Source of the DNA: Artemia franciscana
Taxonomy: Eukaryota > Arthropoda > Branchiopoda > Anostraca > Artemiidae
Assembly: GCF_032884065.1 (NCBI RefSeq)
Contig: NC_088864.1
Coordinates: forward strand, 21,876,994-21,940,993
Direction of reading: 5' to 3'
DNA: 64,000 nucleotides
Positions 1 to 64,000 of the stretch are shown here, piece after piece. Position 1 is the first letter of the stretch; every line of letters begins with the position of its first letter. Both the position numbers and the translations under genes were made by a program. The notes under the pieces were generated by a model that saw only the letters and a program-made list of their open reading frames with translations, searched no databases and was not told the origin of the DNA.

Positions 1-363
1 AAAACGAATAGAAATTAATTTAAAAACTTTTTCCATAAATTCAATTTTTCAAAAAAAAAAGTAGAGCTCAATTAAACCAAAACTGAACAGAAATAAAGTC
101 AAACTATTTTCCAAGAGTAAAACTACCAATCAATAAATATATGAAACCAAAAACGAACAAAAATTACAACAAATAACCGAATCAAACTGGAAACAAGCAA
201 AAATTAACATTAGTAGGGCTGATAGCTCACATACCATCTAAAGACCAGTACCTAAATTGCACTTCACTGAAAACAAAACACTTTTTTAATTTTTCCACTT
301 TTTTAACTTTAATGAATGAAACTTATTAAAATTTTAAGGAATAAATATCAATATATTTACATT

Positions 364-540
364 AAACTGACAATCCACGGTCATTTGTTTTTTTGTCATT
401 AAAGCGCAAATTAATCTTATAAGTGCAAACTAATTTGTCAGTAAAGTGCAAACTAATCTAAAGTAAAGTGCGAAACTGACAATCCGCGGTCATTTGTTTT
501 TGTTTTTTTTTTGTCAGTAAAGTGCAATTTAAATTAATTG
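364..540. repeat. Two-unit tandem repeat
   Basis: A unit beginning ctgacaatccRcggtcattt occurs at about 365 and again at about 473. Each is followed by a T-rich run and then a short block of aaagtgcaaatt-like words. The two differ at several positions and in the length of the T run. No gene is visible in the surrounding AT-rich DNA from 1 to about 700. Confidence 0.6.
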
Positions 541-699
541 CAAAAGAATCCGTTATACTGACCAATACATTGTCTACCCTGCAGAAGAACGAGGAAAAGT
601 GTGAAAAACGCGCACCTTTATTAAGGGGATCGAAAGGTTGTAAATCGAGTGACATTGAAAACTACAAGTTGACCGAGTGACAGTGGACCAACACTACAA

Positions 700-1730
700 A
701 AAAATAAAACGGAATTGGCTAAACAACTGATAAAATTCTGTGAGCAATTGCTAGCCTCAGAAGTTAAAAAAAAATGGTTTCTTTAATGACTGGTGAAAGC
801 GCGAGTGCAGACAGTCAGGTCTTCACAGAACACAGAATGGGTTGATAAACTGCCTGGTTTAACAGAGGGATACAAACCCAATGAAATTTCTAATGTAGAT
901 AAAATCAGGTTTTATTTTCAGTACTTACAAAACAAAAATTTGCCATTTATGGAAGACGCATGTCATGAACAAAAAATTTGAAACTTAAACCATTGATGAT
1001 CCGCAAAGTGAAAAACTCGAAATTTTCAGTGAGGAAAACACGGTAAACCGAGAATCGCTGATGAAATCAGACGTTTTTTTGCAAATGGTTATCTGATCAA
1101 CACACGAAGAAAGACAAAATAAAAGTTTTTATTGATGGCTGTACATCCCATGGAGATTTCCCTAAGCTGACAAACATAAAGTTTGAGTTTATCAGGGCAT
1201 AATCAGGGCGTAATTCAAAACTTTAAAATTTGCTATCGGAAGGAAGTTGTACGCCAGTTTCCGAACAATACTGAAAACCGAATTTCTGGCAAAATCAACA
1301 CACTGGATGAGACAAAATAGCTTTGAAGGCTCAAAACAACGTAGCAAAACAGATAATCAATAATTGCTTAAAAATGTAAACTTAAACAGGAAGAAGATTT
1401 TGAAGAGGACTGTGGAGTTGTTGCTGAGCCTAATTTTGACAGTAGAAGCCCTGGATAGTCAAAAATAGTAACAGAACCCCTAATCATCAAAGGAATAGCT
1501 TTTGAAGGTTTATAAATTATGATAATGATCTGGCTACAAGCGGCGAATAAAGTGACACAACCATTACTGCAACCATATCTCAACACACCGGTGTGGAAGA
1601 AGATGCAGATGACATCGATGAGGATCTCGGAAAGTGATCCCAAGACAAATTGGCCCAAACCACTTCCTTCGTGATGCACCACGTGCGGTGGAGGCACTAC
1701 AGAAGTTTCTCCAAAAGAATATGTTTATGA
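700..1730 (+). pseudogene. pogo/Tigger-type DNA transposon transposase, decayed
   Basis: Plus-strand frames carry, in order, pieces that match the CENP-B/Tigger branch of the Tc1-mariner superfamily. They are TGESASADSQV (about 787-825); WVDKLPGLTEGYKPNEIS plus a DETGFYFQYLPNK-like segment (838-940); a CTSHGDFPKLTNIKFEF segment (about 1138-1195) around the second catalytic Asp region; NQGVIQNFK-like (about 1203-1225); ISGKIN and INNCLK (about 1280-1375); EEDFEEDCGVVAEPNFD (about 1389-1440); and the acidic EEDADDIDED tail (about 1590-1625). The family nicks and moves DNA with a DDE/D catalytic domain. Here the expected DET reads DKI, several frame changes and stops separate the pieces, and part of the middle of the catalytic domain is missing, so it is a dead copy. 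Terminal inverted repeats were not found. An AT-rich stretch with tatcga words at about 2260-2360 could be remnant 3' terminal sequence. Confidence 0.75.
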
Positions 1731-3605
1731 ATGACCTGTAATAAAATTGAGATCTGCATTGGACGGGAATCGAAATTGATCTATTCATTAGATAAAATCA
1801 CAAAAAAGGGTAAAAAAACACATCTGGTTTTCGTATTTTGGTCAGTAAACTAATACTATGCACTACTGTAAAAATAATTTGTAAGTAGAGTAAGTATACA
1901 TAGTCTAAGTATTTGTCTTAAATTTTACAATAGCATCTTGATCCAAAAAACTGTTGTACAGTAACATTTGTTTTGAAATAGTCTTTGTCTTCCGAAAGAA
2001 AGTTTCTGTTTGTATTTTATGCAAGAAGTTTTTGGTTTTTAAGGTACTTCTAAAGTCACTGTAGTATTTTACTAGAACAAAATTTTATGTTCAGAGAGAG
2101 AGTTTTATGTTTTTATTAAATGTCTATAAATGATTGTCTGAATTAAAAATTTTTTTTTTGCTGTTTACATAGTGATTGTATTTACGATTTTTGAGCTGTA
2201 TAGCATGTTGTAGAAACTATTGTTTTTTTTTTCCTCATGACATATCTGTAACGCTGTGAACCTCAACATATCGAAGTCTGCCAAAAATGGCTTTGATATT
2301 TACCAAACCTCAATATACCAAATATTCGATATAAAGAGTTTTCCTTCCCCCCGCGAGATTCGATACTTTGAGTTGGTTGCATGCTAAAATGCTTCGAGGA
2401 ATAGCACTAGTCAAAATTTACCGTAAAAGGGGGGGGGGCTTAAGGTGGCACTTCTTCTCATTGAAGAAGAACACTACAGCTTGTTTTCATAGAAAATCTT
2501 GTTTTTTCCTGTTGTCATATAATATTTCTAAAAGAGTGTGATAAGACCATCCTGACGTGAGGTTGTAAGGCAAATAATGATTTGAACAAATATTTGGTCA
2601 TCTTAATAATGTCAGGAATCACGTAGTCATGCTACTATTTTTATTTAAATTGAAGAGAAAATTTGCAAGACTTTGAGACATCTTCATTCATCAGACACAT
2701 TTCCATTAATAATACGGGGTGGAGGGGAAGACAAATTCAGGTATACCCAAAAAAAGACAAATATTAGAGATAAGAGAAGAAATTGTAAGAACATTGATAG
2801 TTTAACGGACGGGGAAGGAGATAAAGTTTAGTCCCTAAGGCCCTCTGCCATATGTCTTACGAATAAGAAAAAAGGAAACAGGAACTAAAAAGAAAGAAAA
2901 TTTAAAGCACAGAGGAATTAACCCTATCCAAACACATGGAAGAGAGGCAGGGAATCCTCCACCAAGATCCGATAAATCTTAAGAAACGGCTAAGGGTATC
3001 ACGTTGACACTTTCAGGGCAGGGCCAGAAAAAAGGCGACTGGAACGATTGGGCCAAATTGGACCCTGTGTTTGAAAGGGCCCCGAACCACCATCACAATG
3101 AACAGTTGATTTTCGTAATTCTGAAATGTTCTTAAACCAATGCAAGTAAGCGTTGCTTCTGAAGAGAGATCATTTTCCGGGATAAAAATCATTAAAAAAG
3201 ACTATCTGATATCAACAATAAATCAGGATAGACTAAATAGTTTTGTAATTATGTTTGATTCAAAGTGAAGACAGAAGGAAAATAGATTTTGAAACCATTT
3301 TAGAAGCATTTCCACAAAAAAATTAGAAATATGAAAATTCGTGTGCCCATATTCGGTGACATAAATATCAAACGACATATTCAGCAGTTTCACAATATCT
3401 AGGGGACACAAACGTAAATTAACATAAGCACACAAATGAGTGCAACGAAGAACAAAAGAGGACAAAACCTTAAGCTCAAAATAAGCAAATTGGACCATCA
3501 AATGAGGCAAGATCAAGAGAAAGACCTGAGAAATGTAAATGTATGAGGGGTGATAATGAACAATGTAGACCATCAAAAGTGAAAAGAACAATCCAAGCAG
3601 CAAAG
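1731..3605. other. Non-coding stretch, no gene recognised
   Basis: AT-rich sequence with homopolymer runs and no open frame resembling a known protein. The part up to about 2390 may be the 3' flank of the Tigger copy. The 128-codon minus-strand frame at 3223-3609 has a hydrophobic, low-complexity translation and no recognisable domain. Confidence 0.5.
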
Positions 3606-3609
3606 GCAA

Positions 3610-4110
3610 AAGGCACTTAAAAACGTCTGAAGCAATGATAAACGAAAATAAAGATCAACAAAACATGTAATTAGAATATTACCGAAACCACCAATTAAAA
3701 CAAGTCAAAAACGAAATTGAAGAACATAAAAATATGCAGAAATAAGTGACAGCGAGAATCACAACGACTCAAAACAAAAGTGAAGAACACAAAAAAATTA
3801 TATACGGTTACAAGACATGTGACAGTCAGGACCAGAAAGAACCAAAATGAAAATGAAGAACAGAGAAATATGTGGTTAGAAGATATACGACCGTGAGAGT
3901 AAATAAATATACAGTTAGATGAATATTCAGCAACGACAATTACAAGCAACAGTAGGAATCTGAAAGCGTCAAAGATAGAAGTGAAGAAAAAAGAACTGCA
4001 GGGTTAGCCTAAACGCTAAAGCGAGTATTAGAAACTGTCAAGAATGAAAAAAAAGATCAAAGAACTTTGCTGTTAAAGGAAAGCAAGAATCAGAACAAGT
4101 CAAAAATGTA
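3610..4110. repeat. Degenerate minisatellite, period about 70 bp
   Basis: Words of the type agtcaaaaayga, gtgaagaacacaaaaa and gacagYgagaatcagaac recur in the same order about every 70 bases (near 3700, 3768, 3839, 3965 and 4037). One interval is about twice as long. The units are heavily diverged. They produce a run of shadow frames on both strands but no convincing protein. Confidence 0.55.
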
Positions 4111-4609
4111 AGCGTAGAAGAAAAAATGTTATGTAAGGAGGAGAGCACCATTACAATCTCCGACGCCAACAAATCGTGGCGCCAAACCCAGTAAAAACAT
4201 ACGAAGATGCAGTAACTACACTAGTGTTATTTACAAATCATTGGGACCCTTCAACACTGTATATATCCACTGAGGAGTCCTCCGTTCTCCGTCAAAAGTG
4301 GACAATACAGGTGATTTATTTGGGGACTGCTGCCTGCTTAGTGTAACTGTATTCTTGCATAAACAATTTCAAATGAATTTGTTTTACCTGTTACAGAATA
4401 TCACATGCTCTCTAAGAGTTTTACAATCAAATGGTATACTGGAACTCATGTTTTGCTTTAGCGTCATTCAACGTATGCGATGATCGAACCAAACATTTTC
4501 GTAATGTTTTCAGCTTCAAAATTGCTGTACAAATTTATCATAAAAACAATTTAGCAGCTCACCAAACGCAGACCACTGGAAGTGATTCATGCTAAAGGTT
4601 ACATATAAA

Positions 4610-4612
<3 letters not shown>

Positions 4613-4687
<75 letters not shown>
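4613..4687. repeat. (TA)n microsatellite
   Basis: About 75 bases of uninterrupted alternating T and A. Confidence 0.95.
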
Positions 4688-4691
<4 letters not shown>

Positions 4692-4739
4692 TCTACTATA
4701 AATTTAATATATAGAGGGTGTCGTGTAAAAAAAAAAAAA

Positions 4740-4890
4740 AAAAAATCCAATAGGGCCCCGCACTTAGACGATCCAGTCCTGTTTCACGGAATGTTAAGGA
4801 GAATATTAAAGTAAATCAAAACACACCATGTGCATTCAGGTTGTCAAAAGGGTGTATCTAGAATATCTTAGGAATAGCTGAAAATTTCTG
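4740..4890 (+). repeat. Dispersed repeat related to the 54.8-55.7 kb array
   Basis: The order gtaaatcaaaacac, atgtgcattcaggttgtcaa, gtatctagaatatctt and aggaatagctg matches with moderate divergence the unit at about 55,195-55,260 (tatgtgcatccaggtggtta, then atatctgcaatatctc). It is a single diverged copy here. Confidence 0.45.
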
Positions 4891-7540
4891 AGAGTGTTCA
4901 ACAAAGAGCATTGTACGAACCAGATTAAAAAATCTGCTATGTTATTTTCAAGAAATGCCATCGAAACCTTAATAATATATACTTTTCCAATAAAAAATGG
5001 GATAGCCCCCCCCCCACTCAATATAGAAGTGTCTCTGTGTAAAATTATCGGTGCAAGATTTGTACGAGTAAGACAACACAAGATTCCGATATTAATAATC
5101 AAAATAATAATAAAATAACCACCAATAAAAAAGCCTCCCCTCCCCACTTTACAACCGTTACCATAGTATCAATTTTATTATAGTTTCGATAATATTACAA
5201 TTACTTGAGTCTACAAAACACAGATTTCGTCAGTATGAAGATTCGTCAATCAAAATAAGTTTGCAGCTAGTAAATTATTCTAATTTTTGGCGTTTGAATT
5301 CTTGGAATAATATGCCAAAAATCGAAACAAAAAGTGAAAGACTGAAAACGAATTAAACCTTTTCCACCCGATAGCTTTAATTTTTCTTGGGCCCTTTAAA
5401 GAAGAAACCAATTAGAGAGAATGCAATTAGTGCGATCGTTAAAACATTCAATCTTCTAATGTTTAACTACAAAGTTCAGTATCTAATATCTTATGATAAA
5501 TTAAAACAATGCATTAGTTCGTTCCTGAAAGGTGTAGGAATAGCACTGAAAGAATTATGGCAAAGCTTATCAGCTTTTTAGCTAAATTAAATCTTTTTCT
5601 AAGTGGGCTCTTAGGCCCATCTCTTCCGTTTTTCACCACTTTTTTAATAATGTCAACAATCGGTAGACCAGTACTTGGGTAAGTTTAATTGACATTTTAC
5701 GCTTACCGTACTTGAAAACGTACTAACGTTTGTTAAAAAGTGTTACGGTTCAGAGTTTGACGCCTCCTCCAGATGTTCATAAGTTGCATGGAGAAATGTT
5801 CCTTTGAATATATAATTGCTCAATGAATATTTTTCTTTTTAGTTAAAGTCTCCTCGAAATGAGTTGGAGCCCTGCAGGCGCTTATCAGAGGGCATTGGGA
5901 AGCTTTCAAAGACATGAATGAGAGGAAAATTTTCAAGTATAGTTGAAAATTTTCAAGTAAAACTCCTGTCAACCAGCGTGTGTTCCCCGGGGAGACCCTC
6001 CAACAAGGTTGACTCTAGTTCGGCATTGTGTAGTGACATGCATGAGAGGTGTAGCAAAAGTGGGAGAGAGTAACAACGGCAATCAAAGGGGTAAAATTAA
6101 CCTTGACTTGATGCCCACTTAATTGGACAATCTGTCTTGGCTTTTTCTACAATTGGCCATGACTTGACTTTTCCCTCAACTATTCCATTGTCAATTCAAA
6201 ATGAAGCAAAAGCACAAAAGAAGGAGCACTGGGAAGCACGCGTAGGAGGAGGGCATACGTCCCTCAAAATGTTATAATTTTTGTTATTTTTATGTTCATA
6301 GAATCAACGTGTTTGACATTATTTTTAGTAAATTGATCTTCCCAGTGGAAATATGGGGGTCTCCTAAAATAAATTCCGGGTTCTATGTCTGAAACAACAC
6401 ACTAGATGTTCAAATCAAAATAATAATAAAAAAAAAATCTAAAAAAATCATGCTGCAATATCCTGATCAAAATACGGACTATCATCTTGAGGTCTTTTAT
6501 TTATCAGGCGTTTCTTAGGAGGAATTGCAACAAGGGACCATGTCCTTCCTTTTAGATACTAGTTACTATATGGTACCTCAAAGAGACAAATATTGAAATA
6601 TATACTGTACTCATGATTCCCTTTAGTTATTATATATTTTATCTTTTATTACTTCCTTTCATATTTTTTTTAGGGGGGAGGGACTTCCGTATTTTCAGAA
6701 TAGGTTCCTCATTATGTATATTGCTAAACCAGCTACTGCTGTCAAAGTACTACTGAGTGTCTGGTATATCTATAACATACATTATATCATACACAACCTA
6801 TCTAGCCATAAGTTTTTTTGCAAATATAGCCATTGTCGCAAAGTTTTAAGCTATTTTCTTGCGTAAGTCTGTTCTTCAAATTCACTCAACGGCAAAAAAA
6901 GCTACATCAACGTTATCAAGAAAGAGGAAAATTAACGGAGAACATGTCATTAGAACTGGATATTAGGGGGGAAGGGTAAAATAAAATGCAGCACTTTTAA
7001 GAATAATATAAGTGTTTTAGAATTATCTAAAGTTGTTTTCACAATTTTATAGCGTTTTCTTCTGAGGAAGGCAACCACTAAATATATACCGTCAAATTTT
7101 TACCTGAACTTTCTGAACAGTGTTGAATGAACAGGCAAGGAGAATAATCACAAATTTAAAACAAAATCTTAAATTAGAAGTTCAAAGAACTTTATTAATT
7201 TTAATGGATTTTTACTAGATTTCTAAACTGCGCAGACCTGCTTTCTACTAGATCTAGTAAAACTTCACCAGGTGTAGCAATCTTACTCACAACCCATTCA
7301 TAATCATTATCTCGAAGGTCAAGGTGTCTCTGTCAGCTGTCGTTATTCAGTTCACAAGATCGGAATTCAGCGAGCTGATATGGTTTGTGCAGATTCGCTT
7401 CTGTTCAGCTAAATACTTTAAGTTGACTTGGATGACTTGTTGAGCTTCCTTTATTGAATCGTTAGTGCCTTGAATTTCCTCTATATTTAGTTGTCAACAC
7501 CTTAAGTCGATCTTACTGGTGAAAAAAACAAAACAAAAAA
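4891..7540. other. Non-coding stretch with one dispersed repeat
   Basis: Apart from the repeat at 6085-6210 and a short local duplication of gaaaattttcaagta near 5927-5965, I see no gene, RNA or mobile element that I can name. Confidence 0.5.
6085..6210 (+). repeat. Dispersed repeat R1, copy a
   Basis: About 100 bases around cttggctttttctacaattg followed by gccatgacttga match the reverse complement of 23,285-23,395. Neither copy has a recognisable open frame or ends. Confidence 0.6.
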
Positions 7541-7811
7541 ACAAGTTTTTTGAAATGAAAGTAAGGAGTGACATTAAAACTTAAAACGAACAGAAATTAC
7601 TCTATGTATGAAAGGGGCTTTTCCTCCTCGACGCCCCGCTCTTTACGCTAAAGTTTTTTATTGTTTTGAAAAGTAGAGTTGCGAGAAAGAATCAAACTTT
7701 AGCGCAAGGAGCGGGGTGTCAAGGAGGAAAAGCCCCTTTCATATACGGAGTAATTTCTGTTCGTTTTAAGTTTTAATGTCGCTCCTTACTTTCATTTCAA
7801 AAAACTTGTTT
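7541..7811. repeat. Tail foldback of MH1
   Basis: The two arms, each about 120 bases, are reverse complements almost throughout, from acaagttttttgaaatgaaa on the left to its mirror at 7792-7811. The loop is about 35 bases (about 7660-7696). Both arms share the private cttttcctcctYgacrcccc block. Confidence 0.85.
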
Positions 7812-9678
7812 TTTTTTTTATTTAATTTCTGAAAGTTTTTGAATTAATGCATGTCTGAATTTGGCTCTCCGTACATAAATTATTAAAATGAAATTTGCAA
7901 ATTAATTCTTTTTTTTAAGCTAAATGGCTTTCTCTGAGTTTTGATCAGACGATTTTGAGAAATAAGGGGTGGGGAAGGAGGCCTAGTTGACCTCCAATTT
8001 TTCGGTTACTTAAAAAGGCAACTAGAACTTTTAATTTTTAACGAACGTTTTTATTAGTAAAAATATACGTAACTTAAGAATTAACTTACGTAACAAACTT
8101 TTATATTCTTATATTTTTGATTATATATATGAGGGGGTTTGTCCCCTCGTTAATACCTCGGTCTTCACACTAAATCTTAAGTTTTTTCACAATTCTTTAA
8201 GAATGACCCCTGAATCAGAAAGGCCGTAGAATAAATAGTTGAAATTACTAGAAATAATATAGCATAAAGAGCGAAGTATTTATCTCCTCCTAAATACCTC
8301 TCTCTTTATGCTAAAGTATTTTTAGAACCCCTCATGTGCGTAATAATGTCTGTTCGTTTTCAGTTTTAATGCTTCTCCTTACTTTCAATTGAAAAAACTT
8401 TTTCATGTTTATATTTTCATTGTTTTTTTTTAATAGTAATGCTAAAAAAAAAACAGCGCATTTCTGAACGTTTTTGAATTAATGCAAGTTTTGATTTTGG
8501 CTCTCCGCACATTAATAATGAAAACGAAATTTGCATATTAATATTTTTTGGCTAAATGGCTTTTTCATAGTTTTAATCGGAAGATTTTGAGAAAAAAGGA
8601 GCGGAAGAAAAGGCCAAACTGCCCTCCAGTTTTTGATTACTTAAAAAAACAACTAGAACTTTTAATTTTTCACGAACTTTTTGACTAGTAAAAAATATAC
8701 GCAATTTATAAATTAACTTACGAAACGAACTTCTATTATCGTATGTTTTTAGTACATGTATGGGGGGGGGGTTCACCCCCTCGTCAATATCTCGCTCTTT
8801 ACACTAAAACTTGAATTTTGTCCCAATTCCTTAACAATGACCCCTGAATCACAAAGGCCGTAGAATAAATAGTTGAAATTACCAAAAATACTTTAGCGTA
8901 AAGAGCGAGGTATTACAAGGAGGTGAACCCCTCACTGTATAATGATTTTTGTTCGTTTCAAGCTTTAATGCTACTCCTTACTTTCATTTGGAAAAACTTT
9001 TCATATTTATTTTTCATTGTTTTTTTTTTTAAATAATGCTAGAAAGTCCTGCGCTCCCTTCATTGAAATTCTCTTCCCCCATGACATATTCCTCCATGGA
9101 AAGATCCTCCCATGTAACCCCCCCTCAAACTCTCCCCCCAAACCAAAAAAATTCCCCTGAATACGTCTGTACACTTCCCAATAGCCATTAGTATACGTAA
9201 ACAACGGTCAAAGTTTGTAACTTGCAGCCCCTCTCACGGGGACTATTGGGAAGTAAGTCGTCCCCAAAAACACAGTTATTAGGTTTTCCAACTTTGATTT
9301 ACAAAATAGTTATCTCAGAATTTCTATCCAGTGACTTTGGGGAAAAATGAGCGTGGGAGGAGGCCTAGGTGCCCTCCAATTGTTTGGTCACTTAAAAACG
9401 GCACTAAAACTTTTAATTTCCGTTAGAATGAGCCCTCACGCGACATTCTAGGACCACTGAATCGATACGATCAGCCCTGCAAAAAAACAAAAACAAATAA
9501 ACACTCATCCGTGATCTGTCTTCTGGCAAAAATGTGAAATTCCACATTTTTGTAGAGGAGCTTGAAACTTCTACAAAAGGGTTCTCTCATACGCTGTATC
9601 TGATGGTGTGATAGTTGTTAAGATTGTATTACTTTTAGGGGGTGCTTCCCCCTATTTTCTAAAATAAGGCAAATTTTC

Positions 9679-9855
9679 TCAGGCTCGTAACTTTTGATGG
9701 GCAAGACTAAACTTGATAAAACTTATATATTTAAAATCAGCATTAAAATGCGATTCTTTTGATGTAAATATTTGTATCAAAATTCTGTGTTTTAGAGTTT
9801 CGTTTACTATTGAGCCGGGTCGCTCCTTACTACAGTTCGTTACCACGAACTGTTT
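9679..9855 (-). other. Conserved 59-codon open frame in the MH1 head
   Basis: The frame begins KQFVVTNCSKERPGSIV inside the terminal palindrome and ends KLRA-stop. The same frame with the same stop is open in all six MH copies that have a full head. I do not recognise the peptide. There is no start codon at the element edge, so translation would need an upstream exon or a flanking ATG. It may only be a low-stop stretch. Confidence 0.4.
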
Positions 9856-9857
9856 GA

Positions 9858-10672
9858 AAGAGCACATAAACAAAAAAACTTACCGCAGAATGAGCCCTCT
9901 CTCAATATGCTAAGAACAAGCGCTTAATACTATCACCCAGCCCTAAAAAAAAAAAACGGTATCTCTGACCCTCTTAAGTAAAAACACAAAATTTCAGATA
10001 CTTTGTATATACGTCCAAATTCTTTGTGCTATGGCTTTCAGATATGCTGAATTGAACGGTGAGACTTTCGCCAAGACTTCATACTTTTTTGGGTTCTCCT
10101 TCCGTTTTTTTAACAATAAAAAAGTTTCTAATTCTAATGCTAGCCTGATTATCCAAACAAGATTCAGCTATAAATTGAATTTATTTTACATGTTTGGAAT
10201 CAAATAAAAACAGATCTATTTGGAATACTAATTGTTATCCCAATTCCGTTTTAGAACCCTGGTTACTACTTTAGTGACCCTTCATCACCAAGAACGGCTT
10301 GACCTCATTGTTTTTTAATAGACAATGAAACGATTATTTTTTACTTCTTAAACATAATATTTTAATTTTGATAAATTGAGTTATTTTTAGATTAAGTAAA
10401 CAGTGAAGCATTATTACTAAGAAAGACAATGGACTGATTTAGACCATGAATTTTACTACGCATATTCTTGTTTTTGCCAAAACATTATCTATGTAAAAAC
10501 ACTATCAGGAACTTAGGACAGACTTGTAAAAAAAATTTAAAGTAAAAAAAAATATTAAAAACCAGAAGCGTTTCAAAGAGAATTTGAGATGCGTCTTGTG
10601 CGTTTAAATCTTTGTTTGACATTACAAATTAATTACTTATTAAAAGGATCGATCTGTGCTTGTTATTACATA
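9858..10672. other. Spacer between MH1 and MH2
   Basis: AT-rich sequence in which I see no gene, RNA or named repeat. Confidence 0.5.
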
Positions 10673-12353
10673 AAAAACTAGTTTTTTTAACTGAAAGTAA
10701 GGAGCAACATTAAAACTTAAAACGAACAGAAATTACTCCGTATATGAAATGGGTTGTCCCCTCCGCAATCCCTCGCTCTTTACGCTAAAACTTTTAATTG
10801 TTTTAAAAAGCAGAATTGTGGCAAAGAGTCAAACTTTAGCGTAAAGAGCGAGGGATTGCGGAGGGGACAACCCATTTCATATACGGAGTAATTTCTGTTC
10901 GTTTTAATGTCGCTCCTTACTTTCAGTTAAAAAAACTAGTTTTTTTTAATGTAATTTCTGAACGTTTTTGAATTAATGCATGTTTGATTTTGGCTCTCCA
11001 CAGATAAATTATTAAAATGAAATTTGCATATTAATTCCTTTTTTGGCTAAATGGCTTTCTCTTAGTTTTGATCAGACGATTTTGAGAAATAAGGGATGGG
11101 GAAGGAGGCCTAGTTGCCATGCAATTTTTCGGTTACATAAAAAGGCAACTATAAATTTTAATTTTTAACGAATGTTTTTATTAGTAAAAAATATACGTAA
11201 CTTAAGAATTAATTTACGTAACAAACTTTTATATTTTTTAATTTTTATTATGTATATGAGGGGATTTGTACCCTCGTTAATACCTTGTTCTTTACACTAA
11301 ATCATAAGTTTTGTCCCAATTCTTTAAGAATGACGCCTGAATCAGTAGAATAAATAGAGCCGTAGAATAAATAGTTGAAATTACTAAAAATACTATAGCA
11401 TAAAGAGCGAGGTATTTATCTCCTCCTAAATACCTCGCTCTTTATGCTAAAGTATTTTTAGAAACCCTCACATGCGTAATAATCTCTGTTTGTTTTATGT
11501 TTCAATGCTACTCTTTACTTTCAATTGAAAAACTTTTCCATGTTTTATTTTTTCATCATTTTTTTATAGTAATTTTAGAAAATCCTGCGCCCTTTTCATT
11601 GAATTTTCGTTCCCCCGTGACATATTTCTCCAAAGAAAGATCCTCCCACATAGCCCCCTCTCCTCAACCCCAAAACCAAAAAAAAATCCCCAGAAAACGA
11701 CTGTACACTTCCCAATAACCATTATTATATGTAAACACTGGTCGAAGTTTGTAACCTGCAGCCCCTCCCCCAGGGACTGTGGGGAATAAGTCATTCCCAA
11801 AGACATAGTTATTCTGGTTTTTGACTATGCAGAACAAAATGGCTATCTCAAAATTTCGATCTGTTGACTTTGGAGAAAAAATGAGCATGGGAGGGGGCCT
11901 ATGTGCCCTCCAATTTTTTGGTCTACCCTCTTGCGACATTCTAGGACCACTTGGTCGATACGATGACCCCTGGAAAAAAAAAAAAAACAGATAAACACGC
12001 ACCCGTGACGCACTTCTGGCCAAAAATACGAAATTCCACATTTTTGTAGATAAGAGCTTGAAAATTTTGCTATAGGGTTCTCTGATACAACGAATGCGAT
12101 GGTGTGATTTTCGTTGAGATTCTGTGACTTTTAGGGGGTGTTTTCCCCTATTTTCTAAAATAAGGCAAATTTTTTCAGGCTCGTAAGTTTTGATGACAAA
12201 GACTAAATTCGATGAAACTTATATATTTAAAATCAGCAAGAAAATCTGATTCTTTTAATGTATATTTTAGCATCAAAATTCCGTTTTTTAAAGTTTCGTT
12301 TACTATTGAGCCGGGTCGCTCCTTACTACAGTTCGTTACCACGAACTGTTTGA
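10673..12353 (-). mobile_element. MH element copy 2
   Basis: This is a 1.68-kb copy in the same orientation as MH1. The tail foldback is at about 10,673-10,950, with arms around ccgcaatccctcgctcttta and its mirror at about 10,840-10,870. A single module follows at about 10,955-11,530, then the head to 12,353. The tail arms belong to a different sequence class (ccgcaatccctcgc) from MH1, MH4, MH5 and MH7 (aacgccccgc), and MH6 shares this class. The head frame at 12,175-12,351 is open for 59 codons. Confidence 0.8.
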
Positions 12354-14224
12354 TATCCAAAATGCGTTACTAGGACGAGAAGGGGAGTTCACTCTTAAAA
12401 TTACAAAATGTCTAAAATATTTTCTAACACCTCGAAGAATTATCTTTTTTAAATGGAGTGTATTAAGATTTGTTGTGCAGGATTCCCTTTAACAAGGAAA
12501 AGCCAAGCTCCATGTATAGGCCCCAACTAAGCGTAAAAGATACGTCTCAGGTAACCATTGCTTTTCGAAATTAGCAGCTTAGTTATTCACTCTATCAAGC
12601 CTTTTAAGTAACGCACGTTCATGTATTTTCTGTCAGTCACTTGAACGCCACATATCATATCACACAGCTTAAAGCTTTTCTTCAAAGACCATACAACAAA
12701 AAGTAAAACAGGGTGTCTCCATTAGGCAGATATGTCTCAAAGGTAGAAGACAGGCTATACCCTCTCCCAAATTTATGTATTTAGTGAATATTATTGCCTC
12801 CATTAGGCAAAGATTTTTGTAGACACAGAGATCGGGGCAAACCCATGAAGCCGATATTATTGTATTTCTTCTGTCCGTATTCAAATTCAGTGATTTAACA
12901 TTTGTTTCAACAGCTAGTCTTAGGGGGGTGGAGAAAGGAGGTATTTATTTTGTTGATCTTTTAGTTCTGCACTGTCTTGATTTAACTCCCTGGAATAAAA
13001 AACTGTTTCCAAAAAGCCCAAAAATCTTGTTTTCGCTTTTCTTGAGAATCGGAGAAGAACACCCTTTTGTTTTGAGGAGGGCGATACAGGATAGAAAGTG
13101 CAAGATTCCCGAGGCATCACAAGCGGTAAATGTTTTAAGAGGTACTAACGATTGTGACCAATGAAGAAGCCTACATGGATTTATCTTCAGTTGAGAGGCA
13201 GCTCCACTGTTTAGTACAGAACAATTTTCATCTTCTAAAGTAGCTTGCTCAAAGAAAGCGTAGTCCCCTGAAATGCACGTAAAAGTGCAACCAATATTCA
13301 TTTTTGAGATGACCTTAAGATCGGTATTATTACTGTATCTACATTTCAAAATACGTTTTATTTGAAAATCATATGTATTTACGTTCCGATCTTGAACTTG
13401 AAATGCAACCATCATGGATCAAAGATACACAAAAATACGTACTTGCCCGAAATTTTTGCTACAAGTCGCTGGGATGCGATTTTTTTTGTTATATTTTTAA
13501 TACGAAATGCTTCCTATCGAAGATTTTGGAGCGGAAATTTCTGCCGTTTTACTTCATCGGGAGTCATACTTGTTGGTTATTCCAAGAAGCTGAAATCCCT
13601 ATTAAAGTAGCTTCAAAATAGTTACGTCTTGTAAATATTGACAGAAAGTCAAATCTAGCATACCGATTTGAAAAGGGGATAAGTGCATGGAACTGTTATT
13701 TGTGCAAACAAAGAGAAAAAGGCAGATGCTATGGATGATTCACCGAGCTAATAAATTATTCTAGCTCTGGTCTTTTCTAGCTCCTTTGTTGTAGTTTCAG
13801 CTAACAACTGCCATAATTTTTGAATTTAGCTTTTCTGAGATACTAGCTCAGCTTTTGGGAAAATACAGTAATAAAAAAAAATTAAAAATCGTATAGAATT
13901 TTTTTTTGTGATTGATAGGGACCTGGTATTGAAACCAGGTTTTTACGGACCCTCCGCCGGGAAAATTCCCCTTGGCAATTGTATTCTTGTTAAAAATTCC
14001 CCACGGAGATTTTTTTTGCGGACGATTCCAGGTGATTTTTTTTTTTTTTTTTTTAGCACACTTTCATTTGAAAAAGGCTTTAATTCCGGATTTTTTTTCA
14101 AATCATACCGGAAATTACCCATCTGTAGAAAATTTTCCCACAGCCAAAATAAAGCAAATAGAAAGTTGCTCCTGTAAAAAATTCCCCCTGAAGAATCTAT
14201 TCTGCGAAAACAGTGTGATTTTCA
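12354..14224. other. Region without a recognised gene
   Basis: It contains a 156-codon minus-strand open frame at 12,945-13,415, the longest in the window. Overlapping plus-strand frames lie at 12,928-13,164 and 13,362-13,621. None shows a domain, compositional bias or neighbouring splice pattern that I can tie to a protein family. From about 13,860 the sequence becomes T-rich, and it may be a very degraded MH-like piece leading into the next feature. Confidence 0.4.
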
Positions 14225-14489
14225 GATACACTGAGCCTGATGGTGTGATTTTCATTAAGATTCCTTGACTTTTAGTGGGGGGGGGGGGGGTGGTAGTCCA
14301 CTTTTCATAAATCAGGTTAATTTTCCAAGGCTCTTGTCTTTTGATGGGTAACACTAAACTTAATAAATCTTATATATTTGGAATCAGCATAATAAGCCGA
14401 TTCTTCGGTGCATCTATTGATTTCAAAATTCCATTCCTTTTAGTCTCGGTTACTATTGAGCAGCGTCACTCCTTACTTACAGTTCGTAG
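14225..14489 (-). mobile_element. MH element copy 3, degraded head fragment
   Basis: Diverged head sequence: ggtgtgattttcattaagat, a G run in place of the agggggtg block, ttgatgggtaacactaaact, then ttgagcagcgtcactcctta and a damaged palindrome. It lacks the module and tail foldback and differs from the other copies at many positions, so it is probably the oldest copy. The 59-codon frame is not open here. Confidence 0.65.
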
Positions 14490-17400
14490 TTTTAACAGGA
14501 TGAAGATTAGACAATAAAAGTTTTAGTTTAAGGAAAGACCCCCCACCCCAAAGTAAGAAACATATTGTATGGGTAAAAACGAAAAACAGGCCAAAAACTG
14601 AATTAAAAACAGGTTTTTCATGTAAAAGTAAAGAGCAACCTAGACAAAGATTTAAATGGGCAGAAGTTATTTTAGCTATGAGAGGTACAAGCCCCATTCT
14701 GTACGATAAAGGGCCTTTCACGTCGCTTTAATGGAACTTACATTACATACCCAAGTAAATATAAGGGTATATGATTCATAGGGTGAAGATAATCTACCAA
14801 TCACAAACAAGTTTACATACTTTATATAAACCAGTGTAATAGTCCTACATATACAATTTTAATCCCCAACAAAATTTTACTCCCGCTTTACTTAAACTAA
14901 CTACTTTTCAAATAAGCGCTCTTAAAAAAATAATGTTTTATTAACTATTTTGCTTTATTTCTTTTTAGCCTGGTTGGACATTCCAGTATCTATCCGAAAG
15001 AGTTTCTGGACAAAGTGCTATCACCGCTAATTTAACAATGATGATTTTTGGCCTACCCTTGCAACGGCATTCTAAATGATATTAATATTTACCCCAAGGA
15101 CTGCAGATTTTGTACCTAATGATTTTTTAAAATAAACGTTCGTAAATTTACATATTATTCAGCAAGATATAGTAACTCATCATTTGTCTCTAGAAAACTC
15201 AAACTTGTATTTCTTTTATTTAGTTGTTCAACATTGTCGGGTTCCTTACGGATCTTGCATGTTCGTTTTGTTCCCGTGTTCTTTGTTCTAAGGCCTAACT
15301 CCCGCCAAAGGTCCTCTATTAAGATATTGTTGAAACAAAAAACAGATATCTCAATAGGTAAGAAGTGTGTTTCCCGCATATGAAAAGAAATGCCCATGGG
15401 CTCCTCTTACATATAACATATTCTTTGATTTCGTAATATTTTCTATAACCTAGCTCCCACCGAAGGTTCAGCATTGGGCTCCTGTTACAAAAAACAACAA
15501 CAAAAATATCTCAATAGGTATAGAAATACGCCTTTGTATAAAAAAAAAAACACAATTAGTTGACAAACATTGATTTTCCTAATAGCCTCATATTTGGGGC
15601 TACAAAAAAATTACTCTTTTTCATCCCGAACAATCCATGCACTGACAATCAGGGGGCTTACACGTAATCAATCTTGTAGATTCACAAAAACTTTGCAAAC
15701 GTATGCTGGATGATATGGGTTGAAACACGCATCTGTATAATCCAGTTTAATTTTCTTGTAAGTTGCTACGAGGTGGAATTCAAAATTCGCTTGTTTTTTT
15801 TTAAACAATGCTCCATTAACTGCAGCATCTTTGTACATGTTTAATAATAATTGTAGCCGCAGCCGCACAGAGATCTGGACCAAATGGCGGGTAAGGGAGG
15901 GATCAGAACATTTTGCCATTCGAAATAACTTTGAAACATAGACTGGCAAAATTCTTTGGTGTAAAAACTACAAGATCAGGTCTCATAAAACTCTGTTCCA
16001 TTGGCTTTCAACCTTATTTTGAAATGACATAGTTGCCAACCATCTTTTCTTGATTTTTTTTTTTTTTAATATGACTTAAAAAAAGAAGTGATAAAGAACA
16101 TAATTAAAGAACCCACAAGGTCTGATCTTTGAACATGTTTTAAAAGAAACTGACAGAAGCGTTACGACATTCAGGCAAGGATTAGTTGCCAAAATTACTT
16201 TCTGAGTAAGAAAAAACAGATATTTTGTTTGGGAATTTTGATGCTGATGGAAGCGATACAGTTTGAAATAACAGTAGCTGTTTCCGCGGGGTTATTAACA
16301 AGTTTCTTTGTCAGATTTCAACGAACTTTTCTATTGTTTTCTAATCAAAACTATTCTTTTAAAGATGGATAAAAACAAGGAAAATTATCCTTCAACAAAT
16401 TTCAACCTGTTTTAAAAGCATTTTTAATCAAGAAAACCTGTATACCGAATTTCAAAAATTAATCTGGTAGATGGATAAAACTAAATGCCAGCTATTGAGT
16501 GATAGAAAATTTTCCCTTTTCGTTTTTTTTTTAAATACCGTAGGATAGCGGAACAATAACATACCGAAACTAGCACAGGGAATATAATCTTAAATTTAGC
16601 AGCAGTTTCGGAAGAGTCTCACTGCATACGATGCTAACTGTTACATCAGAATATTTCTTGTTGGCGAACTTCTACTCTATCGCTCGGTGGGGCCCTGGAG
16701 GTCAACTTTTTTTATTGTTTTAGCAGTCTTCATGTCCTTAACAAGTTCATTTTTATCTTTCAATTAAACAGTAGCTTAGGACTACCCCTCAAACAATCCT
16801 TTTGAATGGAATATAGGGCTGACTACTCTACTTTATATTATTTGAAACCGTACACTTCCAGCCAATCACTAATCTGAGAACAGTCACCCGATAATGCGAC
16901 CTGAAGCGTCCCTAGGTACTTTTATCCTAACGAGTACCTATTTTTAAACTTTATGCCAGAAAATTATTACAAAAATAGTTTACAGTTAGTAGGTTTCATC
17001 AGACGGTGACGAATTTTATTGGTAGTTTGGTCAATATAGTTTTGTCTCGTGTGTGGGGTTAGAGATGATACTTTCACGAACAATTTCATGGAGAAAAAGA
17101 TGAGGGTAACAGGGCTAAAAATTGTATATCTGGGGAAACTTAACCTACCCCTTGATGCCTTTTTTTATGTTCTTTACCCAAAATTATTTATAATTACGTT
17201 AGGTCAAAAAGTGCTTAAATTTGAATTTGTGATAGAAGCGACTATTATTTTCTTGGTCTTCAGAGAAGAATATACGGTACATTCTTTCTTCTTTTTTATG
17301 TCTGTCATCCATCAGGTTCTTATACTAATCATTATATATAAATTCGAATGTATGTCTATGTCTGCCTTGTCCTACAGTAAATGATTGTATTAACCATAGA

Positions 17401-18865
17401 TTACAGATACTGATGTAGATGAATAAACAAATGTTAAAACAATTAAAGAATGAATTGAATATTAAAGTCAAACTTGAAACGAACAAAAGCTACCACAATC
17501 AGGAGTTTGGCTACTACCCTTTTACCATAAAAGTTTTAATGCCTATTGGGCTTTCCTTTTCATTGAAAACTGTATGCATTTTGAGCATTGTGGTTTAATT
17601 TACTATCATAATCAAGATGATTAAAGAACTAATGAAAACGAATTGACTATATTATATTAATTCCTGGAAATCTCAACACTTCAAGATACAACACTGCACA
17701 AAAACACAGCCCTTTGTATTTCCTTTACAGTGAATAAAAAAAAAAAATTATTTACAACATTTTTTTTTTCATTTACCTTGTCGGGACAGATGGGATTTAC
17801 AGCTCCTGGTTAAAAAAAAAGCAAGGTTTGGCACTTCAGAGTAAAAATAGCGAGATTTTATAGATCTTGTCGGATACTCCATTCAGATTTCAGAGACCAT
17901 TATATTGATATGTCAACTCAATTAGATGATATGTCATTTAAAAATTGGATATAGATTGTACAACATGGTCAGTAAATTTGTCATATATAAGAGTGTTGAA
18001 CACTAAAAAATCTTATTTTGCAATTAAGCGTTTTGGCTTTTCTGATAAAGGTAGGTAAATGCAATTGTTCCCTAATTTAACAAACACTGATTTATAGTTC
18101 AGATTGCATAAAATTTGGCCATTTCGCTTATGTTCGGAATAACAGCACTATTTATCTCTGGGACCCTGACGTCCCGTCAGTCAGTAACAGTACTTTTTGA
18201 TTGAGGTGTATTCTTGATATTTTTTCACAAATAGTGAAATACGATCTTTCAAAACTAGTTTATATACAGCAAGATTCCGGAGCAGTGGCGGAGGGATAGG
18301 GGAAATAGCCCCTTGATTTTTTTTTCCCCTCTGATTTCTAAAAATGCCTTTTTTATATTTTTTGGAAAATACCTGTTTTTGGCAATTCATTAAAAAACAA
18401 TAAAGACCAACAAAACCTGCCCTAGATTTTTAGAATACCAAATATATTTTGCCAACCTCTCCATCAAAATTTCATGAAGTTATCATGAAGTTAAGGCGCA
18501 GGAGTCATTTTTGCTTGACAAGTCTTATTTTCTATTATGTTATTTATTGTCCTTTATTGAAGTTCTTAATAATATTTTTTACCTTTATTTATTATTTTTT
18601 TTATTTTTCATTTTTGTCATTTTTTACATCATTTTTATATTTATTCCTTTCTATTTTTTTAAATATTTATTTATATATTACTAAATATACATTTATTATT
18701 TCTTTATATTTTAATTACTGATTCTCTACACATTTTTCTATTTTATTAATATCACTTATTAATTTTACTTTTTAAAATTAATCCATAATATGCATTTCTC
18801 TATTTTATAAATGCCATTTATCAATTCTATTTTGATACAGAATGTTTTCTTTTCTGAACATTAAG
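14490..18865. other. Long stretch without recognised features
   Basis: AT-rich DNA with homopolymer runs. Frames at 15,155-15,397, 15,668-15,949 and 17,049-17,384 have no recognisable motif. At 18,530-18,720 there is a low-complexity T-rich tract. Confidence 0.5.
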
Positions 18866-19281
18866 TAAAAGATAGCCCTAGGAGATCTTTCAACTTTACA
18901 CGACAAATGGCCACCTGATTATGACTCATAATCGACTTAGTCAGGTTGGGAGCCCTCTGATTATCTAGGTGTCTTGCTCCAGTCTGACTCCTGCATTGAA
19001 AGGATGGATGCACCTCAAATAGTCGAAACTGATTTTGAAGAACCAGAAAGAGATACAGCGTCACCTAACTCAAACTAAATCGCAAACAGTTGAGCACAAA
19101 AGATAGCCCTAGAAGATCTTTCAACTTTACAAGACAAATGGCTATTTGATTATCCAGGTGTCTTGCTTCAGTCTGACCCCTGCATTGAAAGGATGGATGC
19201 ACCTCAAATAGTCGAAACTGATTTTGAAGAACCAGAAAGAAATACAGCATCATCTAACTCAAACTAAATCGCAAACAGTAG
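18866..19281 (+). repeat. Direct tandem duplication, coding-like
   Basis: The unit at about 18,866-19,096 is repeated at 19,101-19,281. Both start agatagccctaggagatctt-like and end caaactaaatcgcaaacagt. The first unit has about 45 extra bases in the middle. In one plus-strand frame both units read LSTLxDKW...VLLQSD and CIERMDAPQIVETDFEEPER, each ending at the same in-frame stop. Confidence 0.75.
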
Positions 19282-19612
19282 AGCAAAAAGCATACCACTG
19301 GCCGTTGAAATAGGTCTTAAGAATGAAAAGAGCTCTCTAAAGCTTACCACGAGAGCTATTAAATCCTCAACTCACACTTCTATTTCTTCTATTGTCTCGC
19401 AAACTGCAAACAGTAATTGTTTTTCCAATATACTTGTTCCCGAAGGGAATAAGCGAATTTTGGTAGCCCCAACCATGGAAGCGTTTTTGGAAGAAACTGA
19501 AACTGTTGATGATTGCAGCAAATTAACTGACTTCTTCCTTCGGTTGTGGGACAGGAAGCTACACATTGTTGAGCGAATTAACCTTTACTCCGAGGAAAAG
19601 ACGGATAATTAA
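19101..19612 (+). pseudogene. Unrecognised coding-like frame
   Basis: In the frame of the duplicated unit the sequence runs from ALEDLSTLQDKWLFDYPG, through one stop at 19,265-19,267, then stays open for 115 codons to a stop at 19,610-19,612. The second part includes IPLAVEIGLKNEKSSLKL, a Ser/Thr-rich stretch, LVPEGNKRILVAPTMEAF, and SKLTDFFLRLWDRKLHIVE. It has mixed, charged, protein-like composition, unlike the surrounding shadow frames. I cannot assign a family. It could be a remnant of a transposon-encoded protein or a host exon. The in-frame stop and partial duplication argue that it is broken, unless splicing removes them. Confidence 0.35.
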
Positions 19613-20403
19613 ACTCCTACAAGGCTTTCTAGCCCCTAACCATGCTTCAACTCTTGGGCTTCTTAGGCGTCAACATAATCTTGTCACACCTTACACTCCA
19701 AGATATTAAAATGTACTGGAAGGGGTCTGAGGATGTGGAGGTCATAACCATCTGCAAGACCACGACCAGAGACATATTCTACTAAATCTAACAATTTATC
19801 CATCCAGGTGACAACCATGCAGTACACAAAGAGAGTAAGGACAGGTCATCCAAGATTTAACCATTGATTGTAAAGTTGAATATACAGTTAGAAGGCGATT
19901 GGAAAGTGACAGACTCTAAATTTACGAGAATTTGATATTATTCTAGAGTAGATCAAGCATGAAGCAACATAGCGCTATGAAACTAGCAAAGGGAGGATAT
20001 AAAATTTATTGCATTGCTTGCATGTCTGGCTAAATTTACAGATATAAAATCTACCTAGGAAATAAAGAAGAAGTATGCGTAGAGGCGCATTTTGGATTAG
20101 AAGGGAGAGCAGTTGCTGAATTAACTGCCGATCTCCGATCCAAACACGACATGTCGAACTCTGACAATAGTATTGTGAATTAAATTACTGTGCTAGTTGA
20201 AAGAAAGTCAGTCATGCATGAGGGGACTCGGATTGGCAAGTTTCTCTGCAAGACATAGCTGCTACAAATTGGAGAGACATTAAAGTGTCCCTTTTGGTGT
20301 TCACCTGGCACTTGACTGACCTGACGACCATTGTTAGGAAGAACGAGGACGGAAGCAAATCGGCCATGTTTAGTCCAAAAACGGTTGACGACGATGACAC
20401 ATA
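19613..20403. other. Flank of MH4, nothing recognised
   Basis: Continues from the coding-like frame. Short open stretches (for example FSPKTVDDDDTYQ just before MH4) suggest that the insertion may have landed in formerly coding DNA, but no family is recognisable. Confidence 0.35.
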
Positions 20404-21868
20404 TCAAACAGTTCGTGGTAACGAACTGTAGTAAGGAGCGACCCGGCTCAATAGTAACCAAAACTCTAAAAAATGGAATTTTGATACCAATAGCTACATC
20501 AAAAGAATCGCATTTTAATGCTGGTTTTAAATATATAAGTTTCATCAAGTTTAGTCTTACCCATCAAAAGTTACGAGCCTGAGAAAATTTGCGCTATTTT
20601 AGAAAATAGGGGGAAACACCCCCTAAAAGTCATGGAATCTTAACGAAAATCACATCATCAGATTCAGCGTATCAGAGAACCCTACTGTAGAAGTTTCGAG
20701 CTCCTATCTATAAAAATGTGGAATTTTGTATTTTTTGCTGGAAGGCAGATCACGGATGCGTGTTTTATTTGTTTTTTTTTTCCAGGGGTGATCGTATCGA
20801 CCCAGTTGTCCTAGAGTGTTGCAAGAGGGCTCATTCTAACGGAAATGAAAAGTTCTAGTGCCCTTTTTAAGTGACCAAAAAAATTGGAGGGCACCTAGGC
20901 CCCCTCCCACGCTAATTATTTTCCCAAAGTCAACGGATCAAAATTCTGAGATAGCCATTTTATTCAGTGTAGTCGAAATGTTTATTCAGTGTAGTATTTT
21001 AAAAAAAAAACAATTAAAAAATAAATGTGAAAAAGCTTTTTCACCTGGAAGTAAGGAACAGCAATAAAACTTAAAACAAACAGAAATTATTACCCATATG
21101 AGGGGCTCACCTCCTTCTAATACCTCGCTCTTTACGCTAAAGTATTTTTAGTAATTTCAACTATTTATTCTACGGCTTTTGTGATTCAGGGGTCATTCTA
21201 AATGAATTGGGATGAAATTTAAGCTTTAGTGTAAAGAGCGAGGTACTGACGATGGGGCGAATCCCCTCATATATGTAATAAAAACATGAGAATACAAAAG
21301 TTCTTTACGTAAGCTAATTTATAAGTTACGTAAATCTTTTACCAATAAAAATATTCGTAAAAAATTAAAAGTTCTAGTTGCCTTTTTAATTAACCAAAAA
21401 ATCGGAGGGCAACTAGGCTTCGTCCCCCGCTCTTTTTTTCTCAAAATCATTCGATCAAAATTATGAGAAAGCTATTTAGCCAAAAAAAAAATATGCAAAT
21501 TTCGTTTTGATTATTCCTCTGCGGAGAGCCAAAATCAAAACATGCATTGATTCAAAAACGTTCAGAAATTAAATAAAAAAAACACGTTTTTTTAACTGGA
21601 AGTAAGGAGCGATATTAAAACTTAAAACGCACAGAAATTACTTCGTATATGAAAGAGGCTGCTACCTCATCAACGCCCCGCTCTTTACGCTAAAATTTTT
21701 TTACTGTTTTAAAAAGAAGAATTGAGAGAAAGAGTCAAACTTTAGCGTAAAGAACGGGGCGTTGATGAGGTAGCAGCCTCTTTCATATACGAAGTAATTT
21801 CTGTGCGTTTTAAGTTTTAATGTCGCTCCTTACTTCCAGTTAAAAAAACTTGTTTTTGTTTATTTAAT
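20404..21868 (+). mobile_element. MH element copy 4
   Basis: This is a 1.46-kb copy. Head TCAAACAG and palindrome at 20,404-20,427, head frame open at 20,406-20,582, module about 21,040-21,590, tail foldback about 21,575-21,868. The two tail arms share changes not seen in other copies (acgcacag with ctgtgcgt, and gaaagaggct with agcctctttc). Within the copy, the sequence ctggaagtaaggaRc-aYtaaaacttaaaac occurs twice in direct orientation (about 21,053 and 21,596), and each introduces an inverted-repeat block built on ctcgctctttacgctaaag or ccgctctttacgctaaaa. Confidence 0.85.
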
Positions 21869-22586
21869 ATAGGAAGAGTCGATCATACTGACTTAATGCG
21901 TGGAAATTATGGGTATGATCAAAAGTGATAAAAGTGGTGGCATAGGCTGTTTTTCAGTTTCTTTGATACAACCATCACACTCTTATGCTTCTTATCAAGC
22001 AATGGAGCCTGAGAGGGCAAGAATGTCAAAGATTGAGTTTAGAAGGTTAGCTAGAGGCCTAATACTGTTATTTGTGAAACTACCTCTGGGGAAAAGGAGA
22101 CAGGCAATGCAATGTTTAAATTGCATTTAAAAATTTTGCGATAATTTTTACAAATTAATACCCCTGAGTGTCAACAGACCAATTAAATCCATTAAAGAGA
22201 CGAATGATATTTTTGAATGGCACAAGTATTCCTGGCATATTTACAGTCATTCTCAAAACTTCAAGAATGAAGTCCCACTGCATAATGACGAAAGTTCACA
22301 ATCCTGAACAATGAAAAAAAAAAATTAAACTCTTACCAGACACTGATTTTTTACTTTCTGGATTTTTACTTTCTGGACTGGGGTTTTACTTTCTGGTAAG
22401 AAATTCGAGTTTAACCTGATGATGACAGGCGCATGTCCTGTTGAAATTATGGTTAGAATAATCAATCACCTGACATCCATAGCTTAGGTAAGGTTATTAC
22501 CATCTATCACTATTATGATTTTTCCTACTTCTATTATCCATACTAAAATACGGAGCCATAAACAGATTAGACTGAGAACGTACCGT
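21869..22586. other. Intergenic stretch downstream of RPL36A
   Basis: No gene recognised. A small tandem repeat of tttttactttctgg (three units) lies at about 22,345-22,400. Confidence 0.5.
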
Positions 22587-22592
22587 TTTATT
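22587..22592 (-). terminator. RPL36A: RPL36A polyadenylation signal
   Basis: AATAAA on the minus strand, starting 47 bases past the stop codon of exon 4. The short 3' UTR is typical of ribosomal protein genes. Confidence 0.75.
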
Positions 22593-22638
22593 CCAATTTA
22601 AAAGATAAATATTGAACAAAACGTTACTAACTTCGCCT

Positions 22639-22659
22639 TTAGAACTGGATCATTTGACC
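22639..22659 (-). CDS. RPL36A: RPL36A exon 4 (C-terminus GQMIQF)
   Basis: These 21 bases encode GQMIQF and a TAA stop, the invariant C-terminal tail of ribosomal protein eL42 (human GQVIQF). They follow a ctttcag splice acceptor. The reading phase is 0 and matches the donor of exon 3 across a 2.06-kb intron. With exons 1-3 the protein is 104 residues, the usual arthropod length. The exon is too short to be found as an open frame; it is placed by the conserved peptide and acceptor. Confidence 0.93.
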   Translation of the reverse strand, partial: GQMIQF

Positions 22660-23284
22660 CTGAAAGAGAAAAAAGATTGATAAGTAAATAAAAGGTCAAT
22701 CTCCTATTATCAAAAAATTATACTTTTCCTTTAATTCATTTCAAATTCTAATTAAACAGAACTCGAAATGAAAATTATGATCTTCATTTACATCGATAAT
22801 CAACGACGTAAATAATAGAATTGAAGAAACTCTACGAATTTGGCAGCCAACAACTTCCAGGCAGATTGTATGGTGTTACAGAGTTAATACTAGATGTCAT
22901 AAAACAGTACGAAGGAATCTCTATTCTAAAAAGGACCCCTCTCTGCCATCTATTCCACGTTTTACATCACAAATTGGTACAATACTAAAATAAGGACAGT
23001 GATAAAAAACACTCAAAAGCGTTTCTGAAGTGCGCTAACAGTTATTAACTCCAAAAATTGTGCATCATGCTTGGGCAAGGTCAACACAAAACATTGTAAA
23101 AAAAACTTCCATAAAAATAAATTCACTAGATATATTCTCAGGTTTTTGGGATATTTCATCACATTTTTCCTCCTTATTTTAGTATACTTTTCATGGAAAT
23201 TAACTATAATAAGCAAAGTATGGCAGCATTGGTAAAATAGACCTTAAAATCGTCACTGCATCAATAACTTTTTTTTAACACATC

Positions 23285-23395
23285 CCTATTCTATTTGAAT
23301 TAAAAATGAAATAGGTGTGGGTTGTTGGAATACTCAAGTCATGGCTAATTGTAGAAAAAGCCAAGGCAGATAGACATTATCAAAATAATTTTTTT
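23285..23395 (-). repeat. Dispersed repeat R1, copy b
   Basis: Reverse complement of the repeat at 6085-6210, centred on caattgtagaaaaagccaag-like sequence. It lies in intron 3 of RPL36A. Confidence 0.6.
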
Positions 23396-24359
23396 TTACA
23401 CATTATCATGGGCCTTTTCGTACTTTTTACATATAATCTGCATTACAAACTTATCAAAATTCCCACACCCCTCCCCCTTGCGTGGAGTTAAACACGAGAC
23501 ACAACCTGTTTCACAGCTAAGAAGTATATACAGCAGCTTTTCAAAAATCAACAACGGAAGCACCTACCTCAAACCCCTCAAAATTTACAATTAACATTTA
23601 CGAAATTACATATTACATAAAACTCAAAATTTACATATTATTAGTCCTTTGATTTTGATAACCGTTGGTATTGGAATAATTTATTTACATCCATTGCAAG
23701 ACCAACAGCAGAATGTGGGGTTTTTCAAAGGTATATAGAACAAATTTGGCTTTAGATCGACTGAACTAAAAAATATCCAAGGCATTAAGCTTCAAAACAC
23801 AAGATCTTACAGCTACAAAAACATCTATATTTATGTAAGTACAGAAAAAAAAACTTCAACATAGATTTGAAAAATATTTAGACAATTTTAAGACCAATTT
23901 GCCATGAAAAGTAAAATAAACTTCCGGGAGAAACGGACAAAAATAGAACTCATACAATAGAACTTTCCAGAAGGAACTGACAAAAAATAAAAGAAGCCAA
24001 TACTTTTGACTCAACAGAGCTATAAAAAGGCCTCTCAGATTCTCCAAGGACTTCCGGAAATGCTGTACAACCTTAAAATGCTCAAATTAGAACTTACTTT
24101 TTGAATACAAAATTACGAGTTTTGCTAAGTTCCGTACTTTGAAAAAGGAAGATGGGCTTGGTCCATGTCAATAATGAACTCCTTCAAATGAACTCAAATA
24201 AAAATAATACTCATAGATCATTGACATTTCGACTGGATAAGGCTCAATTGTCTTGATATTGTAGGATTAGAGCCCTTTATTGAGGTTTATTCTAGGAGGT
24301 TCGAATTGCAACTACATCATATGAAATATAAATAATCCAAAACTAAATCAGAACATACC

Positions 24360-24545
24360 CCCCCCCCCGATGGTCAAATCGGGAAAACGACTATTTCTAA
24401 TTTAATCTGGTCCGGTCCCTGATATGCCTGCCAAATTTCATCGTCCTAGCTTACCTGGAAGTACCTAAAGTAGCAAAACCAGGACTGAAAGAATTTACAA
24501 TTGCTATACGTCACTTGGTTAATACCAAGTGCCATAAATCTGCAG
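24360..24545 (+). repeat. Dispersed repeat R2, copy a (CpG retained)
   Basis: It begins with a C run and gatggtcaaatcggg and continues ggtccctgatatgcctgcca, cctagcttacctggaagta and taataccaagtgccataaa. The same order occurs at 27,966-28,165. It lies in intron 3 of RPL36A. It resembles a tail piece of a dispersed retroelement, but no coding part is attached. Confidence 0.7.
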
Positions 24546-24719
24546 AATTTCCCTCAATTGTAGCTAGCAAAAATAAAAAAGACAACTATTGTCAAAATCT
24601 ACAACTAACACCATGTCATTTTCCTTTCTTTTTTTGGAGGAAGGGGGGCACGCTGATTGTGACAAATCAGTTCCGTAATTAGTACTGAGAAAGCGAAAAA
24701 AAAAGGAGAAAAAACAAAC

Positions 24720-24836
24720 CTTTCTCTTTTTGTCACCACCCAATTCGAAATGCTTGCACCTTTTCAGTGGGATCTGTTTCCTGTATTTACAATCAGTGCA
24801 TTCCATACGCAATACAATTTTCTTGGTTGTCTTAGC
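24720..24836 (-). CDS. RPL36A: RPL36A exon 3
   Basis: These 117 bases (39 codons, phase 0 at both ends) encode residues 60-98: [20 protein letters not shown], then [19 protein letters not shown]. The acceptor ctttatag precedes the exon and the donor AAG|gtttgt follows. MECTDC supplies the second Cys pair (C72, C75) of the zinc ribbon. [10 protein letters not shown] is the eL42 signature near the C-terminus. The apparent open frame runs on into intron 3 and gives a meaningless tail, so the splice site sets the true exon end. Confidence 0.95.
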
Positions 24837-26422
24837 CTATAAAGACACAAATAATTACATTGTATACTATTCTTCTTATCATCCTGAAGTGCCCTACTAA
24901 GACAATATTTTTTTATTATTTGTTTTCTCATATTATAAATGACAAAGATTTAGTGTACTTTGCTAAATTTGGAATTGGGCCCCAAACAAACAAAATCAAT
25001 ATTTTTTTTTTTTAATGTTAGTCTTTGTATATACTAAGAAGCAAATTATTACAAATTATCTTCAATTATCTTTTACAAAAAGTATCCTTCCCTTAAACAC
25101 AACAGATTTTCAGAAAATTTCGTGTTTGAAAATTTGATTGTCTTAGAACAAATAAAGTTCAATGAAAGTGCTTAGTAAGAGCTGTCTTAAATCGACACAG
25201 AAGACAAAAGATACTCATCAATAAAGAACCACACATCAAAACCATAGCTTATGCAGATGCGCCATTCCTTAAAAAGATTCCCACTCTGAATAGTTGAATA
25301 TATACGTGATACATAGTATTGAACTAGTTTGCCCCCCACCCCGACACACACACAAAATTCCAACATTAACAACATAACCCAGTATGGTACCAAAAAGGAA
25401 ACAAAATAAAATACATTTAACTAGGCTAACAACAAATAGTGGACTTAAAATAATCTAAGCTTTATTAATTCTTGTTACAGTATTACAAAGAAAAGGACCC
25501 CTACAAAAAAAAAACTCATTTTACTTTATTTTTAACCATCTTTTTATTAGTGCCAATTTTTTGAACTTTAAGGTAGTTTAATAAAATTCAGATAAACTAG
25601 ATGGTTGGCTTTTTCTAGCCAATAAGCCAATACCAAAACTTTTAAAAAACAAATTTTTGGTTACAATATATCCAGCATCAAGATCTGTTGTTTTGTACTG
25701 ATTCTAAATATGCAAAATCAATTGATTTTAAAAAATTGCATGTCAAAAACTATTAGTATAATTGCTACCAAATTTATTTATTATTGTTTGGAATATTTTG
25801 CACACTTGAGCCTGTATATTCCTGGTGAACGACTCCCAGCTTTAATATGCATCAAAGAGTATAGGAAGCTGTGAAGAGACATAAGTTGAATTTGCCCATG
25901 AAAAAAAAAAGAAGAAAAAAAAAATTATCCAGTAAGTCATAAAGCCAATATTCACCTATGTAAAAACACTAGTTATATTTATTTGTTTAACATTTACTTT
26001 AAATTGGCAGAAGAAAACTGACTTCTGTGAATATGACACTATAGGAATATTTGAGTTCATTATTAAACTAGCCTAAGCTTAGCGGACTAGCATAGTCCTA
26101 ACTAGTTTATAATCACAAAAAACGTCCATAGATCTGGTCTTGTGCCCTTAATTCTAATCAAATTTTAATAGACCTAAGCCTAAGGTACACTCAACCTAAG
26201 TTTGTACACTCAACCTACTGTTTCTAGTTTTGCAAAGATCTTCTTCCATTAAGCCAGCTATTTTCATTGACGTATCTCTTAAAAATACATCCCCAATTTT
26301 TTTAATACATACCTAAAAGATTAAGTACTAAAACAAACCTTTAAGTCATACGTAGGAAAAAATTATGTAATTAAATAATTCTATGTAAATTATTAATCAA
26401 AATGAAAAAAAAATTTGCATAC

Positions 26423-26596
26423 CTTCTTTCTGAAGATGGGCTTAGTTTGTCCACCAAACCCAGACTGTTTCCTGTCATAACGACGACGGCCTTGAGCAAC
26501 CTTGCGATCCTTGGATTTTTTGTACTGGGTTACTTTGTGATTCTTGTGTGTCTTGCATTTTTTGCAATAGGTACGACGTGCTTTAGGGATGTTGAC
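26423..26596 (-). CDS. RPL36A: RPL36A exon 2 (ribosomal protein eL42)
   Basis: These 174 bases (58 codons, phase 0) encode residues 2-59: [20 protein letters not shown], then [20 protein letters not shown], then [18 protein letters not shown]. The protein is eL42, a zinc-ribbon protein of the 60S subunit that lies near the tRNA exit site. C12/C15 are the first zinc Cys pair, and GGQTKP (residues 49-54) is the conserved E-site segment; its Pro matches the residue whose change gives cycloheximide resistance in yeast. The acceptor ttcttctag comes directly before GTC and the donor AAG|gtatgc follows. The start Met must come from an exon ending ATG|gt, a layout known from other ribosomal protein genes. 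No disabling change is present, so this is the active-type, intron-containing gene and not a retrocopy. Confidence 0.96.
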
Positions 26597-27825
26597 CTAG
26601 AAGAAAAGTTGGTTTAAATTTTGGCTTGTTAACCCTATTTAAGCCTTGTCTAACATCTAAAGTATTTCGAAAAATGTAATATTTGTGTTTATTTTTTATA
26701 TAGTTAAAAATTTGGCCTCAGTGGTAAAAAAAAAGAAAATAATACCTGAAATTACTTCTATTATATTGATATTTGAATTGTAAAGATGTTCCCAATAACT
26801 GAAAACCAATATCAAAATATGATATATTTTATACAACATCATGTTCCTTGATCTGTAACACTAGATATATTTTGCTGCTGACAAACTTGTGCCCTCACCC
26901 CAACTCCAATAAGGTAAAAATTTGATACAGTAAACGTTCTAAATAGTAGAAAAACTCTTATTATAAAACATTTAAACAAAGGCTAAGATTTTAAATTAAT
27001 TCCCTTCTTGTATCTTCTGAAATGGATTTATAACTGTCCATAACTTCCTACCAATCCCTAATCTTAAGCTCCACAAACATAACACAATGTTAAAGCTCAT
27101 GGACACAAATTCATCAAAGTCATCACAAAAATGTGGTTGTCTTGGAGCAACTGGGCCAAAGATTTTACCATTTGTTGCAAGAGTTGGCTGTAATCCAGTA
27201 AAGAGCAAATTACAGTCCATAGTAGCCAAAACTTTAAAAACAAGTTTTCAATAGTGTCAAGTGAATATTTTTTTCCAATTGACACTATTAAAGAAATGGA
27301 CAATAACAAGCAATAATTGAAGTTTAAAACAAACAACATTATTCATTAATCATATTATTCTATTTCTGATAATTTTGCAGTTTTTAACATTACCCAGGAT
27401 GAAAGGAAATATATCACTTGATCCCTTTTTATGCTCTTTCATAATTCAATATTCACTTCTGGGAGAAATCACATTTTCCGACCTTAAATGGCTAAGAGAG
27501 CTCAAAACAGCCCATATTAGACAATTTTTAAATACATTGTTTTTTTAAACTGGTAGTAAGACAAATTGCCATTTGCAGCTGATTCAGGAGAGGCAATTAT
27601 TATTGTCATTAGTGTTAATTGTAAAATCTTATTTTGAAAACTTTTGAGGGGTTTTAGGCTCTTGATAAAAAAAATTCATGCAGCATTTGTTTTCAAAGTA
27701 ACATTTTACTAGAGTAAGGTAAATAATAATTACCATTTCTGAATAAGCTACAAATGGTGATTTATTTTATCAGACATTTTTTTAAACAGGTTTTAAGCAT
27801 GTAGTTACTGATACATGTTAAAATT

Positions 27826-27897
27826 GGGGTGGTCCAGGATTCAAACCTGAGATCTCTCATACCCTAAGCAAGAATCATACCCATAGACCAGCAAGCC
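27826..27897 (-). pseudogene. tRNA-Pro(AGG)-like pseudogene
   Basis: Seventy-two minus-strand bases align end to end with eukaryotic tRNA-Pro: GGCTTGCTGGTCTATGGGTA for the 5' stem and D arm, a TTAGGGT anticodon loop (AGG), and GGTTTGAATCC for the B box/T arm. Most differences from the canonical gene are CG changed to TG or CA. The acceptor stem keeps only four of seven pairs (positions 3-70, 5-68 and 7-66 fail), so it is probably not functional. It may be a lone pseudogene or the head of a tRNA-derived SINE; no SINE body is evident. Confidence 0.7.
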
Positions 27898-27965
27898 ACA
27901 CTTAAGAAGAACAATCATTTGTTTTATTGTCAAACAAAATTCTTCTTAACTATCTTGTTTGTTTG

Positions 27966-28165
27966 CTCCCCCTCCCCAGATGGTTGAATTGGGGGAGACT
28001 ATTTCTTATTTAATCTGGTATGGTCCCTGATATGGCAGCCAACTTTCATCATCCTAGCTTATCTGGAAGTGCCTGAACTAGCAAAATCTGGACTGACAGA
28101 CAGACAGACCAATGGACAGAAACTGAGATCACTATATGTCCCTTCATAAATACCAAGTGCAATAA
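27966..28165 (+). repeat. Dispersed repeat R2, copy b (CpG lost)
   Basis: Colinear with 24,360-24,545. Where copy a has CG, this copy has TG or CA at four aligned places (cccga/ccaga, atcggg/ttgggg, tccggt/tatggt, atcgtc/atcatc). Confidence 0.7.
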
Positions 28166-30664
28166 AAAATACAAATTAAAGTCCACAGGAAAACACAAAA
28201 AATTCAACCTTAAAACTAAAACAGGAAATAAAATAATAAGACCCTTTCCAAGTAACAAAAATATTACAGTAACTGAAGGGTGACTGAACAAAAATATGAC
28301 AGTGAATGGCATTTCAGGCTTTCATTTTATGCAAAGCTTTTTTTTAAAAACTAATCACTTACCAGGTATGGTATTACCAGAGATCTTCTACTTAGCAACA
28401 ACTTTTTTTCCAAACCAAGAAACCACCCCCAGATTCAACTGCTTTTCAATTAGAGCTTGGAGTTTCATTTTTTGTCACAATACTACTTGCTTCAGACAAG
28501 TCCTAGGTGAAGGAAATTGCCAGCAACATCAGCTTAAGCAAGCCAATCAACTTTGCAAATTGGCTGTGACAGCACCTGTTGTAGTTGCTGCTGCCAAAAC
28601 AACATTTAGCAAGCTCAAGTTTGATAAGAATCTGCTGAGAACTGCCATGGTTGATTTTGACAAGATTCCTGATATTGTTGGCAAATGAGAAAGACCTCAT
28701 AGATGCCATTGACTTAAGCAAGATTGTCTGGTGATGGTCCACTTTGAAGAGCAGGTGAATACAAACATAGGTATCTATAGTTGTTGCATGATGTATTCTA
28801 TGTTAGCTTATTTGGTGTCTCTTTAGATAAGTATAATTGATAAAAGATTAATTGTAATAAATTTTCATGACTCATATAATATGTGAGCTAGGAGCTGTTT
28901 AAACAATGGGAATCTCCCCCTGGCCTTGGTCCTTCAAAGCCACCCTTGAGTACACACTTAAGAATTTGGATCTATAGGTACAGGGTTGAAACAACTGAGA
29001 TACTTGGAAGATATATAGGATAAGTATAAATTGAGCTGTATATTTACATATTAGGGGGTGGAGGGTTAAGTATATAAGGACTGCATGCAAAATGTAAACT
29101 AACCAAAATACCAACTAAATATTTATTAAAATAGAGATACAATGTAGTTTTCCACTGACCCAGAGCTAATTGTCTCTATGTACAAACAGCAATAAACTGG
29201 TTATTGTCTGATTTTATAGATCCAAATTCTAAACTGTGTGCTGGCTAACAGATAACTACCAGAGATTGAGAAATATGATAACTATCATATAACAAACATT
29301 ATATATCATATAACATTAAACAGATAACTATTAGGTTGAGAAATTTTGTTTGCTATTTTGTTTGCCCTTTTATTAGTTGAGTCTCTTTTGTGTCTCTTCT
29401 GATATGTTCTTATATATTTTCTTATATTTATATGTTTGTGCTCTGTCTTTTTCATTTTGTATGATTGATGGGTTTTCAAATAAATAAATAAATATGACTT
29501 TGTGGACATAATAAAAAAATGACAAGAACTAACAAGTTCATTGTAAATGGGGCTTAGATAAGTTTCTCTAGTATCTCTATGGAGGACAAACTTTTGGTAA
29601 ATGTATTTTTTAATTTCAACTGCATAATACCTTAACAGAGTAAATAATGGAGATGTTATCAAACAAAATGGAATGGAGTGGGTATCATAGACATGTTGAG
29701 GCAGGTAAATATTGAGCAGTTTATATTATTGACCTATAAATAAAGTGAAAAACCACTTGATGCTTTTTATGCTCTTTCTAAATATAATAATTGCTGTTGG
29801 TGTAAATTCATTCTCACTCCATCTGTAGGGTGTATATTTGCACATTAAATGGCTGGGCATAAATTTCATGACCAGTGTAATGAGTGTTAAATTTGGTTTC
29901 AGGATGCAATTCTTAGTATCAAAGTAAGTTTGAACTTTACCCTTAGCCTCTTAACTAACAATTATACACCCCAAATTGGTATATAAAGGATATTCAAAAA
30001 GTGATTTGTAGATGAATAATATGAACTGCTCAGTATTTAGCCTACCTTGTGCAAAGGTGGAATCAGAAGTCTCAGGTCTTTAATGTAGCCCAATGATTAA
30101 GGACCTATGCTCAGATAACCTCTCCCCCAATTGTTGGTGACTTCTCACAATACAGAAACAGCTCCAAGAACATGGAATTCTATAAACACCACTACCCAGA
30201 ATAGGGCTGGTTTTTTACTTACCATAGTTGACCAACATTTGTATCTTGTGTTTCCTAAATTGAGTGACAAGCTGAGAAGATTTTTAAGAAAACATAACCT
30301 TAATGTAACTTTTAAAAGTCTCAACCAAAATATTTGCATAGTTCTTTTCTATTTTAACTGGCTATTATTATCCTCATTCTCTCTTCTTTGTATTTTTTTT
30401 TTTTTTTGTTTTGTCATAATTAGCCAGCATGTTCTTAAAAATTATTTGTGGCACTAAGGGCTCAAAAAATTACAATGGAAACAATTAATACATTTGGAAA
30501 GAGCACAAAAACACTTTTTCTAATTTCAGGATGCCTAGTCTACATCTAGAATTTCATTTTCAGATATCAAATATATGGCTAATTTGGAGATAAAATTCAT
30601 TTGTAATGCAAATGAATGTTATATTTAGCTTCAGGATACAATTCTGGGTATATGTACATAAAAT

Positions 30665-31135
30665 AGGGGAATTCTTATTACCCAAACAATTGTTTAGTGT
30701 CATGAAACTATTGTTAGTAGATGCATTTTGACTTTTGGAACATCTTTTCTCTCTTGCAAAACTACTGTAAACTCACTGTTATGGAGTTATTTTATATTTG
30801 CACATAAGGGGGGTGTGGGTGGTTGTAAAGCATAGCATATATTAAATACAGCAACAGTTAGTTTACATATTTAATATATGCTCTGCTCTATCCCCACCCC
30901 CCTGATGTGCAAATATACAGCCCAAATTTGCTTCTAAACTATTACAGATTCACAATTTCAACAAAAATAGAAATGATTACAATTCTATGTGTAAATACAG
31001 GATTTTTGGGATAGAATAACTCCATAACAGTGAGTTTACAGTAGTTTTGCAAGAGAGAAAAGATGTTCAAAAAGTCAAATTGCATCTATTAACAAGTTTC
31101 ATGACCCAAAACAATTGTTCAGGTAATAGGAACAT
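30665..31135. repeat. Nested inverted repeat (foldback)
   Basis: The outer arms, about 30,669-30,790 and 31,010-31,130, are reverse complements with few mismatches (actccataacagtgagttta on the right mirrors taaactcactgttatggagt on the left). Nested inside, about 30,793-30,845 mirrors about 30,868-30,917 (tatatttgcacat against atgtgcaaatata, with a G-rich run facing a C-rich run). It could be a MITE-like foldback element. No coding capacity. Confidence 0.75.
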
Positions 31136-31533
31136 TGACCAAATTGTTTTCTTAGTCTGGCTGGGATCAAAGGCTTATAATAGCCTACTGATTAGCTATT
31201 TTAAAGATTTGTAGATATATACACTGTCAAATTAGCCATATGGAGGTATCCCTTTTTTCAAAGCTAAGAGTGTTGGAAAATTAAGTTTAGGGTACAATAG
31301 AGGAACTTTAAGATATACCAATTTAACATCTATACCCTTTCTTCGTCCACCCACTTTCCCAATAAAAAGGAAGATTTTACTTCTTTTCACGTTGCTGTAA
31401 CCAAGGCCCAGGCCCTAATAATGGTAGACCGCTTTAGCAAACTTATTTAATAGCAAGTATGATGAAGTCTTCGTGTTAAACCAAAAGTGAGATAGGATCA
31501 AGTAGGATAAACGATGTAAAAAAAAATTCCTAC

Positions 31534-31578
31534 CATTTTTAGATTTTTATTTTATGCCCCTTCTTCGATGATTGAAAG
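31534..31578 (-). promoter_or_regulatory. RPL36A: Candidate RPL36A exon 1 with 5'-TOP start and ATG
   Basis: On the minus strand an ATG at 31,536-31,534 is directly followed by gtagga, a usable donor in the required phase. Forty-two bases upstream is CTTTC, which would fit the pyrimidine start of a ribosomal-protein (TOP) mRNA. The CpG-free tract stops about 190 bp downstream, as expected just inside a methylated gene body. Other ATG|gt sites exist at about 30,222 (ATG|gtaagt, the stronger donor), 27,733 and 27,178, all inside the CpG-free tract. The choice is therefore inference. Confidence 0.35.
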
Positions 31579-32270
31579 ACGGGATTCTTCTTTTAAAATA
31601 TTATAACATTGTTTTTAGATTAAAAATACGGAATATGAGCCAAATGGCGAAAAAAAAAGATTATTCACCATAGATAAAAAACATATGATGCATACAATTT
31701 TTTATATATTAGTGACTAAGTACAGAAATAAGATACGATATGCAATGAATTCTAAATCAATCAGGCTCAAAGTTCAAAGAGTTTGAGACTTGGTCTAAGA
31801 CTAGATCCGAAGCGCGAACGTTGTCCAAGTCAAATAATGGCTGAATTGATTAAAAAAAAAGTAAATAAGGCAACATCTGCAAGAGATGTTTTGAAAGTGA
31901 AGTAATGTATAGAGAGTTTGTATTAGATACACATATTTGGCCATTTGAAGGATAATATCCAGTCAGCACCAGATTTAGCGAAAACACAGACGCTGATATT
32001 TAAAATCAATATGCAGTCAAAATTTTTGGTAGGTGATATTGATAAATCAGTCACAAAAGCTGTTTCTCAGTGTTCTTAAAGTTTTCATCAATAAAAGAGC
32101 AATATATTTTTGAATTTGATCACTTACGGCTAATTCGATAGAAGCAATATTTGTGCGATATGGACCCTATAATATGTGGCTAAGTGTAACAAAGCCAATT
32201 CTACTGGGAGGTCGAGTTCAGTTACTTTTTGGTTAGCTCTTACAAACTGAAGATTGAAATTCCGCAATAC
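31579..32270. other. Putative upstream region of RPL36A
   Basis: CpG-containing, AT-rich DNA with no recognised gene. If exon 1 is right, the promoter lies at its left edge, and MH5 inserted about 0.7 kb upstream of the start site. Confidence 0.4.
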
Positions 32271-33860
32271 TCAAACAGTTCGTGGTAACGAACTGTAGTA
32301 AGGAGCGACCCGGCTCAATAGTAATCAAAACTCTAAAAAATGAAATTTTGATACCAATAGCTACATCAAAAGAATCGCATTTTAATGCTGATTTTAAATA
32401 TATAAGTTTCATTAAGTTTAGTCTTAACCATCAAAAGTTACGAGCCTGAGAAAATTTGCGTTATTTTAGAAAATAGGGGGAAACACCCCCTAAAAGTCAT
32501 AGAATCTTAACGAAAATCACACCATCAGATTCAGCGTATCAGAGAACCCTACTGTAGAAGTTTCAAGCTCCTATCTACAAAAATGTGGAATTTTGTATTT
32601 TTTGCCAGAAGGCAGATCACGGATGCGTGTTTATTTGTTTGTTTTTTTTTTTGTTTTTTTTTTTCTTTTTCCCAGGGGTGATCGTATTGACCCAGTTGTC
32701 CTAGAATGTTGCAAGAGGGCTCATTCTAACGAAAATGAAAAGTTCTAGTGCCCTTTTTAACTGACCAAAAAAATTGGAGGGCACCTAGGCCCCCTCCCAC
32801 GCTAGTTATTTTCCCAAAGTCAACGGATTAAAATTCTGAGATAGCCATCTTATTCAGCGTATTCAGCGTAAAAACCTTATAACTGTGTCTTTGGGGACGA
32901 AATACTCCCCCACAGTCCCCGTGGGAGGGGCTACAAGTTACAAACTTTGACCAGTGCTTACATATAGTAATGGTTATTGGGAAGTGTGCAGGCGTTTTCA
33001 GTAGGTTTTTGGTTGGGGGAGGGGTTGAGAATAGGGGGATAGGCTGGTGGAGCTTTCCATCGAGGAATTTGTCATGGCAGAAGAAAATTTCCATGAAGGG
33101 AGCGGAGGATTTACTAGCATTATTTAAAAAAAAAAACAATGTAAAAAGAAATATGAAAAAAAAATTCAGCTGGAAGTAAATAGCAGCATTAAAACTTAAA
33201 ACGAACAGAAATTATTACCCATATGAGGGGCTCACCTCCTCCTAATACCCCGCTCTTTACGCTAAAGTATTTTTAGTAATTTCAACTATTTATTTTACGG
33301 CTTTGGTGATTCAGGGGTCATCCTTAATGAATTGGGACAAAATTTAAGCTTTAGTGTAAAGAGCGAGGTACTGACGAGGGGGGAACCCCTCAAATATGTA
33401 ATAAAAACATGAGAATACAAAACTTCTTTACGTAAGCTAATTTATAAGTTACGTATATCTTTTACTAAAAAAAGATTCGTAAAAAATTAAAAGTTCTAGT
33501 TGCCTTTATCTTAATTAACCAAAAAATCGGAGGGCAACTAGGCTTCCTCCCCCGCTCTTTTTTCTCAAAATCATTCGATCAAAATTATGAGAAAGCCATT
33601 TAGCAAAAAAAAAAAATGCAAATTTCGTTTTAATTATTCCTCTGCGGAGAGCCAAAATCAAAACATGCATTGATTGAAAAACGTTCAGAAACTAAATAAA
33701 AAAAACAAGTTTTTTTAACTGAAAGTAAGGAGCAAAATTAAAACTTAAAACGAACAGAAATTACTTCGTATATGAAAGGGGCTGCTTCCTTACCAACACC
33801 CCGCTCTTTACGCTAAAGTTTTTTACTGTTTTAAAAAGAAGAGTTGAGAGAAAGAGTCAA
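32271..33860 (+). mobile_element. MH element copy 5, tail cut in the loop
   Basis: Head TCAAACAG at 32,271, open head frame at 32,273-32,449 (59 codons), head body with an expanded T-rich run near 32,640, module about 33,170-33,715, left arm of the tail foldback about 33,700-33,830. The copy stops at about 33,860 in the foldback loop, so the right arm is missing. Confidence 0.8.
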
Positions 33861-36588
33861 TTATATCTCTTTATGTACAGCTGCTCTAATTGCAGGCCAA
33901 AAAAAGGAATAAAGCTTTTAGAAGAGATAGAGAAAAAATTTCCTGAAGTAAAATAGAAACTTGGAGTAGACATAGGTATGATTGATTCAAAACGGAAATA
34001 ACGATAGACTAGGTAGCCTAGTGCCAAACTTGTTCCCCCATAAAACACTAAGCCCCTTCTCATTCTTTGTAAACAGTGTAAAAAGTGAAAAAATCTGCAA
34101 AAAACTGAACAGAACTCAGTAAGTTTAGTTTTCTTCTCAGGTTTGGACTCCGATTCAATCATTATAACAAAAAAGTATTATCAAAAACAAAAGAGCTTGA
34201 CTCTGTCACTGTTGGTTTGGGTCATGGCAAAGTTCTACATCCCACTAGAAATTTATGGGTCCTTATTAGTTGAAATGCTACATAAAGTGACGCGATTGTT
34301 ACTAACTTCTAAAAGATATGAAGGACAACAGTGTCTCTTTTTATTTTCGTTTCTTTTTTATGGTGTTTAAGTTTCCAAAGCTCGTACTTGTGTTATGTAC
34401 AAAAAATGTTGATCTTTTTTTGTCTGCAAAGCGTGTCTCAAAAACTCTGCAACTAGGCTTGAAGGTGCTCACTCTTAAATACCAGGTTATTCCCTATGGA
34501 GTAGCCTGAATAGTGACCAGTGACAACGAGAAGCGTCAGTATACACAATATATTAACACAAAGTAGAGAATATGAGCCTTTCTACTCTTGTACTTGCTTG
34601 TGTTTGGGTTGAGAATGCAGCTATTAGAATAGAACTATAGTAAAATTTGTATTGGAAGAAAGTCTTTGAACATTTTCACTCCCTATAAGCGTCCTTATGC
34701 CCCGGTCAAACTGATTCTTACTTAGAGGTGTTAGGTTTAATATAGCTGAAACTTTCCTTAATTGGCATACGGAGATTTCAATATGTCTGTGGTTGGTTGG
34801 TCTAATAGGGTTTGCCGTTTCATTGTTAACGCAACCCATGTGCAATAATCCACTCCCTTACCGATAACCTCCTCACCATATTCATTGACTGGCTCGCTAG
34901 ATTTAGACATTCACAAACACCTTCACTACTGAACCTTCTGATGACTCCGAAAAGGTATAATAGTAAAATAACAAACTGAATAACATAGTAAAAAAAATTT
35001 CATCAATTACAAACTGATTTGTAAAGATTAGGCAAAATATATTGGGAAGTGCAAATAACTAAGGACAGAGATTTTGAAACCAATTGTAACCCATTCGAAT
35101 TCAACAGTGCTTGCCCTGGAAAAAAGAGACACCAGCAGAAATTAGTAAGAAAAATGAAGGACAATCCCTTACTTCTCTAATAGTGTAAATAAGGCAAGAA
35201 AGAAAAAAGAAATTGGGGCTTTGTTTGAGTATTTCAAATGTGAGTGTCAGAATCACTATTATACATTCACAAAGTACCACAATATGTTACACGACAAACC
35301 CGAAAAATTATTCATCATTATGAAGAAGCAATAATCTCTGATTCTAAAGCAAGAATTTGACTAATAACTGATTACTTGGTGTTTTAACAAATAACATTAT
35401 CGTTAGTTGACAATATTAAAGTAATCTGTTTAGTTATCTGTATTGTTTAGTTTTCAATAAAGCAGAATTGTCAATTTAGTATTGAGGGATTTTGAAAAGT
35501 AGCCCCTTAATCCAATTTGTTGTAATTTCTGTCCAGTAAATATTTGGCTCTAATATAAATTTTAATCGTTTTTGTCTAGTTTTAATGGTAATTTTTGTTT
35601 GTCTTAGGTTATAACAGTCTATTTATTAATATTTTTTGTCCGTTTTAGTTTTCGTTAATTCATTTACCCATGAGGTTCAAGGTGTCATTATTGGATAAAT
35701 ATGATTATGATATTGTCATAGGAAATTTGATTTGTTGTTTAAGTGATTTCATAGATACATATTTACTTGAAATGATAAGAATACCTCGTCTATATTAGTT
35801 TGGATATTGCCTAGTGGAACACATTTTCTAAATTTATCACTTTCATGGTATGATTACACAATGTCTAAAACCACTCTTAATAGAAAAATCGCGAATAGAT
35901 TCAACCTATACAAAAAGCCTAGCAACGTGGATTTCAGATTCTGTTCAAAAATTTTCTTTTTCATATTTCCAGTGACAATTGATTTAAATATGTGTACTTG
36001 TTACGTCTGTTTTGAATTAATATTTGGGATATGAAATTTTGCTGAATCTACATAGAAAAGCGTGTGATCTTCTGTGTACTGATAACCCCCACCGTCGACA
36101 ACGACACAAGCGGATATATTTTCAGTCCCGTAGTTTTATTTCTGGAGGGAAACTAAAAATCCCTCTTTTCTGGTAGTTTTTCCACATTGGCTTCGAAAAG
36201 CAGAGCAGCACTGCCTATGCTGTTTGTTTCGAAAACTGTGAGGCAAATCATTCGAATTTTTTTGGCGTGGAAATGGATGAAGTCTATTCTGTTTTACAAG
36301 CCAAAGTTGATCTTGGAATAGTAATGAGAACTTTAATTTTAGTCTAGAAAAAAAATATTTGTAACAGTGATGAATCAATATTGAAGACATTTCCGGTGCT
36401 TAGGAATTTAGGTCGTCAGCGTAGTATCATAGGTCTATGTAGCTATTTGTTTAAATTCTGAACACTCTTGTGGGAGGGGTGAACTGGAACTGGAAAAATG
36501 ACCTCATTTTCCAATTAAAAGTCTCAAATACAGAGAAATAGACGATCTAATAAAAACTAGGCTAAATTTGCTGATAATTCCAATACTT
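33861..36588. other. Stretch without recognised features
   Basis: No family-level match in frames at 33,857-34,162, 34,143-34,509 or 36,136-36,390. AT-rich, with CpG present. Confidence 0.5.
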
Positions 36589-36906
36589 ACAAAGGTAAAG
36601 GTAAAGGATACAGCATTAGACTTTACAGTCCCTACCGGCGGTGCTGATCTCCGTTTCTTGGCCCTTCAGCCAGGAAGTGCAATGGGGGGTTGGGGGCCAG
36701 CCATCCTGTGCTTTTGCACACCCTTCCTGTTTACCTTCCCCAGATTTCTCCAGGTACCCATTTAGAGCTGGGTTGACTCTGGCTAAGCTTACAGAGTCAC
36801 GCCACTGACCCCCGTCCCAACTGCAGAATTGGATACACTGGGATTCGAACCCGCGTCCTCTCAGACAAAGGATCCCCAATCCAGCACACCAACCAACTCG
36901 GCCAGG
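36589..36906 (-). mobile_element. tRNA-derived SINE
   Basis: Read on the minus strand it opens with an RNA polymerase III promoter: A box TGGCCGAGTTGGTTGG (36,890-36,905) and B box GGTTCGAATCC (36,841-36,851) with tRNA-like spacing, closest in feel to Ser/Leu tRNAs. A body of about 230 bp follows, with a conserved-looking central segment (gctctaaatgggtacctgg). It ends in a short tandem tail of tttacc units (36,589-36,606). No target-site duplication was evident. It contains many CpGs and looks fairly young. Confidence 0.8.
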
Positions 36907-37006
36907 AAAACACTTGGTGAAAAACACTTGGACAAGGTGAAAACACTAGGCTAGGCTACTCATGCCTTGTTATCCTCTTCCAAATATAATAATCATTTCA
37001 GTTGCA

Positions 37007-37018
37007 TATCTATATATA

Positions 37019-37059
<41 letters not shown>

Positions 37060-37060
37060 C
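37007..37060. repeat. (TA)n microsatellite
   Basis: About 50 bases of TA with two interruptions. Confidence 0.9.
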
Positions 37061-37504
37061 CTTTCAGCATTTCAGTTTTATCCAAATATTAACAAAAAGC
37101 TGATTTTCTTCTGGTTCTGAAAATGTAACTTTTATTGCTTGATATGCATTCAGTTGGCTAAATCACAAATATTCAATATAATTTTTTCTTTTTCATCATA
37201 TTTCAAAAGAGAGACCACATTTTGACAAATTATTAGTGAAAATTTCACTAAGAAATTGGGGTCTTGTTACTACTCTCACATTGCATCATTTTGTAGTAAA
37301 ATAGGGGTGGTCTAAAAACTCATCTCTATTTTTCCAGTATGCCAAATAAAAGTGTTTTTTCCCAAAAAGAGGTCTTTTACCCTAGTTAGATTACCTTAAG
37401 CTTTAAACTGCATTGTCTAGCAAAATAAGGAAATAATCCTATAGAGTTGCTAGTTAGTGATGATGGGGAGCCATTGACTCAATTACGTCACACTCTGTCC
37501 TTCA

Positions 37505-40020
37505 TGGCTTAATGAACCAACTCTTGCCAACAGCAATTTTAAAGGTGTTAACAGAGGGAGCAGTTACAGCAGTATCAGGAAGATTGTTACAATGGCTAAT
37601 TACTATTAGAGAAGTAGTGGTTGTGGACTCTGGTATCTGCCCTATTCCAGGACAACTTCTTATCATGCCCCCTTGTCCTCAAGGATTCAGCAAATTGAAA
37701 TAGATTATGACAGGAGTCAGCATTCAAAGATGGATTGTCAAGATTCTTGGATCCATCCACAACTTTTGTTGCCTGTTTTTGGACATATTCTATTTTTTGC
37801 TGATCACCCTTGTTCATGGGTGTTGCAACACACTTACCAAATTCTAGCAGTGATCACACAAGACCCTTGTACAGTTTGGTCATAACATTGGATGGTCTGC
37901 TATGTAGAGTATGCTTGAAGGGTCTGGGATGCTTTGGCAATTGGTGTTTGAGCAGGCTTGTTAAATTTTAGTTCCTCATCAACAACAATTCCCAAATCAC
38001 TCCCCTCTGCCAAACAGTCAATCAATTACCTTGAACCATGTCCTCCTATCAAATGGTACTGCCACCTTATGTTTTTTCTCCCAAAGTGCATTACTGGCAC
38101 TTCTGAATGTCAAGTTCAAGTTTCCACTCATGGGCCCATAGTGAAATCAAAGTCAGGTATTCTTATATGGAAGCTCTTGTAACTGACAACTCTGCAGAGC
38201 CAATAAGCTTCAAGTCATCAGAATAAAGGCTCATCTTATTTCTTACAGCTTCTGAAGCATCATTAATGAAAATGTTGAACAATGTTGGAGCTAGGATTGT
38301 TCCCTGAGGCAAACCACTGTCAACTTCTGATAAGAATTCTTTTCCATTTTCTACAAATACCTTGACTCTGCTTTCTTCTTGAAAGGAACTAGTTTTATCT
38401 TCAGCCAGTAATGACAGACTTTATCAAATGCTTTTGGAAAATCTAAAATGATTATGTTAACTGGAGTACTGAGATCTAGGAACTTAGTGATATAGTCATA
38501 AGCATCTATAAGATTTGTATTAACAGAGTGACCAGGTCTGAAGCCATGTTTGCTGTTTATGAGCAGTTTGTTGTCAAATAAATGTTTTGCAATTGCGGTA
38601 TTCACAATTCCTTCAAGAATTTTATCAACTGTTGAGGCAGTGCTAATTGGCTAGCAATTGGCAACATTATTCCTACTTCCACCCATGTGGACAGGTGCAA
38701 TATTTGCATTTTGCTGATCATGAGATACTACTTTGGTATCTAGAGTCTTTTGGAACAGTATTGTTAAGGGAGAGGGAAGCTCCAAATGGGCCTCTTTTAA
38801 GGTCTTTGGGTGAACTCCATCAGGGCCAACAGACTTATTTGGATTTAAGCTTCTGAGCCAAAGTTCTACATCCACAGGTTTTATGGTGATAACTTGCTTA
38901 TGCCTCTCAATATTGTAATCCAGAATTTCTGGCAAGGGAACATTATCAGGAGGAGTGAAAACTGACCTGAATTGCTTATTTAGGGCTTCAGCAATATCTT
39001 CAGGATTGATTATAATATTCTTATTAACTCAGAGTTTTGTTACTGAATGTATACCTGGCTTTTGAATTGAGGCATATTTCCAAAGCTTCTCTGGATTAGT
39101 TGTTGAAGCTGATGTTAAGAAATCCTCATACTTGCTTGTAAGTTTTCTTGTAAGGTGCCAGACTTTGTTTTGCATCACTTTAAAATTGTTAGAATTTGCC
39201 TGTGTTGGAACGTCCCTGTAGTTTCTCCAGAATTATTTTTCCTTTAGATTGCTGGCCTAATTTCTTGTATCACATAAGGGAGCCTTCTTTGTCTTTGTTT
39301 CCAAGTGGTTGTTGTATATTTTGCAGTTGTCTGTGCAAGAACCCTTTTCATGTCAATCCAAGCTTCCTCTGTATTTTTTTTTTTTTTTTCAACAAAGGAC
39401 CAATCTTGGTTTGCTAGATCTTGCCTAACCTTGTTATAATTTGTAAAGACGTGCTTTCTAAATTGTCTGTTTGTGGGTACAGTGAGTGGCTGTGAGTCAA
39501 CACTTTGGATTGCTTCCTCATCTTTAACAAATTGAAGATCCAAGAAAGTCTGGTTCTGACCCCCTATGATACCTCGTTGAGAAATTAATAGCCTGATATA
39601 ACGAATAGCCTTGCCTATATGATTGCTCATATAGGCAATCAAGGAATGGTTCAGTCTGATCCTCATTATTACCTATGGCAGCATAGTCATCCACCCATTA
39701 AATTTAGGGCAGCTTAAAGTCTCCAACAATTAATACATTTTGCAAAGGATAACTCATCAATGAACTTATAGCATTTGTAATTGTAAGATGGGAACTTTTC
39801 TGACAGGGAACTTTCAAGCTTGGGCTTCTATAAATACATCCTATAATTAAAGGATGTCCCTTTTGCTCAATCTTTATTTATACCTGCTCTGCCCATGGCC
39901 CATACTAAGAACCAAGTTTAGGAGTTCCTACTCTCAGGGTTGATGGGATGTACAAGACAATTCCTCTTCCTTCAGGATTCAAATGCTTGAAAAAATTCTA
40001 AACCCAGGGATCTGGATTTG
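37505..40020 (-). pseudogene. LINE, Jockey/CR1-like endonuclease and reverse transcriptase, decayed
   Basis: Minus-strand frames give, in order from 40.0 kb downward, an apurinic-type endonuclease part (GRGIVLYIPSTLR, then GCIYRSPS and VGDFKLP near 39,870-39,710); a linker region; reverse transcriptase fingers and palm (LNPNKSVGPDGVHPKTLKE near 38,850; HLFDNKLLINSKHGFRPGHS and IILDFPKAFDKV at 38,605-38,430; LPQGTILAPTLFNIF near 38,310); a YSDDL box (38,225-38,211) where YADD is usual; and the C-terminal region (DQQKIEYVQKQATKVV, LRTRGHDKKL) down to about 37,510. The element would copy itself by target-primed reverse transcription. Several frameshifts and stops break it, and the 5' part of the endonuclease and any ORF1 are missing. 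Almost all CpGs are lost. The clade cannot be fixed by eye. Confidence 0.85.
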
Positions 40021-43000
40021 TGCATCAGTAAGTGGCATTCTAAAGTACTTTCATATATCATTCCAAAAAGTGCTTTGCTTTACTACACATACTCTGCTTT
40101 TGTTGTTTTGTGAGTTACTGCACCAAAGGAAGCCAAACTTACACAAGAAAGCCAAGTCTTGGGTAAATCTTTAACCCCCCACCAATAGTGTAGATCCAAG
40201 CACCAATACAGGGGGGGGGCAATTGCCCCCTCCCAAACACAATTTCTTAAGAATATATGCAAGAAATAAGGACTGAAAAATCAATTGCTTTCTGAAATAA
40301 AAGCAATGAAAAATATGAATGCAATAAAATTGTTCAAAGACAATATGTGTTATAAATGCAATACTGAAACGTTTCTGTGCTGTTAAGGAAAGCTCAAGGG
40401 AGGGCAGATCCAAGACAAAAAGGTTTGACAGTGACAGTGCTGCAGCCTGTATAAGCATGCAAAGGTTAGCGTCACTTATTACTGCTCCCTGGAGATAGAG
40501 ACACAGATGAAGTGTATGTAATACATCCATCCAAATGGATTAATTTGATTTCCATCACTGAACTTGAAAGAAATCAAGACTCCTTCACCAATGCTATGAG
40601 TGCTTTCCTCATTGCTAGCAGCCAAACAACATTATATGAAGTAGCCTACCCTGACAATGATGCCTATTCATCTGCCAGCAATCTAATGTCTGCCTCATTT
40701 GGTGGCACTGAAATAGCATAGACTTGTGATGAAGATGCCCTTTTATTATCTATTATAAAGGTCAAGGTTGTATTTTCTTTATGTTGAATGGCTTTGCATC
40801 CTACTGTAAAGAGATTTAAGACTCATGTGTTGCCTCATACCAATCAGGAGTCAGAGATTTTGCAATTTCTTCTGCCAAGCCTATGTCAATAGTTAAGTGT
40901 GTATATTTCACATCTCCCTTGACATTAAACCTGGTTGTACTTATTTTTTTTTTCACATGTTGAACCCATTACAGGGTGCCAACTATCATTTGTGTCATAC
41001 CTCAATGAGGTCCTTTGAGCAGTAATATTCTTTGGAAGATGCATTTCCTGCTACTATTGCTGTATATACTAGTACCATTTATTGCCCCCTTTACCCATTT
41101 GTCCTGTTTTTTTTTTTTGATCATATTCTGAACTTGATTAAGTTCTCTTCTAGTCTCAGAAAAAAAAATTAGACAGAAAACCAAACTGGCTTAAGATTTT
41201 ATTGTCCACTGCATAAAAAAAATTATTCATCTTTTGTCAATCTTTTCCAGCATCTGCTTTTCATCTTGATTGGAATAGTTTTGCACTGTGATGGTAATCA
41301 AAGAGCAATTTAAAATATTTCAACTCACCAAATGCAACAGGCAACAAGTGCATAACCCTCCCTTTGACTAGAGTTGCATCATTGGCCAATGGATATTGAT
41401 GTTTAGTGGCAAAGTGAGCCAGTTGATCTCCTGTTGCATTATGTTACGTTGATATCTAACCTGACCTTAATTCAATTATTTTAAACAAAATTGTAGAGGA
41501 GGGGGGGTGTACATTTTCTGCTTTCGGCACTGCTGCCCTTCCCAAATTAAGGCTCTGGATCTGTGCTGGAATAAATCCTACCTATGTAGAGTTTCTGTAG
41601 AGATAAATACTATATTGTGCCAAGACATGATAGAAGGTTCCTCTGTATGCAGTAAAACCATACAAGCCAAAAACTTTCATTCTGGTAATAGTTTTTACGT
41701 GCTACCAAAGAACATCATCTTTCTGCTTGCCATGGGGTAACACCAACAGCGTTGGTTTTACCCCATACACAGGAGAAGTCTCTGAGAACGTTATTTTTTC
41801 TAATTTATATTGTAAATATAAAAAAGGTAACACCATAATTCGAACAATGGAAGGAAAGTAAAAAAAAAACAATTTCGATTGGTATCAGTGAGAGTCAAGA
41901 AAGTAAAATTTCAATCACTTGAAGAACCTAGTGCCCAAGGACAAATTTGGAATGATAGTACACTGAAGGGAGCAGAGAAGGGGAGAGCCCTTTTTGGAGA
42001 AAGAAAGCACTGGCTAAATATGAAAACAAGAGGCAAATTATCATTAATGTTTAAAATTAATATTTTTTATTGGAGGGGCAGTATTTTTAGCTTTGGTCTG
42101 CCAATTTTATTTTCTTAGTTTGTCTTATTTTTTTAATTTCTTTGTTTTCTTTGGTGTTATCTTCAATCCTTATTTTCTTGAAATGTTGATATTCTCGATT
42201 TTCTTTAAATGTATACTGCCTTTTCTTTTTAAGGATGCCTTTTTTATATAGATAGAAATCAGGGTTAATCTTCTTTTGTTGAATTTGTTTAGCCTAAAGT
42301 ATTGTTTCCCACTATTTTGTCCTGACCAAAAGTCCTAATGGTTTGAATTTAGAAAAGCTCATTAAATTGGTGAATTATGGCAGAAATACTTAATGCCAGG
42401 GAGATTGTATCAATTTTGAGCTACCAGGAAAGGGCTGGGCCAATGGCTCTCGGGACCTAAACTCCTAGCCTTGTTCATATTCTTGATATACCATCTTTGA
42501 TTATAGACCTATTTTGTATCAGATATTTTGTATCCTATATATTTATCAGATATTTACTATAAATTTTTATACAATAACTATTTTATGTGGCAGCAAAAAA
42601 TCTATGGGTGTATTTAATCCAAATCCCTAAAACCCTACCTTAATTGATGCAATAAAGGTCATTAGGAAGCTAATTTGCAAATTTTTTGAAAGTAGATTTT
42701 ATTGCGGCTTAATTTATGCATAAAAAAAATTAGAAAATACAATGTATTTCTCTCTTTTAGTTGTCTCCCTGTTGATAGATATAAGGCAATTTGAAGAGGC
42801 CATGCCTTTATCTTCTTGTATGCCAACAACTATCTTGAAGCTAAAACTAAGCATAGGTTAATACTAAGATTAATAAAGAAAGTTGAATAATGTCTTATTT
42901 TAATGTTATTATTTTTCTTATTCATTTTAAACAACTGTTTTTACCATTATTTTCAACTAAACAAACAACTATTCACATTAAGACTGGATTTAAGGAGAGG

Positions 43001-43082
43001 CAGATTGGTAGGTGTGCCCAGACAATGGTTAAAGAGAGAGCATTTTGGGGCCAAAATATCTAGGTTAAAAAGCATTAGACAT
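40021..43082. other. Stretch upstream of WASHC3 exon, nothing named
   Basis: Plus-strand frames at 40,512-40,721 and 41,879-42,118 have protein-like composition but no family I recognise and no clear splice context. CpG is scarce up to about 41,690 and normal beyond. Confidence 0.4.
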
Positions 43083-43392
43083 GATTTTGTCACAATGTTA
43101 ACTGCAAAAGTCTTCCAGGTCGTCCTAATAGCAGATCCCTTCCCTCCTGTGTGAACATATTCTCTTGAATCATAAATTCTGCCAAATTTCATTATGTGCA
43201 AGTTAGCATTATAGTTAGTTAGTTAGTTATGTTCAAGTTAGCATTATTAGATTATGGCTACAATGCTAATTGCAAAAGTCTTCCAGGTTGTCCTAATAGC
43301 AGATCCCTTCTCTCCTGTGTGAAGCTTTGTTTAGGAGAACGTATTCTCTTGAATCATAAATTCTGCCAAATTTCATTATGTTCAAGTAAGAT
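43083..43392 (+). repeat. Direct duplication abutting the WASHC3 acceptor
   Basis: About 120 bases (gcaaaagtcttccaggtcgt through ccaaatttcattatg and caagt) occur at about 43,100-43,210 and again at about 43,265-43,390. The second copy ends about 10 bases before the splice acceptor, with some agttagtt repeats between the units. Confidence 0.75.
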
Positions 43393-43401
43393 ATTTTACA
43401 G

Positions 43402-43566
43402 CTAGAACCAATAAACCAAAGAAGAATTGTTGCTTTTGTGAACCATTTTATCGAAGAATCAGCAAGGCTGCTGGATGTATTTATCCAAACCTCTGAAAGG
43501 AAGTTACTGCTAGTTAATGAGCGACTGTACAAACTTGAGGCTACCATGACCCTTCTTGAGAATCAG
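43402..43566 (+). CDS. WASHC3: WASHC3 (CCDC53) internal exon A
   Basis: These 165 bases (55 codons, phase 0 both ends) lie between acceptor tattttacag and donor CAG|gtaatt. They read LEPINQRRIVAFVNHFIEES, then ARLLDVFIQTSERKLLLVNE, then RLYKLEATMTLLENQ. This aligns without gaps to the N-terminal helical region of human WASHC3 (CCDC53) after its DLTK motif: the QKRTVAFLNQF and RIQQIETTLNILDAKL stretches. WASHC3 is a small coiled-coil subunit of the WASH complex, which activates Arp2/3 on endosomes; this region makes the coiled coil with other subunits. The preceding exon with the start codon was not found. Identification rests on this exon and on the next one continuing the same protein at the right place. 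Confidence 0.82.
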
Positions 43567-46500
43567 GTAATTGCAAAGGAACAAATTTCAGCTTTAGCTC
43601 TTAGTTGACTAATTATTAATTGACTAATCAATAATATGATTCAAATACACTTGGCAAATATCATCTGTTACATTGTAACCAAGTAAACAAAAAATTCTTT
43701 ATTGATTCTCTGGGGTGTTTTAAAAATGTCAATGCAGTATATTTTTTTGTTATTTGAAAAAATTGCAGGTTTTTTTTATGAAGTTTTAAGAAAATGGCGG
43801 ATTTTTTTTTCTTCTGTGTCCGCCTAGATATATACAAAATTATTATTATTAATATAAGAGGAAATCTAAGCATTTGCTTTTTGTTCTGCATAGCCAACTA
43901 ATGTATACAAAATCCTCAAATGCCCAAATTTCTTTCCTTTTAAACGATTCTCCAGCTAGAAAAGTAAAACTTTTAGGTAAAACTTTGGTACTAATGCCAG
44001 AAGAAATCACTAAACATTCACTTCTAATTCTAAATTACTCATTAAAATATGCAGATTTATCAAAATACGAAACCTCTGCTGTTTAACTATGCTAATAAGG
44101 TTAATCTATGTATTTTTTTTTAATCTAAGAATGGAAACTATAAAAAATTACATGCGCTTTGGTTTCCTCCAATGGATAGTTTATGGATGGGAGTTCTGTG
44201 AAGCAATTGTTGCTTGACCCCTCTGGTGACTTGCTATAACGTGGGATTTTTGTTAATTCGACACAGAAATAGCAGCATAAGTGCAAAAATCAAAAAATGC
44301 TTGAAGAAACTATGGAGAGTTTTTTTTGTGCCCAAAACAATTTAGTGAGTGTCTTAGATGTTCGGAAGTTTTTCAGGGGTTTAATATTCCTGGAAACATC
44401 TTTAATGTCATTGGAGATGTTTCATGTTTTTATGCGAGTAATTCTCACATGTGAGCTTAATTTTTAACACTGCATGGAGTAAGGGAATGCAATAAAATAT
44501 TAATGACAAGCCTATACCAAAAATTGTCTAACTGTTGCATCTTGACATGGAAGGATCTTTGAAAAAAACTGTAGAAAGAAAATGGACGGTACTTTGAACA
44601 CAAATGCATAAAGCTGCAGTTTTGTAATGAGTAGCCGGATCTTTTAAGAAAAGATTAGTTTATTTTTTGAAGAGTTGTTCTCCAATATTTAATTTTAGAA
44701 TTTTCTCTTGAAATTAAAAAATTTTGAAAGAAATTTTGTTCTGTTCAGCCTTGTCTTTCTATGGAATGAAACCTTGAAATACTTGTTTGAATATTTTATC
44801 CTGTGTCAAAACATGAAGCAGTTGTTCCAAGTCTATTTTGAGGATGTACTTAATATCTATTATTATGTTATTTAGGATCAAGTGTTTCCCTCAAATTTGT
44901 GCAATTGTTTTATTCCTACATTTTGTTCTGCATTCTTTTGCATTCAAAAATTCGTATCTTTATCTATTATATCTGTTATTACAATTGTATTGGGAACAGA
45001 GGCTATCAGAGGAAGATTTAAAAATAGAAAAATAAAAATTTTTCTCTCTCTAGCGAGGACTGAATCCTACTGATTGCATAATAGAAACTCTTGCATGGCT
45101 CTAGATTTCAGGTGCCCATTGTATAAGATCACCTGATTTTTTGCCATTAGTGATTTAGCAGAAAATGCAGACGTTTAAGAATCATCAGAGGCTGTGCTGC
45201 CTTTGTAAAGAGACTTTCCTCTTCTATTTTTTTCATCCAGCCGCTAAGTATAAAGGAGTGGCTTTAGAAACGTTCCATGCGACCCAATATTAAAAGCAAA
45301 CTCACTCATTATTTGCAGTGAATGTATGACATCCAGAAAAGCCTTAAATCTGCTCTCTATTTGAATTAGAACTATTTGGTTTTTGTTTTGGCTATTGTAT
45401 CTTGTATCAGAGACAAGGCTCTAGTGTTGACTTAGTAAAGAACGAACTGCCTTGAAGTTGGCAAATCAATGGGAAAATTCTGTTGTTCATTTCTGTTATT
45501 TAAAAATTTAATATTATTTATTTCTTCCTTCTTTTCTTTCGTCCTCCTCACATGGAAGAGGTGGCCGTAGAAACTTGAAACGTGGCTAATATGATTGAAA
45601 GTTTAAAGCACTAGTCCCCATTTAAAAGCTTAAATTAATTGTAGGGCAAATTCCATGCCCTTTTTTGCTACTTGGCCCCCATGGCCTTCTAATTACATCA
45701 GATCGAAGTTTTGAGACACTCCTTTTGTTCAAATTAGTCAAAAAGTAAAGTAAATACAAGGAAATGACTTCCCATAGTTCCTGGGACAAGGGTTGCAAAA
45801 GATGCAAATTGTCAAGAACTTAGCTTTATAGTGGAAAAAGAGGCATGTTTCATTTTGAGTGTCTGATTTGCTTGGAACTTTTAGAAATCATTCCCTGAGC
45901 CAAGGGAAGCAAATATCTTGCTAGCAAAGGAAAAATATCAAGGCCCCACCCACTAGTGTCATATTAGAATTACCGTTTTTTTTTTTGGGGGGGGGGGGAG
46001 GCATCAGCGAACAGCTTCCAGAAGTCCATAAATTTACCAGCAAATAAGTATATTACTGTCATAGTCTCCTTTTCGAACTTATTTATCTCTATTCTACTAA
46101 AACAGATAAAGTAATGCATTCAATTAACCAAGTTAAAGAGCCCTAATCTTGCTAATCTATCGATCAGATGCAAAACCACACATGCACTGCAGATATTTCT
46201 TATATTCTAATCCGTCTTGATTTCCTCCTGCAGTCGCTCTAAACATCGTCAATATCCTTCTTGACATCGCAATTGATAGACTTGCGTGTAAGACTTTATC
46301 GGGATGATGAGACTCGCCTATTGACCTCTATTTGGCTTACCAGACAGTCAGCTCAGCAAGGAGGCTAGTTTTAAAAAAACTGCTTGTATTTTTGCAACTT
46401 CGTCACGACCTTGGCTAATATAATATCGACAATGCAACGAGGGAACAGAAGTTGGATTTGAAATGCTGTGGCCTGGTGGTTAATAAGTCTTGTATCGAGT

Positions 46501-47814
46501 TCTTCAGATTGCTGCTCGAGGTATGGGGAATGGAAAAGTCTTTGTAAAAAAGAAGAGTGTCTGTAGTGGAGATTTACTAACGATGGCGTCTTGGTATTAA
46601 GACGGATGTTCTAACATTTTCAGCTGTCTGGACTGATTTTCTATAAAATAAAGGAAAATCAGCTTCCACTAGCTCTTTTAATACAGACTTGCATAGAGCG
46701 CCGTGTTCACAGTTGGTAAGTAGATCTAATTTTCTATCTGCAGAGAAACGGAAGTTGAAAGCAGAATCGAACTCACTTTTTGAACAAGAATCATAGGAAA
46801 AATGAAGCTGAACTCGGGTCTTGCTAAAGAATTTGCTTTTGTGTCACAAATCAAAGCATCATGTGTCACAAAAGCAAAGGAGGTTTTGCTTTTTTGTGTG
46901 TGGCAGAGCAGAAGCTAATCCCTCAGTTCGTTTGGGGGAACAATAAAAAAAAGTCTCGCAAATATTCGTATAATATTTGAATTAGGTCCAGTCTGGAGGC
47001 CTTCACCAGGGCAAGTTATAAACAATGCGTGTAAATGGTTAGTTGATACTGCTTTCGTACCTCTGCTTGTGCCCACTTGTACAAAACGGACATGCTACTA
47101 CCTCCAACAATGCCAATTCCAAATAACTTGTTTATTTCCAATACATCGCAATTCATCACTAATCGAAACAGTCCTTTGAATATCCTTTCATTTTTAATAT
47201 TTTTTGCAAGAGATCCAGCTTTTTCGCAAAGACCCCGCAGGGCTAGTTCATGAAAGCCATAAAATAGAGTCTTTAATCCTTTCCTTATGATTTTCCAAAA
47301 TCAATTACCGATCAATTAGAATACTTTTTCCTTCTTGTATTTTGATAAATGTCATAGATTTTTGTATTGCAGTAATATGATACTGTCTTTCATCACGATA
47401 TATGAAGTCAGCGAGGGCATACTTAAGGTCAGTGACTTCTGATGTGAACCTTTACTGATCTCAAATTTTGTAAATAGCTTTTATATAATGTACCAGTTTT
47501 CGAAGGACTGAACACCAACCATGAATACTTTTTGGCCATGTACTTTGATACGACGGCGTTTTGTCACTATGCCCTTAATATTCCCGTTGACTATTTCAGG
47601 AAATTCGTAGTCCTTTCCTTGTTTTCAGTGCCCAAGTCCAACTTTCAAGCATCAGAAATCTGTTCACGGTTAACAAAGGACTCAAGACTAATATCAAGCA
47701 AGGTGATTATAGGCGTAGTGACTTATGTGCCTTCTGAATATTGGTCTATTTCATGAAAGGGATTATTATTGTTTCGGCTTTGAAGATATTCTAATGTCTG
47801 AGAAGTAGAATAGT

Positions 47815-48790
47815 ACTTTATTATCAAGCAAACTCTTACAACTTAATAAACTGTCGAACTTGTTGCCTTCAGTCAGCTAGCCTACATTGTATACAAAAAA
47901 CAAAAACAAAATATAAGTACATGAGTGTAATATTAAACCACTGCCTACAGCGATGAGCCAAACTACATTGAATAAAATGAACAAAAATGAGCACTTAAGT
48001 ACATAAGTACATAAGTAAAATGTAAGTAAAATTAGTAAAAGTAAGTAATGTAAGCAAAATGAATAAAAACGAGGGCAAAAGTAAAACGTAAGTACAATAT
48101 AAAAAACATACAGCGATGAATCCAACTGGCCTGTCAAATAAAAATAAAAAACAACAACAAAAAACTAACACATTAACACTACAATAATTTCAACGAACGC
48201 TGGCATAAAGCTCTTCCTGTAATGCTCAGTTCTTGCATTACTAGGATTTAATACCAGGATTTTTTGTGCTTTTGATTGGAGTAAACGAGACTTTTGAGGA
48301 CAAGAAGGGGTTGGGAGTATACATTGAAAGCCTGGGTTACGACGTAGATTATTTCCGAAATTGGTGCATAGAGTAACACGTCGGGCTGCCAAGGTAAGGA
48401 GGAGGAATTCCTTGAGGAGGACGATTTAAGGTACTTTGTCCTGACTGTAAATAATTCTCAGGACTCTTCTGGATAATTTCGAGCCTATTGGACTGATCCA
48501 CTGTAAGACTAAAATACCGCACCGGGCAAGCATACTCAAGCTGTGGACGGATAAAATATATATAAAGGCGGAGGATTTGTGCTTTTGGGCATGAAAATTT
48601 AGCAAGTAGTTTAAGGAAAGACAGAGATGTACTAGCCTGTTTAACAATAGAGCAAGTATGGGCTTCCCATTTCAAATTGCTAGTCAGTGTGACCTTTAAG
48701 AGTTTAGTTTTGTTGTAATTATTTCATTAGGTATTGGGGTTATAAATGATGGTTTTGATTTAAGGAAGCTAAAGGTCATAATGTGACCTT
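47815..48790 (-). pseudogene. LINE 3' fragment, CR1/Jockey-like
   Basis: The minus strand gives MTFSFLKSKPSF (about 48,780), KLLKVTLTSNLKWEAHTC (about 48,705-48,650), LYIYFIRPQLEYACPV and DQSNRLEIIQK. These are the post-catalytic part of a non-LTR reverse transcriptase (compare the LGVTL..LKWDAHI and YIRPVLEYACPVW blocks of such LINEs). The C-terminal tail continues in shifted frames to about 48,165, then 3' UTR to about 47,815. Palm and endonuclease are absent: a 5'-truncated insertion that has since taken frameshifts. Confidence 0.8.
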
Positions 48791-48990
48791 TTAAGATTAT
48801 TTTAAGATTATGGGAATTATTTAAGATTATTTAATTAGATTATTATATTATTAGATTATTATATTAGATTATATTATTTGATTATATTATTAGATTATGT
48901 TATTAGATTATTAGATTATTATATTATTAGATTATTATATTATGTTATTATTAGATTATATATATTATTATTTAGTTAAGATTATTTTAA
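48783..48990. repeat. AT-rich minisatellite (attagattatt type)
   Basis: Irregular repeats of attagattatt and variants. The flanking 15-mer aagattattttaaga occurs at both ends. Confidence 0.8.
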
Positions 48991-49670
48991 GATTATGGGA
49001 ATTAACTTTAATTTTTGACCGGGCTGCTTCACTTGTAAAATCTTTGGCAAATTAACTTGAAAAGTTGGTTTAGTTCACATATAGTTGAACAAAGCATTTA
49101 GATATTTTTCAGAGATTGAAACACAAAATAGAAGATCTTTCAATCCAATGACCAGTAAGTGTTTTGTGTTGCTCTGTTTATCAACATTGTTTGCATTTTT
49201 GTTCAAAACGGCCAAAGGCTTTCCTCTACACCCTGTTCCCTATGTGTGATTTGACTGTTTTTCTTCTTATCACGGGATTCCTGATGCCTTTTTTCTCAGA
49301 CCATGACTGAAAAAACGATCAATTCGTATTCTTGTATTTTAATGAAATTTAACTGTATTTGATTGCTATAAATTCCAAAATGGGTTTTTAATTCTTGTAA
49401 CCTTCACGGCTATATAATAGTCATGTTTCTTATTTTATTTGATTTTTACGGTAATTCCAAAAGGAGACAGGAGAACTGATCTCAGAGGCGCGCTTTCCTT
49501 TCTTTGCAGGCCGTAGGGGAAAGGGCTTGGTTAAAAAAAGAAAGAAAATAATCAAGGCCTCAGAAGATAGTTGACAAAAATGCAACTATGGTTGTTCAAC
49601 ATTCCTTTCTTGTATACCTTGGCTCATCAACAATCCTTTTCTCTTATCAACAAGGATTTTATGGCACATG

Positions 49671-51287
49671 TCAAACAGTTCGTGGTAACGAACTGTAATA
49701 AGGAGCGACCCGGCTCGATAGTAAACGAAAATCTAAAAAACGAAATTTTGATGCTAAAATATACATCAAAAGAATCAGATTTTTATGCTGATTTTATAAG
49801 TTTCATCGAATTTAGTCTTTGTCATCAAAAGTTACGAGCCTGAAAAAATTTACCTTATTTTAGAAAATAGGGAAAAACACCCCCTAAAAGTCACAGAATC
49901 TTAACAAAAATCACACCATCGCATTCGGCGTATCAGAGAACCCTATAGCTAAATTTTCAAGCTCCTATCTACAAAAATGTGGAATTTCGTATTTTTTGCC
50001 AGAAGACAAATCACGGGTGCGTGTTTATTTGGTTTTTTTTCCAGGGGTCATCGTATCGACCAAGGGGTCCTAGAATGTCGCAAGAGGGCTCATTCTAACG
50101 GAAATAAAAAGTTCTAGTGCCCTTTTTAAGTGACCGAAAAATTGGAGGGCACCTAGGCCCCCTCCCACGCTCATTTTTCTCCAAAGTGACAGATCAAAAT
50201 ATTGAGATAGCCATTTTGTTCCGCTTAGTCAAAAACCTTAATAACTATTTCTTTGGGAATGACTTACTTCCCCACAGTCCCTGGGGGAGGGGCTGCAAGT
50301 TACAAACTTCGACCAGTGTTTACATATAATAATGGTTATTGGGAAGTGTACAGTCGTTTTCAGGGGATTTTTTTTGGTTTTGGGGGTGGGGTTGAGGGGA
50401 GGGGGCTATGCGGGAGGATCTTTCCTTGGAGAAATATGTCATGGGGGAACAGAAATTCCATGAAAAGGGCAGAGATTATTACGCATATGAGGGCCTCTAA
50501 AAATACTTTTGCATAAAGAGCGAGGTATTTAGGAGGAGATAAATACCTCGCTTTTTATGCTATAATATTTTTAGTAATTTCAACTATTTATTCTACGGCC
50601 TTTCTGATTCAGGGGTCATTCTTAAAGAATTGGGACAAAACTTACGATTTAGTGTAAAGAACGAGGTATTAACGAGGGTACAAACGCCCTCATATACATA
50701 ATAAAAATTAAAGAATATAAAAGTTTGTTACGTAAGTTAATTCTAAAGTTACGTATATTTTTTGCTAATAAAAAAATTCGATAAAAATTAAAATTAATAG
50801 CTGCCTTTTTATGTCACCGAAAAATTGCATGGCAACTAGGCCTCCTTCCCCATCCCTTATTTCTCAAAATCGTCTGATCAAAACTAAGAGAAAGCCATTT
50901 AGCCAAAAAAGGAATTAATATGCGAATTTCATTTGAATAATTTACGTGTGGAGAGTCAATTTCAAACATGCATTAATTCAAAAACGTTCAGAAATTACAT
51001 AAAAAAACTAGTTTTTTTTTAACTGGAAGTAAGGAGCGACATTAAAAGTTAAAACGAACAGGAATTGCTCCGTATATGAAATGGATTGTCCTTTCCGCAA
51101 TCCATCGCTCTTTATGCTAAAGTTTGACTCTTTGCCACAATTCTGCGTTTTAGAACAATTTAAAGCTTTAGCGTAAAGAGCGAGGGATTGCGGAGGGGAC
51201 AACCCATTTCATATACGGAGTAATTTCTGTTCGTTTTAAGTTTTAATTTCGCTCCTTACTTTCAGTTAAAAAAGTAGTTTTTTTTTA
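49671..51287 (+). mobile_element. MH element copy 6
   Basis: Full-length 1.6-kb copy inside the WASHC3 intron. Head at 49,671; head frame at 49,673-49,843, open for 57 codons because two codons (KY) are missing without breaking the frame. The module is about 50,480-51,000 and the tail foldback about 51,000-51,287. Tail class is ccgcaatcc, like MH2. The left tail arm has private changes (caggaattgctcc, atccatcgc) that the right arm lacks. Confidence 0.85.
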
Positions 51288-51830
51288 TGTAATTACACTC
51301 CAGAAATGACATTAAAATTAGATTTTGGTGCCACAAGGCATTCTATTATGGTGTTGTTATTAGGAAATTATAAAAAGCGTGTAAATATGAATATTAGAAT
51401 CAGACAATATTTTGTTTAAATAATTCAATTCTTAATTAAATAATATTGAACAGCTCTCTACGATATTCTAGTGCCCTATTAGTATTGGAGAAATAAAAAA
51501 TAAAAAAAGGTGACTTATCAGTGTTTCTGGCTCTTTTTAAAAGTTCTTTGAATTTCTTTCAAAATAAAGTTTTACTCTTGAATTAAATAATAACTACTAC
51601 TCCTAAATTGACAATAATGCTGAATTTTTCTTACGAGATAGTATTTTTCTTTAATGTGTTCTTAATATTTTGACCACTACAGGCTGTCTCTATACTCGGG
51701 TACAGCTATTGTTGCTACCCCAAACTTTTCCTGCCCTGAGCATAAAAGCTCTGCTAATTTCCAGATATATAGAACAGGAGGTTAAATCGTTGTCTTGTAG
51801 AGTGGGCGACAGTTTTAAATCGGAGCAGCA

Positions 51831-53498
51831 TCAAACACTTCGTAGTAACGAACTGTAGTAAGGAGCGACCCGGTGCAATAGTAACCAAAAGTCTAAAAAA
51901 TGGAATTTTGGTCCCAATAGCTACATCAAAAGAATTGCATTTTAATGTTGATTTTAAATATGTAAGTTTCATCAAGTTTAGTCTTACCCATCAAAAGTTA
52001 CGAGCCTGAGAAAATTTGCGTTATTTTAGAAAATAGGGGGAAATACCCCCTAAAAGTCATAGAATCTTAATGAAAATCACACCATCAGATTCAGCGTATC
52101 AGAAAACCCTACTGTAGAAGTTTCAAGCTCCTATCTACAAAAATGTGGAATTTTATATTTTTTGCCAGAAGGCAGATCACGGATATGGGTGTTTATTTGT
52201 TTGTTTTTTTTGTTTTGTTTTGTTTTCCCAGGGGTCATCGTGTCGACCCAGTTGTCCTAGAATATTGCAAGATGGCACATTCTAACGGAAATGAAAAGTT
52301 CTAGTGTCCTTTTTAAGTGACCGAACAAATTGGAGGGCACCTAGGCCCCTCCAACGCTAATTATTTTCCAAAAGTCAACGAATCAAAATTCTGAGATAGC
52401 CATTTTATTCAGCGTAGTCGAAAAACCTTATAACTATGTCTTTGGGGACGACTTACTCCCCCACAGTCCCCGTGGGAGGGGTTACAAGTTCAAAACTTTG
52501 ACCAGTGCTTACATATAATAATGGTAATTGGAAAGTGTACAGGCGTTTTCAGGAGGATTTTTTGGTTGGAGGCAGGGGTTGAGAAGAGGGAGATATGCTG
52601 GGGGAACTTTCCATCGAGGAATTTGTCATGGGGGAAGAAATTTTCCATGAAGGGAGCGCAGGATTTACTAGCATTACTTGAAAAAAAAACAATGAAAAAG
52701 TTTTTTTTAGCTGGAAGTAAGCAGCAGCATTAAAACTTAAAACGAACAGAAATTATTTCCCATATGAGGGGCTCACCTCCTCCTAATACCTCGCTCTTTA
52801 CAAAAGCATTTTTAGTAAAAGTATTTTTGTAATTTCAACTATTTTTTCTGTGGCTTTTGTGATTCAGGGGTCATTCTTAATGAATTGGGACAAAATTTAA
52901 GCTTTAGTGTAATGAGCGAGGTACTGACGAGGGGGCAAACCCCCTCATATATGTAATAAAAACATAAGAATACAAAAGTTCTTTACGTAAGCTAATTTAT
53001 AAGTTACGTATATCTTTTACTTATAAAAAGATTCGTAAAAAATTAAAAGTTCTAGATGCCTTTTTAATTAACCGAAAATCGGAGGGCAACTAGGCTTCCT
53101 CCCCCGCTCTTTTTTTTTCTCAAAATCATTCGATCAAAATTATGAGAAAGCCATTTAGACAAAGAAAAATAAATATACAAATTTCGTTTTAATTATTCCT
53201 CTGCGGAGAGCCAAAATCAAAACATGCATTGATTCAAAAACGTTCAGAAATTAAATAAAAAAACCAAGTTTTTTAAATGAAAGTAAGGAGCGACATTAAG
53301 ACTTAAAATGAACAGAAATTACTCCGTATATGAAAGGGACTTTTCCTTCCAACGCCCCGCTCTTTACGCTAAAGTTTTTTTTACTGCTTTAAAATGTAGA
53401 GTTAAGTGAAAGAGTCAAACTTTAGTGCAAAGAGTGAGGCGTTGAGAAGGAAAAGCCCCTTTCATATACGGAGTAATTTCTGTTCGTTTTAAGTTTTC
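51831..53498 (+). mobile_element. MH element copy 7, tail end cut
   Basis: Head TCAAACAC at 51,831 with a slightly damaged palindrome. Head frame 51,833-52,009 is open for 59 codons. The module is about 52,720-53,270. The tail foldback is about 53,265-53,498, and its right arm stops before the terminal tccttactttcag block. Tail class is aacgccccgc, like MH1, MH4 and MH5. Confidence 0.82.
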
Positions 53499-54779
53499 TC
53501 TAGTTTAGGGCGAACGAGCAACAATCGTGCAAACTGGTTTTTTTTTTAGTTTGAGTTATGAGATCAAAAAGTTGGTAATTATAAAGCAGCCACTGCAGCT
53601 CTAGTTCTTGTGTCCATGTCCATTCACCCCATCTTTCCCAAGAAATTAAAAAAAAAACTCCCCTTTCTATGGGTTTTGAATTTAAGGAAAAAGTCCAACT
53701 ATACGACCAATATATTTATTTCCTAAAACTGCTAAGTAAATAAAAACTGTGTCAAAGAAAGTACTCTTCTATGCAGGATAGCTTCTCTGATAGAGTTGTG
53801 GGCTTAAAGTGGCTGCTTTATAACTAAAAAGAGTTTAAGAGTTTCTGAACATCTTTAAAGTATTAAAGGAATATATTGCATTGCTAAGGTTGGGATTTAC
53901 AATTAAGCTGTTTAATTGCAACTTGAAGTGAAATAAGGTATTTAAACCACAGTTAAGGTTGATGTGTTGACCTACAATATTGACAGTCATTGTAGATCTA
54001 CACCCAATAGAGAACTAATCTGGAGTATTAGTGTCAATGTAGTGTTGTTATAGGAGTAACCTGTTTCATTCCTGATATTCAATCTTTTTCTGACATTTAA
54101 AAACGTGAAAAAACAAAAATGATAAAAGCGATGAAAAAAGGCCATCCATCAATATCCTTTTGACTGGAATGGTTTTGCCAGGAATGAGATTAGCCGAGTT
54201 CTTTTTACCCTTACCTCAACAACTGGAACAGTAGGAGTCAAAGCACCATCTTCATCAACTATACGCAACAGTTTTTCAAAAAAAAAAAAAAAATAACATA
54301 AAGGGATTGTAGACAGTATCGTTTTCCCATTAAGATACCTGTCAATATGTATTACGCTTTCTTTTTAAATATCAACGAGTCACGTCGAATCAAATACTTG
54401 TAGCGAAGCTTACCTTTCAACCTGATCAAACGTAATCACAATAAGCCTGAAATAAGACTAGCCGGAGACATAAGCAAAGGGATGGAATGACCTATGGAAT
54501 AATAATTCTAGGCTAAGGACATGAGAGAGATCTTAAAAGTGCAGGGTCTAGACCTAGACAGATATATAAAAGATCTGAAAAGAGGAGAAATTTTATTATT
54601 GTTCAACACTTCCTTATATTATCAAAGTATACAACAAAAAATCAAAGGAACTGCAGATGGAAAGACATTAAACTTAAAAAATTTCTTCCTTTTTTAAGGG
54701 GGGGCGGGCCCCTCTAATTACGTCGCTGCCCTAACTAAAAACGAATTCCTAATAGAATCACATAATTTTTTAATCCAGT

Positions 54780-55700
54780 TGGCTCTCAATTTATGTCCCT
54801 GGGCTAAGGGAAAACGAATGCAGAATAAGGTTATTAGTTCCCCTGGAAGCGGGTGTTGACAAAGAACAATAAGTTTTTCTGGTCCTGAAAAGAGCCATTT
54901 TCTGTAAATTTGCTTGAAATTTTAAATATTTGTTGCCTGGGCTGTGGTAATCATAATTTATGTTGTGAGCGGTTGGTTGTCAGGAGGATAGAAATGGTCC
55001 AAAAATATTTTTTTTCCCGATGAGTTTGAACCTGTAACCGTAAGTCCCCGGTCGAAGAGAAATCTAATGTTTAAAAAACATTGTTCGGGCTATCTCCCTA
55101 AAATTAGTTCAAGAAAGGCCATTTTGTTATTAGCCCAAGACTTATGTCCATAAGCTCTTCGGTAAAGAGAAAGCAGAGTGATTGAGAGCAGAAGAAAATA
55201 CCAAGACACTATGTGCATCCAGGTGGTTAAAATAATATATCTGCAATATCTCTAAAACTGCTTGTGAGATGGAGATGAAACTTTCAGGTAATGTTGTGGA
55301 AAGGAATGGGGGCGAGGGGAAAGGGAACTGACATTTTGTGCTGGGAGATGGGCTAAACGAGATTTGTCTGTGGTTTGACATTTTCAGCAAAATAGTTTGG
55401 CACTATCAGCTCCTGTGGGACTCCATTCATGGGCAAGTAGCGAGGTAAATCAAAAGACATTATGTCGTGTCAGGGTATCAAAATGCTGTACCTGCAAAAT
55501 CTCGAACATTTCGGAGGATAGAGTTGAAACTTTCTGGTAGTGGTGAAGAAGGAGGGGGTAAATGGCAAGAGGTGTCCAAATACTGTATTAGGGGGAACGG
55601 CTATATATGTTTTATCTCCAGTTAACCTAAATATTTTTGGACTATAAGCCACCATGGGACTTAAAATCTACTCACGGTTAAGTAGTGAGGTAAATCAAAG
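54780..55700 (+). repeat. Diverged tandem array, units 240-350 bp
   Basis: Similar blocks recur at about 54,780, 55,133, 55,400 and 55,640. They are built on a cc-atgggca/ttatgtcc word, gaggtaaatcaaa, a tatcaaaatgctgtacctgc-type word, and gatgaaactttc followed by a G-rich stretch. The units are far apart in sequence, so the array is old. A related single unit lies at 4,740-4,890. Confidence 0.5.
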
Positions 55701-56045
55701 GATCAATAATTGCAAAAATTCCGAAAAGAAATCGTTCTTTTTACGGCAAATAATGAAACTAGGTTCATTTTTCATGAAAAAAGTTTTAAACATTAACATG
55801 TTTTCAGGTCATATAAATTAATTGCGTAAGTTGCGTGACTGTTGGTATGTTGAGGAAAAGACGACTTATGAAGATGGCTTAGAATAGCAGTATGGCCAAT
55901 TCCAGGATAAAAGACAAACGAATCAAGAGATAGATTCATAGCTGTATATAGGATGACGTTTTTTTTTATAATCTTGTGGAAATTTCTCTTAAAATTTCCA
56001 AAAGTTAAAGTCAAAGTTTGTTAACTTACAATTCCTATTTCCTAG

Positions 56046-56202
56046 TTAAACTCCATACCAAGAGTTGAAATACAGGTACAGAAACAGTCGGTTGAGAATC
56101 TCGTAATCAATGCCAAAGCTGTTGACCCGCTCAAGCCTGATGATACCCAAATCACGGAGAAAGAAGAAACTGAATTGCTGCAGCTACCTGAAAACAGCCA
56201 AA
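56046..56202 (+). CDS. WASHC3: WASHC3 (CCDC53) internal exon B
   Basis: These 157 bases (52 codons plus one base) lie between acceptor atttcctag and donor A|gtgagt. They read LNSIPRVEIQVQKQSVENLV, then INAKAVDPLKPDDTQITEKE, then ETELLQLPENSQ. LNSIP continues exon A exactly as LSSIP follows LDAKL in human WASHC3. The rest is the poorly conserved acidic/polar linker. The conserved C-terminal exon (human DPRYARYLKMVQVGVP) was not found before 64,000, so the gene probably continues to the right. Confidence 0.78.
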
Positions 56203-58882
56203 GTGAGTGTAAATTATTTAGTATTACATAGAAAAACGTAAGACTATTGCTTTTGCTTATGTTATGAACTTTGCTTCTAACAACTGTCATATAAAACAGT
56301 GTTTTTCAACCTTCGTAGCCGTGTGGAAGTCTTGAAATAAATCTCAAGGGCAAAGAAACCCGTGTACAGTATACACAATGGCTCTTTTGTAATTTTTTCT
56401 TCCTACATTTTGCAGATCTCAACGATCCACTTTGTAGTCTGTTTGTTCTGCTTTTTGCAAGATATTTGTAACTTTAGACTAGAGCAATGTTCATGAAGGT
56501 GAACGATTGGTGTGTATTTTGGTGTGGAAAAGTGGGAAAAAATGGAACAAATTAATGAAAAATCTGAAATTTTTTAAAGCGTTCTTCAAGAAGTTTATTT
56601 TCAAATATGTGAAGTACAATGACTCTAAAAAAAGCTAAGTGACAGGAATAAGTTTTATCATTCTAGTTTTTCTCAGTCCTCGTATTGTTATCTTTCTTGC
56701 CTAAGAAATCCAACTTGAATTGCGCAATTAATTAGACTCACAGGTTAATCAGATTAGAAAATTAGTAAGTGGTAATTTGTGATGCATATGATACATTTTT
56801 CTTCAATTAGTTCATTGTTCTACTGTTTCATAATACTGATTAAGATGCAAAGTGTCTGCAGGGGATGGTAGATCCAAACATTAGTGCAAAGTTTAACGAG
56901 ATTGAATAACACTTTCTGGCATATAATTTTATTTTAGCTTGACCTCCCTCTAAAGTATTTGCAGGATCGCTCTTCCCCCTCTCCCCTTATTCTTGGCAAT
57001 ATTTGTTTCAGAACTCTCAAAAACCTTGAAGAATCAATCACAAATGAACACTATATTTCATAATTCTTTAAAGCTTTTACTAGGCAATGTACGAAACCGC
57101 TGTCCGTACATCCCCCCTTAATATTTGAGTTAAAGTAATAGAGCCACATAAACGAAACTTTTTATGGTCAGCTACTTTCTTTAAAATTTCAAAAAAGTTG
57201 ATCTGGATAGTAAACGTTTTTAATATTAAAAAAAAAAATGTAGGAAAATGAGTTTTTCTTGATGACACTTCATGGAATCTTATTGTTGGCCAAAGTAAAT
57301 GATTCTGCTCTTTAAAAGCAATTTTTGCTGAAAAGTGTATATCTTCAAACGAAATTTGGCTATACCTATGACTTCACTCGAGTAAAATGAAAAGTGTTCT
57401 TTTCTACAAATTTCAAATTCAGCTAGTATTTTGGAGATGGAAACGATTATTTTAGACACAAAATTAGGTATATCCGGGAAAAAGAGTCCATACATCCCTG
57501 GTTATTTTACTTAAACATGCTTTTTCTATAACTATCATCTGTTTCTATTGTAACTCGTTTTGCGTATACTATGTTCTTATTCTTAGATATTGCGATCGAT
57601 TTCAGCTACAAAGTAGAATTTGTTGAAGGGATCATTCTAACGGTAGAATGATCCCTATATTTATACTATGGTAGTATTAAAAGGGGTATATTTGCAATGC
57701 TGTTTTTGGCTGCATTTTTTTGCTGTTTTAACTATACTGTGGTTGTAGACTCTTTCTGATCGGTCTGAATGTCAGAATTGCCGCAATGTATCACCACCGG
57801 TTTCTCCTGAGAGTCACCACTACATTTGCTGACAAAGGCTCAAAATTGTTGGTTGTATCTTATCTTGTGAAATAATATTGTCTGGATAAAATTCTTGTTT
57901 CTCTTTCATTGATGGTTAAAAAGGAAAACTAGTTCGCAAGATTAGTGGTATCTTATTATGTTAATGGACATATCTTAGTCCTGTGATCGTCGAATACATC
58001 TAGAAAAAGAAATGATGGAGAAGAAGAATAATCACTGCACGCCCAACTCTTTACATAAGGAATGATAGCGATTTATGCCTTAAAGAAGTTGTATCATTGG
58101 CCAAGTCCAATGGAATTATTTCCCCATAACTCTGATTCTAAGTTTTCATTCTGAATTCTCGTGTTCTATCTCATTGCACGATCAATAAATATTTCATAAG
58201 TTGCTCGAGTTTAATAATTCTTCTTTTCATTCGTTAGATTTTGTGTCAAACGATAAGAGAATTGTGACTTAGTAAACTGGGCTATGGTGCCATAAGTGCC
58301 ATATACTGATGCTATTAAGTAACTATGCAAAAAAAATCTCTTCCTAAAATGTGCAATGTGATATAGATTTATAAAGGAAAAATGAGACCTTAGGCTTCTT
58401 TCTTTTTTATAATGATAGTGAAGTAGAGTTTTGAGAGTCGTTATATAAAATGTTTTTATCCCGTATAAGCAGTTCAAGTAATACATCAGTTTTTTCAAAA
58501 TATAGCTACAATATTTAGCTACTGTATATGAAAATTTCACTCGTAATTGTTGATAACTTATGTTGGTGTAGGCTAGAATATTTTACCAAAATTTCGTAGA
58601 CACAGCAATTGGTTAACCCTGCTGTGACTCCGACCAAAGGGATACACATTAAATGATGGTAGGGTGGATTTATAAATTTTATCATCTTGCTTGGCGTCAC
58701 AAATTCTTCAAAACAACATTAAACTTAATCTGTATGATGCTAATTAGCAAGAAAATCAAGAAATTTCAGAAAAAACTGGCACAGACTTCCAAGTCAACAA
58801 CGCAGAGGCACAATAAAGTAAGATAGTGTGGATAGAAATAATTTTAAAACTCTCGGAAGGATAAAAAAAATTTATTATATAA
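56203..58882. other. WASHC3 intron or flank without recognised features
   Basis: AT-rich. Frames at 57,080-57,495 and 58,211-58,540 match nothing I know. Confidence 0.5.
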
Positions 58883-59069
58883 CTAGTTGTTGGGGAGGCA
58901 CTTCGCGCCACCCGAACACTTAGTTGCTTGGGGCGCTCTGCGCCCCCCAAGTCCCCCCGCGCGCGTAAGTCGTTGCGCGCCATATTAGTTACGCGCCATT
59001 GTAGTTGTGTCCCTGTGTCCCACCTGTGAATATAGATATATATATATATATATATGTTTTTAACTACGT

Positions 59070-59270
59070 AAAACTTGCGAATATACAACATTCTTGGCTG
59101 CCCCATTGTCTGTGCATATAAATAGATTGTCAGGTTTACCGACTCTTGAACATGCAATACATAATTGTCCATGTGAAAAACAATCCGTATTCAGATCTAT
59201 ACCTCATTATTCTAATGATTGCCCTTGAGCTTTGTTGATAGTGATTGCTAATCGAACATTTTCTGTGTCC
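59070..59270 (-). pseudogene. Helitron helicase C-terminal remnant in H1
   Basis: The minus strand reads VRLAITINKAQGQSL, then DLNTDCFSHGQL, ACSRVGKPDNLFI and NGAAKNVVY. These are motifs V/VI of the Pif1-like helicase domain of Helitron RepHel proteins. It has at least one in-frame stop after GQSLE and lacks everything upstream of motif V. Confidence 0.85.
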
Positions 59271-59271
59271 C

Positions 59272-59480
59272 GGTCGTCATTTATATGTGCCCCCGGCGTC
59301 CCCGTTGTTGTTGTGTCCCTGTGTCCCGGTCGTCATTTATATTCCCTGTGTCCCAGTTGTTATTTGTGTCCCTGTGTCCCAGTCTGTAATTTCTCTTTGA
59401 GTGTGCCGTTCGTCATTTATATTCCCGGTGTCCCGGTCGTCATTTGTGTCCCGGTGTCCCGGTCTGTAATTTCGTCAGTC
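59272..59480 (+). repeat. Helitron-borne minisatellite in H1
   Basis: Repeats of tcccggtcgtcatttatatt and related words (ctgtgtccc, ggtctgtaatttctctttga) with a period of about 35-80 bases. The same minisatellite occurs in H3 (reverse orientation) and twice in H4. Confidence 0.85.
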
Positions 59481-59606
59481 GACAAACATGACGTCAGTCG
59501 ACAAACAACTTCATGACGACGTACAGCTCAATCCTTATAATGACGTCAGTCGACAAACATGACTTCAGTCGACACACAAATATGACGTCAGTCAATAGAC
59601 AAACAA

Positions 59607-59608
<2 letters not shown>

Positions 59609-59700
<92 letters not shown>
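59609..59700. repeat. (TA)n at the H1 5' end
   Basis: About 90 bases of pure TA, an expansion of the TCTATATATA Helitron 5' start. Confidence 0.95.
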
Positions 59701-59702
<2 letters not shown>

Positions 59703-60045
59703 TACATAAAGGGGGTGGGGTGCTTCATAAAACCTCCCTCCCCTTGAGGTCTAGATGCTTTTATGATGTTTTACGTAATCTCTTGCATTTCCCATACAAG
59801 AACGAGGACCAGCAACCAATGCCTAACGACATGGTCTAGACATAAGATAAAAATAATTGAATTTACAGTCTATAAAAAATCATGAATATTCACCAATAAA
59901 CAGGATGCCCTGGAAATTGTGAAAATAAAAAAAAAATGTCAAACAACATTTCCATCTAATTTTAATTCCTCTAGGAGTGCCATCACTAAATCTTCTACTT
60001 ACAGCCTGGAAAAATTGCAGGTAACTAGTGATATTTTATTGATAA
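59703..60045. other. Spacer between Helitrons
   Basis: No gene or repeat recognised. Confidence 0.5.
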
Positions 60046-60642
60046 TCTATATATAAAAATAAGTTGTCTGTGTGTTATGTCTGTTACACTTTGTCTGTTA
60101 CGCCAGATTATATCTTCTATATATATAAAAGAAAACAAACTAAAATGTAAAAACTGGGAATTGCATAAATATTTCGAAATATTTTGACATTACAGATTAA
60201 AGTAATTCGAAAAAAGAAAAATGGTAAAAAACTAAAAAAAAAATAAAAAGAAAAAACTAAAAAAAAATAAAAAATTAAAAAAAGAAAAAACCCAAAAAGA
60301 AAAAACGTAAAAAAATAAAAAAGATAAAAACTAAAAAGAAAAAAAACTAAAAAAAGCTAAAAAACTAAAAAAAAGAAAAAACTAAAAAAATGGGAATTGC
60401 ACAAATATTTCAATATATTTTGACAATAGATTAAAGTAATTCGAAAACCTTAAAACAGATACCCCAAATTTTGAGGTTTAATATAAATTGTTGGAGCTGT
60501 AGCATGCTTGGCACGTAAAGATTTTTCCAAGTGTCAATGTTAGAATGAACATTAACAAATTGAAGAAAACAAATCAATAAAAAGAAGAAACTAAAAAAAA
60601 AGAAAAAACTAAAAAAGAAAAAAAAGTAAAGAAGAAACTGTA
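60046..60642 (+). mobile_element. Helitron 5'-end segment H2, no 3' end seen
   Basis: It starts A|TCTATATATAAAAATAAG, the same 5' start as H4. A second start-like TCTATATATATAAAAG is at 60,116. An A-rich tract of aaaaaactaaaaa words (60,220-60,400) is flanked by direct copies of gggaattgcaYaaatatttc (about 60,160 and 60,390). H3 is inserted at its right side. I found no CTAG with hairpin past 63,138, so the element is incomplete or longer than the part I can follow. Confidence 0.55.
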
Positions 60643-60984
60643 TCTATATATATACAAATAAGTTGTATATATGCATGTTTGTTTGTTTGTGGGTTTGCAT
60701 TTGACGTCATTATAAGTATATAAGGCTTTGTATATGACGTCATTATAAGATGACACTACAGACCGGGACACCGGGACACAAATGACGACCGGGACACCGG
60801 GACAGAGGGAATATAAATGACGACCGGGACACACAAAGAGAGATTACAGACTGGGATATCGGGACACAAATGACGACCGGGACACAGGGAATATAAATGA
60901 CGTCCAGGACACAGGGACACAACTACAACGGGGACGCCAGGGGACAGGGGGATATATAAATGACGACGGAGACACAGGGAATGT

Positions 60985-61180
60985 TCGATTAGCAATCATC
61001 ATCAACAAAGCTCAAGGGCAATCGTTAAAAAAATGCGGTATAGATCTGAATACGGATTGTTTTCCCATGGACAATTATTATGTTGCATATTCAAGAGTCG
61101 GTAAACCTGACCATCTATTTATATGGACAGACAATGGGACAGCAAAGAATGTTGTATATTTGCATGTTTTACGTAGTAAA
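60985..61180 (+). pseudogene. Helitron helicase C-terminal remnant in H3
   Basis: Reads RLAIIINKAQGQSLKKCGID, then LNTDCFP, VAYSRVGKPDHLFIWTDNG and TAKNVVYLHVLRS, the C-terminal end of the RepHel helicase domain. The frame shifts near MDNYYVAYS (the consensus is SHGQLYVACS). It directly follows the minisatellite, as in H1. Confidence 0.85.
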
Positions 61181-61187
61181 AAAAAAA

Positions 61188-61188
<1 letters not shown>

Positions 61189-61268
<80 letters not shown>
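61189..61268. repeat. (TA)n inside H3
   Basis: About 80 bases of TA with one TG; the insertion site of H4. Confidence 0.95.
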
Positions 61269-61269
<1 letters not shown>

Positions 61270-61939
61270 TAGCTGGTTGTGGGGCGCCCACCTAGTTGGT
61301 GGGGCGCTTCGTAACCCCCCAAGCCCCCCCGCGCGCGTAAGTCGTTACGCGCCATATTAGTTACGCGCCATTGTAGCTGTGTCCCTGTGTCCCACCTGTG
61401 AATAGAGATAGATATAAATATATATTTTTAACTACGTAAAACATGCGAATATACAACATTCTTCGCTGTCCCATTGTCTGTGCATATAAATAGCATTTAT
61501 ATTCCCTGTGTCACGGTCGTCATTTGTGTTCTGGTGTCCCAGTTTGTAATTTCTCTTTGAGTGTCCCGGTCGTCATTTATATTCCCTGTGTCCCAGTGTC
61601 CCGGTCGTCATTTGTGTCCCGGTGTCCCGGTCTGTAATTTCTATTCAAACAAACCCTGTGTCTCAGTCGTCAATTATATATCCCGCCTGTGCCCCCGGTG
61701 TCCCCGTTGTAGTTGTGTCCCTGCTTTCCGGTCGTCATTTATATTCCCGGTCGTGATTTGTGTCCGGGTGTCCCAGTCTGTAATTTTTCTTTGAGGTTCC
61801 CGGTCGTCATTTATATTCCCTCTGTGTCGGTCGTCATTTGTGTCCTGGTCTGTAATTTATCTTTGAGTGTTTTTTCTTTTTAGTTTTTTTTTAGTTTTTT
61901 ACATTTTTTCAGTTTTTTCTTCTTTATTTTTCAGCGTCA

Positions 61940-62165
61940 CTATGAAGTACATATCGCCGAACCTTTGTTTTTTAACTTAAATCTGGTAGGCATTGATGAC
62001 CTTATCCAAGTCAAAATCCCAAATCCAATCATCATCGCTATCATTTTCAGTTTTGACCTAGAACCTGAAACATAACACTTTACCAAATCAGCTACTTCGG
62101 CTTGAATACATTCGTTTTGAGCAGCTTCCTCGGGTGTCGCCATTGTAGGTTCTTCAGTCATTTTA
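61940..62165 (-). pseudogene. Helitron N-terminal frame, second copy (H4)
   Basis: MTEEPTMATPEEAAQNEC and so on, related to the frame at 62,508-62,810 (same MTxExTMA start, same region encoding a tryptophan/aspartate-rich end near 62,000). The Lys/Arg-rich middle is replaced by unrelated sequence, and the shared end is out of frame. Confidence 0.55.
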
Positions 62166-62507
62166 CAATTAGAAATTTCTCTTTCAACGGTCTTCTTACA
62201 ATTAAAAATTTGTCTTTGAACGATATTCTTAAATACCTGTGTCCTGGTCGTCATTTATATTCCCTGTGTCCCGGTCGTCATTTGTGTCCCGGTATCCCAG
62301 TCTGTAATTTCTCTTTGAGTGTCCCGGTCGTTATTTATATTCCATCTGTCCCGGTCGTCATTTGTCTCCCGGTCTTTAATTTCTCTTTGAGTGTTTTTTC
62401 TTTTTAGTATTTTTTAGTTTTTTACATTTTTTCTTTTTTCAGTTTTCTTTTTCTTCTTTATTTTTCAGCTTCACTATGAAATACATATCGCCGAACCTTT
62501 GTTTTTT

Positions 62508-62810
62508 TTAAACTAAAATCTGGTAGGCATTGATGACCTTATCCAAGTCAAAATCCCAAACCCAATCATCATCGCTATCATTTTCAGTTTTGATATGTTT
62601 TGACTCTCGCTGTCCAGGTGGATCTTCATCTAACTGCGCGGTTTTGCGTTCTTTAGCCTCAAGCCTGTTTCCTTGCTGTTCTTTTGATTCCTCGGCACGC
62701 TTTCTTTTCTGACTTCCTCTATCAGCAGCAAGTTTTTTGGCATAGACTCTTTGAGCATCTTCATCGGCTTTTGCCATTGTAAGTTCATCAGTCATTTTAA
62801 ACTTAAACAT
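62508..62810 (-). CDS. Helitron N-terminal frame, first copy (H4)
   Basis: A 100-codon frame, MFKFKMTDELTMAKADEDAQ and so on, rich in Lys, Arg, Glu and Asp, with KKLAADRGSQKRKRAEESKE, RLEAKERKTAQLDEDPPGQR and the acidic end NDSDDDWVWDFDLDKVINAY. Charged RxxR/RLE-rich leaders of this kind precede the Rep domain in Helitron proteins. Here the Rep and helicase domains do not follow, so it is a leftover N-terminus at best. It is intact over its length, and whether it is translated is unknown. The second start, MTDELTMAK, matches MTEEPTMAT of the other copy and may be the real one. Confidence 0.55.
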   Translation of the reverse strand: MFKFKMTDELTMAKADEDAQRVYAKKLAADRGSQKRKRAEESKEQQGNRLEAKERKTAQLDEDPPGQRESKHIKTENDSDDDWVWDFDLDKVINAYQILV

Positions 62811-63137
62811 TAATAGATTTCTACGTGAACATATGTCTTAAATATCTTGAATGACGTCACCGTCAAAGCAAAAATGACGACAACTAATTTCATGACGTCA
62901 GTCAACACAGAAACATGACGTCACCTGATCCACAGACAGATACACAGACAGACAACTTATTTTTATATATATAGATATATATATCTATATTCACAGGTGG
63001 GATACAGGGACACAACTACAATGGCGCGTAACTAATAAGGCGCGTAACGACTTACGCGCGTGGGGGGGCTTGGGGGGTGCGAAGCGCCCCCACCAACTAG
63101 GTGTTGGGGTGGCGCGAAGCGCCACCCCAACACCTAG

Positions 63138-63315
63138 TTGACAATAGAAATGCTAATAAAAGGTGGTCGTGAATAAGCCCACCAGTGACAAGTACATCAC
63201 TTAATTCTTCTATTTTTTCCGGATATGCATCCCCTTCAAATAAATATTGACGCACGTGCCTAATTTTTTCATGATATAAATGCATATACGTAGTTGCAAG
63301 CCTTAATATATTCAA
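63138..63315 (-). pseudogene. Unrecognised coding-like segment beside H3
   Basis: On the minus strand 63,315 to 63,138 reads NILRLATTYMHLYHEKIRHV, then RQYLFEGDAYPEKIEELSDV, then LVTGGLIHDHLLLAFLLS, where it meets the H3 end. The composition is that of a folded helical protein, unlike the low-complexity shadow frames nearby. I do not recognise the family. It may be part of the larger element into which H3 inserted, a captured gene piece, or a host exon. No clear splice sites. Confidence 0.35.
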
Positions 63316-63559
63316 ATTTTAACGTACTGATAAACAAAAATAGTCAAACATTTGAGTTTTTTTTGCGAAAAAAAACCTTTTCACATAAAATTGAAGGACC
63401 CAAACTTAGTGATTATAGAATGATTTTTTGTCCATGGATGCTTTTCCTAAGTCCCTATGGATTGGCTTTTGCTGTCAGTTTGATAAGAAAAAAGTCTTAA
63501 TTAAGCATTAAAAAGTCATTAAGTGGACTCAAAGGCATTAAGTCAAAAAAGTCGTTATA
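63316..63559. other. Spacer, nothing recognised
   Basis: AT-rich; no feature supported. Confidence 0.5.
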
Positions 63560-64000
63560 ATAATAATAGTTTATTTATAACCCACATCATAACAAGTTAT
63601 GGCACTTGTGGAGTAAAAAAAAAAAATGAAATACACTGCAATTAAAATACACTACAAATAGAAAAAACACTACGCTACAATGAGATTAACCGAACAGACG
63701 GACCAAAGGATGATGAGGCGATAAATGATAAAAAGTTGTTTCCGTCAACCTTCCTGCAGAAGGGCGTAAAAGTAAAGGAGGCAAAGTAAAATTTTTACTT
63801 TGTACTTATATCAGGGACATCAAACTTACGAATTATCTTCCCATTGCTATACCAAGGGGGGAGATAAAGTAAAAATTTACAATATCTGAAATAAAAAGTC
63901 CGAATCTGATTAACATCTTTTTTCTTTAGAAGGGGAAAGAGACCAGAGAGATAAAGGACAGAATGATCACAGAATGTAGCATATAGTCTACCGAGTGCAC
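63560..64000 (-). pseudogene. LINE 3'-end fragment, runs off the window
   Basis: One minus-strand frame from the window edge reads SVLYLSGLFPLLKKKDVNQI, then FYFRYCKFLLYLPPWYSNGK and IIRKFDVPDI. The RYCKFLLxLPPW block resembles the extreme C-terminal part of CR1/L2-like LINE proteins. The left edge is an ataataataatag tract, a typical LINE tail in reverse. Family assignment from one block is tentative. Confidence 0.45.

Follow-up and report, generated by a model that had tools for sequence, protein, structure and literature searches.

MH, a very abundant and apparently protein-less transposon of Artemia franciscana, inserts between A and T and ends in a large foldback

The window analysed in this study is a 64-kb stretch of DNA from Artemia franciscana, in which lie seven copies of a dispersed element named MH, lettered A to G in order of position. 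All seven places had been proposed in an earlier note and all are real, the counts of the head palindrome and of its neighbouring word being far beyond those of shuffled sequence; the exact limits were revised for six copies (A to 7522, B to 10666, C to 14210, D to 21867, F to 51292 and G to 53497). Copy D (20404–21867, plus strand) is complete with a single module and reads TCAAACAG...ATTTAA, the T at 21868 being host sequence. At its head, a predicted hairpin with a 9-bp stem and a 4-nt loop (20408–20429) is followed by the word GTAAGGAGCGAC (20431–20442), which returns inverted near the tail end, and at its tail a foldback whose arms reach the last base (21569–21867) encloses a loop (21695–21740) in the orientation designated R. 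Copy F (49671–51292, plus strand; TCAAACAG...ATGTAA) and copy B (10666–12353, minus strand; also ending in ATGTAA) are likewise complete, with tail foldbacks at 50995–51292 and 10666–10954, respectively, and both loops in orientation I. Copy A (7522–9857, minus strand) has two modules, a worn 3' end and loop orientation I. Copy E (32271–33860, plus strand) is cut off in the tail loop, copy G (51831–53497, plus strand; loop orientation R) is cut off in the second tail arm, and copy C (14210–14489, minus strand) is only a head-side fragment with a degenerate head. A BLAST comparison of the copies with the window returned the same blocks and three short ones of 44–102 nt.

The six good copies start with TCAAACAG or TCAAACAC, continue with a 9-bp hairpin and then carry GTAAGGAGCGAC or a near form of it. 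The hairpin, ACAGTTCGT-GGTA-ACGAACTGT (with two mismatches in copy G), is the head palindrome of the earlier description, and it folds with z values of -3.8 to -4.3 in three copies. The palindrome CAGTTCGTGGTAACGAACTG occurs six times in the window (five exact and one with two mismatches), where shuffles expect 0, and GTAAGGAGCGAC with up to two mismatches occurs 30 times against 1.4 expected. The body consists, again as described before, of one or more modules of about 550–600 nt, each with its own partial hairpin, which in B, F and the second module of A holds an extra short inverted duplication. The module of copy D is closer to the first module of A (84% vs. 79% to the second) and that of copy F to the second (86% vs. 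80% to the first); therefore, copies with a single module seem to derive by deletion from an MH with two. No transposase was recognised, in agreement with the earlier note, and three ORFs of 127–184 aa inside MH copies have no Pfam domain. The complete 3' ends in the window read ...TTTATTTAA or ...TATGTAA. The tail foldback is present as had been claimed, although not with the claimed size and arm ends: it measures about 300 nt and reaches the last base, and the inverse word, said in the earlier note to close the arms, lies 31–34 nt inside (B, D and F). At the head, GTAAGGAGCGAC itself stands 27 nt from the end. A folding energy of -140.5 kcal/mol (z -25.6) is predicted for the tail of copy D.

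Genome-wide, the head hairpin word of MH has 30,572 exact matches in Artemia franciscana (1,270,528,402 bases in 6,468 contigs), and the backward control has 0. If every copy is taken at its full length of about 1.7 kb, the exact heads alone would correspond to some 4% of the genome. MH is a very abundant, apparently protein-less transposon, and the earlier observation of seven copies is both confirmed and enlarged. The Artemia franciscana genome paper counts 8.81% Helitrons (PMC11492255), and MH may give a named, testable family to part of this fraction, if it is counted there. MH words (exact words of 21–28 bases and one degenerate word) had no match in the viral contigs searched, and one MH word had none in a genome contig collection of bacteria and archaea; these collections being viral, bacterial and archaeal, the result says little about MH outside this genome. 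No match to MH sequence words was found in the searched literature, and Rfam and tRNA searches of the 64-kb window found nothing.

The ends of MH were studied in 40 stretches of 5 kb around heads, taken from the first 2.2 Mb of contig C1, together with the window. A TC start is found in 41 of 42 sampled heads and in six of the seven window copies, and in 38 of the 42 the TC follows an A. The bases before the head in the window are A, C, G, A, T and A (A in 3/6), and a random base was suggested by the window alone; this was ruled out by the genome-wide preference, since 19,489 of the 27,661 exact heads beginning with TCAAACAG have an A in front (70.5%; other bases 29.5%). At the other end, 38 terminal tails, collected by a search restricted to listed hexamers, have ATTTAA (31), ATGTAA (4) or others (3) as their last six bases. 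The base after terminal ..TTTAA, which the search did not force, is T in 37/37 distinct tails after removal of near-duplicates. The longest word shared by the two flanks has a mean of 4.78, against 4.62 in a mismatched-pair control, so that no target duplication above chance was found.

A comparison of filled and empty sites, which the earlier note had proposed, was made by joining the head and tail flanks. Among 37 joined junctions (some of which start from the inner head of a composite, where an outer head uses the same tail; the matching set holds 35 distinct tails), 11 have a match across the join, and six of these (L015, L017, L021, L026, L027 and L034) match an uninterrupted paralogous relative; in the other five, the matches shown are tails, the copy's own or another's, and no empty sites. 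All six empty sites are gap-free, with MH as TC...AA between A and T. In L021, MH is nested in a module of another MH; its join has 119 matches (best 89%), and the target ...TTTTTTGA|TTACTTAAAAAGG... is intact in the relatives (89%). The best matches of the other five sites are 65–80% identical, below the 90% identity used for empty sites in PMC4067079, so that L021 alone is a close match. The six sites show MH inserted at A^T with no target base duplicated or lost.

Two readings of MH lose most of their ground at these sites. Large foldbacks and modular repeats are features of foldback elements such as Galileo, and MH resembles such elements in both; nevertheless, the reading as a DDE transposon of foldback or MITE type, bounded by terminal inverted repeats, is largely refuted by the lack of a target duplication, the unlike ends and the clean A^T empty site, and we regard it as very improbable. 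Another reading, that MH is a retroposon with the head as its fixed 3' end and 5' truncation at the tail, draws on the loss of the tail side in all three truncated window copies (C, E and G), but the tails stop at one place before T (37/37), the head has no A-rich or repeated 3' tail and the target is not duplicated, so that hardly any weight is left to it. The sampled loci hold 65 head and 113 mid segments, counts that are not comparable because the mid segment repeats inside modules.

On the host side of the junctions, a patch of purines stands at +9 to +13. A purine is found at +11 in 35/37, and RRR at +10 to +12 in 24/37, compared with 0.16 in a control further out. The patch was already there in the uninterrupted relatives of L021. 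Only two Helitron ends in the window were usable, and both have purines at +10 to +12.

MH also carries foreign DNA. Six loci (L010, L019, L022, L025, L031 and L036) share one 310-bp non-MH segment with 94.5–100% identity; in L019, this segment is preceded by a partial MH and followed by a complete one. The composites of L019, L025, L031 and L036 are 96.9–98.6% identical over about 2.9 kb, and the flanks differ among L010, L019, L025, L031 and L036, the five loci with the left flank seen. Therefore, the head, the foreign DNA and the downstream tail moved as one unit, and Helitrons likewise move captured DNA.

On this evidence, MH is probably a Helitron-like element, a rolling-circle transposon that is non-autonomous and has a hairpin tail. 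Insertion at A^T without duplication, the TC start, the hairpins and the capture argue for a Rep-helicase that works on single-stranded DNA. The relationship to rolling-circle elements proposed in the earlier note is upheld by the gap-free A^T empty sites without target duplication, the TC start and the sequence capture. An HUH Rep-helicase, supplied in trans, would nick A^TC at the head, peel off a single strand and stop at the tail (...TTTAA^T); the strand would be joined to a target nicked at A^T, perhaps helped by the purine patch 9–13 nt downstream, and its tail may fold into a hairpin. Copying through this hairpin would renew the likeness of the arms and could invert the loop. The head is taken as the 5' end because of its TC, and the opposite polarity is possible.

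A search of the genome for the Pfam Rep family gave 150 scored matches of 7,435 candidates, with 197–205 bits. At the one of these 150 places that was examined, L049, an open gene encodes PIF1 and Helitron_like_N domains, and the locus is kin of a relic in the window; this Helitron gene locus, the sole one examined, has no MH head and no MH word. In this one of the 150 scored places, no autonomous partner with MH ends was found. The RRR pattern behind the L049 Helitron end gave 308 matches and the YYY pattern count for MH gave 250; among the matches listed, both consist mostly of internal sites.

Copy by copy, the two arms of the tail foldback agree. Both arms are variable in 17 arm columns of the window, and in 12 of these all five two-armed copies match arm to arm; another 21 columns, which speak against a tidy match, are variable in a single arm. 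Several of the 17 columns are transversions, which argues for copying and not for step-by-step compensation. The arms of copy D differ at 2/95 places, and D differs from E at 8/95. When the arm pairings of the window were permuted, the observed one shared rank 2 of 120 with the pairing that exchanges B and F, which also speaks against a tidy match. A larger set comprised 39 of 49 foldbacks, which also entered the tree; those dropped had an unclear strand or orientation, lay near a locus edge or were duplicates. In this set, the median arm distance is 0.055 within copies vs. 0.117 between copies, and none of 10,000 permuted pairings was as low as observed. The arms are identical in three copies. 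Less tidily, the own opposite arm is the nearest one in 16/39, and in a sample that includes close relatives it is nearer than any other copy's same-side arm in only 7/39. Furthermore, a recognisable MH terminus is present in 29 copies, of which 28 repeat it in inverted form at the foldback's inner foot. The final six bases agree in 25/28 (20 ATTTAA and 5 ATGTAA) and differ by one base in three; in 0/28 is ATTTAA paired with ATGTAA across the outer terminus and the inner foot.

One loop sequence is found in both orientations relative to the MH body. The loop of L010 is the exact reverse complement of that of L019, and both loci carry the captured segment; a second, related loop sequence also occurs in both orientations, as judged by eye. 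On the tail-side tree, the orientation changes three times (at least two changes are forced by well-supported branches), against a shuffled mean of 13.2. The head tree, built from the 34 of the 39 foldback copies with a head in reach, requires five changes (at least four forced; bootstrap 4–5), a count that head-tail recombination could inflate. The orientation is inherited in clades, and therefore the loop does not flip at random every time. Neither the arm-to-arm match per copy nor the inverted loop between copies appears in the earlier note.

The arm and loop results ask for an extra step at the tail, and copying through the hairpin is the most economical reading of them. Long inverted repeats recombine, and it is quite possible, although we do not favour it, that MH is Helitron-like while chromosomal recombination or gene conversion between the arms homogenises them and flips the loop, independently of transposition. 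Few inversions would suffice for the loops, the orientation being clade-inherited (3 changes vs. 13.2), and the distance between arms increases more slowly than in free drift: relative to the branch length of the copy it has a slope of 1.02 and a median ratio of 1.64 (37 copies), where free drift expects about 2. With a slope below 2, some correction of the arms in place may occur. Against such recombination, the longer a copy's own branch, the more distant its arms tend to be (rho 0.55, p 0.0003, n=39), so that the arms start alike and then drift apart and settled copies are at most partly corrected; furthermore, the transposon terminus is where the foldback stops in the 28/29 copies noted above. 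Inverted loops could also come from recombination between arms, but the pattern with age is less well explained in this way. Copying through the tail hairpin, the reading kept here, has a more specific form, in which the 3' end at the foldback foot would prime the second strand and an inverted A^T nick at the inner foot would resolve the hairpin, renewing the arms and flipping the loop, so that rolling-hairpin replication is joined to Helitron-type A^T insertion; this form is possible but doubtful.

Among known systems, Helitron1 shares with MH the A/T insertion without duplication, the 5' TC, a palindrome near the other end, capture and protein-less high-copy derivatives. Helitron1 has 3' CTRR, whereas MH ends in TTAA or GTAA, and MH differs further by its head hairpin and by a 300-nt foldback tail with the loop in both orientations. 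The Helitron1 hairpin lies 10–12 nt before the 3' end, and an A/T palindrome of MH (e.g., AAAAAACTAGTTTTTT) lies about 6–9 nt from the tail end, by eye. This palindrome itself sits inside the large foldback.

It is unlikely, although not without arguments, that MH belongs to Helentron/HINE or Helitron2 as a true derivative. Like MH, elements described in these groups carry a hairpin at either end and a 12-bp inverted word and leave the target unduplicated (PMC3627910, PMC4067079, PMC5148889); both-end hairpins and the 12-bp inverted repeat are shared with Helitron2 and Fusarium FoHeli1-2, and subterminal inverted repeats, a 3' stem-loop, internal repeats and insertion without duplication with Helentron, HINE and DINE-1. 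FoHeli1 starts with TCAG (PMC5148889). Read from the tail, with its polarity reversed, MH comes closer to Helitron2 as described in PMC3627910, with the word inverted in a 5' hairpin and again directly before a 3' hairpin. Chlamydomonas CRe-1 to 3 of the Helitron2 group are often 5'-truncated (PMC3627910), and all seven window copies of MH keep head-side sequence. However, the ATIR of Helitron2 lies 0–2 bp from the 5' end and 20–30 bp from the 3' end, and the subterminal repeats of Helentron/HINE mite families lie 2–4 nt from the 5' end (PMC4067079), whereas the MH words lie 27 and 31–34 nt from the ends (B, D and F), compared with 0–4 nt at the 5' end in these groups. The targets also differ, being TNAT|T in FoHeli, TTTT|T/C in Helitron2, TT or T-rich in Helentron/HINE (PMC4067079) and A^T in MH, and so do the 3' ends; the giant foldback further separates MH from Helentron, HINE and DINE-1. 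The Helentron/HINE label of the earlier note is thus dropped on target and repeat distances. One defining feature each of Helitron1, Helitron2 and Helentron/HINE was looked for in MH and is lacking, which places MH outside all three: it works like a Helitron but fits no described subgroup.

Another comparison concerns parvovirus telomeres, which replicate by rolling hairpin: the hairpin foot is the end of the molecule, the arms match and the loop occurs in both orientations. By analogy, the MH tail would share the terminal hairpin, the matching arms and the two loop orientations; MH is instead chromosomal, without recognised proteins and with a large hairpin at one end only, and it is known here from sequence alone. 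Related HUH nucleases serve both rolling-circle transposition and rolling-hairpin replication, which are nevertheless held to be separate life styles; MH would join features of the two. None of the literature matches listed combined Helitron with hairpin or parvovirus terms. Since MH has more than 30,000 exact head words and its copies are of graded age, the timing of arm renewal and loop flip can be addressed from sequence alone. Compared with these systems, what is unusual in MH is a Helitron-type insertion with a foldback tail whose arms are matched per copy and whose loop occurs in both orientations.

MH is a high-copy, apparently protein-less Helitron-like transposon. In two genomic loci, L028 (2656-2998) and L043 (2033-2644), its tail foldbacks follow one another at a spacing of about 267 nt. 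Elsewhere in the genome, an MH tail is joined directly to an MH head (G000:C8:3487237-3487263; sequence ..TTTATTTAATCAAACAGTTC), which is the form that a tandem insertion or a circle junction would give. Six loci (L010, L019, L022, L025, L031, and L036) make up a composite family, in which MH carries 310 bp of captured DNA. Across the whole genome, the exact head TCAAACAG is preceded by a base other than A in 29.5% of cases, whereas the preceding A is missing from 4 of the 42 heads sampled on contig C1.

ORF pieces at two places in the window (38651-39672 and 48349-48723) resemble LINE reverse transcriptases by eye, and a Pfam search did not find a family of this type.

At 58881-63139, the window holds a canonical Helitron relic, which contains GTCCCGGTCGTCATTT repeats in tandem and an inverted repeat of 175 nt, and terminates in ...CACCTAG|T. 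The C-terminal part of its helicase was recognized by eye (INKAQGQSL...YVAYSRVGKPDHLF); Pfam returned for this part Herpes_Helicase alone, weakly and under the cut-off. Genome-wide, 150 matches to the Helitron Rep family were scored among 7,435 candidates, and 148 of them are free of internal stops. The Helitron gene locus L049 (G000:C4:35366246-35376245), whose ORF of 1,688 aa carries PIF1, Helitron_like_N, and STPR repeats, is kin of the relic.
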